Source: Mycolicibacterium monacense (lineage in GTDB: Bacteria; Actinomycetota; Actinomycetes; Mycobacteriales; Mycobacteriaceae). Taken from it: DNA of 64,000 nucleotides. Positions within the stretch are counted from its first letter, which is position 1. Each line of letters opens with the position of its first letter. The stretch is taken from NCBI RefSeq assembly GCF_010731575.1, contig NZ_AP022617.1:1364001-1428000 (forward strand). Reading direction: 5' to 3'. The position numbers and the translations under genes are program-made. The notes below the pieces were generated by a model. The model had not been told where the DNA came from, did not search any database, and was given only the letters and a program-made list of their open reading frames with translations. Shown one piece after another: positions 1 to 64,000 of the stretch.

Positions 1-1194
1 CGCGTCGATGTCGCGCGGCGCCGGGCACGGTGACAGTTCACGCTCGGCGCAGGCCGCGCCGTGCCGGGCCGCGCGGGCGAGCCGGGCGGTGCAGGTCCGC
101 ACACCGGTGAACCGGGCGAGCAGTTCAGCGGTCTGCACGGCGTCCGTGCGGGCCCGGAACGGCCCGACCGCCGAACCGTGACGGGGTGCGCGCACGACCG
201 AGAACCGCGGGAAGGGCTCGTCGGTCAGCACCACCCACCACCAGCGCTGCGGGAACTTCGAACGCCGGTTGTAGGGCGGCGCATGGGCGGCCAGCAGGCG
301 CAGCTCACGCACGCCCGCCTCGAGTTCGTGGGCGCATTCCACGTGGTCCACGCGGGTGGCCAGGGACGCCATCTCCTTCATCCGCGCCCGCGGATCGGCT
401 CCGGTGAAGTACTGGCCGACGCGGCGGCGCAGGTCCACCGCGGTGCCGATGTAGAGCACCTCGTCGCCCGGGCCGCGGAACAGGTACACCCCCGGCCGGT
501 GGGGCAGACCGTCGGCGAGGCGGCGGTTGCGGCGCTGCGCGGGGGTGACGTCGGGCAGGTAGGCGCGCAGGTCGGTGTAGGTGTGCACGCCCTGGTTGCC
601 GATCCGTTCGATCAGCCCGTGCAGTACGTCCACCGTGGCGCGGGCATCGTCGAGGGCCCGGTGCGTCGGCGTCGTCTTCGCGCGGAACAACTGCGCCAGC
701 GCTGACAGCCGCACGCTGGGCGCCTCGTCGCGGGTGAGCACGCGGCGCGCGAGCTTGACCGTGCACAGCACCGGCGGGCGGGGCCAGGTCAGCCCGCACT
801 GTTCGGCCGCCGCCCGCAGGAAGCCGATGTCGAAGCCGGCGTTGTGGGCCACCAGCACCGAGCCGCGCGCGAACTCGAGGAATGCGGGCAGCACCGATTC
901 GATGCGGGGGGCGGCGCACACCATCGCGGTGGTGATGCCGGTCAGCGAGACGATCTGCGGCGGTATCGCCCGCCCGGGGTCGACCAGGGTGGCGAGCTCA
1001 CCGAGCACCTCACCGCCGCGGACCTTGACCGCGCCGATCTCGGTGATCGCATCCGGACGCTCACCCGTGGCGCGACCGCCGGTGGTCTCCAGGTCCACGA
1101 CGACGAACGTGGTGTCGCGCAGCGACAGCGCCTCCATGTCGAACGACAGCTGCTCGGCCGCGCCCCCGACGGCACCGACGCTGCCCTGACCCAT
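1..1194 (-). CDS. DEDDh exonuclease / GIY-YIG (UvrC-like) fusion protein, 3' end cut by window
   Basis: This is a homologue of mycobacterial Rv2191, predicted to act in DNA repair or turnover. It runs off the window start with at least 398 codons and no stop. An N-terminal DNA polymerase III epsilon-type 3'-5' exonuclease domain (about residues 27-195) has the Exo I motif VDLETTG (D34, E36), the Exo II region [12 protein letters not shown] and an Exo III-type HRALDDA with its acidic residue and histidine. A GIY-YIG nuclease domain follows ([18 protein letters not shown], about residues 230-310), then a UvrC-like tail. The start is the ATG at 1194. The domain order is seen directly; the exact substrate is not known to me. 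The gene is divergent from the small cysteine-rich gene at 1317. Confidence 0.88.
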
Positions 1195-1316
1195 GCGAGA
1201 AACGTAGGGAATGGCACCGACAGCGCGGCGGTGCCACGCGGGCCGCGGTGTTCCGGACGGGCCGTGTCGGTGGGCGTCGCTAGCGTGCGGGCACCACCGA
1301 TCGAGAGGACGGCCAC

Positions 1317-1601
1317 ATGGCGCAGGGACATCAACCGCGGGGACATCAACCGCGGGGACATCAACCGCGGGGTGCGGATCCGCACGCGGACACAGACCCG
1401 GACACGGTGATCATCGACTGCGACGATTGCGCCGTGCGCGGTCCGGGGTGTCAGGACTGTGTCGTGAGTGTGCTGCTCGGGGTTCCCGATACGTTGCTCG
1501 TCGACGAGCGTCGCGCCCTCGAAGTGCTGGCGGAGGCGGGAATGGCGCCCCGATTGCGCCTGGTTCCGATTCACCGGCAAAACAATTCGGGCGTTGCCTG
1601 A
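1317..1601 (+). CDS. Small four-cysteine (zinc-ribbon-like) conserved protein
   Basis: This 94-residue protein has unknown function. Its core contains two CxxC knuckles, DCDDC and GCQDC (C-x2-C-x6-C-x2-C), followed by a hydrophobic VVSVLLG stretch and a [16 protein letters not shown] helix. That spacing would suit a structural metal site, but metal binding is inference. The N-terminus is three perfect copies of HQPRG encoded by a 15-bp tandem repeat. The ATG has GAGAGGA upstream. A GTG at 1408 would give a shorter protein starting just before the first cysteine pair. The gene lies between the divergent exonuclease gene and ripC. I recognise it as a type of small protein conserved in mycobacteria, without an assigned role. 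Confidence 0.75.
1326..1370 (+). repeat. Three perfect 15-bp tandem repeats (GGACATCAACCGCGG)
   Basis: Units lie at 1326-1340, 1341-1355 and 1356-1370 with no mismatches. The 15-bp period keeps the reading frame of the small cysteine protein and encodes HQPRG three times, so copy-number change would not disrupt the gene. Confidence 0.95.
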
Positions 1602-1753
1602 GGGGTCCCGCCCGGCACGGGCGGAACAAAGTCCCCCTTGGCACCTGTTAAATTTGGCTCTCCTGTTGGACAAGCCCGATGCCGTTTCGTAACCTATCTG
1701 AGACCTAAGAGCAGTTCGAGGCGGCTCGTAACGCCAGTTGAAGGACGCAAATC

Positions 1754-2872
1754 TTGAGGCTCGTTCGCGCGCAGTGGGGCATCCGTGTTCTTAAGCGACC
1801 CGCAGTCAGTGCGATAGCGGCTCTGGCCATGTTCTCCTCGGTGCTGGCCGGCAGCGCGCTGGCCGATCCGGCCGACGACGCGCTGGCAAAGCTCAACGAG
1901 TTGTCGCGGCAGGCCGAGCAGACCACCGAGGCCATGCACTCGGCGCAGCTCGACCTCAACGACAAGCAGGCCGCCCAGCAGGCCGCCGAGGCCAGACACG
2001 CCGCCGACCTGACCGCGGCTGCCGAGGCCAAGACCCAGATGGCCACCTTCCAGACGGCGGTGAACAAGGTCGCAGCAACCCAGTACATGGGCGGCCGCAC
2101 CGACGGGATGAGCGCGATCCTCACCGCCGACTCGCCGCAGCAGTTCATCGACCAGCTCTCCGTACAGCGGGTGATGGCCGGCGAGATGGCCGCGCGCATG
2201 GCGGGTTTCCGGGACGCCACCACCAGGGCCGCCGCCGCCGAGCAGGCGTCGGCGCGGTCCGCCCAAGATGCCAAGACCGCCGCCGAACAGGCCGCCCAGG
2301 TGCGCGCCGATCTGCAGAGCAAGCAGAGCCGGCTGCAGACCCAGATCGCCGTCGTCAAATCGCAGTACGAGGCGCTCACCCCCCGCCAGCGCGAGGCGCT
2401 GGCCGCACTTCCGCCCGCACCCGCCGTTCCGGCGCCGGCCGCGGCGCCTCCCGCCAACGATCCCGGCGTGCTGGCCGCCCCGCCCGGGGCCATCCCTCCG
2501 GGTGACATCGCGCCGCCGCCGGGCGGTGCCACCCGCGCCGTCGCCGTGCAGGCCGCGCTGAGCCGCATCGGCTCGCCGTACTCCTGGGGCGGGTCCGGCC
2601 CCAACGCGTTCGACTGCTCCGGGCTGGTCATGTGGGCCTTCCAGCACGAGGGCATCTCGCTGCCGCACTCCAGCCAGGCGTTGGCCCGCGGTGGGCAGCC
2701 CGTGTCGACGGACCAGATGCAGCCGGGTGACCTCGTCACGTACTACTCCGATGCCTCGCACGTCGGTATCTACATCGGTGACGGGATGATGGTGCACGCG
2801 TCGACCTACGGCACGCCGGTACGCGTCGCTCCGGTGAACAACGCGCCGATCCACAACGTGCGCCGCTACTAG
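1754..2872 (+). CDS. ripC: NlpC/P60 peptidoglycan endopeptidase RipC (Rv2190c homologue)
   Basis: A secreted D,L-endopeptidase that cleaves peptide stems of peptidoglycan during growth and division. The 372 residues comprise a signal peptide (hydrophobic AIAALAMFSSVLAGSALA, cleavage near ALA-DP), a long coiled coil (about 33-210) like the inhibitory or FtsX-contacting coil of this family, a Pro/Ala linker, and a C-terminal NlpC/P60 domain. The domain has the catalytic Cys in NAFDCSGLVMWAF, the His in SDASHVGIYIG, and a later polar residue. The start is a TTG at 1754: the N-terminus MRLVRAQW matches remembered M. tuberculosis RipC, and GAAGGA lies just upstream. The next gene begins 3 bases after the stop, so the two are probably cotranscribed. 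Confidence 0.93.
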   Translation: MRLVRAQWGIRVLKRPAVSAIAALAMFSSVLAGSALADPADDALAKLNELSRQAEQTTEAMHSAQLDLNDKQAAQQAAEARHAADLTAAAEAKTQMATFQTAVNKVAATQYMGGRTDGMSAILTADSPQQFIDQLSVQRVMAGEMAARMAGFRDATTRAAAAEQASARSAQDAKTAAEQAAQVRADLQSKQSRLQTQIAVVKSQYEALTPRQREALAALPPAPAVPAPAAAPPANDPGVLAAPPGAIPPGDIAPPPGGATRAVAVQAALSRIGSPYSWGGSGPNAFDCSGLVMWAFQHEGISLPHSSQALARGGQPVSTDQMQPGDLVTYYSDASHVGIYIGDGMMVHASTYGTPVRVAPVNNAPIHNVRRY

Positions 2873-2875
2873 CTC

Positions 2876-3706
2876 GTGGCCACCGGGCCCGGCTCCACCC
2901 GACCCCGACGGGTCCTGCTCGCGCTGCTGCTGGCCGAGCTCGTCTCCGCGGTCCTGATGCTCGACCGGTCGCAACCGCCGGCCGCGCCGCCGATGGCCGC
3001 CGAGGTCGCCGTCGAGCAGCCGACGGCCACCGGAACCCCGACCATCGACACCCAGCTGCCCGACGGCCGTCGCGCGCAGTTCGTGGCGCTCGGCGGGACC
3101 CGTAGCGCGGGCCTGCTGTCCCGGATCGCCGGCGAGCTCCCGGCCGCCGCCGAGCTGGTGACCGACTTCTGGGGGCCGGACTGGCGCCAGGAGATCGTCA
3201 TCGTCGCGACGGGTTCGGACCCGCAGTTCGCCGCGCTCGCGGGCGGGGGAGTCGACATCGCGGCCGCGACCACCGCTGACCGCATCGTGTTCGCGCCCGG
3301 CGCCGCCGCGATGACCGACGAGGACCTGCGGATAGTGCTGCGGCACGAACTGTTCCACCACGCCGTACGGGAGCAGACCGCCGCCGACGCGCCGCGCTGG
3401 TTGACCGAAGGCGTCGCCGACCACCTCGCGCGACCGCGCGACACGACACCGGCACCGGATGCGGGAACCGCCCTGCCCACCGACAGCGACCTCGACACCC
3501 CGGGGGCCGTCCGGTCGCAGGCCTACGACCGGGCCTGGCGGTTCGCCACCTATGTCGCCGACCGCTACGGCCCAGAGCGGTTGCGGGCGTTGTATCTGCG
3601 GGCGTGCGGTCCCGGCCACCCCGACGTGGCCACCGCGGTGCGCGACACGCTGGGCGCCGGCCTCGACGAGGTGCTGGCCGGCTGGCGACACTGGCCGCAG
3701 GGCTAG
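2876..3706 (+). CDS. Membrane-anchored HELxH gluzincin-like peptidase (Rv2189c homologue)
   Basis: This 276-residue protein begins with a short basic N-terminus and a hydrophobic helix (VLLALLLAELVSAVLML, about 13-29), so it is probably exported or anchored. The centre carries a zinc-peptidase motif, RHELFHHAV (HExxH), followed about 20 residues later by WLTEGVADHLA, where the Glu fits the third ligand of gluzincins (peptidase MA type). The GTG start lies 3 bases after ripC, and pimB' follows 11 bases later. Proteolytic activity on the envelope is inference from the motif and the ripC linkage. M. tuberculosis Rv2189c at the same position is annotated only as conserved hypothetical. Confidence 0.85.
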   Translation: MATGPGSTRPRRVLLALLLAELVSAVLMLDRSQPPAAPPMAAEVAVEQPTATGTPTIDTQLPDGRRAQFVALGGTRSAGLLSRIAGELPAAAELVTDFWGPDWRQEIVIVATGSDPQFAALAGGGVDIAAATTADRIVFAPGAAAMTDEDLRIVLRHELFHHAVREQTAADAPRWLTEGVADHLARPRDTTPAPDAGTALPTDSDLDTPGAVRSQAYDRAWRFATYVADRYGPERLRALYLRACGPGHPDVATAVRDTLGAGLDEVLAGWRHWPQG

Positions 3707-3717
3707 CCTGAGCTGCG

Positions 3718-4845
3718 ATGTCCCGAGTCCTGCTGGTCACCAACGACTTTCCGCCGCGCGCCGGTGGTATCCAGAACTACCTCGAGGCCTTCGTCGAGCA
3801 TGTCGTGGCGGCGGGTGTGCACGAGGTGACCGTCTACGCGCCGGCGTGGAAGAACGCCGCGGACTACGACCGCGCGGCGACGTTCGAGGTGGTCCGACAC
3901 CCCGGCACCCTGATGCTGCCCGAACCGTCGGTGGCCGGTCGTATGCGCGGTCTCATCGCCGCCCACGACATCGACACCGTGTGGTTCGGCGCGGCGGCGC
4001 CGCTGGCCCTGCTGACCCCGATCGCCCGGCGCGCCGGCGCCGCCCGGGTGATCGCCAGCACGCACGGCCACGAGGTGGGCTGGTCGATGCTGCCGGTGGC
4101 GCGGACGGCGTTGCGGCGCATCGGCGACGACACCGACGTGGTGACCTTCGTCAGTCGCTACACGCGTGGCCGGTTCGCATCGGCGTTCGGGCCGCACGCC
4201 GCGCTCGAACACCTGCCGCCCGGAGTCGACACCGACCGATTCGCCCCGGATACGTTGGCGCGGGCGGAGTTGCGGGCCCGTTACGGCCTGGGGGAGCGGC
4301 CCGTGGTGGTGTGCCTGTCGCGGCTGGTGCCCCGTAAAGGGCAGGACATGCTGATCAGGGCGATGCCCGCAATCCGGCGGCGCGTGCCCGGGGCGACGCT
4401 GGTGATCGTCGGCGGAGGCCCGTATCGGACCGCGTTGCAACGCCTGGCCCACGAGCACGGGGTCGCCGAGCACGTGCGGATGACCGGAGGGGTCCCCGGC
4501 GACGAACTGCCCGCCCACCACGCGATGGGCGATGTGTTCGCGATGCCGTGCCGCACCCGCGGCGCCGGATTGGACGTCGAGGGGCTCGGCATCGTCTACC
4601 TGGAGGCGTCGGCGAGCGGTGTGCCGGTGGTGGCGGGCCGCTCCGGCGGGGCGCCGGAGACGGTGCGGGACGGGGAGACCGGGCTCGTCGTGGACGGCAC
4701 CGATATCGGCGCGGTTGCCACCGCGGTCGGCGATCTGCTCGCCGACCCCGACCGGGCCGCCGCGATGGGTGCCGCAGGCAGGCAGTGGGCCGTGGAGAAC
4801 TGGCAATGGCCCACCCGTGCGGCGCGGCTCGGCGAACTGCTCTAA
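3718..4845 (+). CDS. pimB: GDP-mannose-dependent PIM1 alpha-(1-6)-mannosyltransferase PimB'
   Basis: Transfers the second mannose from GDP-Man to phosphatidylinositol monomannoside on the cytosolic face of the membrane, forming PIM2 for PIM, LM and LAM synthesis. The 375-residue protein is a GT-B fold GT4 enzyme. It has an N-terminal Rossmann half with a glycine-rich loop (FPPRAGGIQNYLE), the HGHEVGW segment, and a C-terminal donor site ending in the EX7E-like stretch EGLGIVYLEASASGVPVVAG. Order and length match Rv2188c. It starts with an ATG 11 bases after the upstream peptidase gene and overlaps the convergent PucR gene by 4 bases at its end. Confidence 0.93.
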   Translation: MSRVLLVTNDFPPRAGGIQNYLEAFVEHVVAAGVHEVTVYAPAWKNAADYDRAATFEVVRHPGTLMLPEPSVAGRMRGLIAAHDIDTVWFGAAAPLALLTPIARRAGAARVIASTHGHEVGWSMLPVARTALRRIGDDTDVVTFVSRYTRGRFASAFGPHAALEHLPPGVDTDRFAPDTLARAELRARYGLGERPVVVCLSRLVPRKGQDMLIRAMPAIRRRVPGATLVIVGGGPYRTALQRLAHEHGVAEHVRMTGGVPGDELPAHHAMGDVFAMPCRTRGAGLDVEGLGIVYLEASASGVPVVAGRSGGAPETVRDGETGLVVDGTDIGAVATAVGDLLADPDRAAAMGAAGRQWAVENWQWPTRAARLGELL

Positions 4846-6350
4846 TCTTCGGCGTCGAGCAGCGCCGCGGCGCGCAACGCCAGCCACAGCGCCGCCACCG
4901 CATCGGTTTCGGCGAGGTTGAGCCCGGTCAGATCCGCGACGCGTTTCATCCGGTAGAGCACGGTCTGGCGGTGCACGCACAGCGCCGTCGCCGTCAGCTG
5001 CAGCGACCGCTGGTGGCGAAGATACGCCTCGAGTGTGGCGACCAGATTGGAGTGGTGCTGTTCGTCGTAGGTGCGCAGCGGGGTGAGGACCCGGTCGACG
5101 AGGGCCTGCGCATCGCCGACGTTCGACAGGCCCAGCCACGGTTCCTCGCTGCCGTACCGCGAGATCGGGATCCCGCGCCGGCCCGCCAGCGAACACGCCC
5201 ACGAGGCTTCGCGGACCGCCTCGGGGAACCGGCTGATGGAGTCGAGCCGCGCGCTCACGCCGATCCGCGCCGACGGTCCCAGCGCCCGCGACAGCACGGC
5301 CTCGAATCCCGACCGGTCCGGCACCAGTGCGTACAGCAGACCTTCCCGAAGCGTGCACAGATAAGTAATATCGTTGCGCCACAACGAATTATGAACGGTC
5401 AGCGCCCGCGCTTCGTCGCTGTTGCGGGCCGCGACGAGTACGGTGCGGGCGGGGTCGAGGTGCAGTTCGCCCAGCCGCGACTCGACCGCGTGCCGGTCGA
5501 CGCGGTTCTCGAGCAGGCGTTCCAGTAGCGCGGCGCGTTCGCGCCGGTCGTGTTCGAGGACCGACTGCACCTCGGACAGTTCGAGGCTGATCACGGTTGC
5601 GATGTGCTGCAGGCGAATCGGGTCCACCCGGTCGGCGGCGCGCGGGATCACCACCAGCGCGACATCGGGGTGGCGCGCGATGTCGGTGAGCATCGCCTGT
5701 CGCGCACCATCGCCCGGGAGTCCGTACACTCCAGCCGCCACATTGGTCGACGAGTCCGACAGTCCCACAACCGCCTGCCGCAGCACCGGGTCGAGTGGCG
5801 GCGTCTGCGGAAACCAGGGGTCGCCGGTGCGGCGGTCGCAGACGTGCAGCTGGCAACCCAACTCCCGCGCCAGCGCTGCGACGAGATCCGCTGAGCTGGA
5901 GGCGCTTCCGATGTGGCGGCGCAGCAGATCGTAGATCCGCACGGTGCGGGACAACCGGCTGGACTGATCGAGCAACGTCGCTTCGGCGACCGCCCGCGAA
6001 ATCGCCACGAACGGTAGGGGATAACGGATCTGCAGAACGGGGAAGCCCAGCCGGTCGCTGCAGCGGGTGAACCGCTGCGTCAACCGCGGGCAGTACATCT
6101 TGTCGCCGATCGCCAGGCCCGCCACCCCGGACTCGTCGAGGCGGGTGAGCAGCGTCTCCTGGTCGGCGGCCGATTTCGGGAACGACAGGCCGTTCGTCAT
6201 CAGCAGTTCACCGCCGGTGATCCAGCGCCAGGGTTCGGGCAGGTCCGAGGTGTGGGTCCAGGACACCGCCCGGTCCAGGCCGGCCGCCCCCGACAGCACG
6301 CCGAGACCGAGGTGGGGCATCTCGACGAGGTCAGCGACAGTGAGCGTCAC
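4842..6350 (-). CDS. PucR-family transcriptional regulator
   Basis: A one-component regulator of the purine-catabolism PucR family, about 502 residues. An N-terminal PucR domain (LTVADLVEMPHLGLGVLSG onward, with the WITGGELLMTNGL signature) is followed by a GGDEF-like or GAF-like middle region. The C-terminus is an HTH_30 DNA-binding domain (YLRHQRSLQLTATALCVHRQTV, then LYRMKRVADLTGLNL). The GTG start at 6350 is chosen because family members begin at this VTLTVADL segment; a TTG at 6377 would add nine residues. It is divergent from the agmatinase-family gene at 6445, so that gene is the most likely target. M. tuberculosis lacks both genes between pimB' and fadD15. Confidence 0.88.
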   Translation of the reverse strand: MTLTVADLVEMPHLGLGVLSGAAGLDRAVSWTHTSDLPEPWRWITGGELLMTNGLSFPKSAADQETLLTRLDESGVAGLAIGDKMYCPRLTQRFTRCSDRLGFPVLQIRYPLPFVAISRAVAEATLLDQSSRLSRTVRIYDLLRRHIGSASSSADLVAALARELGCQLHVCDRRTGDPWFPQTPPLDPVLRQAVVGLSDSSTNVAAGVYGLPGDGARQAMLTDIARHPDVALVVIPRAADRVDPIRLQHIATVISLELSEVQSVLEHDRRERAALLERLLENRVDRHAVESRLGELHLDPARTVLVAARNSDEARALTVHNSLWRNDITYLCTLREGLLYALVPDRSGFEAVLSRALGPSARIGVSARLDSISRFPEAVREASWACSLAGRRGIPISRYGSEEPWLGLSNVGDAQALVDRVLTPLRTYDEQHHSNLVATLEAYLRHQRSLQLTATALCVHRQTVLYRMKRVADLTGLNLAETDAVAALWLALRAAALLDAED

Positions 6351-6444
6351 ACTCGACCCGTTTGTGCAGACGCTCAAACTTCATGGCCGGATTGTGTCAA
6401 ACGTCGACGCGACACGCATCGGTGCCGGCCGCAGGCTGAGGTCC

Positions 6445-7401
6445 ATGACCGGACACATCCTGGGCGCCGTGCCCGCCACCGAGGTGCCCCGCTACGCCGG
6501 CAAGAGCACCTTCGCCCGCATCGCCGACATCGGGGAGGTCAGTGACTACGACATCGCGATCCTCGGTGTCCCGTTCGACGGCGGCACGTCATACCGGCCC
6601 GGTGCGCGCTTCGGACCCATGGGGGTGCGCCAGGCCGCGCGCACGCTGCGCCCCGGGTACCACGTCGAACTCGGGGTCGCGCCGCTGGAACGGGTGCAGG
6701 TCGTCGACGCCGGTGACGTCACCGTCACCCCCTACGACATCGCCGAGGCCTGCCGCCAGATCCAGAACCACGCCGCCGACATCCTCGGCGGCGGGTCCCG
6801 CCGGATCGTGGCCATCGGCGGCGACCACACCATCGCGCTGCCCAACCTGCGCGCGCTGCACGCGGTGCACGGCCCGGTGGCCCTGGTGCACTTCGATGCC
6901 CACCTCGACACCTGGGACACCTACTTCAACGCCCCGGTCACGCACGGCACGATCTTCCGTCGGGCGTTCGAGGAAGGCCTGCTGGTCGAGGACCACTCCA
7001 TCCACGTCGGTATCCGAGGACCCATCTACGACCAGATCGACCTGCATGAGGACGCGGAGATGGGATTCAAGATCATCCGGGCGGGCGACCTGGACGTGAT
7101 CGGGATCGACGCCGCGGTCGACACCGTGCGCCGCCGGGTCGGGGACGCGCCGGTGTATCTGTCCGTCGACATCGACGTGCTCGACCCGGCGTTCGCCCCC
7201 GGCACCGGCACCCCGGAATCCGGGGGCCTCACCGCCAGGGAACTGCTGCGCATGCTGCGGCGGTTGCACGGGCTCAACATCGTCGGTGGTGATGTGGTGG
7301 AGGTGGCGCCCGCCTACGACCACGCCGAGATCACCTGTGTCGCAGCCGCGACCGTCGTATTCGACCTGGTGTCGCTGATGGTCGCCGGAGGTGCGGGCTA
7401 A
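6445..7401 (+). CDS. speB: Agmatinase / ureohydrolase family protein
   Basis: A manganese-dependent ureohydrolase that cleaves a guanidino group to release urea. The substrate could be agmatine, guanidinobutyrate or another guanidino compound; I cannot decide from sequence. All metal-binding motifs are present in 318 residues: [26 protein letters not shown] and [20 protein letters not shown]. The ATG at 6445 has GCTGAGG upstream, and the sequence [19 protein letters not shown] is a typical N-terminus. The frame stays open further upstream, but that part overlaps the divergent PucR gene antisense and looks non-coding. The 94-base gap shared with the PucR gene suggests control by that regulator, probably in response to a nitrogen-rich substrate. 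Confidence 0.88.
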
Positions 7402-9191
7402 CCGGTGTAGAGCGCCTCGATGTGGTCGGCGAACTTCTCGGCGACCACCGCGCGCTTGACCTTCAGCGTGGGGGTGAGCTCACCGGTGTCCTCGGTGAAG
7501 TCCACCGGCAGGATGCGGAACTTGCGGATCGCCTCGGCCTTCGACACCGCCTGGTTGGCCTCCTTGACCGCGGTGTCGATCTCGGAGAGCAGGTCGGGGT
7601 CGGTGGCGAGGTCGCCGACCGACGCACCGCTGTCCTTGCCGTTGCGCTGTTTCCAGCCCTCGAATGCCTCGGGGTCGATGGTGATCAACGCGCCCACGAA
7701 CGGCCGGGCGTCACCGACGGCCATCGCCTGGCTGATCAGCGGATGGGCGCGCAACTGGTCCTCCATGACGGCCGGGGCGACGTTCTTGCCGCCGGCGGTC
7801 ACGATGATCTCCTTCTTGCGCCCGATGATCGTGAGGAAGCCGTCGTCGTCGATCGCGCCGAGGTCACCGGTGTGGAACCACCCGTCGGTGAAGGCCTTCG
7901 CGGTCTCCTCCTCGTTGCGCCAGTAGCCGCCGAACACCACGCCGCCGGACACCAGCAGCTCGTCGTCGTCGCCGAGCCGCATGCTGTTGCCCGGCAACAG
8001 CTTGCCCACCGAACCGATCTTGATGTCGTCGACCCGGTTGACGGTGATGGCGGCACTGGTCTCGGTCAGCCCGTACCCCTCGTAGATGGTCAGCCCGACG
8101 CCGCGGTAGAAGTGGCCGAGGCGGGCGCCCAGCGGCGCGCCGCCCGAGATCGCGGCGCGGCACTCGCCGCCGAGCGCAGCGCGAAGCTTGCCGTAGACGA
8201 GCCGGTCGAACACCGCGTGCTTGGCCCGAAGCAGCAACCCCGGGCCGCCCTCGGCCTGGCTGTACTCGATCGCCGTCGCCGCGGCGATGTCGAAGATGCG
8301 ACCCTTACCGTCGTTGCGGGCGTTCTGTTCGGCGGTGTTGTAGACCTTCTCGAACACCCGCGGCACCGACACCACCAGCGTCGGCTTGAACACCCCGAAC
8401 GTCGGAACGAGGTTCTTGATGTCGCTGGTGAACCCGAGGGTGACCTTGTTGGCGAATGCGGCGATCGTGATCGCGCGGGCCAGCACGTGGGCCAGCGGCA
8501 GGAACACCAGCATCCGCTCACCCTTGGTGAGCTGGGTCGGGAAGCAGCTCTTGGCGCCGCGGATCTCGAAGACCAGGTTGGCGTGGGTGAGCTGGCAGCC
8601 CTTCGGCCTGCCGGTGGTGCCCGAGGTGTAGATCATGGTGGCCGGTTCGGCGGACCGGATGCCGGCCAGCCGGTCGTCGAGTTCGGCCGGCGCCACGTCC
8701 CGGCCGGCCTCGGCCAGCGCGTCGATCGCACCGGTGCCCGAACCCTCGATGCGCAGCACCGTCCGCAGTTCAGGCAGGTCGGCCCGCAGTTGTTCGACCC
8801 TGTCGGCGTGGGCGTCGTTCTCGACGATCGCCAGCACCGCGCCGGAGTCGGAGAGCACCCAGCGGACCTGCTCGGCAGACGACGTCTCGTAGATCGGGAC
8901 GGTCAGCGCGCCGACGGCCAGGATCGCGAAGTCGATGATCGGCCACTCGTAGCGGGTCGCCGACAGCAGCGCGACGCGATCCCCGGGCTGTACCCCCGAC
9001 GCGATCAAACCCAGTGCGACCGAACGGATCTGGGCGGCAGCCTGGCCGCATGTCACGTCCGTCCAGTCACCGTCGACCAACCGGCGGAAGATGACGTGGT
9101 CGGGGTCGTCGCGCTCGTGGTCGAATACGGCGCTGACGACGGTGTCGCGCTCACCCACCGTGAACGGTGCAGGCACACTGAACTCAGGCAC
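7398..9191 (-). CDS. fadD15: Long-chain fatty-acid--CoA ligase FadD15
   Basis: An ANL-superfamily acyl-CoA synthetase of 597 residues that activates long-chain fatty acids to acyl-CoA via an acyl-adenylate. It shows the P-loop-like motif [20 protein letters not shown], the [10 protein letters not shown] adenylate motif, the hinge region [19 protein letters not shown], and the C-terminal catalytic Lys region near TPTLKVKR. Length and sequence match Rv2187 closely. The start is a GTG with GGAGGC directly upstream. The gene is convergent with the agmatinase-like gene (4-base overlap) and divergent from the START-domain genes that follow. Confidence 0.94.
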
Positions 9192-9253
9192 GGCCTCCAG
9201 CCTAGTCGGCCCCCGCGCCGCGGCAGGGGGCCGTGTGTGAAGCTTGGGAGACG

Positions 9254-9643
9254 ATGAACAGCATCCAGATCGCCGACGAGACGTTCGTTGCCGCCGACCC
9301 CGCTGAGGTGGGCCGCGCCGTCGCCGATCCGGCCAACTGGCGGCGCTGGTGGCCGGACCTGCGCCTGACGGTCGTGGAGGATCGGGGCCCCGTCGGGCAC
9401 CGCTGGACGGTGACCGGCGCGCTGATCGGCACCATGGAGGTGTGGTTGGAACCGTCCCTGGACGGGGTGATCCTGCACTACTTCCTGCACGCCGAACCGG
9501 CGGGCTTCTCCGCGCGGCAATTGGCGAGGACGAACCTGGCGAAGGTCAACCACGCGCGGCGGGTAGCGGGTAAGAAGATGGCGTTCGAACTCAAGCGGAC
9601 CCTGGAGGCGTCACGGCCGGTGGGGGTGTCGCGGCTGGCCTGA
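9254..9643 (+). CDS. SRPBCC / polyketide-cyclase-like small protein (Rv2186c homologue)
   Basis: 129 residues with the helix-grip pattern of the SRPBCC (START-like) superfamily: an N-terminal strand [29 protein letters not shown], beta strands around a hydrophobic cavity, and a long C-terminal helix. Such proteins bind hydrophobic ligands, and no ligand is known here. The ATG at 9254 has GGGAG a few bases upstream. A second SRPBCC gene follows 56 bases downstream. The order matches Rv2186c-Rv2185c-Rv2184c-Rv2183c-Rv2182c, so this is probably the first gene of that set. Confidence 0.82.
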
Positions 9644-9699
9644 CACTGGGCCCAGCCGCGGACGTGAGGGTACATTTCGGCTTGAGGAGGGCGGGGCAC

Positions 9700-10137
9700 G
9701 TGGCGGACAAGACGGCGCAGACGATCTACATCGAGGCCGATCCTGCGACGGTGATGGACGTCATCGCCGACATCGGGTCCTACCCGGAGTGGGTCAAGGA
9801 GTACCGGGAGACCGAGGTGCTCGACACCGACGCCGACGGTTACCCGAAGACGGCGCGTCTGGTGCTCGACGCCGCCGTGCTGAAGGACACCATGGTGCTG
9901 GCCTACCAGTGGGCGGCCGACCGCACGTCGGTGACGTGGACGCTGGTCTCGAGTTCTTTGCTGAAATCCCTCGAGGGTGCCTACCGGCTGGCCCCCAAGG
10001 GGTCGGGGACGGACGTCACCTACGAACTCGCGGTCGACCTGATGATTCCGATGATCGGCCTGCTCAAGCGCAAGGCGGAGCGCCGGTTGACCGAGACGGC
10101 GCTCAAGGATCTGAAGAAACGGGCCGAGGCTGAGTGA
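9700..10137 (+). CDS. SRPBCC (START-like) cyclase/dehydrase protein (Rv2185c homologue)
   Basis: 145 residues beginning VADKTAQTIYIEADPATV, which matches remembered Rv2185c (MADKTTQTIYIDADP), so the GTG at 9700 is preferred over an in-frame TTG-type extension. GAGGAGG lies upstream. The sequence shows the SRPBCC pattern with VIADIGSYPEWVKEYRETEVL at the front, SSSLLKSLEGAYRLAPKGSG in the middle and an amphipathic C-terminal helix rich in Lys and Arg. A lipid or hydrophobic-ligand carrier role is inference. Its end overlaps the next start by 4 bases, so it is coupled to the ArsA-like ATPase gene. Confidence 0.87.
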   Translation: MADKTAQTIYIEADPATVMDVIADIGSYPEWVKEYRETEVLDTDADGYPKTARLVLDAAVLKDTMVLAYQWAADRTSVTWTLVSSSLLKSLEGAYRLAPKGSGTDVTYELAVDLMIPMIGLLKRKAERRLTETALKDLKKRAEAE

Positions 10138-11399
10138 ACCCCAGTGGCGCCGCGGCCCGCATCAGCCTGTTCGTCGGCAAGGGCGGGGTAGGTAAGTCCA
10201 CGCTGGCGACGGCCACCGCCGTCCGCGAGGCGCGGGCGGGTCGTCGTGTGCTCATCGTGTCCACCGACCAGGCGCACTCCACCGGTGACGTGCTGGGGGA
10301 GACGGTCACCCCGACCGGGCGGCGGGAACCGACCCGGATCCTCGCCGACCTCGACGCGGGCACCCCGGACGCCGGTGGCACACTCGACGCGCTGGCCCTC
10401 GACACGCTCGCGCTGCTCACCGAGCGGTGGCGGGAGATCGCCGGGCCGGTCACCGCCAGGTTCCCCGACTCGGACCTGGGTGATGTTGCGCCAGAAGAAC
10501 TCTCGGCCCTGCCCGGGGTGCAGGAGGTGCTCGGACTGCACGAGGTCGCCGAGCTGGCGGCGAGCGGTCTGTGGGAGCACGTCGTCGTCGACTGCGCCTC
10601 CACCGCGGATGCGCTGCGCATGCTGACGCTGCCCGGCACGCTCGCGCTCTACCTGGAGCGGGCGTGGCCCAGGCACCGCCGGCTGTCGCGCAGCGCCGAC
10701 GATGCCGCGTCGGCCGCGATGGTGGACCTCGTCGAACGCATCGACGCGGCGACCGGGCGGTTGACCGCCCTGCTCGCCGACGCGTCACAGGTCAGTGCGC
10801 ATCTGGTGCTCACCGCCGAACGGGTGGTGGCCGCCGAGGCGTCGCGCACGCTGGGCTCGCTTTCGCTGATGGGTGTGCGGGTGGCCGAGCTGATCGTCAA
10901 TCAAGTTCTGCTGCAAGATGATTCGTTCGAGTATCGGAATCTGCCCGAACATCCGGCGTTCGACTGGTACGCCGAACGCATCTCCGAGCAGAAGTCGGTG
11001 CTCGACCACCTCGACACCGCGATCGGGGACGTGGCGCTGGTGCTGGTACCCCACCTGCCCGGGGAGCCGATCGGCCCCAAGGCGTTGGGCGAGCTGCTCG
11101 ACGCCGCGCGCAGGCGTGACGGATCGGCCCCGCCGGCGCCGGTGCGGCCGATCGTCGACCGGGAGTCGGGCACCGGACTCGATGCGGTGTACCGGTTGCG
11201 GTTAGAGTTGCCGCAGGTCGATCCCGGCGAACTCACGTTGGGCCGGGTCGACGACGACCTGATCATCGGCGCAGGCGGTATGCGGCGCCGCGTCCGACTC
11301 GCGTCCGTGCTGCGCAGGTGCATCGTCACCGATGCGGCGCTGCGGGGAAGCGAGCTGACCGTGCGATTTCGACCGAATCCGGAGGTGTGGCCGGCGTGA
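10134..11399 (+). CDS. ArsA/GET3-like P-loop ATPase (Rv2184c homologue)
   Basis: A 421-residue SIMIBI-class ATPase with a deviant Walker A, FVGKGGVGKSTLA (about residues 13-25), and the ADLDAG/STDQAHS region typical of ArsA/Get3 proteins. The C-terminal third is a separate HSP20-like beta domain (ELTLGRVDDDLIIGAGGMRRRVRL) as in actinobacterial members. I see no arsenic-binding cysteine triad, so arsenite export is unlikely. The role is unknown, perhaps membrane-protein or lipid-linked targeting. It overlaps the preceding gene by 4 bases and the next one by 4 bases (GTGA), which indicates an operon. Confidence 0.85.
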   Translation: MNPSGAAARISLFVGKGGVGKSTLATATAVREARAGRRVLIVSTDQAHSTGDVLGETVTPTGRREPTRILADLDAGTPDAGGTLDALALDTLALLTERWREIAGPVTARFPDSDLGDVAPEELSALPGVQEVLGLHEVAELAASGLWEHVVVDCASTADALRMLTLPGTLALYLERAWPRHRRLSRSADDAASAAMVDLVERIDAATGRLTALLADASQVSAHLVLTAERVVAAEASRTLGSLSLMGVRVAELIVNQVLLQDDSFEYRNLPEHPAFDWYAERISEQKSVLDHLDTAIGDVALVLVPHLPGEPIGPKALGELLDAARRRDGSAPPAPVRPIVDRESGTGLDAVYRLRLELPQVDPGELTLGRVDDDLIIGAGGMRRRVRLASVLRRCIVTDAALRGSELTVRFRPNPEVWPA

Positions 11400-11788
11400 G
11401 TGCTGATCATCCCGACCTCGGTCCCGAGCTCAGAGCGCTCGCGCAGGCGATCCTCAACCGCGTCGATCCGGCGATCCGGTTCGCCGCCGCCCGTGCGGCC
11501 GGAAGCGGCGCAGACCGCGCAGGCAGCTGTCAGCAGGTGTGGTGCCCGGTGTGCGCGCTGGCCGCGCTGGTGCAGGGCGAACAGCACCCCCTGCTCAACG
11601 TCGTCGCCGAACACAGCGTCGCGCTGCTGGGTGTGGTCCGCGCGCTCGTCGACGACATCGACGCGGCAGAACCACCGCCACAGCCGCCTCAACCGCCACA
11701 GCCGTCACCACCGCCGCCGTCCGGCGAGCCGCCACCGCGTCCCGGGCCGGGCCGCTATCAGCACATTCCGGTGACCGTGCAGGAGTGA
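11396..11788 (+). CDS. Conserved proline-rich protein (Rv2183c homologue)
   Basis: 130 residues of unknown function. The first 75 residues are helical, with one CPVC pair (QQVWCPVCALAALVQGEQ) in the middle. The C-terminus is a Pro/Gln/Ser-rich tail. The GTG start overlaps the stop of the ArsA-like gene (GTGA). Translational coupling and the conserved neighbourhood suggest that it works with the ATPase, perhaps as a partner, but no domain assignment is possible from what I see. Confidence 0.75.
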   Translation: MSADHPDLGPELRALAQAILNRVDPAIRFAAARAAGSGADRAGSCQQVWCPVCALAALVQGEQHPLLNVVAEHSVALLGVVRALVDDIDAAEPPPQPPQPPQPSPPPPSGEPPPRPGPGRYQHIPVTVQE

Positions 11789-11869
11789 GGTCCGCCCTGT
11801 GGTCGTGTTCTCACCACCTGGGTAAAGTTGTCGCAGAGCACCGTCCGGTGCGCCCGATGCGGAGGGTCC

Positions 11870-12589
11870 ATGTGGTATTGGCTGTTCAAGTATGTCTTCA
11901 TGGGCCCGTTGCTGACCCTGCTCGGCCGCCCGAAAGTGCAAGGGCTGGAATATCTTCCCCGTTCAGGAGCGGCCATCCTGGCCAGTAACCACCTGGCCGT
12001 CGCCGACAGCTTCTACCTGCCGCTGGTGGTCAGCAGGCGCATCACCTTCCTGGCCAAGGCGGAGTACTTCACCGGAACCGGGCTCAAGGGCTGGTTCCAG
12101 CGCTGGTTCTACACCGTCGCCGGCCAGGTACCGATCGACCGGACCGACGCCGACTCCGCCAAGAGTGCGTTGACCACCGCCGAGCGCATCCTGGCCCAAG
12201 GCAAACTGCTGGGCATGTACCCGGAGGGCACCCGCTCACCCGACGGACGGCTGTACAAGGGCAAGACCGGTCTGGCCCGGCTCGCGCTGGAGACCGGCAT
12301 GCCGGTGATCCCGGTCGCGATGATCGGCACCGACGCCGTCAACCCGCCCGGCAGCAAGATGTGGCGGTTCGGCAAGGTCGAGGTCAAGTTCGGCAAGCCG
12401 ATGGACTTCACCCGGTTCGAGGGGCTCGCGGGCAACCGATTCATCGAGCGGGCGGTCATCGACGAGGTCATGTACGAGTTGATGCGGCTCTCCGGTCAGG
12501 AGTACGTCGACCTCTACGCCGCCGACGTCAAGGAGGGCACCGCGGTCGCTCAGCCGGCCGCGCGACTGCCCGAAGCCGCCGCCGGCTGA
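11870..12589 (+). CDS. 1-acyl-sn-glycerol-3-phosphate acyltransferase-like (PlsC family, Rv2182c homologue)
   Basis: A 239-residue PlsC-type acyltransferase that would acylate lysophosphatidate or a related lipid acceptor at the membrane. It has the catalytic NHLAVAD (HX4D-type motif I), the motif III region [10 protein letters not shown] and the motif IV-like [12 protein letters not shown]. The ATG at 11870 has GGAGGG upstream, and the N-terminus [21 protein letters not shown] matches Rv2182c. The gene is 81 bases after the Rv2183c homologue. It runs 40 bases into the 3' end of the convergent mannosyltransferase gene, an unusually long tail-to-tail coding overlap. Confidence 0.9.
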
Positions 12590-13806
12590 GCCGCCGTGAC
12601 GGGTTCGGTGCGGTGGGTGGACCGCGCCGACAGTGTGCCCGCCGCCGCGATGACCAACAGCGCCCACCACACGTAGGATCCGCCGGCCAGCTGACGCCAC
12701 AGCGGCGCCGAGGTCTCCTGGTGCTCGGGCAGCAGTGTGATCGGCGACCACACCATCAGCGCGCAGCCGAGCGCCCCGGCGACGGCCAGCGCCGCGTGCC
12801 GGGTGCGGTAGGCCACCACGAGGGTCACCAGCACCGTCGGCAACGACCACACCCAGTGGTGCGACCACGACACCGGTGACACCACCAGCCCGAACATCGC
12901 CACGCAGACCAGGGCCAGCACCGGTTCGTCGGCGCGCAGCGCCCGCCGCGCCGCCCAGACGGTCAGTCCGAGCACCGCGAAGCACCCCACCACCCACAGG
13001 ATGAACCGGAGGTCCTCGCCCACACCGAACCGCGCGAGCGTGCCCGCGATGTTCTGGTTGGTGTTCAGCGTGGCCGTGCCGATCCGGTCGGTGTTGCGCA
13101 CCGTCTCGGTCCAGTACTCCCAGGAGTCGCGCCAGGCCAGCGCGAACCCGAGCAGCGTCATCACGACGACCGAGGCCGCGCTCACCAGCAGTGCGCGGGT
13201 GTCGCGGCGCAGCAGGAAGTACAGCAGGAACACCGCCGGGGTGAGTTTCAGCGCGATCGCCACCCCGAGCAGGACCCCGCGCGGCCAGGGGGTGCGCCGC
13301 GGCACACAGTCCGCGATCACCAGCGTCATCAGCACGACGTTGATCTGGCCGAAGTCGAAATTCGCCCGGATCGGTTCGAGGAGGACCACGGCCGGGGCCA
13401 CGATCGCCGCGGCCAGCCAGATCCGCCTCCCTGGCGTCCAGACGTCGAGCCGGGTCAGCACGATCAGCACGGCGACGATCAGCAGCAGCAGAGTGATTGC
13501 GGTGATCACCGCGCTGGCCGCGGGCAACGACATCACGGCAAACGGCGAGAAGACGATCGCCGCCAGCGGGGGATAGGTGAACGGCAGGTCGAGGCCGCCC
13601 TCGGTGGCGAACATCGCACCGTCGGCGTAGAGCGGGCTACCGTCGAGCCAGGCCCGGCCACCCATCCGGTAGACGTCGATGTCGATCCGGTACGGCGTCT
13701 CTCCGAGCAACCGCCAGCCGGCCCAGCCGAGCGCGGCGAGGGTCAGGAGGCAGAACGTCCGCCACGCGAGGGTTGGCGCCCAAGCAGGCGTCCGCCGAGT
13801 ACTCAT
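12550..13806 (-). CDS. mptC: GT87 polyprenyl-phosphomannose alpha-(1-2)-mannosyltransferase (MptC, Rv2181 homologue)
   Basis: A polytopic membrane glycosyltransferase of the GT-C fold that adds alpha-(1-2) mannose branches to lipomannan and lipoarabinomannan on the periplasmic side. The 418 residues contain about 10-12 hydrophobic segments and the acidic loop after the first helix that is characteristic of GT-C enzymes ([13 protein letters not shown], with the ID-ID acidic pair). The family tag SWSHHWVW is near the C-terminus. The ATG at 13806 ([11 protein letters not shown]) is chosen as the plausible start; the open frame upstream of it is not membrane-like. It overlaps the convergent acyltransferase by 40 bases. 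Confidence 0.88.
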
Positions 13807-13891
13807 GTCGCCGACCAGCCTATCGGTGACCTCCGGCGAGTCGGCCGGTATCCCGGTCGCGCCACGCGCAGGTCGGCGTAAGTTTTCGAGC

Positions 13892-14767
13892 GTGCACCTG
13901 ACCCTGCAGCTGGACTTCCTCACCGTCGATCGCCTGCCGCTGCTGTGCTGCCTGGTCGCCTTCATCCTCACCTTCTTCGTGACGCGCACGATCGTGCGCT
14001 ACATCAGGCGGCACGCCGACAGCGACGCTCCCCGCAAGTGGTGGCAGCCGCGCAACATCGCCGGTACGGGCGGCATGCACATCCACCACGTGGTGATCGG
14101 GGTGATTCTCGTGATGGTGTCGGGTCTCACCATGGTGACGCTGGCCGTCAACGGGGGAGTACCCGAATTCACGGCGGCGGCAACCCTTTTCGGAATCGGT
14201 GCCGCGCTGGTGCTCGACGAGTACGCCCTGATCCTGCATCTGTCGGACGTGTACTGGTCCGAGGACGGCCGCACCTCGGTGGATGCGGTGTTCGCCGCCG
14301 TGGCGGTGGCGGGTCTGCTCATCCTGGGGTTCAATCCACTGTCGTTCTTCGACGTCGGCATCTGGCGCGACGACCACAGCGTGGCCGCGCGCGCGACGGT
14401 CATCGCCCTGGCGGTGGTGACGCTGATGCTGGCGATGGTGGTGTTGGCCAAGGGAAAGGTGTGGACCGGGTTGGTGGGCATGTTCATCACACCCCTGCTG
14501 TTCGTGGGCGCGTTGCGGCTGTCCCGCCCGCACGCGCCGTGGGCCCGCTGGCGCTACACGAACCGGCCCCGCAAGATGCACCGGGCGCTGGAACGTGAGC
14601 GCTGGCTGCGCAGGCCCGTCGTGCAGGCCAAACTGTGGCTGCAGGACGCCATCGCCGGGATGCCGCGATTCCCCGACGATGGGAAGGTCGACGAACAGCT
14701 GGACCGCGAGATCCACGCCGCACCCGCCCCGCAGAAGGTCGCCGCGGTCGAGAAAGCCCCGGTGTAG
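13892..14767 (+). CDS. Multi-pass membrane protein (Rv2180c homologue)
   Basis: 291 residues with about six predicted membrane helices, beginning with [19 protein letters not shown] conserved [16 protein letters not shown] segment puts a histidine cluster at the edge of the second helix, and a [14 protein letters not shown] segment follows. The C-terminal region is basic and cytosolic. The function is unknown. The GTG at 13892 is chosen because the protein from there aligns with Rv2180c, while further upstream the frame overlaps the divergent mptC. It abuts the RNase AS gene with no gap (stop TAG, then ATG), so the two are likely cotranscribed. Confidence 0.85.
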
Positions 14768-15274
14768 ATGCGCTACTTCTACGACACCGAGTTCATCGAC
14801 AACGGCCGCACCATCGAGCTCATCTCGATCGGCGTGGCGGCCGAGGACGGCCGCGAGTACTACGCGGTGTCGACCGAGTTCGACCCGGAACGCGCGGGCA
14901 GCTGGGTCCGCAAACACGTGCTTCCGAAGCTGCCGTCGCCGGCGTCGAAGTCCTGGCGGTCCCGCCGCGAGATCCGATCCGAACTCGAGGACTTCTTCGG
15001 CATCGACGGCGACGAGCCGATCGAGCTGTGGGCCTGGGTGGGCGCCTACGACCACGTGGTGCTCTGCCAGCTGTGGGGGCCGATGACCGCGCTGCCACCC
15101 GCGATACCCCGGTTCACCCGCGAACTGCGCCAGTTCTGGGAGGACCGCGGCTCACCGCGGATGCCACCGCGGCCGCGTGACTCCCACGACGCGCTGGTCG
15201 ACGCCCGCCACAACCTGCTGCGCTACCAGGTCATGACCGGATCAGCGGGGATGGACGGCCGTTCCCGGCCCTGA
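14768..15274 (+). CDS. 3'-5' exoribonuclease RNase AS (Rv2179c homologue)
   Basis: A 168-residue DEDDh-type 3'-5' exoribonuclease of the RNase T superfamily. The M. tuberculosis homologue was structurally characterised as RNase AS, acting on adenylate-containing RNA 3' ends. The N-terminus RYFYDTEFIDNG supplies D6 and E8; WVGAYDHVVL supplies the third acidic residue; SHDALVDARHN supplies the DEDDh His and last Asp. The length equals the family norm. It starts at an ATG directly after the preceding stop codon. Confidence 0.92.
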   Translation: MRYFYDTEFIDNGRTIELISIGVAAEDGREYYAVSTEFDPERAGSWVRKHVLPKLPSPASKSWRSRREIRSELEDFFGIDGDEPIELWAWVGAYDHVVLCQLWGPMTALPPAIPRFTRELRQFWEDRGSPRMPPRPRDSHDALVDARHNLLRYQVMTGSAGMDGRSRP

Positions 15275-15285
15275 CTTACCATTGA

Positions 15286-16686
<1,401 letters not shown>

Positions 16687-16699
16687 TCCGCCAGTACCG

Positions 16700-17896
16700 C
16701 TAGATCAGGTTCACCAGATTGCTGCCGAGCGCCCACGCGCCGGCGGCGAGCAGACCGGCCAGCGTGATGACCGCGACGACCCAGAACAGCAGGGCACGTT
16801 TGGCCCGCTGCCGGGCCCAGTAGAACTCGTCGATGTCGATGCCGGCGAATTGCCCTGCCGGATAAGCGATCTCACCGGAGTCGCGGGTGAACACCCGGGT
16901 GTGCTGGCGGGGCGCTGACGCCGGCGGGCGCGCGGTCGTGTCCGTGGTGGCCTGCTGATCCGGCGGTTGGCTGTGGTACAGCACCGCCGACGCGTGCTGG
17001 GCGGAGTGACGCGGCGCGGGCACCCGGAACGGCGGCAACCGCAGTTCCTCGATGATCTCCTCCAGCTCGGCGCCCATGTCGAGTGCGTCGGCGTACCGGT
17101 CGGCCGGGTCGCGCATGGTGGCGCGCAGCACCAGCTCGTCGAATTGCGATGGCACACCGGAGATCACCGAACTCGGCGGCGGAACGTCGTTGTCCATGCG
17201 CTGATACGCCACGGCGAGCGCACTGTCCCCGTTGAACGGGGTGACGCCGGTGAGCAGTTCGAACGCCATGACCCCGACGGAGTACACGTCGCTGCGCGGT
17301 CCGGCGTTCCCGGTGCCGACTTGTTCGGGGGACAGGTAGGCCGCCGTGCCGAGGATCACACTCGTGGAGGTGATCTTGGCTTCGGCCACGGCGCGCACCA
17401 ACCCGAAGTCGGCGATCTTGACCTCACCGTCGTCGGAGATGAGGACGTTCTCCGGTTTGACGTCGCGGTGCACCAGGCCGGCTCGGTGCGCCACCGCCAG
17501 CCCCGAGAGCACCGGCGCCAGTACGGCGGCCGCCGCGTGCGGGGGCATGGGGCCGCGTTCGCGCAGCAGCTCGCGCAGCGTTCCGCCTTCGACGAGTTCC
17601 ATCACCAGGAACGGATACTGGCCGTCGAGGCCCTGGTCGTACACCGCGACGAGACCGGGATCCTTCAGCCGGGCGACCGCCCTGGCCTCCCGCTGGAACC
17701 TGGTCAGGAACTGTTGGTCCCCGGAGTAGCGCGGGTCCATCACCTTGAGCGCGACGGGTCGGTCCAGACGCACGTCGAGTCCCCGGTACACCGTGGACAT
17801 GCCGCCGGTGGCGATCGGCGCGTCGACGCGGTAGCGGCCGTCCAGCACGGCGCCGGCGAGCGGGTCCGACTGCGGGTAGGCCTCCACCGAACACAT
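16700..17896 (-). CDS. pknL: Transmembrane Ser/Thr protein kinase PknL
   Basis: A receptor-like Hanks-type Ser/Thr kinase. The N-terminal kinase domain (about 20-285) has the glycine loop IATGGMSTVYRG, VALKVMD (Lys), LVHRDVKPENVLI (catalytic loop) and ADFGLV (DFG). The activation loop AKITSTSVILGTAAYLSPEQV carries the Thr residues equivalent to the autophosphorylated pair in M. tuberculosis PknL. A juxtamembrane linker leads to one C-terminal membrane helix (LFWVVAVITLAGLLAAGAWAL) and almost no extracellular domain. The ATG at 17896 is used; a GTG at 17887 is equally possible. It is divergent from the gene for its known substrate, the Rv2175c homologue. Confidence 0.94.
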   Translation of the reverse strand: MCSVEAYPQSDPLAGAVLDGRYRVDAPIATGGMSTVYRGLDVRLDRPVALKVMDPRYSGDQQFLTRFQREARAVARLKDPGLVAVYDQGLDGQYPFLVMELVEGGTLRELLRERGPMPPHAAAAVLAPVLSGLAVAHRAGLVHRDVKPENVLISDDGEVKIADFGLVRAVAEAKITSTSVILGTAAYLSPEQVGTGNAGPRSDVYSVGVMAFELLTGVTPFNGDSALAVAYQRMDNDVPPPSSVISGVPSQFDELVLRATMRDPADRYADALDMGAELEEIIEELRLPPFRVPAPRHSAQHASAVLYHSQPPDQQATTDTTARPPASAPRQHTRVFTRDSGEIAYPAGQFAGIDIDEFYWARQRAKRALLFWVVAVITLAGLLAAGAWALGSNLVNLI

Positions 17897-17931
17897 GTTA
17901 CGAGTCGCGCCGGTGGCCCTAGACTCAGTGC

Positions 17932-18336
17932 GTGAGCAGCATTCCGGCCGCCGACGACGTCCTCGACCCCGACGAGCCCGTCTACGACCTGCCAACAGTC
18001 GCCGACCTGCTCGGTGTGGCGGTCACGCGAGTCCACCACCTCCTGCGGCAGGGCCAGTTGCTGGCCGTGCGGCGCGACGGGAAATTCGTGGTGCCGCAGA
18101 TGTTCTTCGACCGCCACAGCCACGTGATCAAACAGCTGCCCGGTCTGCTCGTCGTGCTGCGCGACGGCGGCTACCGCGACAACGAGATCGTGCGCTGGCT
18201 GTTCACCCCGGACGAGTCGCTGGTCATCAGCCGGGACGGGGCCACCGAACCGATTCCCAACGCCAGGCCCGTCGACGCACTGCATTCGCATCAGGCCCGC
18301 GAGGTGCTCCGGCGCGCGCAGGCTCTCGCCTACTGA
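17932..18336 (+). CDS. PknL-substrate DNA-binding protein (Rv2175c homologue), without the N-terminal phospho-tail
   Basis: A 134-residue winged-helix DNA-binding protein with an N-terminal HTH (YDLPTVADLLGVAVTRVHHLLRQ) and the conserved C-terminus VDALHSHQAREVLRRAQALAY. In M. tuberculosis Rv2175c, PknL phosphorylates Thr9 in a flexible tail and thereby reduces DNA binding. Here the GTG start lies after an in-frame TAG at 17920-17922, so that tail cannot be encoded, and no Thr lies in the first 19 residues. The gene is divergent from pknL with 35 bases between starts. Its 3' end falls in the tandem repeat shared with the end of mptA. Confidence 0.92.
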   Translation: MSSIPAADDVLDPDEPVYDLPTVADLLGVAVTRVHHLLRQGQLLAVRRDGKFVVPQMFFDRHSHVIKQLPGLLVVLRDGGYRDNEIVRWLFTPDESLVISRDGATEPIPNARPVDALHSHQAREVLRRAQALAY

Positions 18337-18377
18337 CCGCCCGCGGTCGGCGCTTACTGACCGCCCGCGGTCGGCGC
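18331..18377. repeat. Perfect 23-bp direct repeat at the convergent Rv2175c/mptA stops
   Basis: Copies occupy 18331-18353 and 18355-18377, separated by one base. Each contains the inverted repeat GACCGC-CC-GCGGTC. On the plus strand the first copy holds the TAC-TGA end of the Rv2175c homologue. On the minus strand the second copy encodes the last residues of MptA (APTAGGQ), whose TAA stop spans 18354-18356. The duplication therefore copies the mptA 3' end and leaves two hairpin-capable palindromes between convergent genes. A role as a bidirectional transcription end is inference. Confidence 0.9.
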
Positions 18378-19886
18378 CCGCTCACGGACCTTCGCCAGCG
18401 AATACCACGCCACCACAGCGCATCCCGCGGCCAGTAGGACGTGCAGCCACGAATACATACCGTGCGCGCCGTCGGGTTTGAAGATGACCATGATCCAGGT
18501 GGAGAACCCGGCGATCAGCGCGATCGACCGCCTCGACTGGGCCAGCGCGGAGACCACTGCCAGCGGCCAGGTGTAGTACCAGGGCAGCGCGGCGGGTACG
18601 AACAGCACGACGACGAGCATCACGGAGGCGATCCCGATCAGCGCCTCGCGGTCGTCGTGCCGGAACCGCCACCACAGCAGCGGAAGCGCCACCACGATGA
18701 TCGCCAGGCCGACTATGCGGGTCACATCGATGACGGCGTAGAAGTTCACCGGCAGGAACAGCCCGCCCACCGCGTTGATCACGTTCGCCGCCGCCGTCGG
18801 CAGCGTCAACCAGTTGATGATCTTGACGTTCCCGGCCGCCAGCGCGGTCAGCCAGCCCAGACCCACCCCGGCGACCCAGGACAACACCGCGAACACGGCG
18901 ACGAAGATCGCCAGCCCCGCCGCGGTGGCGGTCGCGAACGCCCGCGGCGCACCGTAGCCGCGGCGATCGCGCAACTGGCGCATCCAGATCCACACCGTGA
19001 ACGGCAGCGCCAGACCGGCGGTCGCCTTCACCGCGACGGCGACGACGATCACCGCGACACCCACCGCCGGGCGGTTGTTCAGGGTCAGGGCCAGCCCGGC
19101 CATCATCAGCCCGACCATCAGCATCTCGTTGTGGACCCCACCCATGAGGTGGATGATGACGAGCGGGTTGAGCACGCAGATCCACAGCGCCGCAGCGCCG
19201 CTGGCGCCGATGTGGCGGGCCACCCGCGGCGCTGCCCAGATCAGCAGGATCAGCCCGGGCAGCATGCACAGTCTCAGCAGCATCGTGCCCTCGACCACGT
19301 GCTCGCCGACGATCATGGTGACGAACTTCGCGACCATGATGAAGGCCGGACCGTACGGTGCCGTGGTCGTGGTCCAGATCGGGCTGACGTCGTCGAGCAG
19401 CGGGTTCGGGTTGGCGATCGGGCCGACTACGTAGGGGTCGAAACCGTCGCGCAGCAGCGCGCCCTGCGCCAGGTACGAGTAGGTGTCGCGGCTGAACACG
19501 GGGACGCTGAGCAGCAACGGCGCGAGCCAGAAACCGGTGGTGGCGACCATCGTGTATTCGTCGGCGGTGCGCCCCGGATCGTCACCGACGACCCGGCGGC
19601 CCAGCCACAACCAGGCCGCCAACATGATCGCGACCCCGCCCCACAGCAGCACCGAGGACAGCACCAGGCCGTGGCCGAAGCGCAGCCACGACAGGTGCAG
19701 CGATTCGAGCAGGGGGTCGTGCACCCGGGTGCTGCCTGCGCCGAGCCCGCCGGCCGTGATCAGCGTCGCGCCCAGGAAACCGAGCAGCGCGGGTCTGCCC
19801 GACGGCGACGAGGCGAATGCGATCAGGCGGGAGACATGTTGCGCCGAGCCGGGTTTCGGCGTCTCGGTCGGAGTGGGTGTGACCAT
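18354..19886 (-). CDS. mptA: Alpha-(1-6)-mannosyltransferase MptA
   Basis: A GT-C fold membrane mannosyltransferase that extends the alpha-(1-6) mannan backbone of LM and LAM from polyprenyl-phosphomannose. The 510 residues have about 12-13 membrane helices. The early loop VFSRDTYSYLAQGALLRDGFDPYVVGP carries the acidic catalytic-type residue, and the segment HLMGGVHNEMLMVGL and the tail IFKPDGAHGMYSWLH match Rv2174. The ATG at 19886 (MVTPTPTETPKPG) is chosen, which leaves a 2-base gap after the idsA2 stop; further upstream the frame overlaps idsA2. The last 24 bases are duplicated beyond the stop. Confidence 0.92.
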   Translation of the reverse strand: MVTPTPTETPKPGSAQHVSRLIAFASSPSGRPALLGFLGATLITAGGLGAGSTRVHDPLLESLHLSWLRFGHGLVLSSVLLWGGVAIMLAAWLWLGRRVVGDDPGRTADEYTMVATTGFWLAPLLLSVPVFSRDTYSYLAQGALLRDGFDPYVVGPIANPNPLLDDVSPIWTTTTAPYGPAFIMVAKFVTMIVGEHVVEGTMLLRLCMLPGLILLIWAAPRVARHIGASGAAALWICVLNPLVIIHLMGGVHNEMLMVGLMMAGLALTLNNRPAVGVAVIVVAVAVKATAGLALPFTVWIWMRQLRDRRGYGAPRAFATATAAGLAIFVAVFAVLSWVAGVGLGWLTALAAGNVKIINWLTLPTAAANVINAVGGLFLPVNFYAVIDVTRIVGLAIIVVALPLLWWRFRHDDREALIGIASVMLVVVLFVPAALPWYYTWPLAVVSALAQSRRSIALIAGFSTWIMVIFKPDGAHGMYSWLHVLLAAGCAVVAWYSLAKVRERAPTAGGQ

Positions 19887-19888
19887 GC

Positions 19889-21675
<1,787 letters not shown>

Positions 21676-21701
21676 CGGGGGTCATCGTGCCAGATGCCGG
21701 T

Positions 21702-22295
21702 CTACAGCGGCAGTGCGCGGCCCAGGATCGCGAACGCCCGCGGGTCGCCGGCGAAGTGGTAGCCGCGGATGACGTCCGAGAAGCCGAGCCGGCGGTAGAG
21801 CCGCCAGGCCCGGTTGGCCTCGCCGTTGATCTCGGGCGTGGAGAGCAGGACGTGTTTCTCGCCGCGGTCGCAGAGCAGCCGGCGGGTCAGCCCCTCGCCA
21901 AGGCCGCGGCCCTGCGCATGCGGAGCGATGTGCAGTTCGGTGAGCTCGAAGTAGTTGTTCATCAAGTCGTCGATGCGAGCCGGTTCGGCGCCGACGCGCT
22001 TGAGCCCGGCCACCACCTGCTGCTGCCACCACTGATCCGGCGCACCGCAGTAGCCGTACGCGACGCCCAGCAGCGGCGCACCGCTGAGATCCTCCGGCGT
22101 GTCGGGCGCCCCGGCCTGCGGTTCGACGGCCGCGACGGCCTTCCAGCCGTGGCGGCGGGTGTGCTCGATCCACATGGAGGCGCGCTGTTCCTCCGTACCG
22201 CGCGGATAGCGCATGGCGTCGACGTAGATGCCGAGCGCCTCGCCGAGCCGGCGCTCCATGTCGGTCGGCGACAGATCGATGAGATGCGGCGCCAA
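21702..22295 (-). CDS. GNAT-family N-acetyltransferase (Rv2170 homologue)
   Basis: A 197-residue GNAT acetyltransferase. The acetyl-CoA-binding motif A is FELTELHIAPHAQGRGLGEGLTRRLL (Q/RxxGxG/A pattern QGRGLG), and motif B is NRAWRLYRRLGFSDV. The M. tuberculosis homologue Rv2170 starts at MAPHLIDLSPTDME, which corresponds to the TTG at 22295 here; it has GAAGGG at good spacing, so this start is chosen. An ATG at 22352 would add 19 residues. The substrate is not deducible from sequence. It is 26 bases upstream of lppM on the same strand. Confidence 0.88.
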   Translation of the reverse strand: MAPHLIDLSPTDMERRLGEALGIYVDAMRYPRGTEEQRASMWIEHTRRHGWKAVAAVEPQAGAPDTPEDLSGAPLLGVAYGYCGAPDQWWQQQVVAGLKRVGAEPARIDDLMNNYFELTELHIAPHAQGRGLGEGLTRRLLCDRGEKHVLLSTPEINGEANRAWRLYRRLGFSDVIRGYHFAGDPRAFAILGRALPL

Positions 22296-22520
22296 TGTCG
22301 TTGCCCTTCGGTCCGTCGCGCGGGAGTGTGCACAAGAGTCGTCGGTCCCCATTATCTCCGCGGACGGGCACTGTCCTTCCGGGGGCGGCAGAGGTCATAC
22401 AATCGTGGGGCGAAGTAGGTGGTACGGCTCAGATCGACCTCGTATCATGACAGTTAGAGGTCCGTGAACGCGGGCACGCACGAGTTTGAACGAACGGCCG
22501 CAGGCGGCGAGGAGGGACGA

Positions 22521-22931
22521 ATGCCACTCTCCGATCATGAGCAGCGCATGCTCGATCAGATCGAGAGCGCGCTCTATGCCGAGGATCCCAAATTCGCGTC
22601 GAGTGTGCGCGGTGGGACTCTGCGAGCGCCGTCGGCCCGCCGTCGGCTCCAGGGCGCGGCCCTGTTCGTCGTGGGCCTGGCGATGCTGGTCTCCGGTGTC
22701 GCGTTCAAGGCGACCATGATCGGGAGCTTCCCGATCCTCTCGGTGATCGGCTTCATCGTGATGTTCGGCGGCGTCGTCTTCGCGATCACCGGCCCCCGCG
22801 TGGCCGGTGGCCGCGACCGGTCGGCCCCGCCCGTCGGCGGTGGCGCGCGGCAGAAGCGGCCGAAGGGTTCGGGTGGTGGTTCGTTCACCAGCCGGATGGA
22901 GGACCGGTTCCGGCGGCGCTTCGACGAGTAG
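22521..22931 (+). CDS. DUF3040 membrane protein (Rv2169c homologue)
   Basis: A 136-residue actinobacterial DUF3040 protein with the N-terminal signature MPLSDHEQRMLDQIESALYAEDPKFASSV. Two closely spaced membrane helices (ALFVVGLAMLVSGVAF and ILSVIGFIVMFGGVVFAI) follow, then a basic Gly-rich tail ending in EDRFRRRFDE. The ATG follows GAGGAGGGA at good spacing. The gene stands alone between a GNAT gene and mraZ and is closed by a strong terminator. Its function is unknown. In M. tuberculosis an IS6110 copy follows this position; none is present here. Confidence 0.88.
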   Translation: MPLSDHEQRMLDQIESALYAEDPKFASSVRGGTLRAPSARRRLQGAALFVVGLAMLVSGVAFKATMIGSFPILSVIGFIVMFGGVVFAITGPRVAGGRDRSAPPVGGGARQKRPKGSGGGSFTSRMEDRFRRRFDE

Positions 22932-22945
22932 TCGCAGACACGCTG

Positions 22946-22980
22946 AAAGGGGTGGCCCCGTGTGGGGCTGCCCCTTTTTT
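22946..22980 (+). terminator. Strong intrinsic terminator between the DUF3040 gene and mraZ
   Basis: A 14-bp stem (AAAGGGGTGGCCCC paired with GGGGCTGCCCCTTT, two G-U pairs) with a GTGT loop, followed by a run of T to 22980. Textbook rho-independent terminators are uncommon in mycobacteria. It isolates the dcw promoter region from upstream transcription. Confidence 0.9.
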
Positions 22981-23111
22981 CATGTCGTGGGCCGGTGAGT
23001 TTCCCCCACTACGCCCCACCACCCCGCCATACCCCCTGAGCTGCGCATTCAGGTCTCAGGACGGGTTGTCGACGGCCCGGTGCGGGCCGGAAAACCACTG
23101 ACGGCTGGGCT

Positions 23112-23182
23112 GAAGTGGGGCGACGTGGCAATCTGGTGCCCAGCAATGGCGCAAAGTGGGGGATTGTGGGGTAAAGTGGCGT
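23112..23182 (+). promoter_or_regulatory. MraZ operator boxes upstream of the dcw operon
   Basis: Three consecutive 10-bp units, AAAGTGGGGG (23153-23162), ATTGTGGGGT (23163-23172) and AAAGTGGCGT (23173-23182), fit the MraZ-box pattern of GTG(G/K) repeats in 10-bp phase known from several bacteria. A weaker set, GAAGTGGGGC (23112-23121) and GACGTGGCAA (23122-23131), lies 31 bases further upstream in the same orientation. They end 45 bases before the mraZ start and suggest autoregulation of the operon by MraZ. Box identity is seen; binding is inference. Confidence 0.75.
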
Positions 23183-23227
23183 GCAGCGGAGCAACCGGGG
23201 CTCCCAGTGGCGCAGGAGGTGGCCAGG

Positions 23228-23659
23228 ATGTTTCTGGGCACCTACACGCCGAAGCTCGACGACAAAGGGCGGCTCACACTGCCCGCCAAGTTCCGCGACG
23301 CACTGGCAGGAGGGTTGATGGTCACCAAGAGCCAGGACCACAGCCTCGCCGTCTATCCGCGTGCGGAATTCGAGAAACTGGCCCGCCGGGCCTCACAGGC
23401 GTCGCGGAGCAATCCGGAAGCCCGCGCCTTCCTGCGGAATCTGGCGGCCGCGACCGACGAACAGCATCCCGACGCCCAGGGTCGGATCACGCTGTCGGCC
23501 GACCACCGCCGCTACGCCAGCCTGTCGAAGGAATGCGTGGTGATCGGCTCGGTCGACTACCTCGAGATCTGGGACGCCGCGGCGTGGCAGGAGTACCAGC
23601 AGGCCCACGAAGAGAACTTCTCCGCGGCGACTGATGAAACTCTGCGCGACATCATCTGA
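23228..23659 (+). CDS. mraZ: Transcriptional regulator MraZ
   Basis: First gene of the dcw cluster: a 143-residue AbrB-like regulator that assembles into a ring and binds the repeats upstream of its own gene. Both duplicated motifs are present: [16 protein letters not shown] near the N-terminus and [16 protein letters not shown] in the second half (DxxGR pattern twice). The ATG at 23228 ([11 protein letters not shown]) is the standard N-terminus and follows GCAGGAGG. The 3' end overlaps rsmH by 26 bases. Confidence 0.95.
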
Positions 23660-24746
23660 ACCGGCCCGTGCAGCGTGGCCTCTGTCCGAACCGGCCCTGG
23701 CGTACTTCCCCGACGCCAGGTCCGCCTCGGACAGGGACCTCGCTGCAGGGGCGTACAGCCCGGGGGTGGCGATGGAGCACATACCGGTCCTACTGGATCG
23801 TTGCGTCGAACTGCTCACCCCCGCGCTGACCCGCCGCAATCCCGACGGCCGCGGAGCCGTCCTGGTCGACGCCACGCTCGGCGCGGGTGGCCACGCCCAC
23901 CGGTTCCTCAGTGACCTGCCCGGGCTGCATCTCATCGGGCTGGACCGCGACCCGCAGGCGCTGCAGATCGCCGGCGAGCGGCTCGCGCCGTTCGGTGACC
24001 GGGTGTCGCTGGTGCGCACCCGCTACGACGGGATCGACGACGCCCTGGCGCAGACCGGCGTGGCCGAGGTCAGCGGGTTCCTCTTCGACCTCGGGGTGTC
24101 CTCGATGCAACTCGACCGCACCGAGCGCGGGTTCTCCTACAGCGCCGACGCCCCGCTGGACATGCGCATGGACAGCGACGCCCCGCTCACCGCGGCCGAC
24201 GTGGTCAACACGTTCGCGGAGAAGGACATCACCCGGATTCTCCGGGAATTCGGTGAGGAGCGGTTCGCCGCCCGCATCGCCAAGCACATTGTGCGCCGCC
24301 GGCCACTGAACACCACCGGTGAGCTGGTCGAACTGCTCTACGATGCCATCCCGGCACCCGCCCGGCGGACCGGCGGGCATCCCGCCAAGCGCACCTTCCA
24401 GGCCCTGCGGATCGCGGTGAACAGCGAACTGGACTCGCTGCGCGCGGCGATCCCCGCCGCGCTGGGCGCCCTCGAGACCGGCGGCCGGATCGTCGTGATG
24501 GCCTACCAGTCGCTCGAGGACCGCATCGTCAAGACCGAGTTCGCCGCGGCCACCGCGTCGCGCACACCCCCCGGGCTGCCCGTCGAACTACCCGGCCACG
24601 AACCCGAGTTCGTCGCACTCACCCGCGGGGCCGAGCGGGCCACCCCGGAGGAGATCGAACGCAATCCGCGCAGTGCGCCGGTGCGGTTGCGCGCACTGGA
24701 GAAGGTCGCCGGCAGGCCGACAACGGCCAGGAGGGACGCCCGATGA
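23634..24746 (+). CDS. rsmH: 16S rRNA (cytosine1402-N4)-methyltransferase RsmH (MraW)
   Basis: An SAM-dependent methyltransferase that modifies 16S rRNA C1402. The SAM-binding motif is [16 protein letters not shown], followed by [30 protein letters not shown] and the signature [15 protein letters not shown]. It has 370 residues. An N-terminal extension ([20 protein letters not shown]) resembles the one in the long M. tuberculosis MraW, which supports the ATG at 23634 inside mraZ (26-base overlap) over the later ATG at 23772 before EHIPVLL. The stop overlaps the ftsL-like start by 4 bases. Confidence 0.95.
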
Positions 24747-25756
24747 AGGCAAAGCGATCTGCACCCGTGCGCGGTGAGGAGCGAAGGCGGGCGCCCCGCC
24801 AGCCGGTCCGCAAGACGGCCCGCCGGGGTGTCGAGGCGGCTCCGCGTCCTCGCAGAACCCCGACCGGCAGGCCCACCCGCGACTCGCGGTCGGCGCCCCA
24901 GACCGCGCCGATCGCGCGGCCCGCGGAGCTGCCGGCGCGGCCGAAGAATGCCACCCAGGCCAAGGCCCGGGCGAAGGCGCGGAAAGCCAAGGCGCCGAAG
25001 GTCGTACGCCCGCCCCTGCGGGAACGGTTGCTTATCAAGCTCTCGACGATCGAGCTGAACCCCAAGGCGCTGATCGCGCGGGTGCCGTTCGTGGTGCTGG
25101 TCATCGGCTCACTCGGCCTCGGGCTCGGCATCACGCTCTGGCTGTCGACCGGCGCGGCCGAACGGTCCTACCAGCTCGGTGCCGCCCGCCAGACGAATCA
25201 GGCTCTGGCGCAACAGAAAGAGGCCCTCGAACGCGACGTGCTGGAGGCGCAGGCGGCACCCGCCCTGGCCGAGGCGGCCCGCAATCTCGGCATGATCCCG
25301 TCACGCGACACCGCCCACCTGGTGCAGGACCCGGCGGGCAACTGGGTGGTCGTCGGGACGCCGAAACCTGCCGAGGGGGTGCCACCGCCACCGCTGAACA
25401 CCCCGATCCCCGATGTGGTGCCCGCGCCCGCCCCGCCGCGGCCCGCCGCGCAGGCCGGCGCCCCCCGCGTGGTCGACCCCCGCGAGGTGCCCGTCCGCAT
25501 CACCCCAAGTCCGCAGACCGCGCTCCCGCAGACCGCGCTCCCGCAGGGTGAGGTTCCGCACCTCGCGCCCGGTGCCCAGCCGCCGGCGCCGGGTCCCGTT
25601 GCGGTCCCGCTGGATTCGGCTCCCGCGCCGGCTCCCGCTGCTGCTCCCGCGCCGGTCGACCCGGCGCTGGCCCCAGTGCCCCCGCCGCTTCCGGCGCCCG
25701 CTCCGGACCACCTCGCCGCGCCGCAGGCGCCCGTGCCGGCAGGACCGCCGGCGTGA
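24743..25756 (+). CDS. ftsL: FtsL-like bitopic division protein (Rv2164c homologue)
   Basis: A 337-residue single-pass protein in the ftsL position. A very basic cytosolic N-terminus (about 1-105, Arg/Lys/Ala/Pro) precedes one membrane helix ([19 protein letters not shown], about 114-133), a short coiled coil ([19 protein letters not shown]) and a long Pro/Ala-rich periplasmic tail. Size, position and helix-plus-coil layout match the mycobacterial FtsL-like protein that partners FtsQ, FtsW and PbpB at the septum; sequence identity with E. coli FtsL is minimal. The tail contains a small in-frame repeat ([12 protein letters not shown]). It overlaps rsmH and pbpB by 4 bases each. Confidence 0.85.
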
Positions 25757-27681
25757 GCCCCCGCCGCGATCCGCGGGGTGGTGCTCCCCGGCGCGCCCGC
25801 GGCCCGAAGGCGGCCTCCGCCCAGGGCCGCCCGGCCAAGGCCCGCCGCACCCGCAAGGCGGTGGCCGGCGAATCCGGCCTGCGCAGCTCGTCGTTCGTGT
25901 TCCGGCACCGCGCCGGAACCGCGGTGATGCTGGTACTGCTGTTGGTCGCCGCCGCTCAGCTGTTCAACCTCCAGGTGCCGCGCGCAGAGGGGTTGCGCGC
26001 GGAGGCGGCCGGACAGCTCAAGGTCACCGATGTGCAGAAGGCGGTGCGCGGCAGCATCGTCGACCGCAACGACGACAAGCTGGCCTTCACCATCGAGGCG
26101 CGGGCGTTGACGTTCCAGCCGGTCAAGGTCCGCAAACAACTCGAGGAGGCGCGCGCGAAGTCGGAGGAGGCGCCCGATCCCAAGCGCCGCCTGGTCGAGA
26201 TCGCCGACGAGGTCGCCGCGCGGCTGAACAACAAACCGGATGCGAAAACCGTTCTGCGCAAACTGAACAGCAACGAGACGTTCGTCTACCTGGCGCGCGC
26301 GGTCGATCCGGTGATCTCCGATGCGATCACCGAGAAGTTCCCCGAGGTCGGTTCGGAACGCCAGGACATCCGGCAGTACCCGGGTGGCTCGCTGGCGGCC
26401 AACATCGTCGGCGGCATCGACTGGGACGGCCACGGCCTGCTGGGCCTGGAGGATTCGCTCGACGCCGTCCTGGCCGGCACCGACGGCTCGGTCACCTACG
26501 ACCGGGGTTCCGACGGTGTGGTGATCCCCGGCAGCTACCGCAACCGCCACGACGCGGTCGACGGTTCGACCGTGCAACTGACCATCGACGACGACATCCA
26601 GTTCTACGTCCAGCAGCAGGTGCAGATGGCCAAGGACGCCTCCGGCGCCAAAAACGTCTCGGCCGTCGTGCTGGACGCGAAAACCTCTGAGGTGCTCGCG
26701 ATGTCGAACGACAACACGTTCGACCCCAGCCAGGACATCGGCAAGCAGGACAACCGCCAGATCGGCAACCTCCCGGTGTCCTCGCCGTTCGAGCCGGGTT
26801 CGGTGAACAAGATCGTCACCGCGGCCGCGGCGATCGAGTACGGGCTGACCAACCCCGACGAGGTGCTGCAGGTGCCCGGTTCGATCAACATGGGCGGCGT
26901 CACGGTGGGCGACGCGTGGAAGCACGGCACGATGCCGTACACCACCACCGGCGTGTTCGGGAAGTCGTCCAACGTCGGCACGCTGATGCTCGCCGACCGG
27001 ATCGGGCCGGAGCGCTACGCCGAGATGCTCAAGAAGTTCGGCCTGGGCCAGCGCACCGGAGTCGGCCTGCCGGGCGAGAGCGCCGGCCTGGTGCCGCCGA
27101 TCCACCAGTGGTCGGGCAGTACGTTCTCCAACCTGCCCATCGGACAGGGCCTTTCGATGACGTTGCTGCAGATGGCCGGGATGTACCAGGCGATCGCCAA
27201 CGACGGCGTGCGCATCCCGCCGCGGGTCCTCAAGGCGACCATCGCCCCCGACGGCACCCGCACCGAAGAGGAGCGGCCCGAGGGCGTGCGCGTGGTGTCG
27301 CCGCAGACGGCGCAGACCGTGCGCAACATGTTCCGCTCGGTGGTACAGCGCGATCCGATGGGGGAGCAGCAGGGCACCGGGCCGGCGGCGGCGGTCGAGG
27401 GCTACCAGATCGCGGGCAAGACCGGCACCGCGCAGCAGATCAACCCCGCCTGCGGCTGCTACTACAGCGACGTCTACTGGATCACCTTCGCCGGCATGGC
27501 CACCGTCGACGATCCGCGCTACGTCATCGGCATCATGATGGACGCCCCGCACCGCGCCGCCGACGGTTCCCCGGGCTCGTCGGCCGCCCCGCTGTTCCAC
27601 AACATCGCCTCGTGGCTGCTGCAGCGGCAGAACGTGCCGCTGTCACCGCCCGGCGCTCCGCTGACACTGCAGGCGACCTGA
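25753..27681 (+). CDS. pbpB: Septal peptidoglycan transpeptidase PbpB (FtsI, PBP3-type)
   Basis: A class B penicillin-binding protein that cross-links septal peptidoglycan together with FtsW. The 642 residues comprise a basic cytosolic tail (about 1-50), one membrane helix ([19 protein letters not shown]), a pedestal domain, and a transpeptidase domain. The catalytic motifs are [13 protein letters not shown] (SxxK), KSSN (SxN) and AGKTGTAQQ (KTG). The GTG start overlaps the ftsL-like stop (GTGA). M. tuberculosis has PE_PGRS38 and three other genes between pbpB and murE; here only 37 bases intervene. Confidence 0.95.
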
Positions 27682-27718
27682 CCGACGCGTCGGGCCGACC
27701 GAGGCTCGGTACTGTGTC

Positions 27719-29245
27719 ATGGCCATGAAGCTGCGCCCCAGCCATCCCGTCGGACACGCGCTCGGTGCCCTTGCCGAGCAGGTGCAGGCGGTTCCCGCCC
27801 CCGGATTCCCGGTGCCCGACATCCGGGTCACCGGGGTGACGTTGCGCGGCCAGGACGCGCTGCCCGGTGACCTGTTCGCCGCGTTGCCGGGTTCCTCCGC
27901 GCACGGGGCGCGGTTCGTCGCCGACGCGGTAGCCGCGGGTGCGGTGGCCGTGCTCACCGACGCCGCCGGAGCGGTCATGCTGGGTGCGGACCCGGTGGTC
28001 CCGGTGCTCGTCCACCCCGATCCCCGCGCAGTGCTCGGCGCCGTCGCGTCGACCGTCTACGGCCATCCGTCGCAGCACCTGCGCGTCGTCGGCGTGACCG
28101 GCACCTCGGGCAAGACCACCACCACGTACCTGGTCGAGGCCGGCCTGCGGGCGGCCGGGCGGGTCGCCGGGCTGATCGGCACGGTCGGCATCCGGATCGA
28201 CGGGCGCGATCAGCCCAGCGCGCTGACCACCCCCGAGGCACCGGATCTGCAGGCGCTGCTCGCCGTGATGGTCGAACAGGGCGTCGACACCGTCGTGATG
28301 GAGGTGTCCAGCCACGCGCTCACCCTCGGCCGGGTCGACGGGGTGCACTTCGCGGCGGGCGGGTTCACCAACCTCTCGCGCGACCACCTCGACTTCCACC
28401 CGACCATGGAGGACTACTTCGACGCCAAGGCGGGGCTGTTCGACCCGCAGTCCCGCACCCGCGCCGAGCTCGCGGTGGTGTGTGTCGACGACGACGCGGG
28501 CCGGGCGATGGCCATCCGGGCCGGGCGGGCGGTGACGGTGAGCGCCTCCGGCAGACCCGCGGACTGGCGCGCCGAGGACGTCCGCGCCGTCGAGGCCGGC
28601 GCGCAGGAGTTCGTCGCCGTCGACCCGGCGGGCGTGCACCACGGACTGCGCATCGCCCTGCCCGGGCACTACAACGTCGCGAACTGTCTGCTGGCCGCCG
28701 CGCTGCTCGACGCCGTCGACGTCTCGCCCGAGCAGGCCGCGCCGGGTCTGCGCACCGCGACGGTGCCCGGCCGGTTGGAGGCCGTCGACCGTGGTCAGGA
28801 CTTCCTCGCGTTGGTCGACTACGCCCACAAACCGGGCGCCCTGCGGGCGGTGCTGGAGACGCTGCGGGGCCAGGGAACGGGCCGCATCGCCGTGGTGTTC
28901 GGCGCGGGCGGCAACCGCGACGCCGGTAAACGCGAACCGATGGGCCGGGTCGCCGCGGAACTGGCGGACCTGGTCGTCGTCACCGACGACAACCCCCGCG
29001 ACGAGGACCCCGCGACGATCCGAGCGGCGATCATGGCCGGCGCCCGCGCGGCCGGCGGCGGCGCGGACGTCGTCGAGGTCGGTGACCGCCGCGAGGCGAT
29101 CGCCCACGCCGTGCGGTGGGCGCGTTCCGGTGACGTGGTGCTGGTCGCAGGTAAGGGCCACGAGACCGGCCAGACCGCGGCCGGTCGCACCCACCCGTTC
29201 GACGACCGCGTCGAACTCGCCGAACTGCTGGAGAAGCGCGGGTGA
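27719..29245 (+). CDS. murE: UDP-MurNAc-L-Ala-D-Glu--meso-diaminopimelate ligase MurE
   Basis: A cytosolic Mur ligase that adds meso-diaminopimelate to the peptidoglycan precursor. The 508 residues show the P-loop [18 protein letters not shown], the carbamylated-Lys region around [12 protein letters not shown], the central domain with [12 protein letters not shown], and the DDNPRDEDP motif, whose Asp-Asn-Pro-Arg selects meso-DAP over lysine. The start could be the ATG at 27719 or at 27725. The stop overlaps murF by 4 bases. Confidence 0.95.
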
Positions 29246-30735
29246 TCGAACTGACCCTGGCCCGGGTGGCCGAGATCGTCGGCGGCCGGCTGGCCGACAT
29301 CACCCCCGAGGACGCCGCCGCCACCCGGATCACCGGAACCGTCGAATTCGACTCGCGCGCCGTCACGGCCGGCGGGCTGTTCCTGGCGCTGCCGGGTGCC
29401 CGCTCCGACGGCCACGACTTCGCCGCGGCCGCCGTCGCCGCGGGGGCCGCGGCGGTGCTGGCCGCCCGTCCGGTCGGCGTGCCCGCCGTCGTCGTCCCTC
29501 CCGCCGCGGGGCCCGAGGGCTCCGGTGTGCTCGAACACGACACCGACGGCGCCGGTGCCGCGGTGCTGGCGGCGCTGGCCCGGTTGGCCGCCGCGGTCGC
29601 CGCCGAACTGGTCGACGGCGGGCTGCGGATCGTCGGGATCACCGGATCGTCGGGGAAGACCTCGACGAAGGATCTGGTGGCCGCCGTACTCGCCCCGCTG
29701 GGGGAGGTGATCGCCCCGCCGGGTTCGTTCAACAACGAACTCGGTCACCCGTGGACGGTGCTGCGCGCCGACCGCTCGACCGACTTCCTGGTGCTGGAGA
29801 TGTCGGCGCGGCATCCGGGCAACATCGCCGCGCTGGCCGCGATCGCCCCGCCGTCGATCGCGGTGGTGCTCAACGTGGGCACCGCCCACCTCGGCGAGTT
29901 CGGTTCGCGCGAGGCCATTGCCGCCACGAAATCCGAACTGCCGCAGGCTGTTCCGGAATCCGGTGTGGTGATCCTCAATGCCGACGACAGTGCGGTCGCC
30001 GCGATGGCGGAGGTGACGGCGGCCCGGGTGGTGCGGGTGTCGCGGGAACCCGGCGCCGACATCTGGGCGGACGCGGTGACGCTCGACGAACTCGCTCGCC
30101 CGCGTTTCACCCTGCACGCCGCGGGCGGTGAGGTGCCGGTGAACCTCGCGGTGCACGGCGACCACCAGGTGTCCAACGCACTGTGTGCGGCCGCGGTCGC
30201 GCTGGAATGCGGGGCCACCCTGGACCAGGTCGCGGCCGCGCTCGCCGGGGCCGGTCCGGTGTCGCGGCACCGCATGCAGGTCACCACGCGCGAGGACGGC
30301 GTCACCGTGGTCAACGACGCCTACAACGCGAACCCGGACTCCATGCGGGCGGGGCTCAAGGCGCTGGCATGGATGAGTAGGGGCGGCGCGGCCAAACGCC
30401 GGAGCTGGGCCGTGCTCGGCGAGATGGCCGAACTCGGTGACGACTCGATATCCGAGCACGACAGCATCGGCCGACTGGCGGTGCGCTTAGATGTGTCACG
30501 ACTCGTCGTCGTAGGAACCGGGAGGTCGGCAAGCGCCATGCATCAGGGGGCGGTCATGGAGGGATCCTGGGGGGCGGAGGCCACCCGGGTCGATGACGCC
30601 GACGCTGCGCTGGCGCTGTTGAGCGACGAACTGCAGCCCGGTGATGTCGTGCTGGTGAAGGCGTCGAACTCGGCGGGCCTCGGTGCGCTGGCCGATTCGC
30701 TGACCGCCGGACGTGACGGGACCGCCACCCGATGA
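29242..30735 (+). CDS. murF: UDP-MurNAc-tripeptide--D-Ala-D-Ala ligase MurF
   Basis: Adds the D-Ala-D-Ala dipeptide to complete the UDP-MurNAc-pentapeptide. The 497-residue Mur ligase has the P-loop [19 protein letters not shown], the [12 protein letters not shown] segment characteristic of MurF, and [17 protein letters not shown] in the C-terminal part. The GTG start overlaps murE (GTGA), and the stop overlaps mraY (ATGA). Confidence 0.95.
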
Positions 30736-31811
30736 GGCAGATCCTCATCGCCGTCGGCCTCGCGCTGGCGGTGTCGATCCTGCTGACGCCGGTGCTCATC
30801 CGGTTGTTCACCCGGCAGGGCTTCGGACACGAGATCCGTGAGGACGGCCCGCCGACCCATCACAAGAAGCGCGGCACGCCGTCGATGGGCGGGGTGGCGA
30901 TCCTGGCCGGCATCTGGGTCAGCTACCTCGGCACCCACCTGGTCGGGTTGGCGCTCGACGGGGAGGGGCCGTCGGCCTCGGGTCTGCTGGTCCTCGGCCT
31001 GGCCACCGCACTGGGCATCGTGGGCTTCATCGACGACCTGATCAAGATCCGGCGCGCCCGCAACCTCGGCCTGAACAAGACCGCCAAGACCGTGGGCATC
31101 CTGGCGGCCGCCCTGCTGTTCGGGGTGCTGGCGCTGCAGTTCGGCAACGCCGACGGGCTGACGCCGGGCAGCCCGGAGCTGTCCTATGTGCGCGAGATCG
31201 CCACCGTGACGCTGGCGCCGCTGATCTTCGTGCTGTTCTGCGTCGTGCTGGTCAGCGCCTGGTCCAACGCGGTGAACTTCACCGACGGGCTCGACGGTCT
31301 GGCCGCGGGCGCGATGGCGATGGTGTGCGCGGCCTACGTGCTGATCACGTTCTGGCAGTACCGCAACGCGTGCGCGACCAGCCCTGGTCTTGGCTGCTAC
31401 AACGTGCGCGATCCGCTGGATCTGGCGCTGGTCGCCGCGGCCGCCGCCGGCGCCTGCATCGGATTCCTGTGGTGGAACGCCGCACCGGCCAAGATCTTCA
31501 TGGGCGACACCGGATCGCTGGCGCTCGGCGGCATCATCGCCGGGCTGTCGGTCACCAGCCGCACCGAGATCCTCGCGGTGGTGCTCGGCGCGCTGTTCGT
31601 CGCCGAGGTCACCTCGGTCGTGGTGCAGATCCTGGCGTTCCGCACCACCGGGCGACGGGTGTTCCGGATGGCCCCGTTCCACCACCACTTCGAACTCGTG
31701 GGTTGGGCCGAGACCACGGTGATCATCCGATTCTGGCTGCTCACCGCGATCGCCTGCGGGCTGGGCGTGGCGCTGTTCTACGGCGAGTGGCTCACCGCCG
31801 TCGGGGCTTGA
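30732..31811 (+). CDS. mraY: Phospho-N-acetylmuramoyl-pentapeptide transferase MraY
   Basis: An integral membrane enzyme that transfers phospho-MurNAc-pentapeptide to undecaprenyl phosphate, forming lipid I. The 359 residues contain about ten membrane helices and the catalytic and Mg motifs of the family: [25 protein letters not shown] (Asp-Asp), [14 protein letters not shown] and the [13 protein letters not shown] histidine signature. The ATG overlaps the murF stop (ATGA). The murD start lies 1 base after the stop. Confidence 0.96.
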
Positions 31812-31812
31812 C

Positions 31813-33300
31813 GTGGCCCGCGCAGTCGTCGAACCGCTGACCCCGGGCGCCCGGGTGCTGATCACCGGCGCCGGGCTGACCGGGCGGTCGGTCAGCGCGG
31901 TGCTCGAGCCGACCGGTGTGCGGTTGACCATCTGCGACGACGACCCGCTGGCGCTGCAGCGGCTGATCACCCCCGCCGCGGTCGTCACCACCGGTGAGGC
32001 GGTGGCCGGGATCGCCGACTACGCCCTTGTCGTCACCAGCCCCGGATTCCCCCCGACCGCACCGGTGCTGTCCGCGGCCGCGGCCGCCGGGGTGCCGATC
32101 TGGGGTGACGTGGAGCTGGCGTGGCGGCTGGACCGGGCGGGCTGGTTCGGGCCGCCGCGGCGCTGGCTGGTGGTCACCGGCACCAACGGCAAGACGACCA
32201 CCACCTCGATGCTCTACGCGATCCTGCGCGCCGCGGACCGCCGGGTGATGCTGTGCGGCAACATCGGCAACCCCGTCCTCGACGTGCTCGGTGAGTCACC
32301 GCGGACGCGAGGAGATGAGGAACCCGAACTGCTGGCGGTCGAGCTCTCGAGCTTCCAGCTCCATTGGGCGCCGTCGCTGCGCCCGGACGCGGGTGTGGTG
32401 CTCAACGTCGCCGAGGACCATCTGGACTGGCACGGGTCGATGACGGCCTACGCCCGCGACAAGGCCAGGGCGCTCGACGGCCGGGTGGCCGTGGCAGGTC
32501 TCGACGATCCGGTGGCGGCCGAGTTGCTCACGACCGCCGCGGCGCCGGTGCGGGTGGGCTTCCGGCTGGGTCCGCCGGGGGCCGGTGAACTGGGCGTCCA
32601 CGATGGGTGGCTGGTCGACAACGCGTTCGCCGACGGCCTTCGGCTGGCGCGCGCCGACGACATCCGGGTGGCCGGACCGGTCGGGGTGCTCAACGCGCTG
32701 GCGGCGGCCGCGCTGGCCCGCGCGGTCGACGTACCGGCCGAGGCGGTGGCCGCGGCGCTGGCCTCGTTCGAGGTGGGCCGGCACCGCGCCGAAGTGGTCG
32801 CGGTCTCCGGCGGCGTCACCTGGGTCGACGACTCGAAGGCCACCAATCCGCATGCCGCCCGCGCCTCGATCGCGGCGTATCCGCGGGTGGTGTGGATCGC
32901 CGGCGGACTGCTCAAGGGCGTGTCGGTCGATGCGCTCGTCGCCGAGGTCGCCGACCGGCTCACCGGGGTGGTGCTGATCGGCCGCGACCGCGCGGTGGTC
33001 GCCGAGGCGTTATCGCGACACGCGCCGGATGTCCCCGTCGTCGAGCTTGTGACGGGGGAGGATTCTGGGGTGCATGGGACAACTGAGTCAGCTGTGAATC
33101 ATGTGACTCGTGTGATCGACACGGGAGGGCGGCCGCTACCCGATGCGGTGATGCGGGCGGCGGTCGACGCCGCGCGCCACCTCGCCCGCCCCGGTGACGC
33201 TGTGCTGCTGGCGCCCGCAGGCGCCTCATTCGACCAGTTCAGCGGCTACACCCAGCGCGGCGACGCCTTCGCCGCCGCGGTGCGCGCCGATCTCGGGTAG
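31813..33300 (+). CDS. murD: UDP-N-acetylmuramoyl-L-alanine--D-glutamate ligase MurD
   Basis: Adds D-glutamate to UDP-MurNAc-L-Ala in the cytosol. The 495-residue protein has an N-terminal UDP-binding domain ([18 protein letters not shown]), the P-loop [35 protein letters not shown] and [12 protein letters not shown], and the C-terminal [16 protein letters not shown] signature. The start is a GTG one base after mraY. An insertion near residues 415-440 ([17 protein letters not shown]) is typical of mycobacterial MurD as I recall it. ftsW begins 5 bases downstream. Confidence 0.94.
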
Positions 33301-33305
33301 ACGCC

Positions 33306-34841
33306 GTGGCGACGATCCTGGCCCGGTTGCGCGGTAAGGCGGCCGGCCCCGGCGCCGACGAACCGCCGAGGGCCGCCCAACCCCCCACGGTGTCCCACAC
33401 CCGCTTCGCGGCCTGGCTCGGCCGGCCGATGACGTCGTTCCACCTGATCATCGCCGTCACCGCCCTGCTGATCACGCTCGGGCTGACCATGGTGCTCTCG
33501 GCATCCGGTGTGTACTCCTACGACTCCGACGGCTCACCCTGGTCGGTGTTCGCCAAACAGGTGCTGTGGACGGTGGTCGGGCTCGTCGCGTTCTACGCGG
33601 CGCTGCGGATGCCGGTGAAGACGTTGCGACGCTTGGCCTTCCCCGGCTTCGCGTTCACGATCGTGCTGCTGATCCTGGTGTTGATCCCGGGTATCGGCAA
33701 GGTCGCCAACGGGTCGCGCGGCTGGTTCGTGGTGGCCGGGTTCTCCATGCAGCCCTCGGAGCTGGCGAAGATCGCGTTCGCGATCTGGGGTGCGCACCTG
33801 CTGGCGGCGCGGCGCATGGAGCGGGCCACCCTGCGCGAGATGCTCGTCCCGTTGGTGCCAGCGGCGGTCATCGCGCTGGCGTTGATCGTCGCCCAGCCCG
33901 ACCTCGGCCAGACGGTGTCGCTGGGCATCATCCTGCTCGCCCTGCTGTGGTATGCCGGCCTGCCGCTGAAGGTGTTCCTGTCCTCGCTGTTCGCGGTGAT
34001 GGTGTCGGCGGCCGTGCTTGCCATGGCGGAGGGCTACCGCTCAGCTCGCGTGCAGTCCTGGCTCGATCCCAGCGCCGATGCGCAGGGCTCGGGCTATCAG
34101 GCCCGGCAGGCGAAGTTCGCGCTCGCCAACGGCGGCGTGTTCGGCGACGGGCTGGGGCAGGGCACCGCGAAGTGGAACTACCTGCCCAACGCGCACAACG
34201 ACTTCATCTTCGCGATCATCGGCGAGGAACTCGGATTCGTCGGCGCGGCCGGCCTGCTCGCCCTGTTCGGGCTGTTCGCCTACACCGGAATGCGCATCGC
34301 GCGCCGCTCGGCCGATCCGTTCCTGCGACTGCTGACCGCCACCGCGACGACATGGGTGCTCGGCCAGGTGTTCATCAACGTCGGCTACGTGGTGGGGTTG
34401 CTGCCCGTCACCGGACTGCAGCTGCCGCTGATCTCCGCGGGCGGGACGTCGACCGCGACGACGCTGCTCATGATGGGCCTGATCACCAACGCCGCACGCC
34501 ACGAACCCGATGCCGTGGCCGCGCTGCGGGCCGGCCGCGACGACCGGGTCAACCGGTTGCTGCGGCTGCCGCCGCCCGAGCCGTACGTGCCCACCCCGCT
34601 GGAGGCGGTGCGCGACCGGTTGCGCTCGCGGCCGGGCAAACCGGCCGCGCCACGGGCGGCCAAACCGGCGCGCGCGCCCCGGCGGCCCAAACCCCCCGCG
34701 GCTGAGGACCGGGTGCGGGGCTCAAGGCATCATGTAGGCGGTCAGCGGTCGGCAACGCGCCGGACCGGTCAGGATCAACAGGGTCGGCGGGGCCAACAGG
34801 GCCGGCGAGCCCGCCCCAGGGAAGGTCAACGTTACGGGTGA
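33306..34841 (+). CDS. ftsW: Septal peptidoglycan glycosyltransferase FtsW (SEDS family)
   Basis: A polytopic SEDS glycosyltransferase that polymerises lipid II at the septum in complex with PbpB. The 511 residues have about ten membrane helices beginning with [23 protein letters not shown]. Signature segments are [51 protein letters not shown] and the C-terminal [17 protein letters not shown] basic, disordered C-terminal extension of about 110 residues (Arg/Pro/Gln-rich, from about 400) follows, as in mycobacterial FtsW, where the tail contacts FtsZ and PbpB. The stop overlaps murG by 4 bases. Confidence 0.95.
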
Positions 34842-35955
34842 ACGGCACCATCTCGGTCCTCCTCGCCGGCGGCGGAACCGCGGGGCACGTCGAACCGGCG
34901 ATGGCCGTCGCCGACGCGCTGGCCGCGCTGGAGCCCGGGGTGCGGATCACCGCACTCGGCACCGAGCGGGGGCTGGAGACGCGACTGGTTCCCGAGCGCG
35001 GCTACGCCCTGGAACTGATCACGCCGGTCCCGCTGCCCCGCAAACTGTCGGGTGATCTCGCCCGGTTGCCGATGCGCGTGCGCCGGGCCGTGCGGGAGAC
35101 CCGCGAAATCCTCGACACCGTGCACGCCGACGTCGTGATCGGGTTCGGCGGTTACGTGGCGCTGCCCGCGTACCTGGCCGCCCGGCGCAACAGGGTGCCC
35201 ATCGTCGTCCACGAGGCCAATGCCAGCGCGGGTCTGGCCAACAAGGTCGGCGCCCGGTTCGCCCGCCGGGTGCTGTCCGCCGTGGCCGACCCCGGCCTGG
35301 GCCGGGTGGAGGTGGTCGGTACGCCGGTGCGTTCGAGCATCACCGAACTGGACCGCGCCGCACTGCGTGCCGAGGCGCGCGCCCACTTCGGATTCGCCGA
35401 CGACGCCCGCGTCCTGTTGGTGTTCGGCGGGTCGCAGGGCGCCCGCTCCCTCAACAACGTCGTCTCCGGCGCAGCGAAAGCGCTTGCTGCAGCGGGGATT
35501 TCGGTGCTGCACGCGTACGGGGCGAAGAACACCCTCGAGCTGCCGGACCCGGCGCCGGGGGATCCGCCGTATGTCGCGGTGCCGTATCTGAGCCGGATGG
35601 ACCTGGCGTATGCGGCCGCCGACCTGGCGATCTGCCGGTCCGGGGCGATGACCGTGGCCGAGGTGACCGCGGTCGGGCTCCCCGCGGTGTACGTGCCGCT
35701 GCCGATCGGCAACGGTGAACAGCGGCTCAACGCCCGGCCGGTCGTCGAGACGGGCGGCGGCCTGGTGGTCGACGACGCCGACCTGTCACCGCAGTTCGTC
35801 GCCGACACGGTCGTCCCGCTGCTCACCGACACCGGGCGACTGCAGACCATGACCGCGGGAGCCGCGCTGTCCGGGCACCGGGATGCGGCCCGGCACGTCG
35901 CCCACGTGGCGCTCGACGTGGCGCGCGAAGCGGCCGGCGGGCGGAAGGGGGTGCG

Positions 35956-35959
<4 letters not shown>
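34838..35959 (+). CDS. murG: UDP-GlcNAc:lipid I GlcNAc transferase MurG
   Basis: A peripheral membrane GT28 enzyme that converts lipid I to lipid II. The 373 residues have two Rossmann halves: the N-terminal glycine loop [17 protein letters not shown], then [16 protein letters not shown] and [14 protein letters not shown]. The C-terminal donor-site motifs are [39 protein letters not shown] and NGEQRLNA. The GTG start overlaps ftsW (GTGA), and the stop overlaps murC (GTGA). Confidence 0.96.
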
Positions 35960-37406
<1,447 letters not shown>

Positions 37407-37410
<4 letters not shown>

Positions 37411-38336
37411 CGGTGCCTCCGGAGAACCCCGAGCCGCCGGAGGAACCCACCCCGCCGCCGGCGGCCCCACCGGCCGAGGACCCGACCGCGCCGGCGCCGT
37501 CCGCCGACGACGAGGAGGACCGCGAGGGACCCCGCCGCCGCGCCCGGCGCGAACGTGAGCAGCGCCGCGCGGTGAAGGACCGCGCGATGGCGATCGAGGA
37601 GGCCCGCCGCGAGGCCAAGCGCAGGGCGACCAGCGGTCCGGTCCGTGAGGCGACGCCGATTCCGCGACGCGCGGTGCGCGGTCTGAAGGTGCTGGTGTGG
37701 TCGGCCCTGCTCTCCGTCGCCGCGGTCGGTGTCGGGTTGCTCCTCTACTTCACCCCGATCATGTCGGTGCGCGACATCGTCGTCGTCGGTCTGGAGGCGA
37801 TACCCCAGGAAGAGGTGCTTGGCGCCGCCGCGGTGGTGCCGGGCACCCCGCTGCTGCAGGTCGACACCGACGCTGTCGCCGAACGCGTCGCGACGATCCG
37901 GCGGGTCGCCAGTGCGCGGGTGCAGCGCGAGTACCCGTCCTCGCTGCGGATCACCGTCGTCGAGCGGGTGCCGGTGGTGGTGAAGGACTATCCCGACGGC
38001 CCGCACCTGTTCGACCGGGACGGCGTCGACTTCGCGACCGCACCGCCGCCGCCGAACCTGCCGTACCTGGAGACGGCGACGCCGGGACCCAACGATCCGG
38101 CGACCGAGGCGGCGCTGCAGGTCATGCTGGCGCTGCCGCCGGAGGTCGCCGGACAGGTGGGGCGCATCGCCGCGCCGTCGGTGGCATCGATCACGCTGAC
38201 GCTGGTCGACGGAAGGGTGGTGGTGTGGGGGACCACCGACCGCACCGACGAGAAGGCCCTCAAGCTGGCCGCACTGCTCACCCAACCGGGTCGCACGTAC
38301 GACGTTTCCAGCCCCGATTTGCCCACGGTCAAGTAG
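37407..38336 (+). CDS. ftsQ: Cell division protein FtsQ (POTRA domain)
   Basis: A bitopic divisome protein of 309 residues. A long Pro/Glu then Arg/Glu/Lys-rich cytosolic region (about 1-92) precedes one membrane helix ([21 protein letters not shown]), a POTRA domain beginning [20 protein letters not shown], and the FtsQ beta domain ([28 protein letters not shown]). The ATG overlaps the murC stop. About 200 bases of non-coding DNA before ftsZ follow, the first real gap since mraZ. Confidence 0.93.
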
Positions 38337-38415
38337 AAATTCGTGCCGACACCGTCGGCGCGCCTGCATGGTTGATCGGCAGCGTCGCCCTACCGTTCTG
38401 GTTGCGCGGAACTAC

Positions 38416-38421
38416 TTGACA
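38416..38421 (+). promoter_or_regulatory. Candidate -35 element in the ftsQ-ftsZ gap
   Basis: A perfect TTGACA lies about 120 bases before the ftsZ ATG. At 17-base spacing the sequence is TTGAGG (38439-38444), not a good -10, so this is only a candidate. A dedicated ftsZ promoter in this roughly 200-base gap is expected, because ftsZ is separated from the coupled mraZ-ftsQ chain. Confidence 0.3.
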
Positions 38422-38507
38422 TAACTCTAAGCCTGTGGTTGAGGTTGAGGGTTTGCGGGAAGGCTTCGCATGAGTACTGGCAACCAGGCAGCAGAAAGGC
38501 AACGCTC

Positions 38508-38540
38508 ATGAGCGCTTGCGCGAAGAAGGTAGAGCGATGA
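38508..38540 (+). other. Leader mini-ORF and dispersed-repeat copy overlapping the ftsZ start
   Basis: An ATG at 38508 opens a 10-codon ORF ([10 protein letters not shown]) whose TGA overlaps the ftsZ ATG as ATGA. AGAAAGG lies upstream of the mini-ORF, so it could be translated. Its first 18 bases (38508-38525) are identical to both repeat units in the nirB-nirD junction. The downstream half supplies GAAGAAGG, the likely ftsZ Shine-Dalgarno. A coupling role is inference. Confidence 0.7.
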
Positions 38541-39694
38541 CCCCGCCGCACAACTACCTCGCCGTCATCAAGGTCGTCGGCATCGGCGGCGGTGGCGTCA
38601 ACGCCGTCAACCGGATGATCGAACAGGGACTCAAGGGCGTCGAGTTCATCGCGATCAACACCGACGCGCAGGCGTTGTTGATGAGCGATGCGGACGTCAA
38701 GCTCGACGTCGGGCGGGACTCGACCCGCGGCCTCGGGGCGGGGGCCGATCCGGAGGTGGGCCGCAAGGCCGCCGAGGACGCCAAGGACGACATCGAGGAG
38801 CTCCTGCGGGGCGCCGACATGGTGTTCGTCACCGCCGGCGAGGGCGGCGGCACCGGCACCGGCGGTGCGCCGGTGGTGGCCTCGATCGCGCGCAAGCTCG
38901 GCGCGCTGACCGTCGGCGTGGTGACGCGACCGTTCTCGTTCGAGGGCAAGCGGCGCAGCAACCAGGCCGAGAACGGCATCCAGTCGCTGCGCGAGAGCTG
39001 CGACACGCTGATCGTCATCCCCAACGACCGGCTGCTGCAGATGGGCGACGCCGCGGTCTCGCTCATGGACGCGTTCCGCAGCGCCGACGAGGTGCTCCTC
39101 AACGGTGTGCAGGGCATCACCGACCTGATCACCACGCCCGGTCTGATCAACGTCGACTTCGCCGACGTCAAGGGTGTGATGAGCGGTGCGGGCACGGCGC
39201 TGATGGGCATCGGTTCGGCCCGCGGTGACGGCCGGGCGCTCAAGGCCGCCGAGATCGCGATCAACTCGCCGCTGCTGGAAGCCTCGATGGAGGGTGCCCA
39301 GGGCGTGCTGCTGTCGGTGGCCGGCGGTAGTGACCTGGGGCTGTTCGAGATCAACGAGGCCGCGTCGCTGGTGCAGGACGCCGCGCATCCCGAGGCCAAC
39401 ATCATCTTCGGCACCGTCATCGACGACTCGCTCGGCGACGAGGTCAGGGTCACCGTGATCGCCGCCGGATTCGACTCGGCGGGTCCGAGCCGCAACCCGG
39501 TGGTGAGCCCGAGCGCGGCCGCCACCCAGCCGATCGCCCCCGGGCGGGCGGGCAAGGTGGCCTCGCCGCTGTTCGAGCCGGCCGATCCGGCGAGCGTGCC
39601 GGTGCACACCAACGGCGCGACCGTCAGCATCGGTGGCGACGATGGCGGGATCGCCGACGACGACGTCGACGTGCCACCGTTCATGCGGCACTGA
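38537..39694 (+). CDS. ftsZ: Cell division GTPase FtsZ
   Basis: Tubulin-like GTPase that forms the Z ring. The 385 residues include [15 protein letters not shown] at the N-terminus, the tubulin signature [16 protein letters not shown], the nucleotide and T7-loop regions ([15 protein letters not shown]), and the conserved C-terminal peptide [10 protein letters not shown] that binds SepF and FtsW. The ATG at 38537 ([10 protein letters not shown]) is the conserved start; a TTG at 38516 would add seven residues encoded by the upstream repeat. A linker of about 60 residues precedes the C-terminal peptide. Confidence 0.96.
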
Positions 39695-39715
39695 CCCGGG
39701 TTCGATACTGGGAAC

Positions 39716-40420
39716 GTGACCGTTCGTGTGCGGCGGGTGACCACGACCCGCGCAGGCGGTGTCTCGGCGCCGCCGTACGACACCTTCAACCTCGGTGACC
39801 ACGTCGGAGATGATCCGGCCGCCGTCGCCGCCAACCGCGAGCGCCTCGCGAAGGCGACCGGGCTCGACGGCCGCCTGGTCTGGATGCACCAGGTGCACAG
39901 CGACCGGGTGGTGCGCGTGACCGGACCGCACGACGGACCGGTCGACGACGCCGACGGTCTGGTGACCACGACCCGCCGCCTGGGGCTGGCCGTCGTCACC
40001 GCCGACTGTGTGCCGGTCCTGCTGGCCGACGCGCGCGCCGGGGTGATCGGCGCCGTCCACGCCGGACGGGTCGGGGCGCGCGACGGCGTCGTCGCGCGCG
40101 CGGTGGAGACGATGTGCGAGGCCGGCGCGCGGGTCGAGGACATCTCGGTACTGCTCGGCCCCGCGGTGAGCGGCCGCAACTACGAGGTGCCCGAGGCGAT
40201 GGCCGCCGACGTCGAGGCGGCGCTGCCCGGTAGCCGGACCACCACCGCACGCGGCACCGCCGGCCTGGACCTGCGGGCCGGAATCGCCCGCCAGCTCACT
40301 GATCTGGGCATCACGGCCATCGACGTCGACCCGCGCTGCACCGTCGCCGACCGCAACCTGTTCAGCCATCGCCGCAACGCTCCCACCGGCAGGCTGGCCT
40401 CGCTGGTGTGGATGGAGTGA
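39716..40420 (+). CDS. pgeF: PgeF/YfiH-family (laccase-domain, DUF152) protein
   Basis: A 234-residue member of the YfiH/PgeF family. In E. coli PgeF edits peptidoglycan precursors by removing wrongly added L-Ser, and other members (LACC1/FAMIN-type) have purine nucleoside activities. The three metal/active-site residues are visible: His in WMHQVHSDRV, Cys in VVTADCVPVLLAD, and His in IGAVHAGRVG. The GTG start lies 21 bases after ftsZ. It overlaps the next gene by 4 bases (GTGA). Location in the dcw cluster fits the precursor-editing role. Confidence 0.9.
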   Translation: MTVRVRRVTTTRAGGVSAPPYDTFNLGDHVGDDPAAVAANRERLAKATGLDGRLVWMHQVHSDRVVRVTGPHDGPVDDADGLVTTTRRLGLAVVTADCVPVLLADARAGVIGAVHAGRVGARDGVVARAVETMCEAGARVEDISVLLGPAVSGRNYEVPEAMAADVEAALPGSRTTTARGTAGLDLRAGIARQLTDLGITAIDVDPRCTVADRNLFSHRRNAPTGRLASLVWME

Positions 40421-41181
40421 GCACCGTGGTCACCACCCGGGAGTCCGAGTTGGCTGCCTCGCTGGCCGCGCTGCGCGAACGGCTCGCCCGCGCCGCGGAC
40501 GCGGCGGGCCGCGATGTCGCCGAGATCGCGCTGCTGCCGGTCACCAAGTTCTTCCCGGCCTCCGACATCCGGATCCTCTACGGGCTGGGCTGCCGCGAGT
40601 TCGCCGAATCGCGTGAGCAGGAGGCGTCGAAGAAGGCGGCCGAACTGGCGGGCGAGTTCGCCGGCGACCCGGTGCGGTGGCACATGGTGGGCCGGATCCA
40701 GCGCAACAAGGCCAGGGCGGTCGCGCGCTGGGCGTACGCCGCGCATTCGGTGGACAGCGCCAAGCTGATCGCCGCGCTCGACCGGGGCGCGGGCGACGCG
40801 CTCGGCGACGGGGTACGCACGGCGCCGTTGCGGGTCTACCTGCAGCTCAGCCTCGACGGTGACGTCGAACGCGGCGGGGTCGACGTCGACCAGCCGGAGC
40901 TGATCGACCAGCTGTGCGCCGCAGTCGATTCCGCGGAGGCGCTCGAGTTCGTCGGGTTGATGGGCATCCCGCCGCTGGGTGCCGACGCCGAGTCGGCATT
41001 CGCGCGTCTGCAGTCGGAGTGGCGTCGGGTGCGGCAGCGCCGCAAAGAGATTGGCCGCGGGCAGCGGTTCGAGTTGTCCGCCGGGATGTCCGGTGATCTC
41101 GAGATGGCGGTCCGACACGGCTCGACATGTGTGCGTGTCGGAACCGCGCTTATGGGACCTCGTCCTCTAACGTCACCCTGA
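40417..41181 (+). CDS. YggS-family PLP-binding homeostasis protein (Rv2148c homologue)
   Basis: A 254-residue pyridoxal-phosphate-binding protein of the alanine racemase N-terminal fold. The PLP Lys lies in LLPVTKFFPASDI, followed by FAESREQEASKKAAEL, HMVGRIQRNKARAV and the phosphate-binding GLMGIPPLG and SAGMSGDLEMAVRHGSTCVRVGTALMG. Family members control PLP and amino-acid pools without a known catalytic reaction. The GTG at 40417 overlapping the pgeF stop is preferred; a GTG at 40408 adds three residues. sepF follows 66 bases later. Confidence 0.92.
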   Translation: MSTVVTTRESELAASLAALRERLARAADAAGRDVAEIALLPVTKFFPASDIRILYGLGCREFAESREQEASKKAAELAGEFAGDPVRWHMVGRIQRNKARAVARWAYAAHSVDSAKLIAALDRGAGDALGDGVRTAPLRVYLQLSLDGDVERGGVDVDQPELIDQLCAAVDSAEALEFVGLMGIPPLGADAESAFARLQSEWRRVRQRRKEIGRGQRFELSAGMSGDLEMAVRHGSTCVRVGTALMGPRPLTSP

Positions 41182-41247
41182 GTAGTCACTCCAGTCACAT
41201 CTTCATCACAGACACCACAGCTTGACGGTCTTCAGAAGGGTCGCGCG

Positions 41248-41910
41248 ATGAGCACACTGCACAAGGTCAAGGCCTACTTCGGTATGGCGCCCATGGATGA
41301 CTACGACGACGAGTACTACGAGGACGACGACCGCGCGGAGCGCGGCGCGGCCCGTGGCTACGCCCGTCGGCCCCGCGAGGACCGGTTCGAGGAGGAGGGC
41401 TACATCGATCGCGCCGGCCGCGAGTACGACGACCGGCCGGCACCGCGCGAATACGACGAACCGCCGATCTACCGCGGCGGGTATGACGAGCCGCGGTTCG
41501 ACCCCCGACTCCGCGGCCCGCGTGAGTTCGAGCGGCCGGCACCTCGGCTGGGTGCGCTGCGCGGTTCGACCCGCGGCGCCCTGGCGATGGACCCGCGCCG
41601 CATGGCGATGCTCTTCGAGGAAGGCAGCCCACTGGCCAAGATCACGACCCTGCGTCCCAAGGACTACAGCGAGGCCCGGACCATCGGGGAGAAGTTCCGT
41701 GACGGGACCCCGGTGATCATGGACCTGGTCTCCATGGACAACGCCGACGCCAAGCGTCTCGTCGACTTCGCCGCCGGCCTGGCGTTCGCGCTGCGCGGGT
41801 CGTTCGACAAGGTCGCCACCAAGGTCTTCCTGCTCTCGCCGGCCGACGTGGACGTCACCGCCGACGAGCGCCGGCGCATCGCCGAGGCGGGCTTCTACGC
41901 GTATCAGTGA
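41248..41910 (+). CDS. sepF: Cell division protein SepF
   Basis: A 220-residue FtsZ membrane anchor and activator. An N-terminal amphipathic membrane-binding helix ([25 protein letters not shown]) leads into a long charged, disordered linker rich in Asp, Glu, Arg and Tyr. A DUF552 core follows (about 120-205: [49 protein letters not shown]), with the FtsZ-binding and polymerising beta sheet. The ATG follows AGAAGGG. Its place after the yggS-type gene and before the yggT-type gene is the standard actinobacterial order. Confidence 0.95.
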
Positions 41911-42007
41911 CTTCGGCGGTGCCTCGGCCCGGCAGGTAGGCTGACGAGGTTGTTTTCTCACCTGTATCGAATGTCACATATCTGCCCGTAGTGAGGTCGA
42001 GCTTCCG

Positions 42008-42298
42008 TTGGCGCTGTTCTTCGAAATCCTTGGTTTTGCGCTGTTCGTCTTCTGGCTCCTGCTCATCGCGCGGGTGGTCGTCGAGTTCATCCGGTCCTTC
42101 AGCCGGGACTGGCGCCCGCGGGGGCTGACGGTCGTGGTGCTCGAGGTGATCATGACGCTGACCGATCCGCCGGTGAAACTGCTGCGGCGCTTGATTCCCC
42201 AGCTCACCATCGGCGCGGTGCGTTTCGACCTGTCGATCATGGTGCTGCTGCTCGTCGCGTTCATCGGTATGCAGTTGGCGTTCGGAGCGGCGGCCTGA
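42008..42298 (+). CDS. YggT-family membrane protein (Rv2146c homologue)
   Basis: A 96-residue protein with two membrane helices (FFEILGFALFVFWLLLIARVVVEFI and FDLSIMVLLLVAFIGMQLAFGA) around the signature MTLTDPPVKLLRRLIPQLTIGAVRFD. The start is a TTG at 42008, which gives the same N-terminus as the remembered M. tuberculosis protein. The YggT family lies beside sepF and divIVA in many bacteria and is thought to act in envelope or turgor-related functions, but the mechanism is unknown. A 203-base gap with the likely wag31 promoter follows. Confidence 0.9.
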   Translation: MALFFEILGFALFVFWLLLIARVVVEFIRSFSRDWRPRGLTVVVLEVIMTLTDPPVKLLRRLIPQLTIGAVRFDLSIMVLLLVAFIGMQLAFGAAA

Positions 42299-42501
42299 CG
42301 CAGGCCCGCAGGCCATCGCCGCGGGGCCGCCCCGGGCGCCGAAGAACGTCGGAAGAACGCGGAAGAAATTGAAATTCGCTCTTAAAATTTGACCTCCGCT
42401 GCAACCGCCGGGTCTGGTGTGACAGGATGGACGCCAGTTGCGATCCATGCAGGCTTTACACTTTGAGATCGGTTGACGGTCCAGACTCAAGGGGGCAGAC
42501 G

Positions 42502-43320
42502 ATGCCGCTCACACCCGCCGACGTTCACAACGTCGCGTTCAGCAAGCCGCCCATCGGCAAGCGGGGCTACAACGAGGACGAAGTCGATGCCTTCCTCGAC
42601 CTGGTCGAGAATGAGCTGACCCGGCTGATCGAGGAGAACACCGACCTGCGTCAGCGGGTCGCCGAACTGGACCAGGAGCTGTCCTCGGCCCGGTCCGGCG
42701 GTGGCGTCTCCCAGCCGCAGGCCGCCCCGGTCTACGAGCCGGAGCCCGAACCGACCCCGCCGCCGCAGCCGGTGTACGAGGCGCCGCCCGCGGCGCCGGC
42801 GCCCACCGCGCAGCAGAGCGAGGACTCGGCACTGCGCGCGGCCAAGGTGCTGAGCCTGGCCCAGGAGACCGCCGACCGGTTGACCAGCACCGCCAAGGCC
42901 GAATCGGACAAGCTGCTCGCCGACGCGCGGGCCCAGGCCGATGCGATGGTCAGCGACGCCCGGCAGACCGCGGAGACCACGGTCACCGAGGCCCGTCAGC
43001 GCGCCGACGCCATGCTGGCCGACGCGCAGACCCGGTCGGAAACCCAGCTGCGGCAGGCCCAGGAGAAGGCGGATGCGCTGCAAGCCGACGCCGAGCGCAA
43101 GCACTCCGAGATCATGGGCACCATCAACCAGCAGCGGACCGTGCTCGAAGGCCGGCTGGAACAGCTGCGGACGTTCGAGCGTGAGTACCGCACGCGCCTG
43201 AAGACCTACCTGGAATCGCAGCTCGAGGAGTTGGGTCAGCGGGGTTCGGCCGCGCCGGTGGATTCGAGCGCCAACAACGACGGCGGCGGCTTCAACCAAT
43301 TCAACCGCGGCAACAACTGA
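42502..43320 (+). CDS. wag31: Polar growth scaffold Wag31 (DivIVA)
   Basis: A coiled-coil protein that marks the growing poles and recruits the elongation machinery. The 272 residues have the N-terminal DivIVA membrane-binding domain ([20 protein letters not shown], then [21 protein letters not shown]), a Pro/Glu-rich linker (about 61-105), and a long coiled coil ending [23 protein letters not shown]. In M. tuberculosis Wag31 PknA phosphorylates Thr73 in a QATQAIP context. Here the equivalent stretch reads [13 protein letters not shown], with no Thr or Ser at that site. The ATG at 42502 is the conserved start. Confidence 0.96.
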
Positions 43321-43337
43321 CGCGGCGGCGCTGATCG

Positions 43338-43745
43338 ATGCTGATCATCGCGCTCGTCCTGGCTGTCATCGGGCTCGCCGCCCTGGTGACCGCCGTGGTC
43401 ACCGGCAATGCCGTGATCGCCTGGGTCTGCATTGCGGCCAGCGCGGTCGGTGTCATCCTGTTGATCGTCGACGCCGTCCGCGAGCGCTCCCGCACACCCG
43501 CCGCGAAGACCGCCGGCGCCACCGGAACCGCTGATCACGCGCCGGACGACGAGTTCGACGCCGACTATCCCGACGAACCCGGGGACTACGAGGCCGACGA
43601 CACCCAAGCGGCGGCCGAACGGAACCCCGACGTCGACAACCACACCGGCACCGACTCCGATGCCGACACCCGCGCGGTCCCGTTCGACGAACGCCACGAG
43701 GACGAGGTCGGCTCGGAGCACCCCGAGGAACCCACCACCCGCTAG
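43338..43745 (+). CDS. Small acidic membrane protein (Rv2144c homologue)
   Basis: 135 residues. Two membrane helices occupy the first 50 residues ([46 protein letters not shown] in two segments), followed by RERSR and a strongly acidic, disordered cytosolic tail (Asp/Glu/Pro/Thr). The function is unknown. It follows wag31 by 17 bases and is probably cotranscribed with it. It overlaps the convergent phosphoribosyltransferase gene by 4 bases. Confidence 0.85.
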
Positions 43746-44425
43746 CGGGTCGGTGTCGCCAGCAGGTCCCGTACCTCGTCGTCGGTGACCTGGTGGAAAT
43801 CGGCATACACCTGGCCGACGGCTTCGAATCCGGCAGGCGTCGTCGCGCAGATCACCGCATCGGCTTCCGCGTCGACCGCGCGGCATGCCGAGGGCGGAGC
43901 CACCGGAACGGCCACCACCACCCGCGCGGGTTCCGATGCCCGGACCGCGCGCACCGCGGCCAGCATGCTCGCGCCGGTGGCGATGCCGTCGTCGGTGAGC
44001 ACCACCGTCGCCCCGGTGAGCTCCGGCGGTGGACGACCCTGTCGGTAGGCGGTCTCACGGCGGCGCAGTTCCACCGTCTCGCGCTCGATCGCGCGCTGCA
44101 GGGCCTCCTCGGTGATGTTCAGTCGGGAGACGAGTTCGTCGTTGACCACCACACCGCCGCCGGAGGCGATGGCACCCATCGCGAGTTCTTCCCATTGCGG
44201 CACCCCGAGTTTGCGCACCAGGAACACGTCCAGCGGTGCGCCGAGGCCGTGGGCGACCTCCCAGCCGACGGGAACGCCGCCGCGCGCCAGACCCAGCACC
44301 ACCACGTCGTCGCGCCCGCGGTAGGCCGACAGTTTCTCGGCCAGGACCCGGCCGGCGTCGCGGCGGTCCCGGAAGGTGCGCCCGGCGGACCTGCCGCCGA
44401 GCCGTTCCCATCCGCTCATCGCCAT
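43742..44425 (-). CDS. Phosphoribosyltransferase-domain protein (Rv2143 homologue)
   Basis: A 227-residue type I phosphoribosyltransferase-fold protein. The PRPP loop is [20 protein letters not shown], and the N-terminal flexible-loop area is [21 protein letters not shown]. This actinobacterial subgroup often appears beside hydrolase or erythromycin-esterase domains, and its substrate is unknown. The start is taken as the ATG at 44425 ([11 protein letters not shown]), with ATG 44419 as alternative; upstream the frame is antisense to the SDR gene. It is divergent from that SDR gene by 82 bases. Confidence 0.87.
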
Positions 44426-44507
44426 GAGGGCGTACCCATCGCGCAGCGCGGCAATCCACCTTCCGGGCGGCGCCGAATACTGACTGCACACCGGTGACGG
44501 GAGAACC

Positions 44508-45866
44508 ATGGGCATCGAGTACGAGAGCATCGTCGACCACCCGATCGACGAGGTGTTCGCCTGGCACACCCGGCCGGGCGCCATGCCCCGGCTGGTGCCC
44601 CCGTGGCAGCCGATGACGGTGGTCGCCGAGACGCCGTCGCTGGCGGACGGGCAGGCGGTGCTGGGCCTGCCCGGCGGGCTGCGCTGGATCGCCCAGCACG
44701 ACCCGGCCGGGTACGACCCGCCGTACCGGTTCGTCGACGCCCTGTCGTCGCGGGGGGTGATGTCGCTGCCGCCACGGGTGATCGGCTGGTGGCGGCACAC
44801 CCACGACTTCGCCGACGCCGGTGCCGGCCGCACCCTGGTACGCGACCGCGTCGACACGACCGTGCCGGCAGCGATGCTGCGGTCGACCTTCGTCTACCGG
44901 CACCGCCAACTGGCCGACGACCTGGCCTCCCACCGGGACGCCGCCGCGGCCGGGCGCGGGCCACTCGTCGTCGCCGTCACCGGTGCGTCCGGATTGGTCG
45001 GCGCGGCGCTGACCGCGATGCTGACCAGCGGTGGGCACCGGGTCATCCGGCTCGTGCGGGGGGCCCCGAAGGGCCCGGACGAGCGGCGATGGGATCCGCA
45101 GCACCCGGCGGCGGACCTGCTGACCGGTGTGGACGCCGTGGTGCACCTGGCGGGTGCCTCCATCGCCGGCCGGTTCACCGCGTCGCACAAGGCCGCGATC
45201 CGTGACAGCCGCATCGAGCCCACCCGCCGGCTCGCGGAGCTGGCCGCCGCAGGCGGACCGCGCATCTTCGTCAGCGCCTCGGCGATCGGGTTCTACGGCT
45301 ATGACCGCGGAGATGAGGTGCTGGACGAGGACAGCAGCCAGGGCACCGGTTTCCTGGCCGACGTCGTCGCGGACTGGGAGACCGCCACCGGGCCGGCGGC
45401 CGACGCGGGAGCGCGGGTGGTCACCGTGCGCACCGGAATCGTGCAGGCCGCCGCGGGCGGGACGCTGCGGCTGTTCCGGCCGCTGTTCGGCGCCGGGCTG
45501 GGCGGCCGGCTGGGCACCGGGCGGCAGTGGCTGTCGTGGATCGGGCTCGACGACCTGCTCGATGTGTACTACCACGCGCTGTGGGACGAGCGGATGAGCG
45601 GGCCGGTCAACGCAGTCGCGCCGGAGCCGGTGCGCAACGCCGACTACACCAGAACGCTGGCGGCGGTGCTGCACCGGCCGGCCGTGCTGCCCGTCCCGTC
45701 AGCCGGCCCGCGGCTGCTGCTGGGCGCGCAGGGCGCCCGTGAACTGGCCGAGGCCGACCAACGGGTGGCGCCGGCGAAACTGCTCTCACTGGGCCACCGT
45801 TTCCGCCAGCCCCACCTCGCGGATGCGCTCGCCCATCAGCTCGGACAGGGCACCCCCCCGACGTAG
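44508..45866 (+). CDS. TIGR01777-family epimerase/SDR with N-terminal SRPBCC domain
   Basis: A 452-residue fusion. The N-terminal SRPBCC domain (about 1-145; [21 protein letters not shown]) precedes an extended-SDR domain with the NAD(P)-binding loop [44 protein letters not shown] (Ser and YGY), and a C-terminal DUF1731 segment beginning about [20 protein letters not shown]. This fused form is common in actinobacteria. The substrate is unknown; related proteins act in division-site or cell-envelope functions (SulA/YfcH-like annotation), which is not proof. The ATG follows GACGGGAGA. The 3' end overlaps the convergent amidotransferase by 31 bases. Confidence 0.9.
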
Positions 45867-46558
45867 GACAGGAACGCGTCGACCAGTCCGCGGATTCGGG
45901 TGGCCGCATCGCCTTCGAGTTCCTTTGTGCGGGTGAGCAGTTCGTCGTGGTCGAGGCCGAAGGCGAGGGCTTCGCCGTCGCGGTCGTCGGCCAGCCAGTC
46001 GGTCAGCAGACCGTGGTCGAGCTCGGGGTGGAACTGCAGCGCGAGGCAGCGGTCGAGCAGGAACGCCTGCGACGCGCCGGCCGTCCTGGCGATCTCCACC
46101 GCGCCCGGCGGGACCGTCCACCGGTCGAAATGCCACTGGAACCACGGACCCGTCGAGACGAGGTCGGGCCGGTCGGTGCCGATGTCGTACCACCCGATCT
46201 CCGGTGCCGGTGCGCGCCCGACCGTCCCGCCGAACGCCTGGGCGAGGATCTGCCCGCCGAAGCACACACCGAGCAGCGCCACGCCCGCCTCGGCCGCCTC
46301 GCGCAGCATCGCCATCTCGGCGCCGACCCAGGTGCGGCGCAGCGCGTCGTCGTACACCGGCCACCGCGCACCCAGGGGCACGATCACGTCGTAGCCGGTG
46401 GGGTCGGGGAACACGACGTCGACGGCGGGGTTGGCGGCCCGCTCCGGTGGCACGACGGTGAAGGTGTCGACGTCGTAACCGGCGTCGACGAACGCCTCAC
46501 CCAGCAGTGCCTCGGTGGCGACGGGATCGTTGTACAGGAACAGGACTCGGGATGTCAC
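45836..46558 (-). CDS. Class I glutamine amidotransferase-like protein
   Basis: A 240-residue GATase1 protein with the nucleophile elbow LLGVCFGGQILA (Cys99) and the catalytic His-Glu in ALQFHPELDHG, so the triad is intact. No synthetase domain is present, so it may be a free-standing amidotransferase, a gamma-glutamyl hydrolase (PuuD-like) or another glutamine hydrolase. The GTG start gives MTSRVLFLYNDPVATEA. It lies 10 bases downstream of the pseudo-beta-lactamase gene on the same strand and may share its transcript. Confidence 0.88.
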   Translation of the reverse strand: MTSRVLFLYNDPVATEALLGEAFVDAGYDVDTFTVVPPERAANPAVDVVFPDPTGYDVIVPLGARWPVYDDALRRTWVGAEMAMLREAAEAGVALLGVCFGGQILAQAFGGTVGRAPAPEIGWYDIGTDRPDLVSTGPWFQWHFDRWTVPPGAVEIARTAGASQAFLLDRCLALQFHPELDHGLLTDWLADDRDGEALAFGLDHDELLTRTKELEGDAATRIRGLVDAFLSYVGGVPCPS

Positions 46559-46568
46559 CCGGTCATTA

Positions 46569-47780
46569 TCACCGCGGTACCGGTGGCGCGTCGTCCGGAG
46601 CGAGTTCGGCGGCGATCCGGGAGAACAGCGTCTGTGCGGCGTTGGTGTAGTTCCCCTGGGCGTCGAACGCCTCGGGGGCGAAGGTGACGGCGACGGCGAT
46701 CGCGAGCTTGCGTGCGGGCAGATACGCCTCGAGACCCCCGTACCCGGAGAACATCGGGTTCTGCAGCAACCAGTCCCCGGAGATCACGATGCCGATCCCG
46801 TAGGTGTAGCGGTCGGTCATCGGCATGCAGGTGGGGCATCCGGGCTGGGCCCGGGTGCGGCCCCGCAGGTCGGTCGACACCATGCGGCGGTAGGAGTCCG
46901 GGGAGAGCAGCTTGCCGGATCCGATGCCGACGGCGGTGGCCTCCAGATCGGCGATGGTGGCGGTCTGGATGGCGCCGTGCGTGATGGTCCACGACGGATT
47001 CCAGTACGTCGACTCCTCGTAAAAGCTTGTGCCGTCCGGTATTCGGAGCGCCTGCCGGCGTTCGGAGGTGTACGCGTGCAGCGCCGGTTCGGGGATCTCG
47101 GCGGTCAGCGAGGCGCGGGTACCGGTCAGCCCGAGCGGTCGGAGGACCTTCTCGTCGAGCAGGTCGGTCATGGAGCGGCCGGTGGCCTTCTCCAGCGCCA
47201 GCCCGAGTAGGACGTAGTTGGTGTGGGCGTAGCTCCAGTTGGTGCCCGGTTCGTACTGCAGCGGCTTGTGCACCGCGAAGTCGAGCAGGTCGTCGGTCGT
47301 GTAGGCCCGGAACGGGTCGGCGTATGCCGCGTCGGCGAACGCGTCGTTGCCGAGCACGTAATCGTGGTAGCCCGACGTCATCTGCGCCAGCTGACCCAGT
47401 GTCACGCGGTCGGCGTGCGGTACGTCGGGCAGCCAGCGCGAAAGCCGGTCGTCGAGGCTCACGGTGCCGTCCTCGGCGAGCAGCAGCAGCAGCGTCGCGA
47501 CGTAGGAGATCGCGACCGCGCCGTTGCGGAAGTGCATGTCGGCGGTGGCGGGCACGCCGGTCATCGATTCGCCGACGGCGCGGGTGACGATCTCGTCACC
47601 GTCCTCGGTGACCCGCACGATCGCCGCCTTCAGGTGGGCGTCGGCCATGGTGTCGTTCACTATCCGCATCACCGCGTCGGCCCGCGGATCGGGGCCAGGG
47701 TCGGGGGGATCGGCCGTCGTGCACGCGGTCACCAGCAGCAGCACCGCGAGTGTGCCGACGATGCGGCGGGGGTCAGGCAT
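46569..47780 (-). CDS. Beta-lactamase-fold (class C/PBP-like) lipoprotein lacking catalytic residues
   Basis: A 403-residue lipoprotein with a signal peptide and lipobox LLLVTAC (Cys20). The beta-lactamase/D-Ala-D-Ala-carboxypeptidase fold is unmistakable (VSLDDRLSRWLPDVPHADRV, LAQMTSGYHDYVL, NYVLLGLALEKATGR, LRPLGLTGT). However, the expected SxxK motif reads GAVAIS (Ala88 for Ser, Ile91 for Lys), YxN reads YAH, and the late HxG position reads GYGG. It is therefore probably a pseudoenzyme that binds rather than hydrolyses a peptidoglycan-like ligand. The ATG is only 16 bases from the divergent phospholipase D start. Confidence 0.9.
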   Translation of the reverse strand: MPDPRRIVGTLAVLLLVTACTTADPPDPGPDPRADAVMRIVNDTMADAHLKAAIVRVTEDGDEIVTRAVGESMTGVPATADMHFRNGAVAISYVATLLLLLAEDGTVSLDDRLSRWLPDVPHADRVTLGQLAQMTSGYHDYVLGNDAFADAAYADPFRAYTTDDLLDFAVHKPLQYEPGTNWSYAHTNYVLLGLALEKATGRSMTDLLDEKVLRPLGLTGTRASLTAEIPEPALHAYTSERRQALRIPDGTSFYEESTYWNPSWTITHGAIQTATIADLEATAVGIGSGKLLSPDSYRRMVSTDLRGRTRAQPGCPTCMPMTDRYTYGIGIVISGDWLLQNPMFSGYGGLEAYLPARKLAIAVAVTFAPEAFDAQGNYTNAAQTLFSRIAAELAPDDAPPVPR

Positions 47781-47796
47781 GGTCGATACTAGCGAG

Positions 47797-49329
47797 ATGG
47801 CGGACGTGTCCGACTGGTTCCTGACCGCGGACGAGCGCGGCAACCCGGATACGACGCTGCCCGCGTGGTGTGCGGGCAATCGGGTCGAGCCGCTCGTCCA
47901 CGGTGCGACGTACTTCGACCGCCTCGCCACCGAGGTCGAGGCGTTGCGGGACGGGGATCACGTGTTCTTCACCGACTGGCGCGGCGATCCCGACGAGAAG
48001 TTGCGCGACGACGGGCCGACGATTCGCGAATTGTTCTGTCGCGCAGCCGAACGCGGTGTGGTGGTCAAGGGTCTGGTGTGGCGGTCGCATCTGGACAAGC
48101 TGGCCTACAGCGAGGAGGAGAACCGCCATCTCGGCGAGCACATCGAGGAGGCCGGCGGGGAGGTGCTGCTCGATCAGCGGGTCAGGATCGGCGGTTCGCA
48201 CCATCAGAAGCTGGTGGTGATCCGCCATCCCGGCGCCCCGGAGCGGGATGTGGCGTTCGCCGGGGGCATCGACCTGTGCCACTCGCGTCGCGACGACGCA
48301 TCGCACCGCGGGGACCCGCAGGCGGTGCAGATGAGTAAGCAGTACGGCGACCGGCCGCCGTGGCACGACGTGCAGTTGCAGTTGCGCGGTCCGGTGGTCG
48401 GTGCGCTGGACACGACGTTCCGGGAGCGATGGAACGACCCGGCGTCGCTGGACATGCTCAACCCGCTGGCGTGGCTGCGGGACAAGTTCGGCGGCGCGGA
48501 CATGACCGCCGACCCGCTGCCCGAGCAGCCGCCCGACCCACCGGCGTGCGGCCCGCACAACGTTCAGGTGTTGCGCACGTACCCGGATGCGCATTTCGCC
48601 TACGACTTCGCCCCGCACGGTGAACGCAGCATCGCCCGTGCCTACAGCAAGGCGGTGCCGCGCGCCCGCCGGCTGATCTATCTGGAGGACCAGTATCTGT
48701 GGTCCAAGCGGGTGGCCGCGCTGTTCGCCCGCGCGCTGCGCGCCAACCCGGATCTACATCTGGTCGCCGTGGTACCGCGACATCCCGACGTGGACGGCCG
48801 ACTTGCCCTGCCGCCCAATCAGGTCGGTCGGTGGCAGGCGATCGCGACCTGCCGGGAGGCGGCACCGCAGCGGGTGCACGTGTTCGACGTCGAGAACCAC
48901 GAGGGCACACCGGTGTACGTGCACGCGAAGGTCTGCGTGATCGACGACGTGTGGGCGTGCTCGGGCAGTGACAACTTCAACCGGCGGTCCTGGACCCACG
49001 ACAGCGAGTTGTCGTGCGCGGTCCTCGACGACGAGGGTGTCTTCGCGCGTGACCTGCGGCTGCGGTTGATGCGTGAACACCTCGACCGCGCAGACGATCA
49101 GGGGCTCGTCGACCCGTCCGACGCGGTACGTGAAATCGTGTCGGCCGCAGACGATTTGGATGCATGGTACGAAGGCGGACGGGTCGGTCCCCGGCCGCCG
49201 GGACGGTTGCGGCCGCATCGGACCGAACAGCTGGGGCGGTTGACGCGGCTGTGGGCCGCACCGGTGTACCGGATGGTGTACGACCCGGACGGCCGATCGT
49301 ACCGGGCGCGCATACGCGGGAAATGGTGA
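47797..49329 (+). CDS. Phospholipase D-family protein (two HKD motifs)
   Basis: A 510-residue PLD-superfamily phosphodiesterase without a clear signal peptide. The second HKD motif is canonical (YVHAKVCVIDDVWACSGSDNFNRRSW). The first (GSHHQKLVVIRHPGAPERDVAFAGGIDL) has His and Lys, but the Asp is displaced by a short insertion. The C-terminal region (PPGRLRPHRTEQLGRLTRLW) is family-typical. Substrate lipids are not deducible. The ATG at 47797 is used; an ATG at 47779 would overlap the divergent gene's start codon. The stop abuts the convergent P450 stop with no gap. Confidence 0.9.
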   Translation: MADVSDWFLTADERGNPDTTLPAWCAGNRVEPLVHGATYFDRLATEVEALRDGDHVFFTDWRGDPDEKLRDDGPTIRELFCRAAERGVVVKGLVWRSHLDKLAYSEEENRHLGEHIEEAGGEVLLDQRVRIGGSHHQKLVVIRHPGAPERDVAFAGGIDLCHSRRDDASHRGDPQAVQMSKQYGDRPPWHDVQLQLRGPVVGALDTTFRERWNDPASLDMLNPLAWLRDKFGGADMTADPLPEQPPDPPACGPHNVQVLRTYPDAHFAYDFAPHGERSIARAYSKAVPRARRLIYLEDQYLWSKRVAALFARALRANPDLHLVAVVPRHPDVDGRLALPPNQVGRWQAIATCREAAPQRVHVFDVENHEGTPVYVHAKVCVIDDVWACSGSDNFNRRSWTHDSELSCAVLDDEGVFARDLRLRLMREHLDRADDQGLVDPSDAVREIVSAADDLDAWYEGGRVGPRPPGRLRPHRTEQLGRLTRLWAAPVYRMVYDPDGRSYRARIRGKW

Positions 49330-50538
49330 TCAGTGTCCGGCGTCGAAGGCCAGCGGTAACGTCGCCGGGCCGCTGATGCCGGTGAGCGGTTTCCAGCGTT
49401 CGGGTGCGGTGCGGCGCGGATGCGGCATCCTCCGGGTGAGCACCGTGAGCGCCTCCACCAGTTCTGTCCGGGCCAGGTGCGAGCCGAGGCAGTAGTGCAC
49501 GCCGCCGCCGAAGGTGAGCATCGCGGTGGCGCCCTCCCTCGTGACGTCGAGCCGGTCGGGGTCCTCGAACGCCGCCGGGTCACGGTTGGCGGCCGCGATG
49601 TTGACGATGACCAGTTCGCCTGCGGGGACCCGCAGTCCGGGAAGTTCGACGTCTTCGCGCGCGGTGCGGATGGTGGTGAAGATGACCGGACAGAACCTCA
49701 TCAGTTCGTCCACGGCGCGCGGGATCAGCGCGGGGTTCGCGGCCAGCAGCCCCCACTGGTCGGGGTGGTCGCACAGGACGCCGACGGCCGCCGCGAGTTG
49801 ATTGCGCGTCGTATCGGTGCCCGCCATCAGCAGTCCTCCGGCGAGCATCAGGAGCTCGTCGTGGGTGAGGCGGTCGCCGTCGACCTCGGCCCGGATGAGG
49901 TCGGAGAACAGATCGTCGGTGAGATCATCGCGGCGCGCTCGCACGAGGGCGTCGTTGTACGCGTCGAGTTCGGACCACGCACGTTCGATGTCGTCGGCGT
50001 CCTCGGCGACGTTCCAGTTGAAGATCTTGAAGATGTCGTCGGCCCACGCGGAGAACCGGGCCCAGTCCCGTGCCGGAGCGCCGAGCAGGGCGCAGATGAT
50101 CGGGATGGGGTAGGGCCGCGCGATGTCGGCGACCACGTCGACCGTGCCGCCCGCGGTGTGCGGGTCGACGAGGTCGTTGATGACCTGGACGCAGGTGTCG
50201 CGCAGGCGCGAAGACGCCTTCGGCGTGAACGCCTTGCACACCAGCCGGCGCAGACGGTGGTGATCCTCGCCGTCGAGGCTGAGCAGGCCGGCGACGACGC
50301 GATCCCATACGGGTCCGGACGTGACGCCCTGGGTGGCCAGAGCCAGACCCCTCGGGGTCGCGAACCGGTCGTCGCGCAGCACTGTGCGCGCAAGCTCGTA
50401 GGTCAGGACCTCGGGCCCGTGTGCGCCGAGTGCGACCGGCGCCCGCTCGCGCGCTGCCGCGAGGATGCGGTGCGCCTCCTCCGGATCGTCCTCGTTCTCG
50501 TAGTCGACCGTCGGCAACCCCACGTCGAGTGTTGTCAT
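49330..50538 (-). CDS. Cytochrome P450
   Basis: A 402-residue soluble bacterial cytochrome P450. The I-helix oxygen-binding motif is LLMAGTDTTRNQ, the K-helix ExxR is DELMRFCPV, and the heme loop is LTFGGGVHYCLGSHLART with the Cys ligand. The ATG at 50538 (MTTLDVGLPTVDYEN) follows GAGGGA; a TTG at 50556 is an alternative. No ferredoxin or reductase gene lies beside it. I cannot assign a CYP family or substrate; a steroid or fatty-acid-derived substrate would be usual in mycobacteria. It is divergent from the secreted Het-C-like gene by 165 bases. Confidence 0.92.
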   Translation of the reverse strand: MTTLDVGLPTVDYENEDDPEEAHRILAAARERAPVALGAHGPEVLTYELARTVLRDDRFATPRGLALATQGVTSGPVWDRVVAGLLSLDGEDHHRLRRLVCKAFTPKASSRLRDTCVQVINDLVDPHTAGGTVDVVADIARPYPIPIICALLGAPARDWARFSAWADDIFKIFNWNVAEDADDIERAWSELDAYNDALVRARRDDLTDDLFSDLIRAEVDGDRLTHDELLMLAGGLLMAGTDTTRNQLAAAVGVLCDHPDQWGLLAANPALIPRAVDELMRFCPVIFTTIRTAREDVELPGLRVPAGELVIVNIAAANRDPAAFEDPDRLDVTREGATAMLTFGGGVHYCLGSHLARTELVEALTVLTRRMPHPRRTAPERWKPLTGISGPATLPLAFDAGH

Positions 50539-50703
50539 GCTCTGTTTGTCCCTCAAGATCAGTCACGAGCGCATCGGCCGAACGGTTGAGATTGTGAGCC
50601 ACCGACCTCAGTCGGCGCGCTCGGGCATTTACCGCGCAGGTTTGCTGTCATTGCGCATCGGGTAGAACGCTGCCCGTCGGGGAAGCAAATTGGGAGGGGT
50701 CCC

Positions 50704-51618
50704 ATGTCCGTTTCCTTCACCATCACGCGACGACTGCGACGCGTACCACTGGCCGTGCTGGCCGTGGCCGGCCTCGTCGGCGGCATGTGCTGGTCCGCGC
50801 CGAGCGCGCAGGCGTTCTACATCCACAACCACGCGGCCGTCACACGCGCTGCGCTTCCGCCGGATCAGGTCAACGAGATCGCCATCCTGCAGATCCTCAA
50901 CGGGCCGCCGCCCGGCGGTGGCGCCATGGGAAGCGATGCATTCGCCACCGATCAGTGGCGTCACATCGACAACGCGAAGAACCCGGGCGACATCTGTGCC
51001 CGCGCCCAACAGGCGTGGAGCACCCTCTCGCCGGTCATCCTGCGCGGGTCGCAGCCGGTCGGGCCGGGCGCCAACGCGCTCAGGGACGGTCCCGGTGCCC
51101 GTGCCGCGTTCGGCGGTCTGATGCACGCCCAGCAGGACTTCTACTCCCACTCCAACTGGGTCGAGACCAACATCGCGGCCGGCCAACCGGAGCGGCCGGC
51201 TCCCGCACTCTTCCCGGCCTGCAATCCGAGTGCCTTCCCGGCCGACCTGCACACCGGGTACTTCAACGCCCTGTACTCGGCACAGTTCCCGCTCGACGGT
51301 TGCCCGCCCGCGGGACCGCCGCCCGGTTTTCAGGAGTGCCACGCGGTGTTGAACAAGGACGGACCCAACACCGCGCGCGGCGGTCAGCCGGTTCCCGGCA
51401 CCTCGATGAACATGTACGACCTCGCGGCGAGGCTGTCGACCGCCACGAGCGCCGACCTCTACCGCCACGTGCGTGGTCTCATCGCCAGCACGGTGTCGGC
51501 GCAGAATCCCGGCGTCGACGGCGAGTGCATCGCGTCCAAGTTCTTCCGCCCAGATCTGCTGGGGCCGTGCGCCAAGTTCGTCAGCCCGTTCGGCGGGCCC
51601 GGGTTCATGCCGCGCTGA
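50704..51618 (+). CDS. Secreted Het-C/CinY-like protein (zinc phospholipase C-like fold)
   Basis: A 304-residue exported protein with a signal peptide (basic RRLRR, hydrophobic core, cleavage after AQA, mature end FYIHNHAAVTRAAL). It carries the motif MHAQQDFYSHSNWVETN (H141, D145, H149), the hallmark of Het-C and related proteins with a zinc phospholipase C/S1-P1-like helical fold, plus an earlier RHIDNAKN. Six cysteines in the mature part (DIC, PAC, DGC, QEC, GEC, GPC) could form three disulfides. Phospholipase or nuclease-like activity outside the cell is inference. Similar actinobacterial proteins are annotated CinY. Confidence 0.8.
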   Translation: MSVSFTITRRLRRVPLAVLAVAGLVGGMCWSAPSAQAFYIHNHAAVTRAALPPDQVNEIAILQILNGPPPGGGAMGSDAFATDQWRHIDNAKNPGDICARAQQAWSTLSPVILRGSQPVGPGANALRDGPGARAAFGGLMHAQQDFYSHSNWVETNIAAGQPERPAPALFPACNPSAFPADLHTGYFNALYSAQFPLDGCPPAGPPPGFQECHAVLNKDGPNTARGGQPVPGTSMNMYDLAARLSTATSADLYRHVRGLIASTVSAQNPGVDGECIASKFFRPDLLGPCAKFVSPFGGPGFMPR

Positions 51619-52267
51619 CCCGGTAACGCCGTTCTGGCCGCCCCGCCCCGTACTGCAACCGCAACTCCAGCGCGCCGGTACTCAAATAGTGCTCCAGGTA
51701 GCGGCGTGCGCTCACCCGCGAGATGCCCACCAGCTCAGCGCATTCCGTCGCCGACACCTCGCCGGCTCGCTGCACTGCGTCGAGGACCAGCCGCCCGGTC
51801 TCGATGCCCAGACCCTTGGGCAGCACTTCGTTGCCGCTGGGCCGGCCGAACAGCGAGTCGATCAGCGACTGATCGGCGCCGGTCGCGGATTCCAGGGCGT
51901 CGGCGCGGGCCGCGAACGCCTCCAGCTTGGCGCGCAACTGGGCGAACTCGAACGGTTTGATCAGATAGTCCGCCGCGCCGCCGTCGAGCGCCGCACGGAC
52001 GGTGTCGAGTTCCCGCGCGGCGGTGATCATGATGACCCCGACGCCGTCCCCGCCCGACCGCAACCGCTGCAGCACCTCGAGGCCCGTCATATCCGGCAGG
52101 TAGACGTCCAGCAGAATCAGGTGCGGTGCGAGTTCCCGTGCGGCGGTGAGTGCTTCAGCGCCCGTTCGGGCAACCCCGACCGCCCGGAACCCGTCCACCC
52201 TTTCGACGAACCGGCGGTGGATGTCGGCGACCATGAAATCGTCGTCGACCACCAGCACGTCACGCAT
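51605..52267 (-). CDS. CitB/DctR-family response regulator
   Basis: A 220-residue response regulator. The receiver domain has VLVVDDDFMVADIH (acidic pair), LILLDVYLPDMTG (phospho-Asp) and DYLIKPFEF (Lys). The C-terminal HTH (VSATECAELVGISRVSARRYLEHY) is the type found in CitB, DcuR and DctR regulators of carboxylate uptake. The start is the ATG at 52267. It overlaps the sensor kinase stop by 8 bases. With the kinase it should control the divergent tctCBA operon. Its 3' end overlaps the Het-C-like gene by 14 bases. Confidence 0.92.
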   Translation of the reverse strand: MRDVLVVDDDFMVADIHRRFVERVDGFRAVGVARTGAEALTAARELAPHLILLDVYLPDMTGLEVLQRLRSGGDGVGVIMITAARELDTVRAALDGGAADYLIKPFEFAQLRAKLEAFAARADALESATGADQSLIDSLFGRPSGNEVLPKGLGIETGRLVLDAVQRAGEVSATECAELVGISRVSARRYLEHYLSTGALELRLQYGAGRPERRYRVSAA

Positions 52268-53879
52268 GCGCAGCCACCCGGCTGGGCGGCAACCGCACGG
52301 TGAACACTGCGCCACCGTCTGCGCGGTCGGAGACGTCCACCACGCCGCCGTGCTGGGCGGTGACCAGCCGGACCAGTGCCAGGCCGATCCCGCGACCGCC
52401 CGGCGACTCGGGTTTCGAGGTCACCCCGCGGGCGAAGATCTCTTCCCGGAGATGTTCGGGCACACCGGGTCCGGTGTCGGCGACGGTGATCGACAGCCCG
52501 TCGGCGTCGTCGATGCGCACGCTCACCCGCGCCGCCCCCGAACCCACGGATACGTCGACCGCGTTGTCGATCAGGTTGCCCAGCAGGGTGATCACGTCGG
52601 TCGCCGCCGCCGGATCCAATGCGCCGAGATGCGAATCCGGGTCGAGCCACAGCGTCACCCCGCTCTCGGCGGCCAGCGTGGTCTTCGCGATCAGCAGCGC
52701 CGCGACCGCGGGGTCGGCGATCCGGCGGGTCACCGCGTCGCTGATCTCCGCACGCCGGCGCGTCAACTCGCCGATGAGATCCCGCACCGCGTCGTATTCG
52801 CCCAGCTGAACCAGCCCCGAGATGGTGTGCAACTGGTTGGCGAATTCGTGCGTCTGCGCGCGCAACGTGTCGGTGACGCTCTTGTGTGACGACAACTGTG
52901 CCTGCAGAGCGGCCAGTTCGGTGCTGTCACGCATCGTGGTCACCGTACCGATCCACTCACCCCCGCTCGAGGCGGTGCGCCGGTTGAGCGCCAACACCCG
53001 GGTGCGGGTGGCGATCACGACGTCGCGGCCGTCCTCACCGGAGAGCAGGAATTCGACCACCGCCGGATCGAGCCCCGCCGCATCGGCGCGCCGGCCCACC
53101 GCCGCCCCCGAGAGTCCGAGCAACTCCTGGGCGCTGTCGTTGAGCAGGGTGATGACACCGTCGGTGTTCACGGCCACCACACCCTCACGGATGCTGTGCA
53201 GCAACGCTTCCCGGTGATCCGCCAGCCCGGCTATCTCGGCCACCTCCAGGCCCCGGGTGTGTCGCTTGATCCGCCGCGACAGCAGCCACGAGGCCACCAG
53301 CCCCAGTGCCGCGGCCAGTCCGAGGTAGAGCACGAGCCGTTCACCGGCCACGCTGAGCAGTTGCCACACCGACGGATACGGTTCGCTGACCGACGCGATC
53401 GCCAGCACCTCACCCCGGTTGGTCAGCACCGGCACGTGCCCGATCAAGCTGTGCACACCGTCGATGTCGTCGTCGCCGTACCAGGCCCGGCCCTCGTCGG
53501 CGCGGGTGACGCTCAGGTCCACCCGGTTACCGACGCGCGACGGATCCGACGACACCAGCACCGTGCCGTCCGCAGCGACGATCTCCGCCAGCGCCGCACC
53601 TGAGAGCGCCACCGCCCGATCCACCTCCGGCGCCAGTACCCGCGCGGCGAACGGATCGGCCAAGCGGTCCCGCACGATCGGGGTGGACGCGACGTTCTCG
53701 GCGACCGCGATCATGCGTTGGCTGCGCGTATCCCGGAACTCCCGGGTGGACTGCGCGATCGAGACCGCCGCCACGGCCGGCAGCACCACCGCCACCACCA
53801 GCAGCTGGAACACCAGGAACCGTCCGGCCAGGCTGCGGGCACCGAATCCGCGCACCGTCGCGGACCATCGTGAACTCAA
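52260..53879 (-). CDS. CitA/DcuS-type sensor histidine kinase
   Basis: A 539-residue membrane kinase of the CitA/DcuS family. A first helix (LAGRFLVFQLLVVAVVLPAVAAVSI) precedes an extracytoplasmic PDC-type ligand domain (about 45-170, including VSSDPSRVGNRVDLSVTRADEG), a second helix (VLYLGLAAALGLVASWLLS), a cytosolic PAS domain (EGVVAVNTDGVITLLNDSAQ), the phospho-His region TLRAQTHEFANQLHTISGL (SPOB-like), and an ATPase domain (NLIDNAVD, ADTGPGVP, GGRGIGLALV). The start is a TTG with AAAGGACG upstream. It probably senses the tri- or dicarboxylate imported by TctCBA. Confidence 0.93.
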   Translation of the reverse strand: MSSRWSATVRGFGARSLAGRFLVFQLLVVAVVLPAVAAVSIAQSTREFRDTRSQRMIAVAENVASTPIVRDRLADPFAARVLAPEVDRAVALSGAALAEIVAADGTVLVSSDPSRVGNRVDLSVTRADEGRAWYGDDDIDGVHSLIGHVPVLTNRGEVLAIASVSEPYPSVWQLLSVAGERLVLYLGLAAALGLVASWLLSRRIKRHTRGLEVAEIAGLADHREALLHSIREGVVAVNTDGVITLLNDSAQELLGLSGAAVGRRADAAGLDPAVVEFLLSGEDGRDVVIATRTRVLALNRRTASSGGEWIGTVTTMRDSTELAALQAQLSSHKSVTDTLRAQTHEFANQLHTISGLVQLGEYDAVRDLIGELTRRRAEISDAVTRRIADPAVAALLIAKTTLAAESGVTLWLDPDSHLGALDPAAATDVITLLGNLIDNAVDVSVGSGAARVSVRIDDADGLSITVADTGPGVPEHLREEIFARGVTSKPESPGGRGIGLALVRLVTAQHGGVVDVSDRADGGAVFTVRLPPSRVAAHA

Positions 53880-53907
53880 CGACCAAAACGTCCTTTGCTT
53901 CCGAATG

Positions 53908-53923
53908 AGTGACTCACGTCACT
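53908..53923. promoter_or_regulatory. Inverted repeat AGTGAC-TCAC-GTCACT in the kinase/tctC divergent gap
   Basis: A perfect 6-bp palindrome with a 4-base spacer lies in the 57-base region between the divergent kinase and tctC starts, 13 bases before the tctC ATG. It is a natural operator candidate for the adjacent response regulator. The symmetry is seen; binding is inference. Confidence 0.5.
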
Positions 53924-53936
53924 TTCCGGGTCCAGT

Positions 53937-54923
53937 ATGACCACCGTGAGACGAAACCTGCGGGCGCTGGCCGTGATCGTGCTGGCTGTGGTGCTGCTGA
54001 CCGCGTGCGGGGTGACCCGCGGCAACGAGTCCGAGGGTCTGCACCGGCTGCGGATGATGGTGCCCAACAGCCCCGGCGGTGGCTACGACCTGACCGCCCG
54101 CACGGCGGTGAAGATCATGGAGGACGACGACATCACGGGCCGCGTCGAGGTGTTCAACGTGATCGGCGCGGGCGGCACCGTCGCGATGGCCCGGCTGATG
54201 AACGAGCGCGGGAACGACGACCTCATGATGACGATGGGCCTCGGCGTGGTCGGTGCGACCTACACCAACGGCTCCAACATCAAGGCCTCCGACGCCACCG
54301 CGCTGGCCAAGCTCATCGAGGACCCGGGCGCGATCTTCGTCCCCGCCGACTCACCGTTGAAGACGGTCGGTGACTTCGTCGAGGCGTGGAAGGCCGATCC
54401 GGCCAACGTGACCATCGGCGGCGGATCGTCGCCGGGCGGCCCGGACCACCTGTTCCCGATGGAACTCGCCGAAGTCGTCGGCGTGGATCCCAAGAACGTC
54501 AACTTCATCACCTACGACGGTGGCGGTGACCTGCTGACCGCGCTGCTGGGCAAGAAGATCACCGCGGGGACGTCGAGTCCCGGTGAGCTGATCGATCAGA
54601 TCGAGGCCGGCCAGCTCCGCGTGCTGGCCGTGTCCAGCGACGAACGGGTGGAGGGTATCGATGCGCCCACCCTCAAGGAGTCCGGCATCGATCTGACGTT
54701 CGCCAACTGGCGCGGAGTCCTCGCGCCGCCCGGCATCTCCGACGATGCCAAACAGGCGATGATCTCCGCGCTCGAGGAACTCCACGGCACCGAGCAGTGG
54801 AAGGAGGCGCTGACCAAGAACGGCTGGACCGACGCCTTCGTCACCGGTGCGGCGTTCGAGCAGTTCCTCGTCGAACAGGACAACCGGGTCTCGTCGACCC
54901 TGACCGAATTGGGGCTGGTATGA
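53937..54923 (+). CDS. tctC: Tripartite tricarboxylate transporter solute-binding lipoprotein TctC
   Basis: A periplasmic-side (lipid-anchored) binding protein of the TTT system, 328 residues. The signal peptide ends in the lipobox VVLLTAC (Cys24). The mature domain has the Bug/TctC pattern: [56 protein letters not shown] and [16 protein letters not shown]. Tricarboxylate or other carboxylate binding is expected from the family, and the exact ligand is unknown. It is the first gene of tctCBA; the stop overlaps tctB by 4 bases. Confidence 0.94.
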
Positions 54924-55426
54924 CCACCACCGACAAACCGGCCCGCGTCGACCGGGCGCAGTACCTGATCTGCGCCGTGCTGGTCGCCGTCGGCGCGTTC
55001 CTGATCGTCGACGCGCTGCGCCTGACCGCCGGATTCGCCAAGGTCGACCCGGTGGGTCCCAGGGCCTTCCCGATCGTCGTCGGGGCGGTGCTGATCGTGC
55101 TGGCGGTGATCCTGGCGATCGCGATCCCGCGCGGGTCGGTGGGGGAGGCCGACGCCGGCGAGGACGTCGACCCGGAGGCGCCGAGCGACTGGCGCACCGT
55201 AGGCCTGCTCGTCGGGCTGTTCGTCGCCGTCATCCTGCTCGTGCAGCCACTCGGCTGGGTGATCACCGGCACCCTGCTGTTCGCCGGAGCGGTGGCCGTG
55301 CTGGGCAACCGCCACTGGGTGCGCAACATCGCGATCGGGCTGGCGCTGTCGCTGGCGAGTTTCTACGCGTTCTACTCCGGGCTCGGAATCCCGCTGCCCG
55401 CAGGCATTCTCGACGGGATCCTGTAG
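54920..55426 (+). CDS. tctB: Tripartite tricarboxylate transporter small membrane subunit TctB
   Basis: A 168-residue protein with four predicted membrane helices ([54 protein letters not shown], and the paired [34 protein letters not shown]). These have the DPVGPRAFP and GLGIPLP features of TctB. It is the small integral subunit of the TTT carboxylate importer. The ATG overlaps the tctC stop (ATGA), and tctA starts immediately after its stop. Confidence 0.92.
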
Positions 55427-56977
55427 ATGAACAATTTCGACTGGCTGATGCAGGGCTTCGCGGAGGCCGCGACGCCGATGAACCTGCTCTACGCGGTCAT
55501 CGGCGTGCTGCTGGGCACCGCGGTCGGTGTGCTGCCGGGGATCGGCCCCGCGATGACGGTGGCGCTGCTGCTGCCGGTCACCTACAACGTCAGCCCGAGC
55601 GCGGCGTTCATCATGTTCGCCGGCATCTTCTACGGCGGCATGTACGGCGGATCGACCACCTCGATCCTGCTGAACACCCCCGGTGAATCGTCGTCGGTGA
55701 TCACCGCGATCGAGGGCAACAAGATGGCCAAGGCCGGCCGGGCCGCCCAGGCGCTGGCCACCGCCGCGATCGGCTCGTTCGTCGCCGGTGCGATCGGCAC
55801 TGCGCTGCTCGCGGCCTTCGCACCCCCGATCAGCAGGTTCGCGGTCACGCTCGGCGCGCCGTCGTACCTGGCGATCATGGTGTTCGCGCTGGTCGCGGTC
55901 ACCGCGGTGCTCGGCGCCTCGAAGCTGCGCGGGGCGATCTCGCTGTTTCTCGGCCTGGCCATCGGGGTGGTGGGCATCGACTTCCTCACCGGCCAACCGC
56001 GGGCCACCTTCGGGCTACCGCAGCTGTCCGACGGTATCGACATCGTGGTGATCGCCGTCGCCGTGTTCGCCGTCGGCGAGGCGTTGTGGGTGGCCGCCCA
56101 CCTGCGGCGGCGCCCCGCGGAGGTGATCCCGGTGGGCCGGCCGTGGATGGGTCGCGACGACTTTCGCCGGTCATGGAAGCCCTGGCTGCGCGGCACCGCC
56201 TACGGCTTCCCGTTCGGTGCGCTGCCCGCCGGCGGCGCCGAACTGCCGACGTTCCTGTCCTACATCACCGAGAAGAAGCTCGCGAAACGCACGGGGCACG
56301 ATGTGGAGTTCGGCAAGGGCGCGATCGAGGGCGTGGCCGGACCGGAGGCGGCCAACAACGCGTCGGCGGCGGGCACGCTGGTGCCGATGCTGTCGCTCGG
56401 CCTGCCCACCAACGCCACCGCGGCGGTCATCCTGACCGCCTTCGTGTCCTACGGAATCCAGCCCGGTCCAACGCTTTTCGAGAAGGAGCCGTTGCTGATC
56501 TGGACGCTGATCGCCAGCCTGTTCATCGGCAACCTGCTGCTGTTGGTGCTCAACCTGCCGCTGGCCCCGCTGTGGGCGAAACTGCTGCGCACACCGCGGC
56601 CGTACCTGTACGCCGGCATCCTGTTCTTCGCCACGCTGGGTGCTCTGGCCGTCAACATCCAACCGCTGGACCTGGCGCTGCTGTTGGTGTTCGGACTGCT
56701 CGGGTTGATGATGCGCCGCTTCGGCCTCCCGGTGCTGCCGTTGATCATCGGGGTCATCCTCGGGCCGCGGATCGAACGCCAACTGCGGCAGAGCCTTCAA
56801 CTCGGCGGCGGCGACTGGACGAGCCTGTTCACCGAACCGGTCGCGATCGTCGTCTACGTGTTGATGGCGCTGTTACTGCTGGCCCCGTTGGTGCTCAAGC
56901 TCTTTCACCGTAGCGAGGACACTCTGCTCATCGTGGAGGACGATGTGGACCAACAGGAGAAGGCGGCACGGACATGA
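55427..56977 (+). CDS. tctA: Tripartite tricarboxylate transporter large membrane subunit TctA
   Basis: A 516-residue permease with about 12 membrane helices that carries the secondary transport step. Family signatures are visible: [59 protein letters not shown], and [33 protein letters not shown]. The gene abuts tctB with no gap. Its TGA overlaps the ATG of the first 35-bp repeat unit that leads to uspA, so the operon probably continues into uspA. Confidence 0.94.
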
Positions 56978-57043
56978 TCACCGACGAGCGCTCGCGCGAG
57001 GAGACGGCATGATCACCGACGAGCGCTCGCGCGAGGAGACGGC
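56974..57043 (+). repeat. Two perfect 35-bp tandem repeats between tctA and uspA, each a coupled mini-ORF
   Basis: Units 56974-57008 and 57009-57043 are identical. Each opens with ATG and encodes [12 protein letters not shown]. The tctA TGA overlaps the first ATG, the first mini-ORF stops in the second ATG, and the second stops in the uspA ATG, always as ATGA. GAGGAGACGGC before each ATG can serve as Shine-Dalgarno. The 21-base core GACGAGCGCTCGCGCGAGGAG differs by three transitions from the element before nirD. Confidence 0.95.
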
Positions 57044-57436
57044 ATGATTGTCGTCGGATACACCGCGGACCGGTTCGGTGAGGTGGCGGTCGAACACGGG
57101 ATCACCGAGGCCAACCGCCGCGGCACCGGACTGCTGGTGGTCAATTCCACCGCAGGCGACTCCTACGTCGACGCCGCGTTCGCCCAGTCCAAGGACGTCA
57201 GCGGACTCGAGGCGCAACTCGCCGACTGCGGGGTGCCGTACGAGGTGCAGCAACCCGTCGGTGTCTATGCCGCGGATGCGTTGCTCGCCGCGATGGAGCG
57301 CGACGATGCCGAACTGCTGGTGATCGGCCTGCGTCACCGCAGCCCGGTGGGGAAGCTGTTGCTGGGCAGCGTATCCCAGCAGGTGCTGCTGGAATGCCCG
57401 AAACCGGTGCTGGCCGTCAAACCGGACGAGGGCTGA
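57044..57436 (+). CDS. Universal stress protein (UspA family)
   Basis: A 130-residue single-domain UspA protein (MIVVGYTADRFGEVAVEHGI). The C-terminal nucleotide-binding pattern is LLVIGLRHRSPVGKLLLGSVSQQVLLECPKPVLAVK, close to G-2X-G-9X-G(S/T) with basic substitutions, so ATP binding is possible. It is the last gene of the tct operon, reached through two tandem mini-ORFs. Usp proteins often accompany transporters; a regulatory role on TctA is inference. Confidence 0.9.
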   Translation: MIVVGYTADRFGEVAVEHGITEANRRGTGLLVVNSTAGDSYVDAAFAQSKDVSGLEAQLADCGVPYEVQQPVGVYAADALLAAMERDDAELLVIGLRHRSPVGKLLLGSVSQQVLLECPKPVLAVKPDEG

Positions 57437-57451
57437 TCCGGCACCGCCCTG

Positions 57452-58135
57452 CTACCACTGGGCCCGCACGTTCTCGCCGATCTGGGCGGCGACCCGCACC
57501 GCCGAGTCGGCCGGATCGGGGCTGCAGGTGTTGACGTCGATGATGATGTTGTTGCGCAGCGCCAGCGCGCGTCCGCAGCCCCAGCCCGGCGCCTTGGCCT
57601 CCTGCATCATCGCCGTCGTGCTCAGGATGTGGTCCTCGTCGACGATCTTGCCGACGTCCCAGACCGACCCGCTCTGGGTGTGGGTGTACTGGCGGCAGGC
57701 CGGCCACTGGTGAACCGAGGCCTCGTAGAAGGCGGCGGCCTTCTCCCGGTACGGGAACAGCACCACCGCCTGCTTGAGGTAGTGGGTGAAATCGTCACCG
57801 TTGTTCATGCTCACACCGCGCTCGGCCCAGTATTCGCTGCCCTCGTAGACGAGCGCCTCCGCCGCGGCATCGATGGACAGGCATTCCCGGGGCTCCATGA
57901 TCCCGCTGTTGTCCTCCATTGCGGACTCCGTCCCGGTGGGCGCCATACCGGTGGTACCCATCACCGCGGAGGCCTCCTCGGGCTCGAGGAGCAGCCCGGG
58001 CAGCTCACGTTCGACGAGGGGACGCGGGATCATTGTGCGGGTCGGTGTGGTGGACTCGGCGTTGACCGTCGTGGTGCAGCCGGTGACGACAAGGCAGACG
58101 CCTGCGACAACAAGTGCGGCTCTCGATTGGCGCAT
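57452..58135 (-). CDS. PknH-like sensor-domain lipoprotein
   Basis: A 227-residue exported lipoprotein with signal and lipobox VCLVVTGC (Cys20). The mature part resembles the extracellular sensor domain of PknH found in many mycobacterial lipoproteins (LppH/LpqQ/LpqA type). Landmarks are LLLEPEEASAVMG, PRECLSIDAAAEALVYEGSEYW, WPACRQYTH, GWGCGRALALRNN and VNTCSPDPADSAV. The four cysteines after the lipobox (EC, AC, GC, TC) match the two conserved disulfides. The ligand is unknown. It stands alone on the minus strand, convergent with uspA, and does not appear to belong with the nir genes upstream (96-base gap). Confidence 0.85.
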   Translation of the reverse strand: MRQSRAALVVAGVCLVVTGCTTTVNAESTTPTRTMIPRPLVERELPGLLLEPEEASAVMGTTGMAPTGTESAMEDNSGIMEPRECLSIDAAAEALVYEGSEYWAERGVSMNNGDDFTHYLKQAVVLFPYREKAAAFYEASVHQWPACRQYTHTQSGSVWDVGKIVDEDHILSTTAMMQEAKAPGWGCGRALALRNNIIIDVNTCSPDPADSAVRVAAQIGENVRAQW

Positions 58136-58231
58136 ATGAGCATGGTGCTGTATTGGCGCCGCCGATGTGGCGAAGTCGACGGCGATTCCTGGTCACGATG
58201 CACCGCAATTCCCGATAACGAATCGGTGCCG

Positions 58232-58540
58232 TCAAGATCGGCTGAGCCGGATGGCCCCGCCGACCGCGGTGACGGGGTAGCTGCGCACCGAGAGTTCCGC
58301 CCCGCCCGCCTCCGCGCCGCTGCACAGATCGAACGTGTGGCCGTGCAGCGGGCACACCACCACCCGTTCGTCGGCCAACCCGTCGGCCAGCGGTCCGCCG
58401 CGGTGCGGACACACCGCATCCACGGCCCGCAGCGACCCGTCACGCAGCCGGAACACCGCGATCTGGTCACCGTCGACGGTGAACGTGCGGCCCTCACCGA
58501 CGGGGATCTCGTCGACCGCGCCGAGCTCCACGTCGCTCAT
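58232..58540 (-). CDS. nirD: Nitrite reductase (NADH) small subunit NirD, Rieske type
   Basis: A 102-residue Rieske-type [2Fe-2S] ferredoxin-like subunit of assimilatory nitrite reductase. The cluster-binding motifs are complete: AVCPHRGGPLADG (Cys-x-His) and VVCPLHGHTFDL (Cys-x2-His). Many enterobacterial NirD proteins lack these ligands, so this is the cluster-bearing kind. It follows nirB, separated only by the two-unit repeat. Confidence 0.94.
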   Translation of the reverse strand: MSDVELGAVDEIPVGEGRTFTVDGDQIAVFRLRDGSLRAVDAVCPHRGGPLADGLADERVVVCPLHGHTFDLCSGAEAGGAELSVRSYPVTAVGGAIRLSRS

Positions 58541-58603
58541 CTAGATCCTCGGCTCTTCGCGCAAGCGCTCATCGGGTCCTCGGCTCTTCGCGCAAGCGCT
58601 CAT
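58541..58603 (-). repeat. Two tandem mini-ORF repeats (31 and 32 bp) between nirB and nirD
   Basis: On the minus strand, unit 1 (58603-58573) and unit 2 (58572-58541) share the same first 27 bases. Both start ATGAGCGCTTGCGCGAAG, the 18 bases also found before ftsZ. The nirB TGA overlaps the first ATG (ATGA). The mini-ORF from the second ATG (MSACAKSRGSR) ends in a TGA overlapping the nirD ATG. The mini-ORF from the first ATG runs 20 codons to a TAG directly before nirD. Confidence 0.93.
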
Positions 58604-61059
58604 CGCACGGGCACCTGGGGAAGGGGCAGCAGCGGCAGCGACGACCGGAACTGCCCCTCGGTCGCCGGCGCCCGGCCGTCGTGCCACGGATCGCGGTAGG
58701 CGTCGACGGACTTCTGCATCCGTTGATCCAGCCCTTCGGCGTCCTCGGCGATCGCGTCGCGGATCTTCTCGATGCCGACCCGTGGGACGAATGCGTAGGT
58801 GCGCTCCAGCCAGTTGGCGTTCTCCCGGTAGTACTGCAGGAACCGCCCCGTCAGCGTCATGACCTCGTCGGGAGCGTCGACGGTGGCCAGCAGGTCGCCC
58901 TTGCGGATGTGCGCGCCGGCCGCCCCGCCCACGTAGATCTCCCAGCGGCCGCCGTCGATCGCGACGACCCCGAGGTCCTTGCACAGCGACTCGGCGCAGT
59001 TGCGCGGACATCCCGTGACGGCGAGCTTCATCTTCGCCGGACTGGCCAACCCCTTGTACCGGTCTTCGATCGCGATCCCCAGCGCCGTCGAGTCACCGAC
59101 GCCGAACCGGCAGAAGTCGCTGCCCACGCACGTCTTCACCGTGCGGAAGCTCTTGCCGTACGCGTAGCCGGACGGCATGTCCAGATCGGCCCACACCGCG
59201 GGCAGATCCTCTTTGCGCACCCCGAGCAGGTCGATGCGCTGCCCGCCGGTGAGCTTGATCATCGGGATCGAGTACTTGTCCGCGACGTCGGCGATGCGGC
59301 GCAGCTGCCACGGGTTAGTGACGCCGCCCTTCATCTGCGGAACCACCGAGAAGGTGCCGTCGCGCTGGATGTTGGCATGCACCCGGTCGTTGATGAACCG
59401 GGCGTCGCGCTCGTCGACGAACTCGTCGGCCCACATCATCTCGAGCAGTGAGGCCAGCGCCATCTTCGAGCCGGCGTCCTCCCTGCCGTCGGGGGCGAGT
59501 GCGGCGAACACCGAGGACACCGAATGCAGACGCAGCTCACGGATGTGGCGCATCAGCGTCGGCTTGTCGTACGGGACACCCGGCACATACCAGGACGCCG
59601 ACGGATCCTCGGTGACGGCCCCGCCGGCGGCCCATTCGACGATCTGGCCGACGAGTTCCTTGCACGAGCCGCACCCCTTGCCCGCCTTGGTCTTCGCCAT
59701 CACCCCCGACACCGAGGCCTCCCCGTCGCGCACGCACCCCACGAGCGTGCCCTTGGAGACCCCGTTGCAGTTGCACACCTGCGCGTCGTCGGCCAGCTCG
59801 GCGACCCCCACCTCGACGTCGGGGGTGCCGATGTCGAACATCAGCGATACCCGCTCCTCGGGGAGCGGCAGGCCCGTGTCGAACGCCTGCGTCAGGAACG
59901 AGACCTTGCTGACGTCGCCGAGAAGTGTTGCCCCGACCAGCTTTCCGTCGCGGATGACGATGGTCTTGTACACCCCGTGCCTGGGCTCGGAGTACTGCAC
60001 GAACTCGTCGTCGGGCAGTTCGGGCGCCTTGAGCCCCATCGCGGCGACGTCGACCCCGGCGACCTTGAGCTTGGTCGCGGTCCGGGAGCCGTGATACGCC
60101 GCGGTCGGGTCGGTGCCGGTGAGGTGGGCGGCCAGCACCCCTGCCTGCTCCCACAGCGGCGCCACCAGCCCGTACACCTGGCCGCGGTGCTGCGCGCACT
60201 CACCGACCACGTGGATGTGGTCGTCGTCGATCGAGCGCATGTGGTCGTCGACGACGATGGCCCGTTCGACGGTCAGGCCGGCCCGCTGCGCGAGCCCGAC
60301 GTTGGGCCGGATACCCGCCGCGACCACCAGCATGTCGCAGTCGACGGTGCTGCCGTCGGAGAAGCCGATGCCGCGCAGCTTCCCGTCCTCGCCGAGGAGT
60401 GCCTCGGTGGTGCGTTTGTCCATGTGCACCGTGATCCCCAGGCGTTCGACCGAGCGTCGCAGGATCGCGCCCGCGGTGTCGTCGAGTTGGGCGTTCATCA
60501 GCGTTGCGCCGGCGTGCACCACGTCCACGGTCAGACCCCGGTTCTGCAGGCCGCGTGCGGCTTCCAGCCCCAGCAGCCCACCGCCGATGACCACGGCCTT
60601 GGTCCGGTGTTCGGCCTCGTGGATCATGCCCAGGCAGTCGTCGAGGGTGCGGAAGCCGAACACCCCGTCGGCCAGCGTCTTGTCGTCGGCCCACAACCCG
60701 GTGATCGGCGGGAAGAAGGAGCGGCTCCCGGTGGCCACGATCAGCTCGTCGTAGTGCAGTGCGGTGCCGTCGTCGGCGTGCACCAGACGGGCGTAGCGGT
60801 CGATGCGCACCACCCGCACCCCGGCCCGCAGATCGATGCCGTTGCCGGTGTACCAGTCGAGGGGGTTGAGGTAGATCTCGGAGGTATCGTCACTGCCGGA
60901 CAACACGTTCGACAGCAGGATGCGGTTGTAGTTGCCGTACGGTTCGTCGCCGAACACGGTGATCTCGAACATGTCGGCGCCGCCGCGCGCGAGGATCTCC
61001 TCGATCGCGCGGACGCCGGCCATCCCGTTGCCGATGACGACGAGTCGTCTGCGCGTCAT
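58600..61059 (-). CDS. nirB: Assimilatory nitrite reductase (NADH) large subunit NirB
   Basis: Reduces nitrite to ammonium with NAD(P)H in the cytosol. The 819 residues comprise an FAD/NAD-binding oxidoreductase domain (LVVIGNGMAGVRAIEEI, AVVIGGGLLGLEAARGL), a BFD-like [2Fe-2S] domain (VCNCNGVSKGTL and GKGCGSCKELVG), a ferredoxin-like half domain, and the siroheme/[4Fe-4S] domain with TCVGSDFCRFG and VTGCPRNCAESLC. The ATG at 61059 shares one base with the stop of the upstream small gene. The 3' end overlaps the first mini-ORF repeat before nirD. Confidence 0.96.
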   Translation of the reverse strand: MTRRRLVVIGNGMAGVRAIEEILARGGADMFEITVFGDEPYGNYNRILLSNVLSGSDDTSEIYLNPLDWYTGNGIDLRAGVRVVRIDRYARLVHADDGTALHYDELIVATGSRSFFPPITGLWADDKTLADGVFGFRTLDDCLGMIHEAEHRTKAVVIGGGLLGLEAARGLQNRGLTVDVVHAGATLMNAQLDDTAGAILRRSVERLGITVHMDKRTTEALLGEDGKLRGIGFSDGSTVDCDMLVVAAGIRPNVGLAQRAGLTVERAIVVDDHMRSIDDDHIHVVGECAQHRGQVYGLVAPLWEQAGVLAAHLTGTDPTAAYHGSRTATKLKVAGVDVAAMGLKAPELPDDEFVQYSEPRHGVYKTIVIRDGKLVGATLLGDVSKVSFLTQAFDTGLPLPEERVSLMFDIGTPDVEVGVAELADDAQVCNCNGVSKGTLVGCVRDGEASVSGVMAKTKAGKGCGSCKELVGQIVEWAAGGAVTEDPSASWYVPGVPYDKPTLMRHIRELRLHSVSSVFAALAPDGREDAGSKMALASLLEMMWADEFVDERDARFINDRVHANIQRDGTFSVVPQMKGGVTNPWQLRRIADVADKYSIPMIKLTGGQRIDLLGVRKEDLPAVWADLDMPSGYAYGKSFRTVKTCVGSDFCRFGVGDSTALGIAIEDRYKGLASPAKMKLAVTGCPRNCAESLCKDLGVVAIDGGRWEIYVGGAAGAHIRKGDLLATVDAPDEVMTLTGRFLQYYRENANWLERTYAFVPRVGIEKIRDAIAEDAEGLDQRMQKSVDAYRDPWHDGRAPATEGQFRSSLPLLPLPQVPVR

Positions 61060-61412
61060 CAGATCTCCACCAGTCCGAGATCGACGATCAACGTCCCAGC
61101 GCACCCGGCGGGGGCGGCGACGAACAGTTCGAGCACCGTGTCACCGAGGAGGTCCTCCACCACGCGCAACGCCACGTGGGTGGAACCCTTGGCCGCGATG
61201 GGGAAGTACCGCATCGGTTTCCCGTCGCGGAACAGCACGACCGTGACCATCTCGGCAGTCGAGTTGCCGCCGCGGAAGTACACGGGTTGGGCGACCGCCC
61301 CGGCGGGCACGACGTAGCGCAGCCCGGGGTCGATCGGCATGGGTTTGTCAAGGCCGTTGCCCTCGAACTCGAAGGCGCCCTGCAGGAAACGAGGTGTACT
61401 TCCGTCGCTCAT
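61059..61412 (-). CDS. Small conserved protein of the nitrite reductase operon, unknown function
   Basis: 117 residues, mostly beta-strand-like hydrophobic/polar alternation (LRYVVPAGAVAQPVYFRGGN, MVTVVLFRDGKPMRYFPIAA, HVALRVVEDLLGDTVLELFVAA, GTLIVDLGLVEI), with no signal peptide and only one Cys. The pattern suggests a beta-sandwich or jelly-roll domain. It overlaps nirB by one base and is the first gene of a nirBD transcript divergent from the nitrate reductase gene. A role in cofactor delivery, assembly or regulation of nitrate assimilation is possible but not shown. Confidence 0.8.
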   Translation of the reverse strand: MSDGSTPRFLQGAFEFEGNGLDKPMPIDPGLRYVVPAGAVAQPVYFRGGNSTAEMVTVVLFRDGKPMRYFPIAAKGSTHVALRVVEDLLGDTVLELFVAAPAGCAGTLIVDLGLVEI

Positions 61413-61586
61413 GCCTACGACAAAGTAGGGCGCCGTTGTTTCGCGGCGGTTTCGTCGGCGAGTCCGGCAGGAGTCGGACTCCGCACCGGCGGCTCACCGC
61501 AGGCCGCCCTCCGCGGTGAGGACCAATTTTCCTGACCATAACGTCCGCGGAAACCAACCGGAACAGGTCCGGCGAACGATGGGCGT

Positions 61587-64000
61587 ATGGCCGTGACCAG
61601 GACTGCGTGCTCGTACTGCGGCGTCGGCTGCGGTATCGAGGTGCACACCGGCAGCGAAGGGGGCCGACCCGTCATCGCCCGGGTGTCCGGAGATCGGTTG
61701 CACCCGACGAACTCCGGCCGGTTGTGCACCAAGGGTGCCACCCACGCTGAGATGATGAACGCCACCGACGGCCGGCTGACCTCGGCGCTGCTGCGGCCCA
61801 CCCGCCACGAGGAACCGGTTCCGGCCCCGGTGGACGACGCCGTCGCCGAGGCGGGGCGGCGGCTGCGGGCCATCGTCGACGAACACGGAGCCGATGCCGT
61901 CGCACTGTACGTGTCGGGTCAGATGTCGCTCGAATCGCAGTATCTGGCAACCAAATTGGCGAAGGGCTTCCTGCGCACCAAGTACCTGGAGTCGAATTCG
62001 CGGCTGTGCATGGCCAGCGCGGCCACCGGCTACAAACAGTCGCTGGGCGCCGACGGGCCGCCGGGGTCCTACACGGACTTCGACGTCACCAACCTGTTCT
62101 TCGTCATCGGGTCGAATATGGCGGACTGTCACCCGATCCTGCACCAGCGGATGGTCGACCGCCTCAAGACGGGCGCCAAGCTCATCGTCGTCGACCCCCG
62201 CCGCACCGCCACCGCCGACCGGGCCGACCTGTACCTGCCGATCCGGCCGGGCACGGACGTGGCGCTGCTCAACGGGCTGCTGCACCTGCTGGTCGAGCGC
62301 GGCGACATCGACGAGGAGTTCATCGCCGAGCACACCGAGGGCTGGGCGCACATGCCGGAGTTCCTCGCCGACTACGCCCCGGCGCGGGTCGCCGCGATCA
62401 CCGGCCTCGCCGAAGCCGATCTGCACCGTGCCGCGGCCATGATCGCCGAGGCCGGCGACTGGGTGACGTGCTGGGCGGTGGGGATGAACCAGAGCACCCA
62501 CGGCACGGCGAACACCAACGCGATCTGCAACCTGCACCTGGCCACGGGCGCCATCTGCCGACCGGGTGCCGGGCCGATGTCGCTGACCGGGCAGCCCAAC
62601 GCGATGGGCGGGCGCGAGATGGGCTACATGGGGCCCGGCCTGCCCGGTCAACGTTCCATCCTCTCCGCCGAGGACCGCGCGTTCGTCGAACAGCGGTGGG
62701 GTCTGCCGCCCGGCACCATCCGCACCGACGCCGGTCCCGGCGCGGTCGACATGTTCGAGCGGTTGGCCGCGGGCGAGATCAAGGCCTGCTGGATCATCTG
62801 CACCAACCCGGTGGCGACCATGCCGAATCGCAGGACCACGATCGCCGGGCTGGAGGCCGCCGAACTGGTGATCACGCAGGACGTCTACCGCGACACCGCC
62901 ACCAACCGGTACGCCGACATCGTGCTGCCCGCCACCCTGTGGGCCGAATCCGATCAGGTGATGGTGAATTCGGACCGTACGCTCACGCTGTTGCAGCAGG
63001 CCGTCCCACCGCCCGGCCAGACCCGCCCCGACTGGCAGCTGATCTGCCGGATCGCCGCCGAACTGGGGTTCGGCGCGGATTTCGCCTACACCGACAGTGC
63101 CCAGATCTTCGACGAGATCCGCGAGTTCAGCAATCGCAGAACGGGTTTCGATCTTCGCGGCGCGACGTACGACCGGCTGCGCGAGACGCCGCTGCAGTGG
63201 CCGGTCCCTCCCGACGACGGAACCGACCGCCACCCGATCCGCTACCTCAACGACGGTGTGAGCCAGGATCTCCACGTCGACGCCTCCGGCCACCGCCCGC
63301 GGTTGGCGTTCCCGACACCGTCGCGGCGCGCGGTCTTCTACGCCCGCCCGCACGTCGACGCCGCGGAACTGCCCGACGGCGACTTCCCGTTCGTGCTGAA
63401 CACCGGGCGTCTGCCGCACCAGTGGCACACCATGACCAAGACCGGCCGGGTGCGGGCCCTGGTCAAACTCGACGGCCGGCCGTTCGTCGAAGTCCACCCG
63501 CACGACGCCGCAGCCCTCGACATCGTCGACGGACAATCGGTCGAACTGACCTCGCGACGCGGACGCGCGGTGCTGCCCGCGGTGGTCTGCGATCGGGTGA
63601 TGCCCGGAAACTGCTTTGCGCCATTCCATTTCAACGACGAACACGGCGAGTACCTCACCGTCAACGCGTTGACCAACGATGCGGTCGACCCCGACTCGCT
63701 GCAGCCGGAGTTCAAGGTGTGCGCGGTGGCGCTGCGGCCGGTGCAGACGGTCGCCGCACCCACCGAAGAGCTCCGCACCCCGGCGCCGGAACCCGTGGCA
63801 TCGGACGGGCCGCTGGTGCTGTGGGCCTCGCAGACCGGCACCGCCGAGGACTTCGCCACCGACGTGGCGGCCCGACTGCCCGGTGCCCAGTTGGTCACCA
63901 TGGACGAGCTGCCGCTGCCGCGGTTGGCCGAGGCGCGTGACGTCGTCGTCATCACCAGCACCTTCGGCGACGGCGGCCCGCCCGACAACGGGGCCGACTT
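61587..64000 (+). CDS. Assimilatory nitrate reductase fused to flavodoxin/flavoprotein module, 3' end cut by window
   Basis: A molybdopterin oxidoreductase that reduces nitrate to nitrite for assimilation. At least 804 codons are present, and the gene continues past the window. The N-terminal [4Fe-4S] motif is ACSYCGVGCGIEV with a later GRLCTKG. The Mo-bis-MGD domains follow (SNSRLCMASAATGYKQ, VIGSNMADCHPI, VDPRRTATADRADLYLPI, NAICNLHLATGAICRPGAGP, LNTGRLPHQWHTMTKTGR). From about residue 740 a flavodoxin domain starts (LVLWASQTGTAEDFATDV, FMN loop; ITSTFGDGGPPDNG). This matches the nitrate reductase/sulfite reductase flavoprotein fusion known in actinobacteria, so a FAD/NADPH domain is expected downstream. 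It is divergent from the nirBD set. Confidence 0.93.
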   Translation, partial: MAVTRTACSYCGVGCGIEVHTGSEGGRPVIARVSGDRLHPTNSGRLCTKGATHAEMMNATDGRLTSALLRPTRHEEPVPAPVDDAVAEAGRRLRAIVDEHGADAVALYVSGQMSLESQYLATKLAKGFLRTKYLESNSRLCMASAATGYKQSLGADGPPGSYTDFDVTNLFFVIGSNMADCHPILHQRMVDRLKTGAKLIVVDPRRTATADRADLYLPIRPGTDVALLNGLLHLLVERGDIDEEFIAEHTEGWAHMPEFLADYAPARVAAITGLAEADLHRAAAMIAEAGDWVTCWAVGMNQSTHGTANTNAICNLHLATGAICRPGAGPMSLTGQPNAMGGREMGYMGPGLPGQRSILSAEDRAFVEQRWGLPPGTIRTDAGPGAVDMFERLAAGEIKACWIICTNPVATMPNRRTTIAGLEAAELVITQDVYRDTATNRYADIVLPATLWAESDQVMVNSDRTLTLLQQAVPPPGQTRPDWQLICRIAAELGFGADFAYTDSAQIFDEIREFSNRRTGFDLRGATYDRLRETPLQWPVPPDDGTDRHPIRYLNDGVSQDLHVDASGHRPRLAFPTPSRRAVFYARPHVDAAELPDGDFPFVLNTGRLPHQWHTMTKTGRVRALVKLDGRPFVEVHPHDAAALDIVDGQSVELTSRRGRAVLPAVVCDRVMPGNCFAPFHFNDEHGEYLTVNALTNDAVDPDSLQPEFKVCAVALRPVQTVAAPTEELRTPAPEPVASDGPLVLWASQTGTAEDFATDVAARLPGAQLVTMDELPLPRLAEARDVVVITSTFGDGGPPDNGAD

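Follow-up and report, generated by a model that had tools for sequence, protein, structure and literature searches.

MIRUs underpin tuberculosis strain typing. A review describes them, after Supply et al. (1997), as short intergenic repeats occurring in tandem or singly, whose internal ORF couples at -4 nt to the gene that follows, and as elements thought to be mobile (PMC12548453); their unit length is given elsewhere as 46-101 bp (PMC3914561). Coupled uORFs and ATGA/TGATG overlapping gene pairs, in which termination-reinitiation takes place at -4 or -1, are covered in the same review (PMC12548453). The repeat analyzed here has the architecture of these coupled pairs, with the difference that its mini-ORF is borne by a dispersed repeat. 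Like MIRU, it forms tandem or single intergenic units whose internal ORF overlaps the start of the next gene, but its unit is only about 32 bp long, and one of its forms, the GAC variant, has no internal ATG. Rickettsia palindromic elements lie in some copies in frame inside coding regions, and so do some copies of the present repeat (L046, L047); unlike those elements, it is much shorter, has no hairpin and sits mostly at gene junctions.

In the window, i.e., the whole 64,000-nucleotide stretch of Mycolicibacterium monacense DNA that was analyzed, the core GATGAGCGCTTGCGCGAAGAG and the variant GACGAGCGCTCGCGCGAGGAG represent two forms of this ~32-letter repeat. The 18-mer ATGAGCGCTTGCGCGAAG is present in three exact copies (38508-38525 on the plus strand, 58555-58572 and 58586-58603 on the minus strand) and the 21-mer variant GACGAGCGCTCGCGCGAGGAG, three transitions apart from it, in two (56983-57003 and 57018-57038, both plus), exactly as counted in an earlier note on this DNA. 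Dinucleotide shuffles of the window give a chance expectation of 0.04-0.05 matches at up to three mismatches, and none of 100 shuffles reached the observed counts.

The gene names used below are putative, some of them taken from the earlier note. The ftsZ coding region (38537..39694, plus strand) is preceded by a single 29-bp unit (38508-38536), and the mini-ORF starting there (38508..38540) has a stop that overlaps the ftsZ ATG as ATGA. Between tctA (55427..56977) and uspA (57044..57436), both on the plus strand, lie two overlapping mini-ORFs of the GAC variant, the first (56974..57012) with a 35-bp unit and its start overlapping the tctA stop (56975-56977), the second (57009..57047) with its stop overlapping the uspA ATG at 57044. 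On the minus strand, nirB (58600..61104) ends with a TGA (58602-58600) within the ATGA of unit 1, the ATG of which is at 58603. The unit 1 reading frame (58541..58603) continues through unit 2 to a TAG (58541) that abuts nirD (58232..58540), and the unit 2 mini-ORF (58537..58572, MSACAKSRGSR) has a stop overlapping the nirD ATG at 58540. The ATGA overlap of the last mini-ORF with the gene start at ftsZ, uspA and nirD, as well as that of the upstream stop with the first mini-ORF start at the uspA and nirD loci, are present where the earlier note had placed them.

The repeat extends well beyond these three loci. The 6.04-Mb genome contains 43 exact copies compared to none of a reversed-pattern control, and with up to two mismatches, the whole chromosome has 68 matches versus 5 for the reversed pattern. 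Among 148 genomes drawn from the genus (Mycobacterium in the GTDB sense), 89 carry the repeat, as do 36 of the 52 same-genus genomes in a family-wide draw; beyond the genus, only four of the 349 other family members sampled contain it, each in a single copy. A coincidence or a local duplication in the window is refuted by these counts and deserves practically no credence, and the restriction to "this lineage" proposed in the earlier note gives way to a distribution across much of the genus. The core strings of the repeat appear nowhere in the open PMC literature, and topic searches there yielded no account of such a family.

Genome comparisons show the dispersal of the repeat, its insertion sites, its overlaps and its frame rule at the level of sequence. 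Within this genome, 17 of the 27 exact arrays contribute their own TGA as the stop codon of an upstream same-strand coding ORF, which places the repeat, in the manner of MIRU, between genes at stop/start (DTGA-type) sites. Together with the count of 43 copies to none, this goes against the outcome that would have refuted the earlier note. Orthologous junctions provide both empty and filled sites at nirB-nirD, ftsZ, fas-acpS and others. The ftsZ junction lacks the element in 21 of the 24 genus loci read and carries it in this genome (G000) and two others (G402, G406), while the nirB-nirD site is empty in three genomes (G215, G473, G487). In three clean empty/filled pairs, the insert is 32 bp long and lies directly 5' of the host TGA; as exceptions, some filled sites had no prior ATGA (L092 compared with L106) or were situated within a coding region (L046). 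The copy number varies from 1 to 7 between orthologous junctions of different genomes, which parallels the variable tandem copies of MIRU. At the right junction, a preceding CG and ATGA are enriched relative to 162 background overlaps, and a following GC is not (28/69 versus 48/162 background overlaps, p = 0.13), so that a target longer than TGA is not established. The empty and filled sites between species suggest that the repeat is mobile.

Each unit carries a mini-ORF of ~10-12 codons. A clear downstream gene follows 109 arrays; in 78 of them the stop of the last mini-ORF overlaps the start of this gene (4 nt in 69, 1 nt in 9), and in 31 it is uncoupled from it. A further 46 arrays, with no clear downstream gene nearby, were left out of the 109. 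A neutral or selfish repeat would explain this coupling as a by-product of a fixed 32-bp insertion into an existing ATGA, where the phase is automatic and neither selection nor mini-ORF translation is needed. The commonest distance is indeed 32 bp (46/109), the very length of the insert in the three clean pairs, and the tandem periods within arrays (30-35 bp) drift in phase, with 33, 13 and 6 entries at 2, 0 and 1 mod 3, respectively, in 51 arrays, so a strict 2-mod-3 chain within tandem arrays was not upheld. However, the distances other than 32 are also 2 mod 3 in 42 of 63 cases, and in 34 of 49 independent junctions when one array is kept per homologous downstream protein (p = 2.7e-7, on ORF calls made in this analysis), with spacer sequences that differ among the arrays. 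The same test in this genome alone gives a modest 8 of 12 (p = 0.019). That the non-32 distances are mostly in phase argues that translational coupling has been kept by selection, and we consider the purely neutral explanation unlikely.

We regard it as probable that the repeat constitutes a MIRU-like family of dispersed, tandemly amplifying, translation-coupled repeats of about 32 bp belonging to the genus Mycobacterium. A unit inserts directly 5' of a TGA, which typically ends a gene or forms part of an ATGA where stop and start overlap. As the unit begins with CGATGA, the upstream gene still ends at the insertion point, gaining at most one Arg codon. The mini-ORF starts in the same ATGA that ends the upstream gene and stops at a TGA overlapping the ATG or GTG of the next gene. 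We infer that the mini-ORF is translated, with ribosomes from the upstream gene passing through it to the downstream gene by termination-reinitiation, and that some activity mobilizes the repeat. At ftsZ, ribosomes initiating in the leader would enter the mini-ORF and then ftsZ. Such a hand-over would make an insertion tolerable and of little cost to the host, so that even the essential ftsZ could be translated downstream of it. Of the portable translation-coupling element envisaged in the earlier note, the stop/start insertion and the retained overlap phase are borne out, and mini-ORF translation is a prediction.

A regulator beneficial to the host, with the mini-ORF as an attenuator or tuning device for the downstream gene, is a quite improbable alternative. 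It would fit the differing copy numbers at orthologous junctions and the position in front of an essential gene such as ftsZ, but the target genes are of mixed function, presence is patchy among relatives, and RNA structure is not above that of shuffles (z-scores 0.46, 0.18 and -0.46 for three sequences). None of the three sites reaches the gathering score of an Rfam family, the lone match in the window being an mraW RNA near 23.7 kb. The proposal that the repeat supplies a Shine-Dalgarno sequence is weakly backed: an anti-SD-complementary 4-mer occurs in 64 of 93 spacers, but their duplex energy is no better than that of composition shuffles (p = 0.45).

REP elements are mobilized by Y1 (RAYT) transposases and resemble this repeat in being short, dispersed, intergenic and without an enzyme of their own. 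Unlike REP, the present repeat forms no hairpin beyond the shuffle level, and Y1_Tnp has no match in this genome, nor in 8 of the 12 element-rich genomes searched, for which reason a Y1 transposase was rejected as the mobilizer. Across 26 genomes of both kinds, Y1 matches over the cut-off were present in nine. The short mobile repeat of the earlier note is thus supported by the empty and filled sites between species but not by any enzyme found.

The resemblance to MIRU in spite of a different sequence, also put forward in the earlier note, holds: architecture and niche are the same, and seven of eight MIRU loci read in relatives are followed by ATGA or GTGA within 3 nt. This likeness could mean that the repeat is a diverged MIRU subfamily sharing ancestry with the MIRU of M. 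tuberculosis. However, the local score against the sequence taken as the presumed MIRU core is 16.0 versus a shuffle mean of 16.6 (592 of 1000 shuffles as high), and the unit of ~32 bp falls short of the MIRU range, making such homology very improbable. A MIRU10 primer search matched two of 396 genomes, both at a long coding region, with M. tuberculosis not among the loci read.

The presumed MIRU core is present in 67 of the 148 genomes of the genus; both repeats occur in 18, MIRU only in 49, the element only in 71 and neither in 10 (Fisher p = 1.7e-14, kinship ignored). The fas-acpS junction holds MIRU in one genome and this element in three. In a tree of 29 genomes, most of them picked for richness in one of the two families, a single strongly supported branch parts MIRU-rich from element-rich genomes. 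The two repeats therefore occupy largely different lineages of the genus, and as lineage explains their mutual exclusion, we do not claim competition between them. Possibly, though at slightly less than even likelihood in our judgment, they are unrelated families of mobile coupled mini-cistrons that originated in different lineages and occupy one niche, the stop/start TGA, form a general class and depend on a TGA-recognizing mobility activity.

We know of no settled account of how MIRUs move or why they are found at ATGA overlaps. A second, unrelated family in other lineages of the genus, with many empty/filled comparisons at hand, brings both questions within experimental reach in laboratory species, and nature has already run the experiment on an essential gene in the ftsZ copy. 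From sequence only, the phase rule signals that reinitiation from mini-ORFs of ~10 codons matters in vivo. In practice, the repeats could serve as variable-number markers for the species carrying them, and they are a trap in gene-start annotation. If the broader reading is true, MIRU and this repeat would together establish translation-coupled insertion repeats as a general class.

The dispersed repeat is real. In the window, the three copies of its 18-mer core and the two of the 21-mer variant lie where the earlier note had placed them (dinucleotide shuffles give 0.04-0.05 expected matches), and reading of the sequence bore out every stop/start overlap that it described at ftsZ, uspA and nirD; these names, like that of nirB, are its own or are presumed. 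The ftsZ mini-ORF (38508-38540) overlaps the ftsZ ATG at 38537, and since the preceding ORF stops at 38336, about 170 nt upstream, only its downstream end is coupled. At uspA, a chain runs from the upstream ORF through two 12-aa mini-ORFs to uspA, with an ATGA overlap at each of its three steps. The nirB-nirD junction has one overlap between the nirB stop and unit 1 and another between the unit 2 mini-ORF and nirD; the unit 1 frame reads through unit 2 and terminates at a TAG abutting nirD.

The pattern GAGCGCTYGCGCGARGAG with up to two mismatches occurs 68 times in the single-contig 6.04-Mb genome, compared with 5 for the reversed pattern, and exact copies number 43 against 0. In a draw of 401 genomes from the family, exact copies were found in 36 of the 52 genomes of the same genus (1 to 76 each) and in 4 of the 349 others, as single copies. 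A separate draw within the genus contained the element in 89 of 148 genomes. A scan of named genomes with CGATGAGCGCTTGCGCGAAGAG matched at least 120 stretches; among the 120 matches listed, 106 are labelled Mycobacterium, Mycolicibacterium, Mycolicibacter or Mycobacteriaceae (M. aurum, M. vanbaalenii, M. iranicum, M. septicum and M. wolinskyi, for example), and 14 lie on draft or metagenome contigs bearing other labels. Contigs labelled Melainabacteria, Bifidobacterium, Rokubacteria and Planctomycetota carry element matches at loci L091, L107, L109, L114 and L115. The L091 contig, with three copies at 32 bp, may be mis-binned mycobacterial sequence; the core at L115 sits within an apparently unrelated 89-bp tandem array.

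Empty and filled versions of the same junction were compared. The nirB-nirD junction was searched for in 30 genomes and read in the nine with a full-length nirD match (the match in G516 was partial). It is empty, a plain ATGA overlap, in G215, G473 and G487, and holds one unit in G430 and two in G402, G511 and the window's own genome (G000); G232 has two units plus a partial one there, and G466 a degenerate array. Three clean pairs (G430 vs G215, and loci L036 vs L168 and L174 vs L051) differ at the junction by a 32-bp insert that lies directly 5' of a host TGA and, aligned by eye, is readable as starting CGATGA; in two of these pairs the neighbouring coding regions show an additional difference of 15 or 6 nt. 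Several further junctions show length differences other than 32, and in a less clean comparison L092 has gained an uncoupled unit where its relatives lack ATGA. Of 24 genus loci read at the ftsZ leader, 21 are free of the element, and 20 of these 21 have GGAGGAAG a short way 5' of the ATG. The other three, which may share a common ancestry, carry one unit (G000 and G406) or at least three (G402); in each of them the last mini-ORF ends in an ATGA or TGATG overlap with the start of ftsZ.

With ORFs called from G+C at codon positions, a same-strand coding ORF stops at the element's own TGA in 17 of the 27 arrays of the window's genome that have at least one exact copy. In the remainder it stops at a TGA directly before the element (n = 1) or 8-9 nt before it (n = 3), extends 24-48 nt further (n = 3), or fits none of these groups (n = 3). 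In other species the element TGA is the upstream stop in 56 of 112 arrays, found with a search string that already contained CGATGA. In five of the 27 arrays, those of the GAC form, the internal ATG is missing. At uspA (35-bp units) and L064 the mini-ORF (..DERxREE..) opens from an ATG that lies a few bases further upstream, and its ATGA ends are as in the standard form. L042 (G000:C1:2226840-2226985, minus strand) is an array of five GAC-type units with a 32-bp period, all of which contain a TAG, and the upstream coding frame terminates within the first unit. Coding regions themselves contain some in-frame copies, read as the peptide DERLREx: L046 (about 2918-3001, minus) has three 33-bp units near the N-terminus of a gene, the ortholog in L164 having no unit, and L047 (5996, minus) has one unit inside a reading frame that resembles MiaB.

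A clear downstream gene follows 109 arrays; another 46 have none nearby. The last mini-ORF stop overlaps the downstream start by 4 nt in 69 of the 109 and by 1 nt in 9, and in 88 the gene starts at a distance of 2 mod 3 from the last element ATG. Inserting a constant 32 bp into an ATGA overlap would yield this phase without selection, so distances other than 32 are the informative cases. These are 2 mod 3 in 42 of 63 arrays, and in 34 of 49 with one array per homologous downstream protein (p = 2.7e-7 vs one third; when the representatives were picked at random 200 times, the mean was 32.4 of 49). The window's genome alone gives 8 of 12 (p = 0.019). Before ATGA or GTGA starts, 30 of 38 are in phase, at distances of 23, 26, 29, 35, 38, 44 and 53 with differing spacers. 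Internal tandem periods are looser (2 mod 3 in 33, 0 in 13 and 1 in 6, among 51 arrays with a TGA in every unit, one counted twice). With a period of 0 mod 3, adjacent mini-ORFs become fused in frame and the last stop is unchanged, and where an internal period is out of phase the last unit is still in phase in 7 of 11 arrays. This pattern is read as indirect evidence of selection for a putative delivery of ribosomes to the downstream start.

The proposal that the repeat supplies a Shine-Dalgarno sequence held in part: spacers are purine-rich, 64 of 93 containing GGAG, GAGG, AGGA or AAGG, but the pairing predicted between them and the anti-SD tail is not above composition shuffles (-7.18 vs -7.34 kcal/mol, p = 0.45). 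RNA structure of the element was likewise not above shuffles, and Rfam gave no match at the three window sites. Elsewhere in the window, positions 23656-23760 match mraW RNA (RF01746; 82 bits on the plus strand, 50.9 on the minus). No Y1 transposase was found in the window's genome (6.0 Mb, 43 copies); its close relative G402 (86.6-90.5% identity across compared loci; 4.0 Mb) has 25 exact copies and 9 Y1-transposase matches.

Mycobacterial interspersed repetitive units (MIRUs) are described in PMC12548453 as apparently mobile and as inserting at start codons, where their ORF is coupled at -4, an arrangement likely to limit their impact; PMC3914561 gives a length of 46-101 bp and 41 loci in H37Rv. 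Searched with a presumed MIRU core, MIRUs occur in 67 of the 148 genus genomes, often in tandem at ~50-54 bp, and ATGA or GTGA follows within 3 nt in 7 of 8 loci read. The element works in the same way, but its unit is shorter and no relationship in sequence was detectable (592 of 1000 shuffles reach its score), in keeping with the earlier note's view of a MIRU resemblance with a different sequence. It is therefore described as a MIRU-like family and not filed as MIRU. Both families occur in 18 of the 148 genomes, MIRU only in 49, the element only in 71 and neither in 10. In a 29-genome tree, one branch (support 100/99) parts 10 MIRU-rich genomes, plus one with few of either, from 16 element-rich genomes, plus two with few; the split thus follows lineage. 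Of 30 genomes compared at the fas-acpS junction, G000, G516 and G451 have the element there, G157 has a MIRU and G423 a degenerate MIRU-like stretch; neither was seen in the other 25. G407 and G414, the sole genomes among the 148 with at least five copies of both, are candidate genomes for observing both families together.

The core strings are absent from open PMC full-text papers, and topic searches of that literature found no description of the element. It is MIRU-like in its niche and constitutes a sequence family without a description found there. The evidence for its insertion and phase, read from genome comparison, is unusually clear; the mobility activity and translation of the mini-ORFs are putative.
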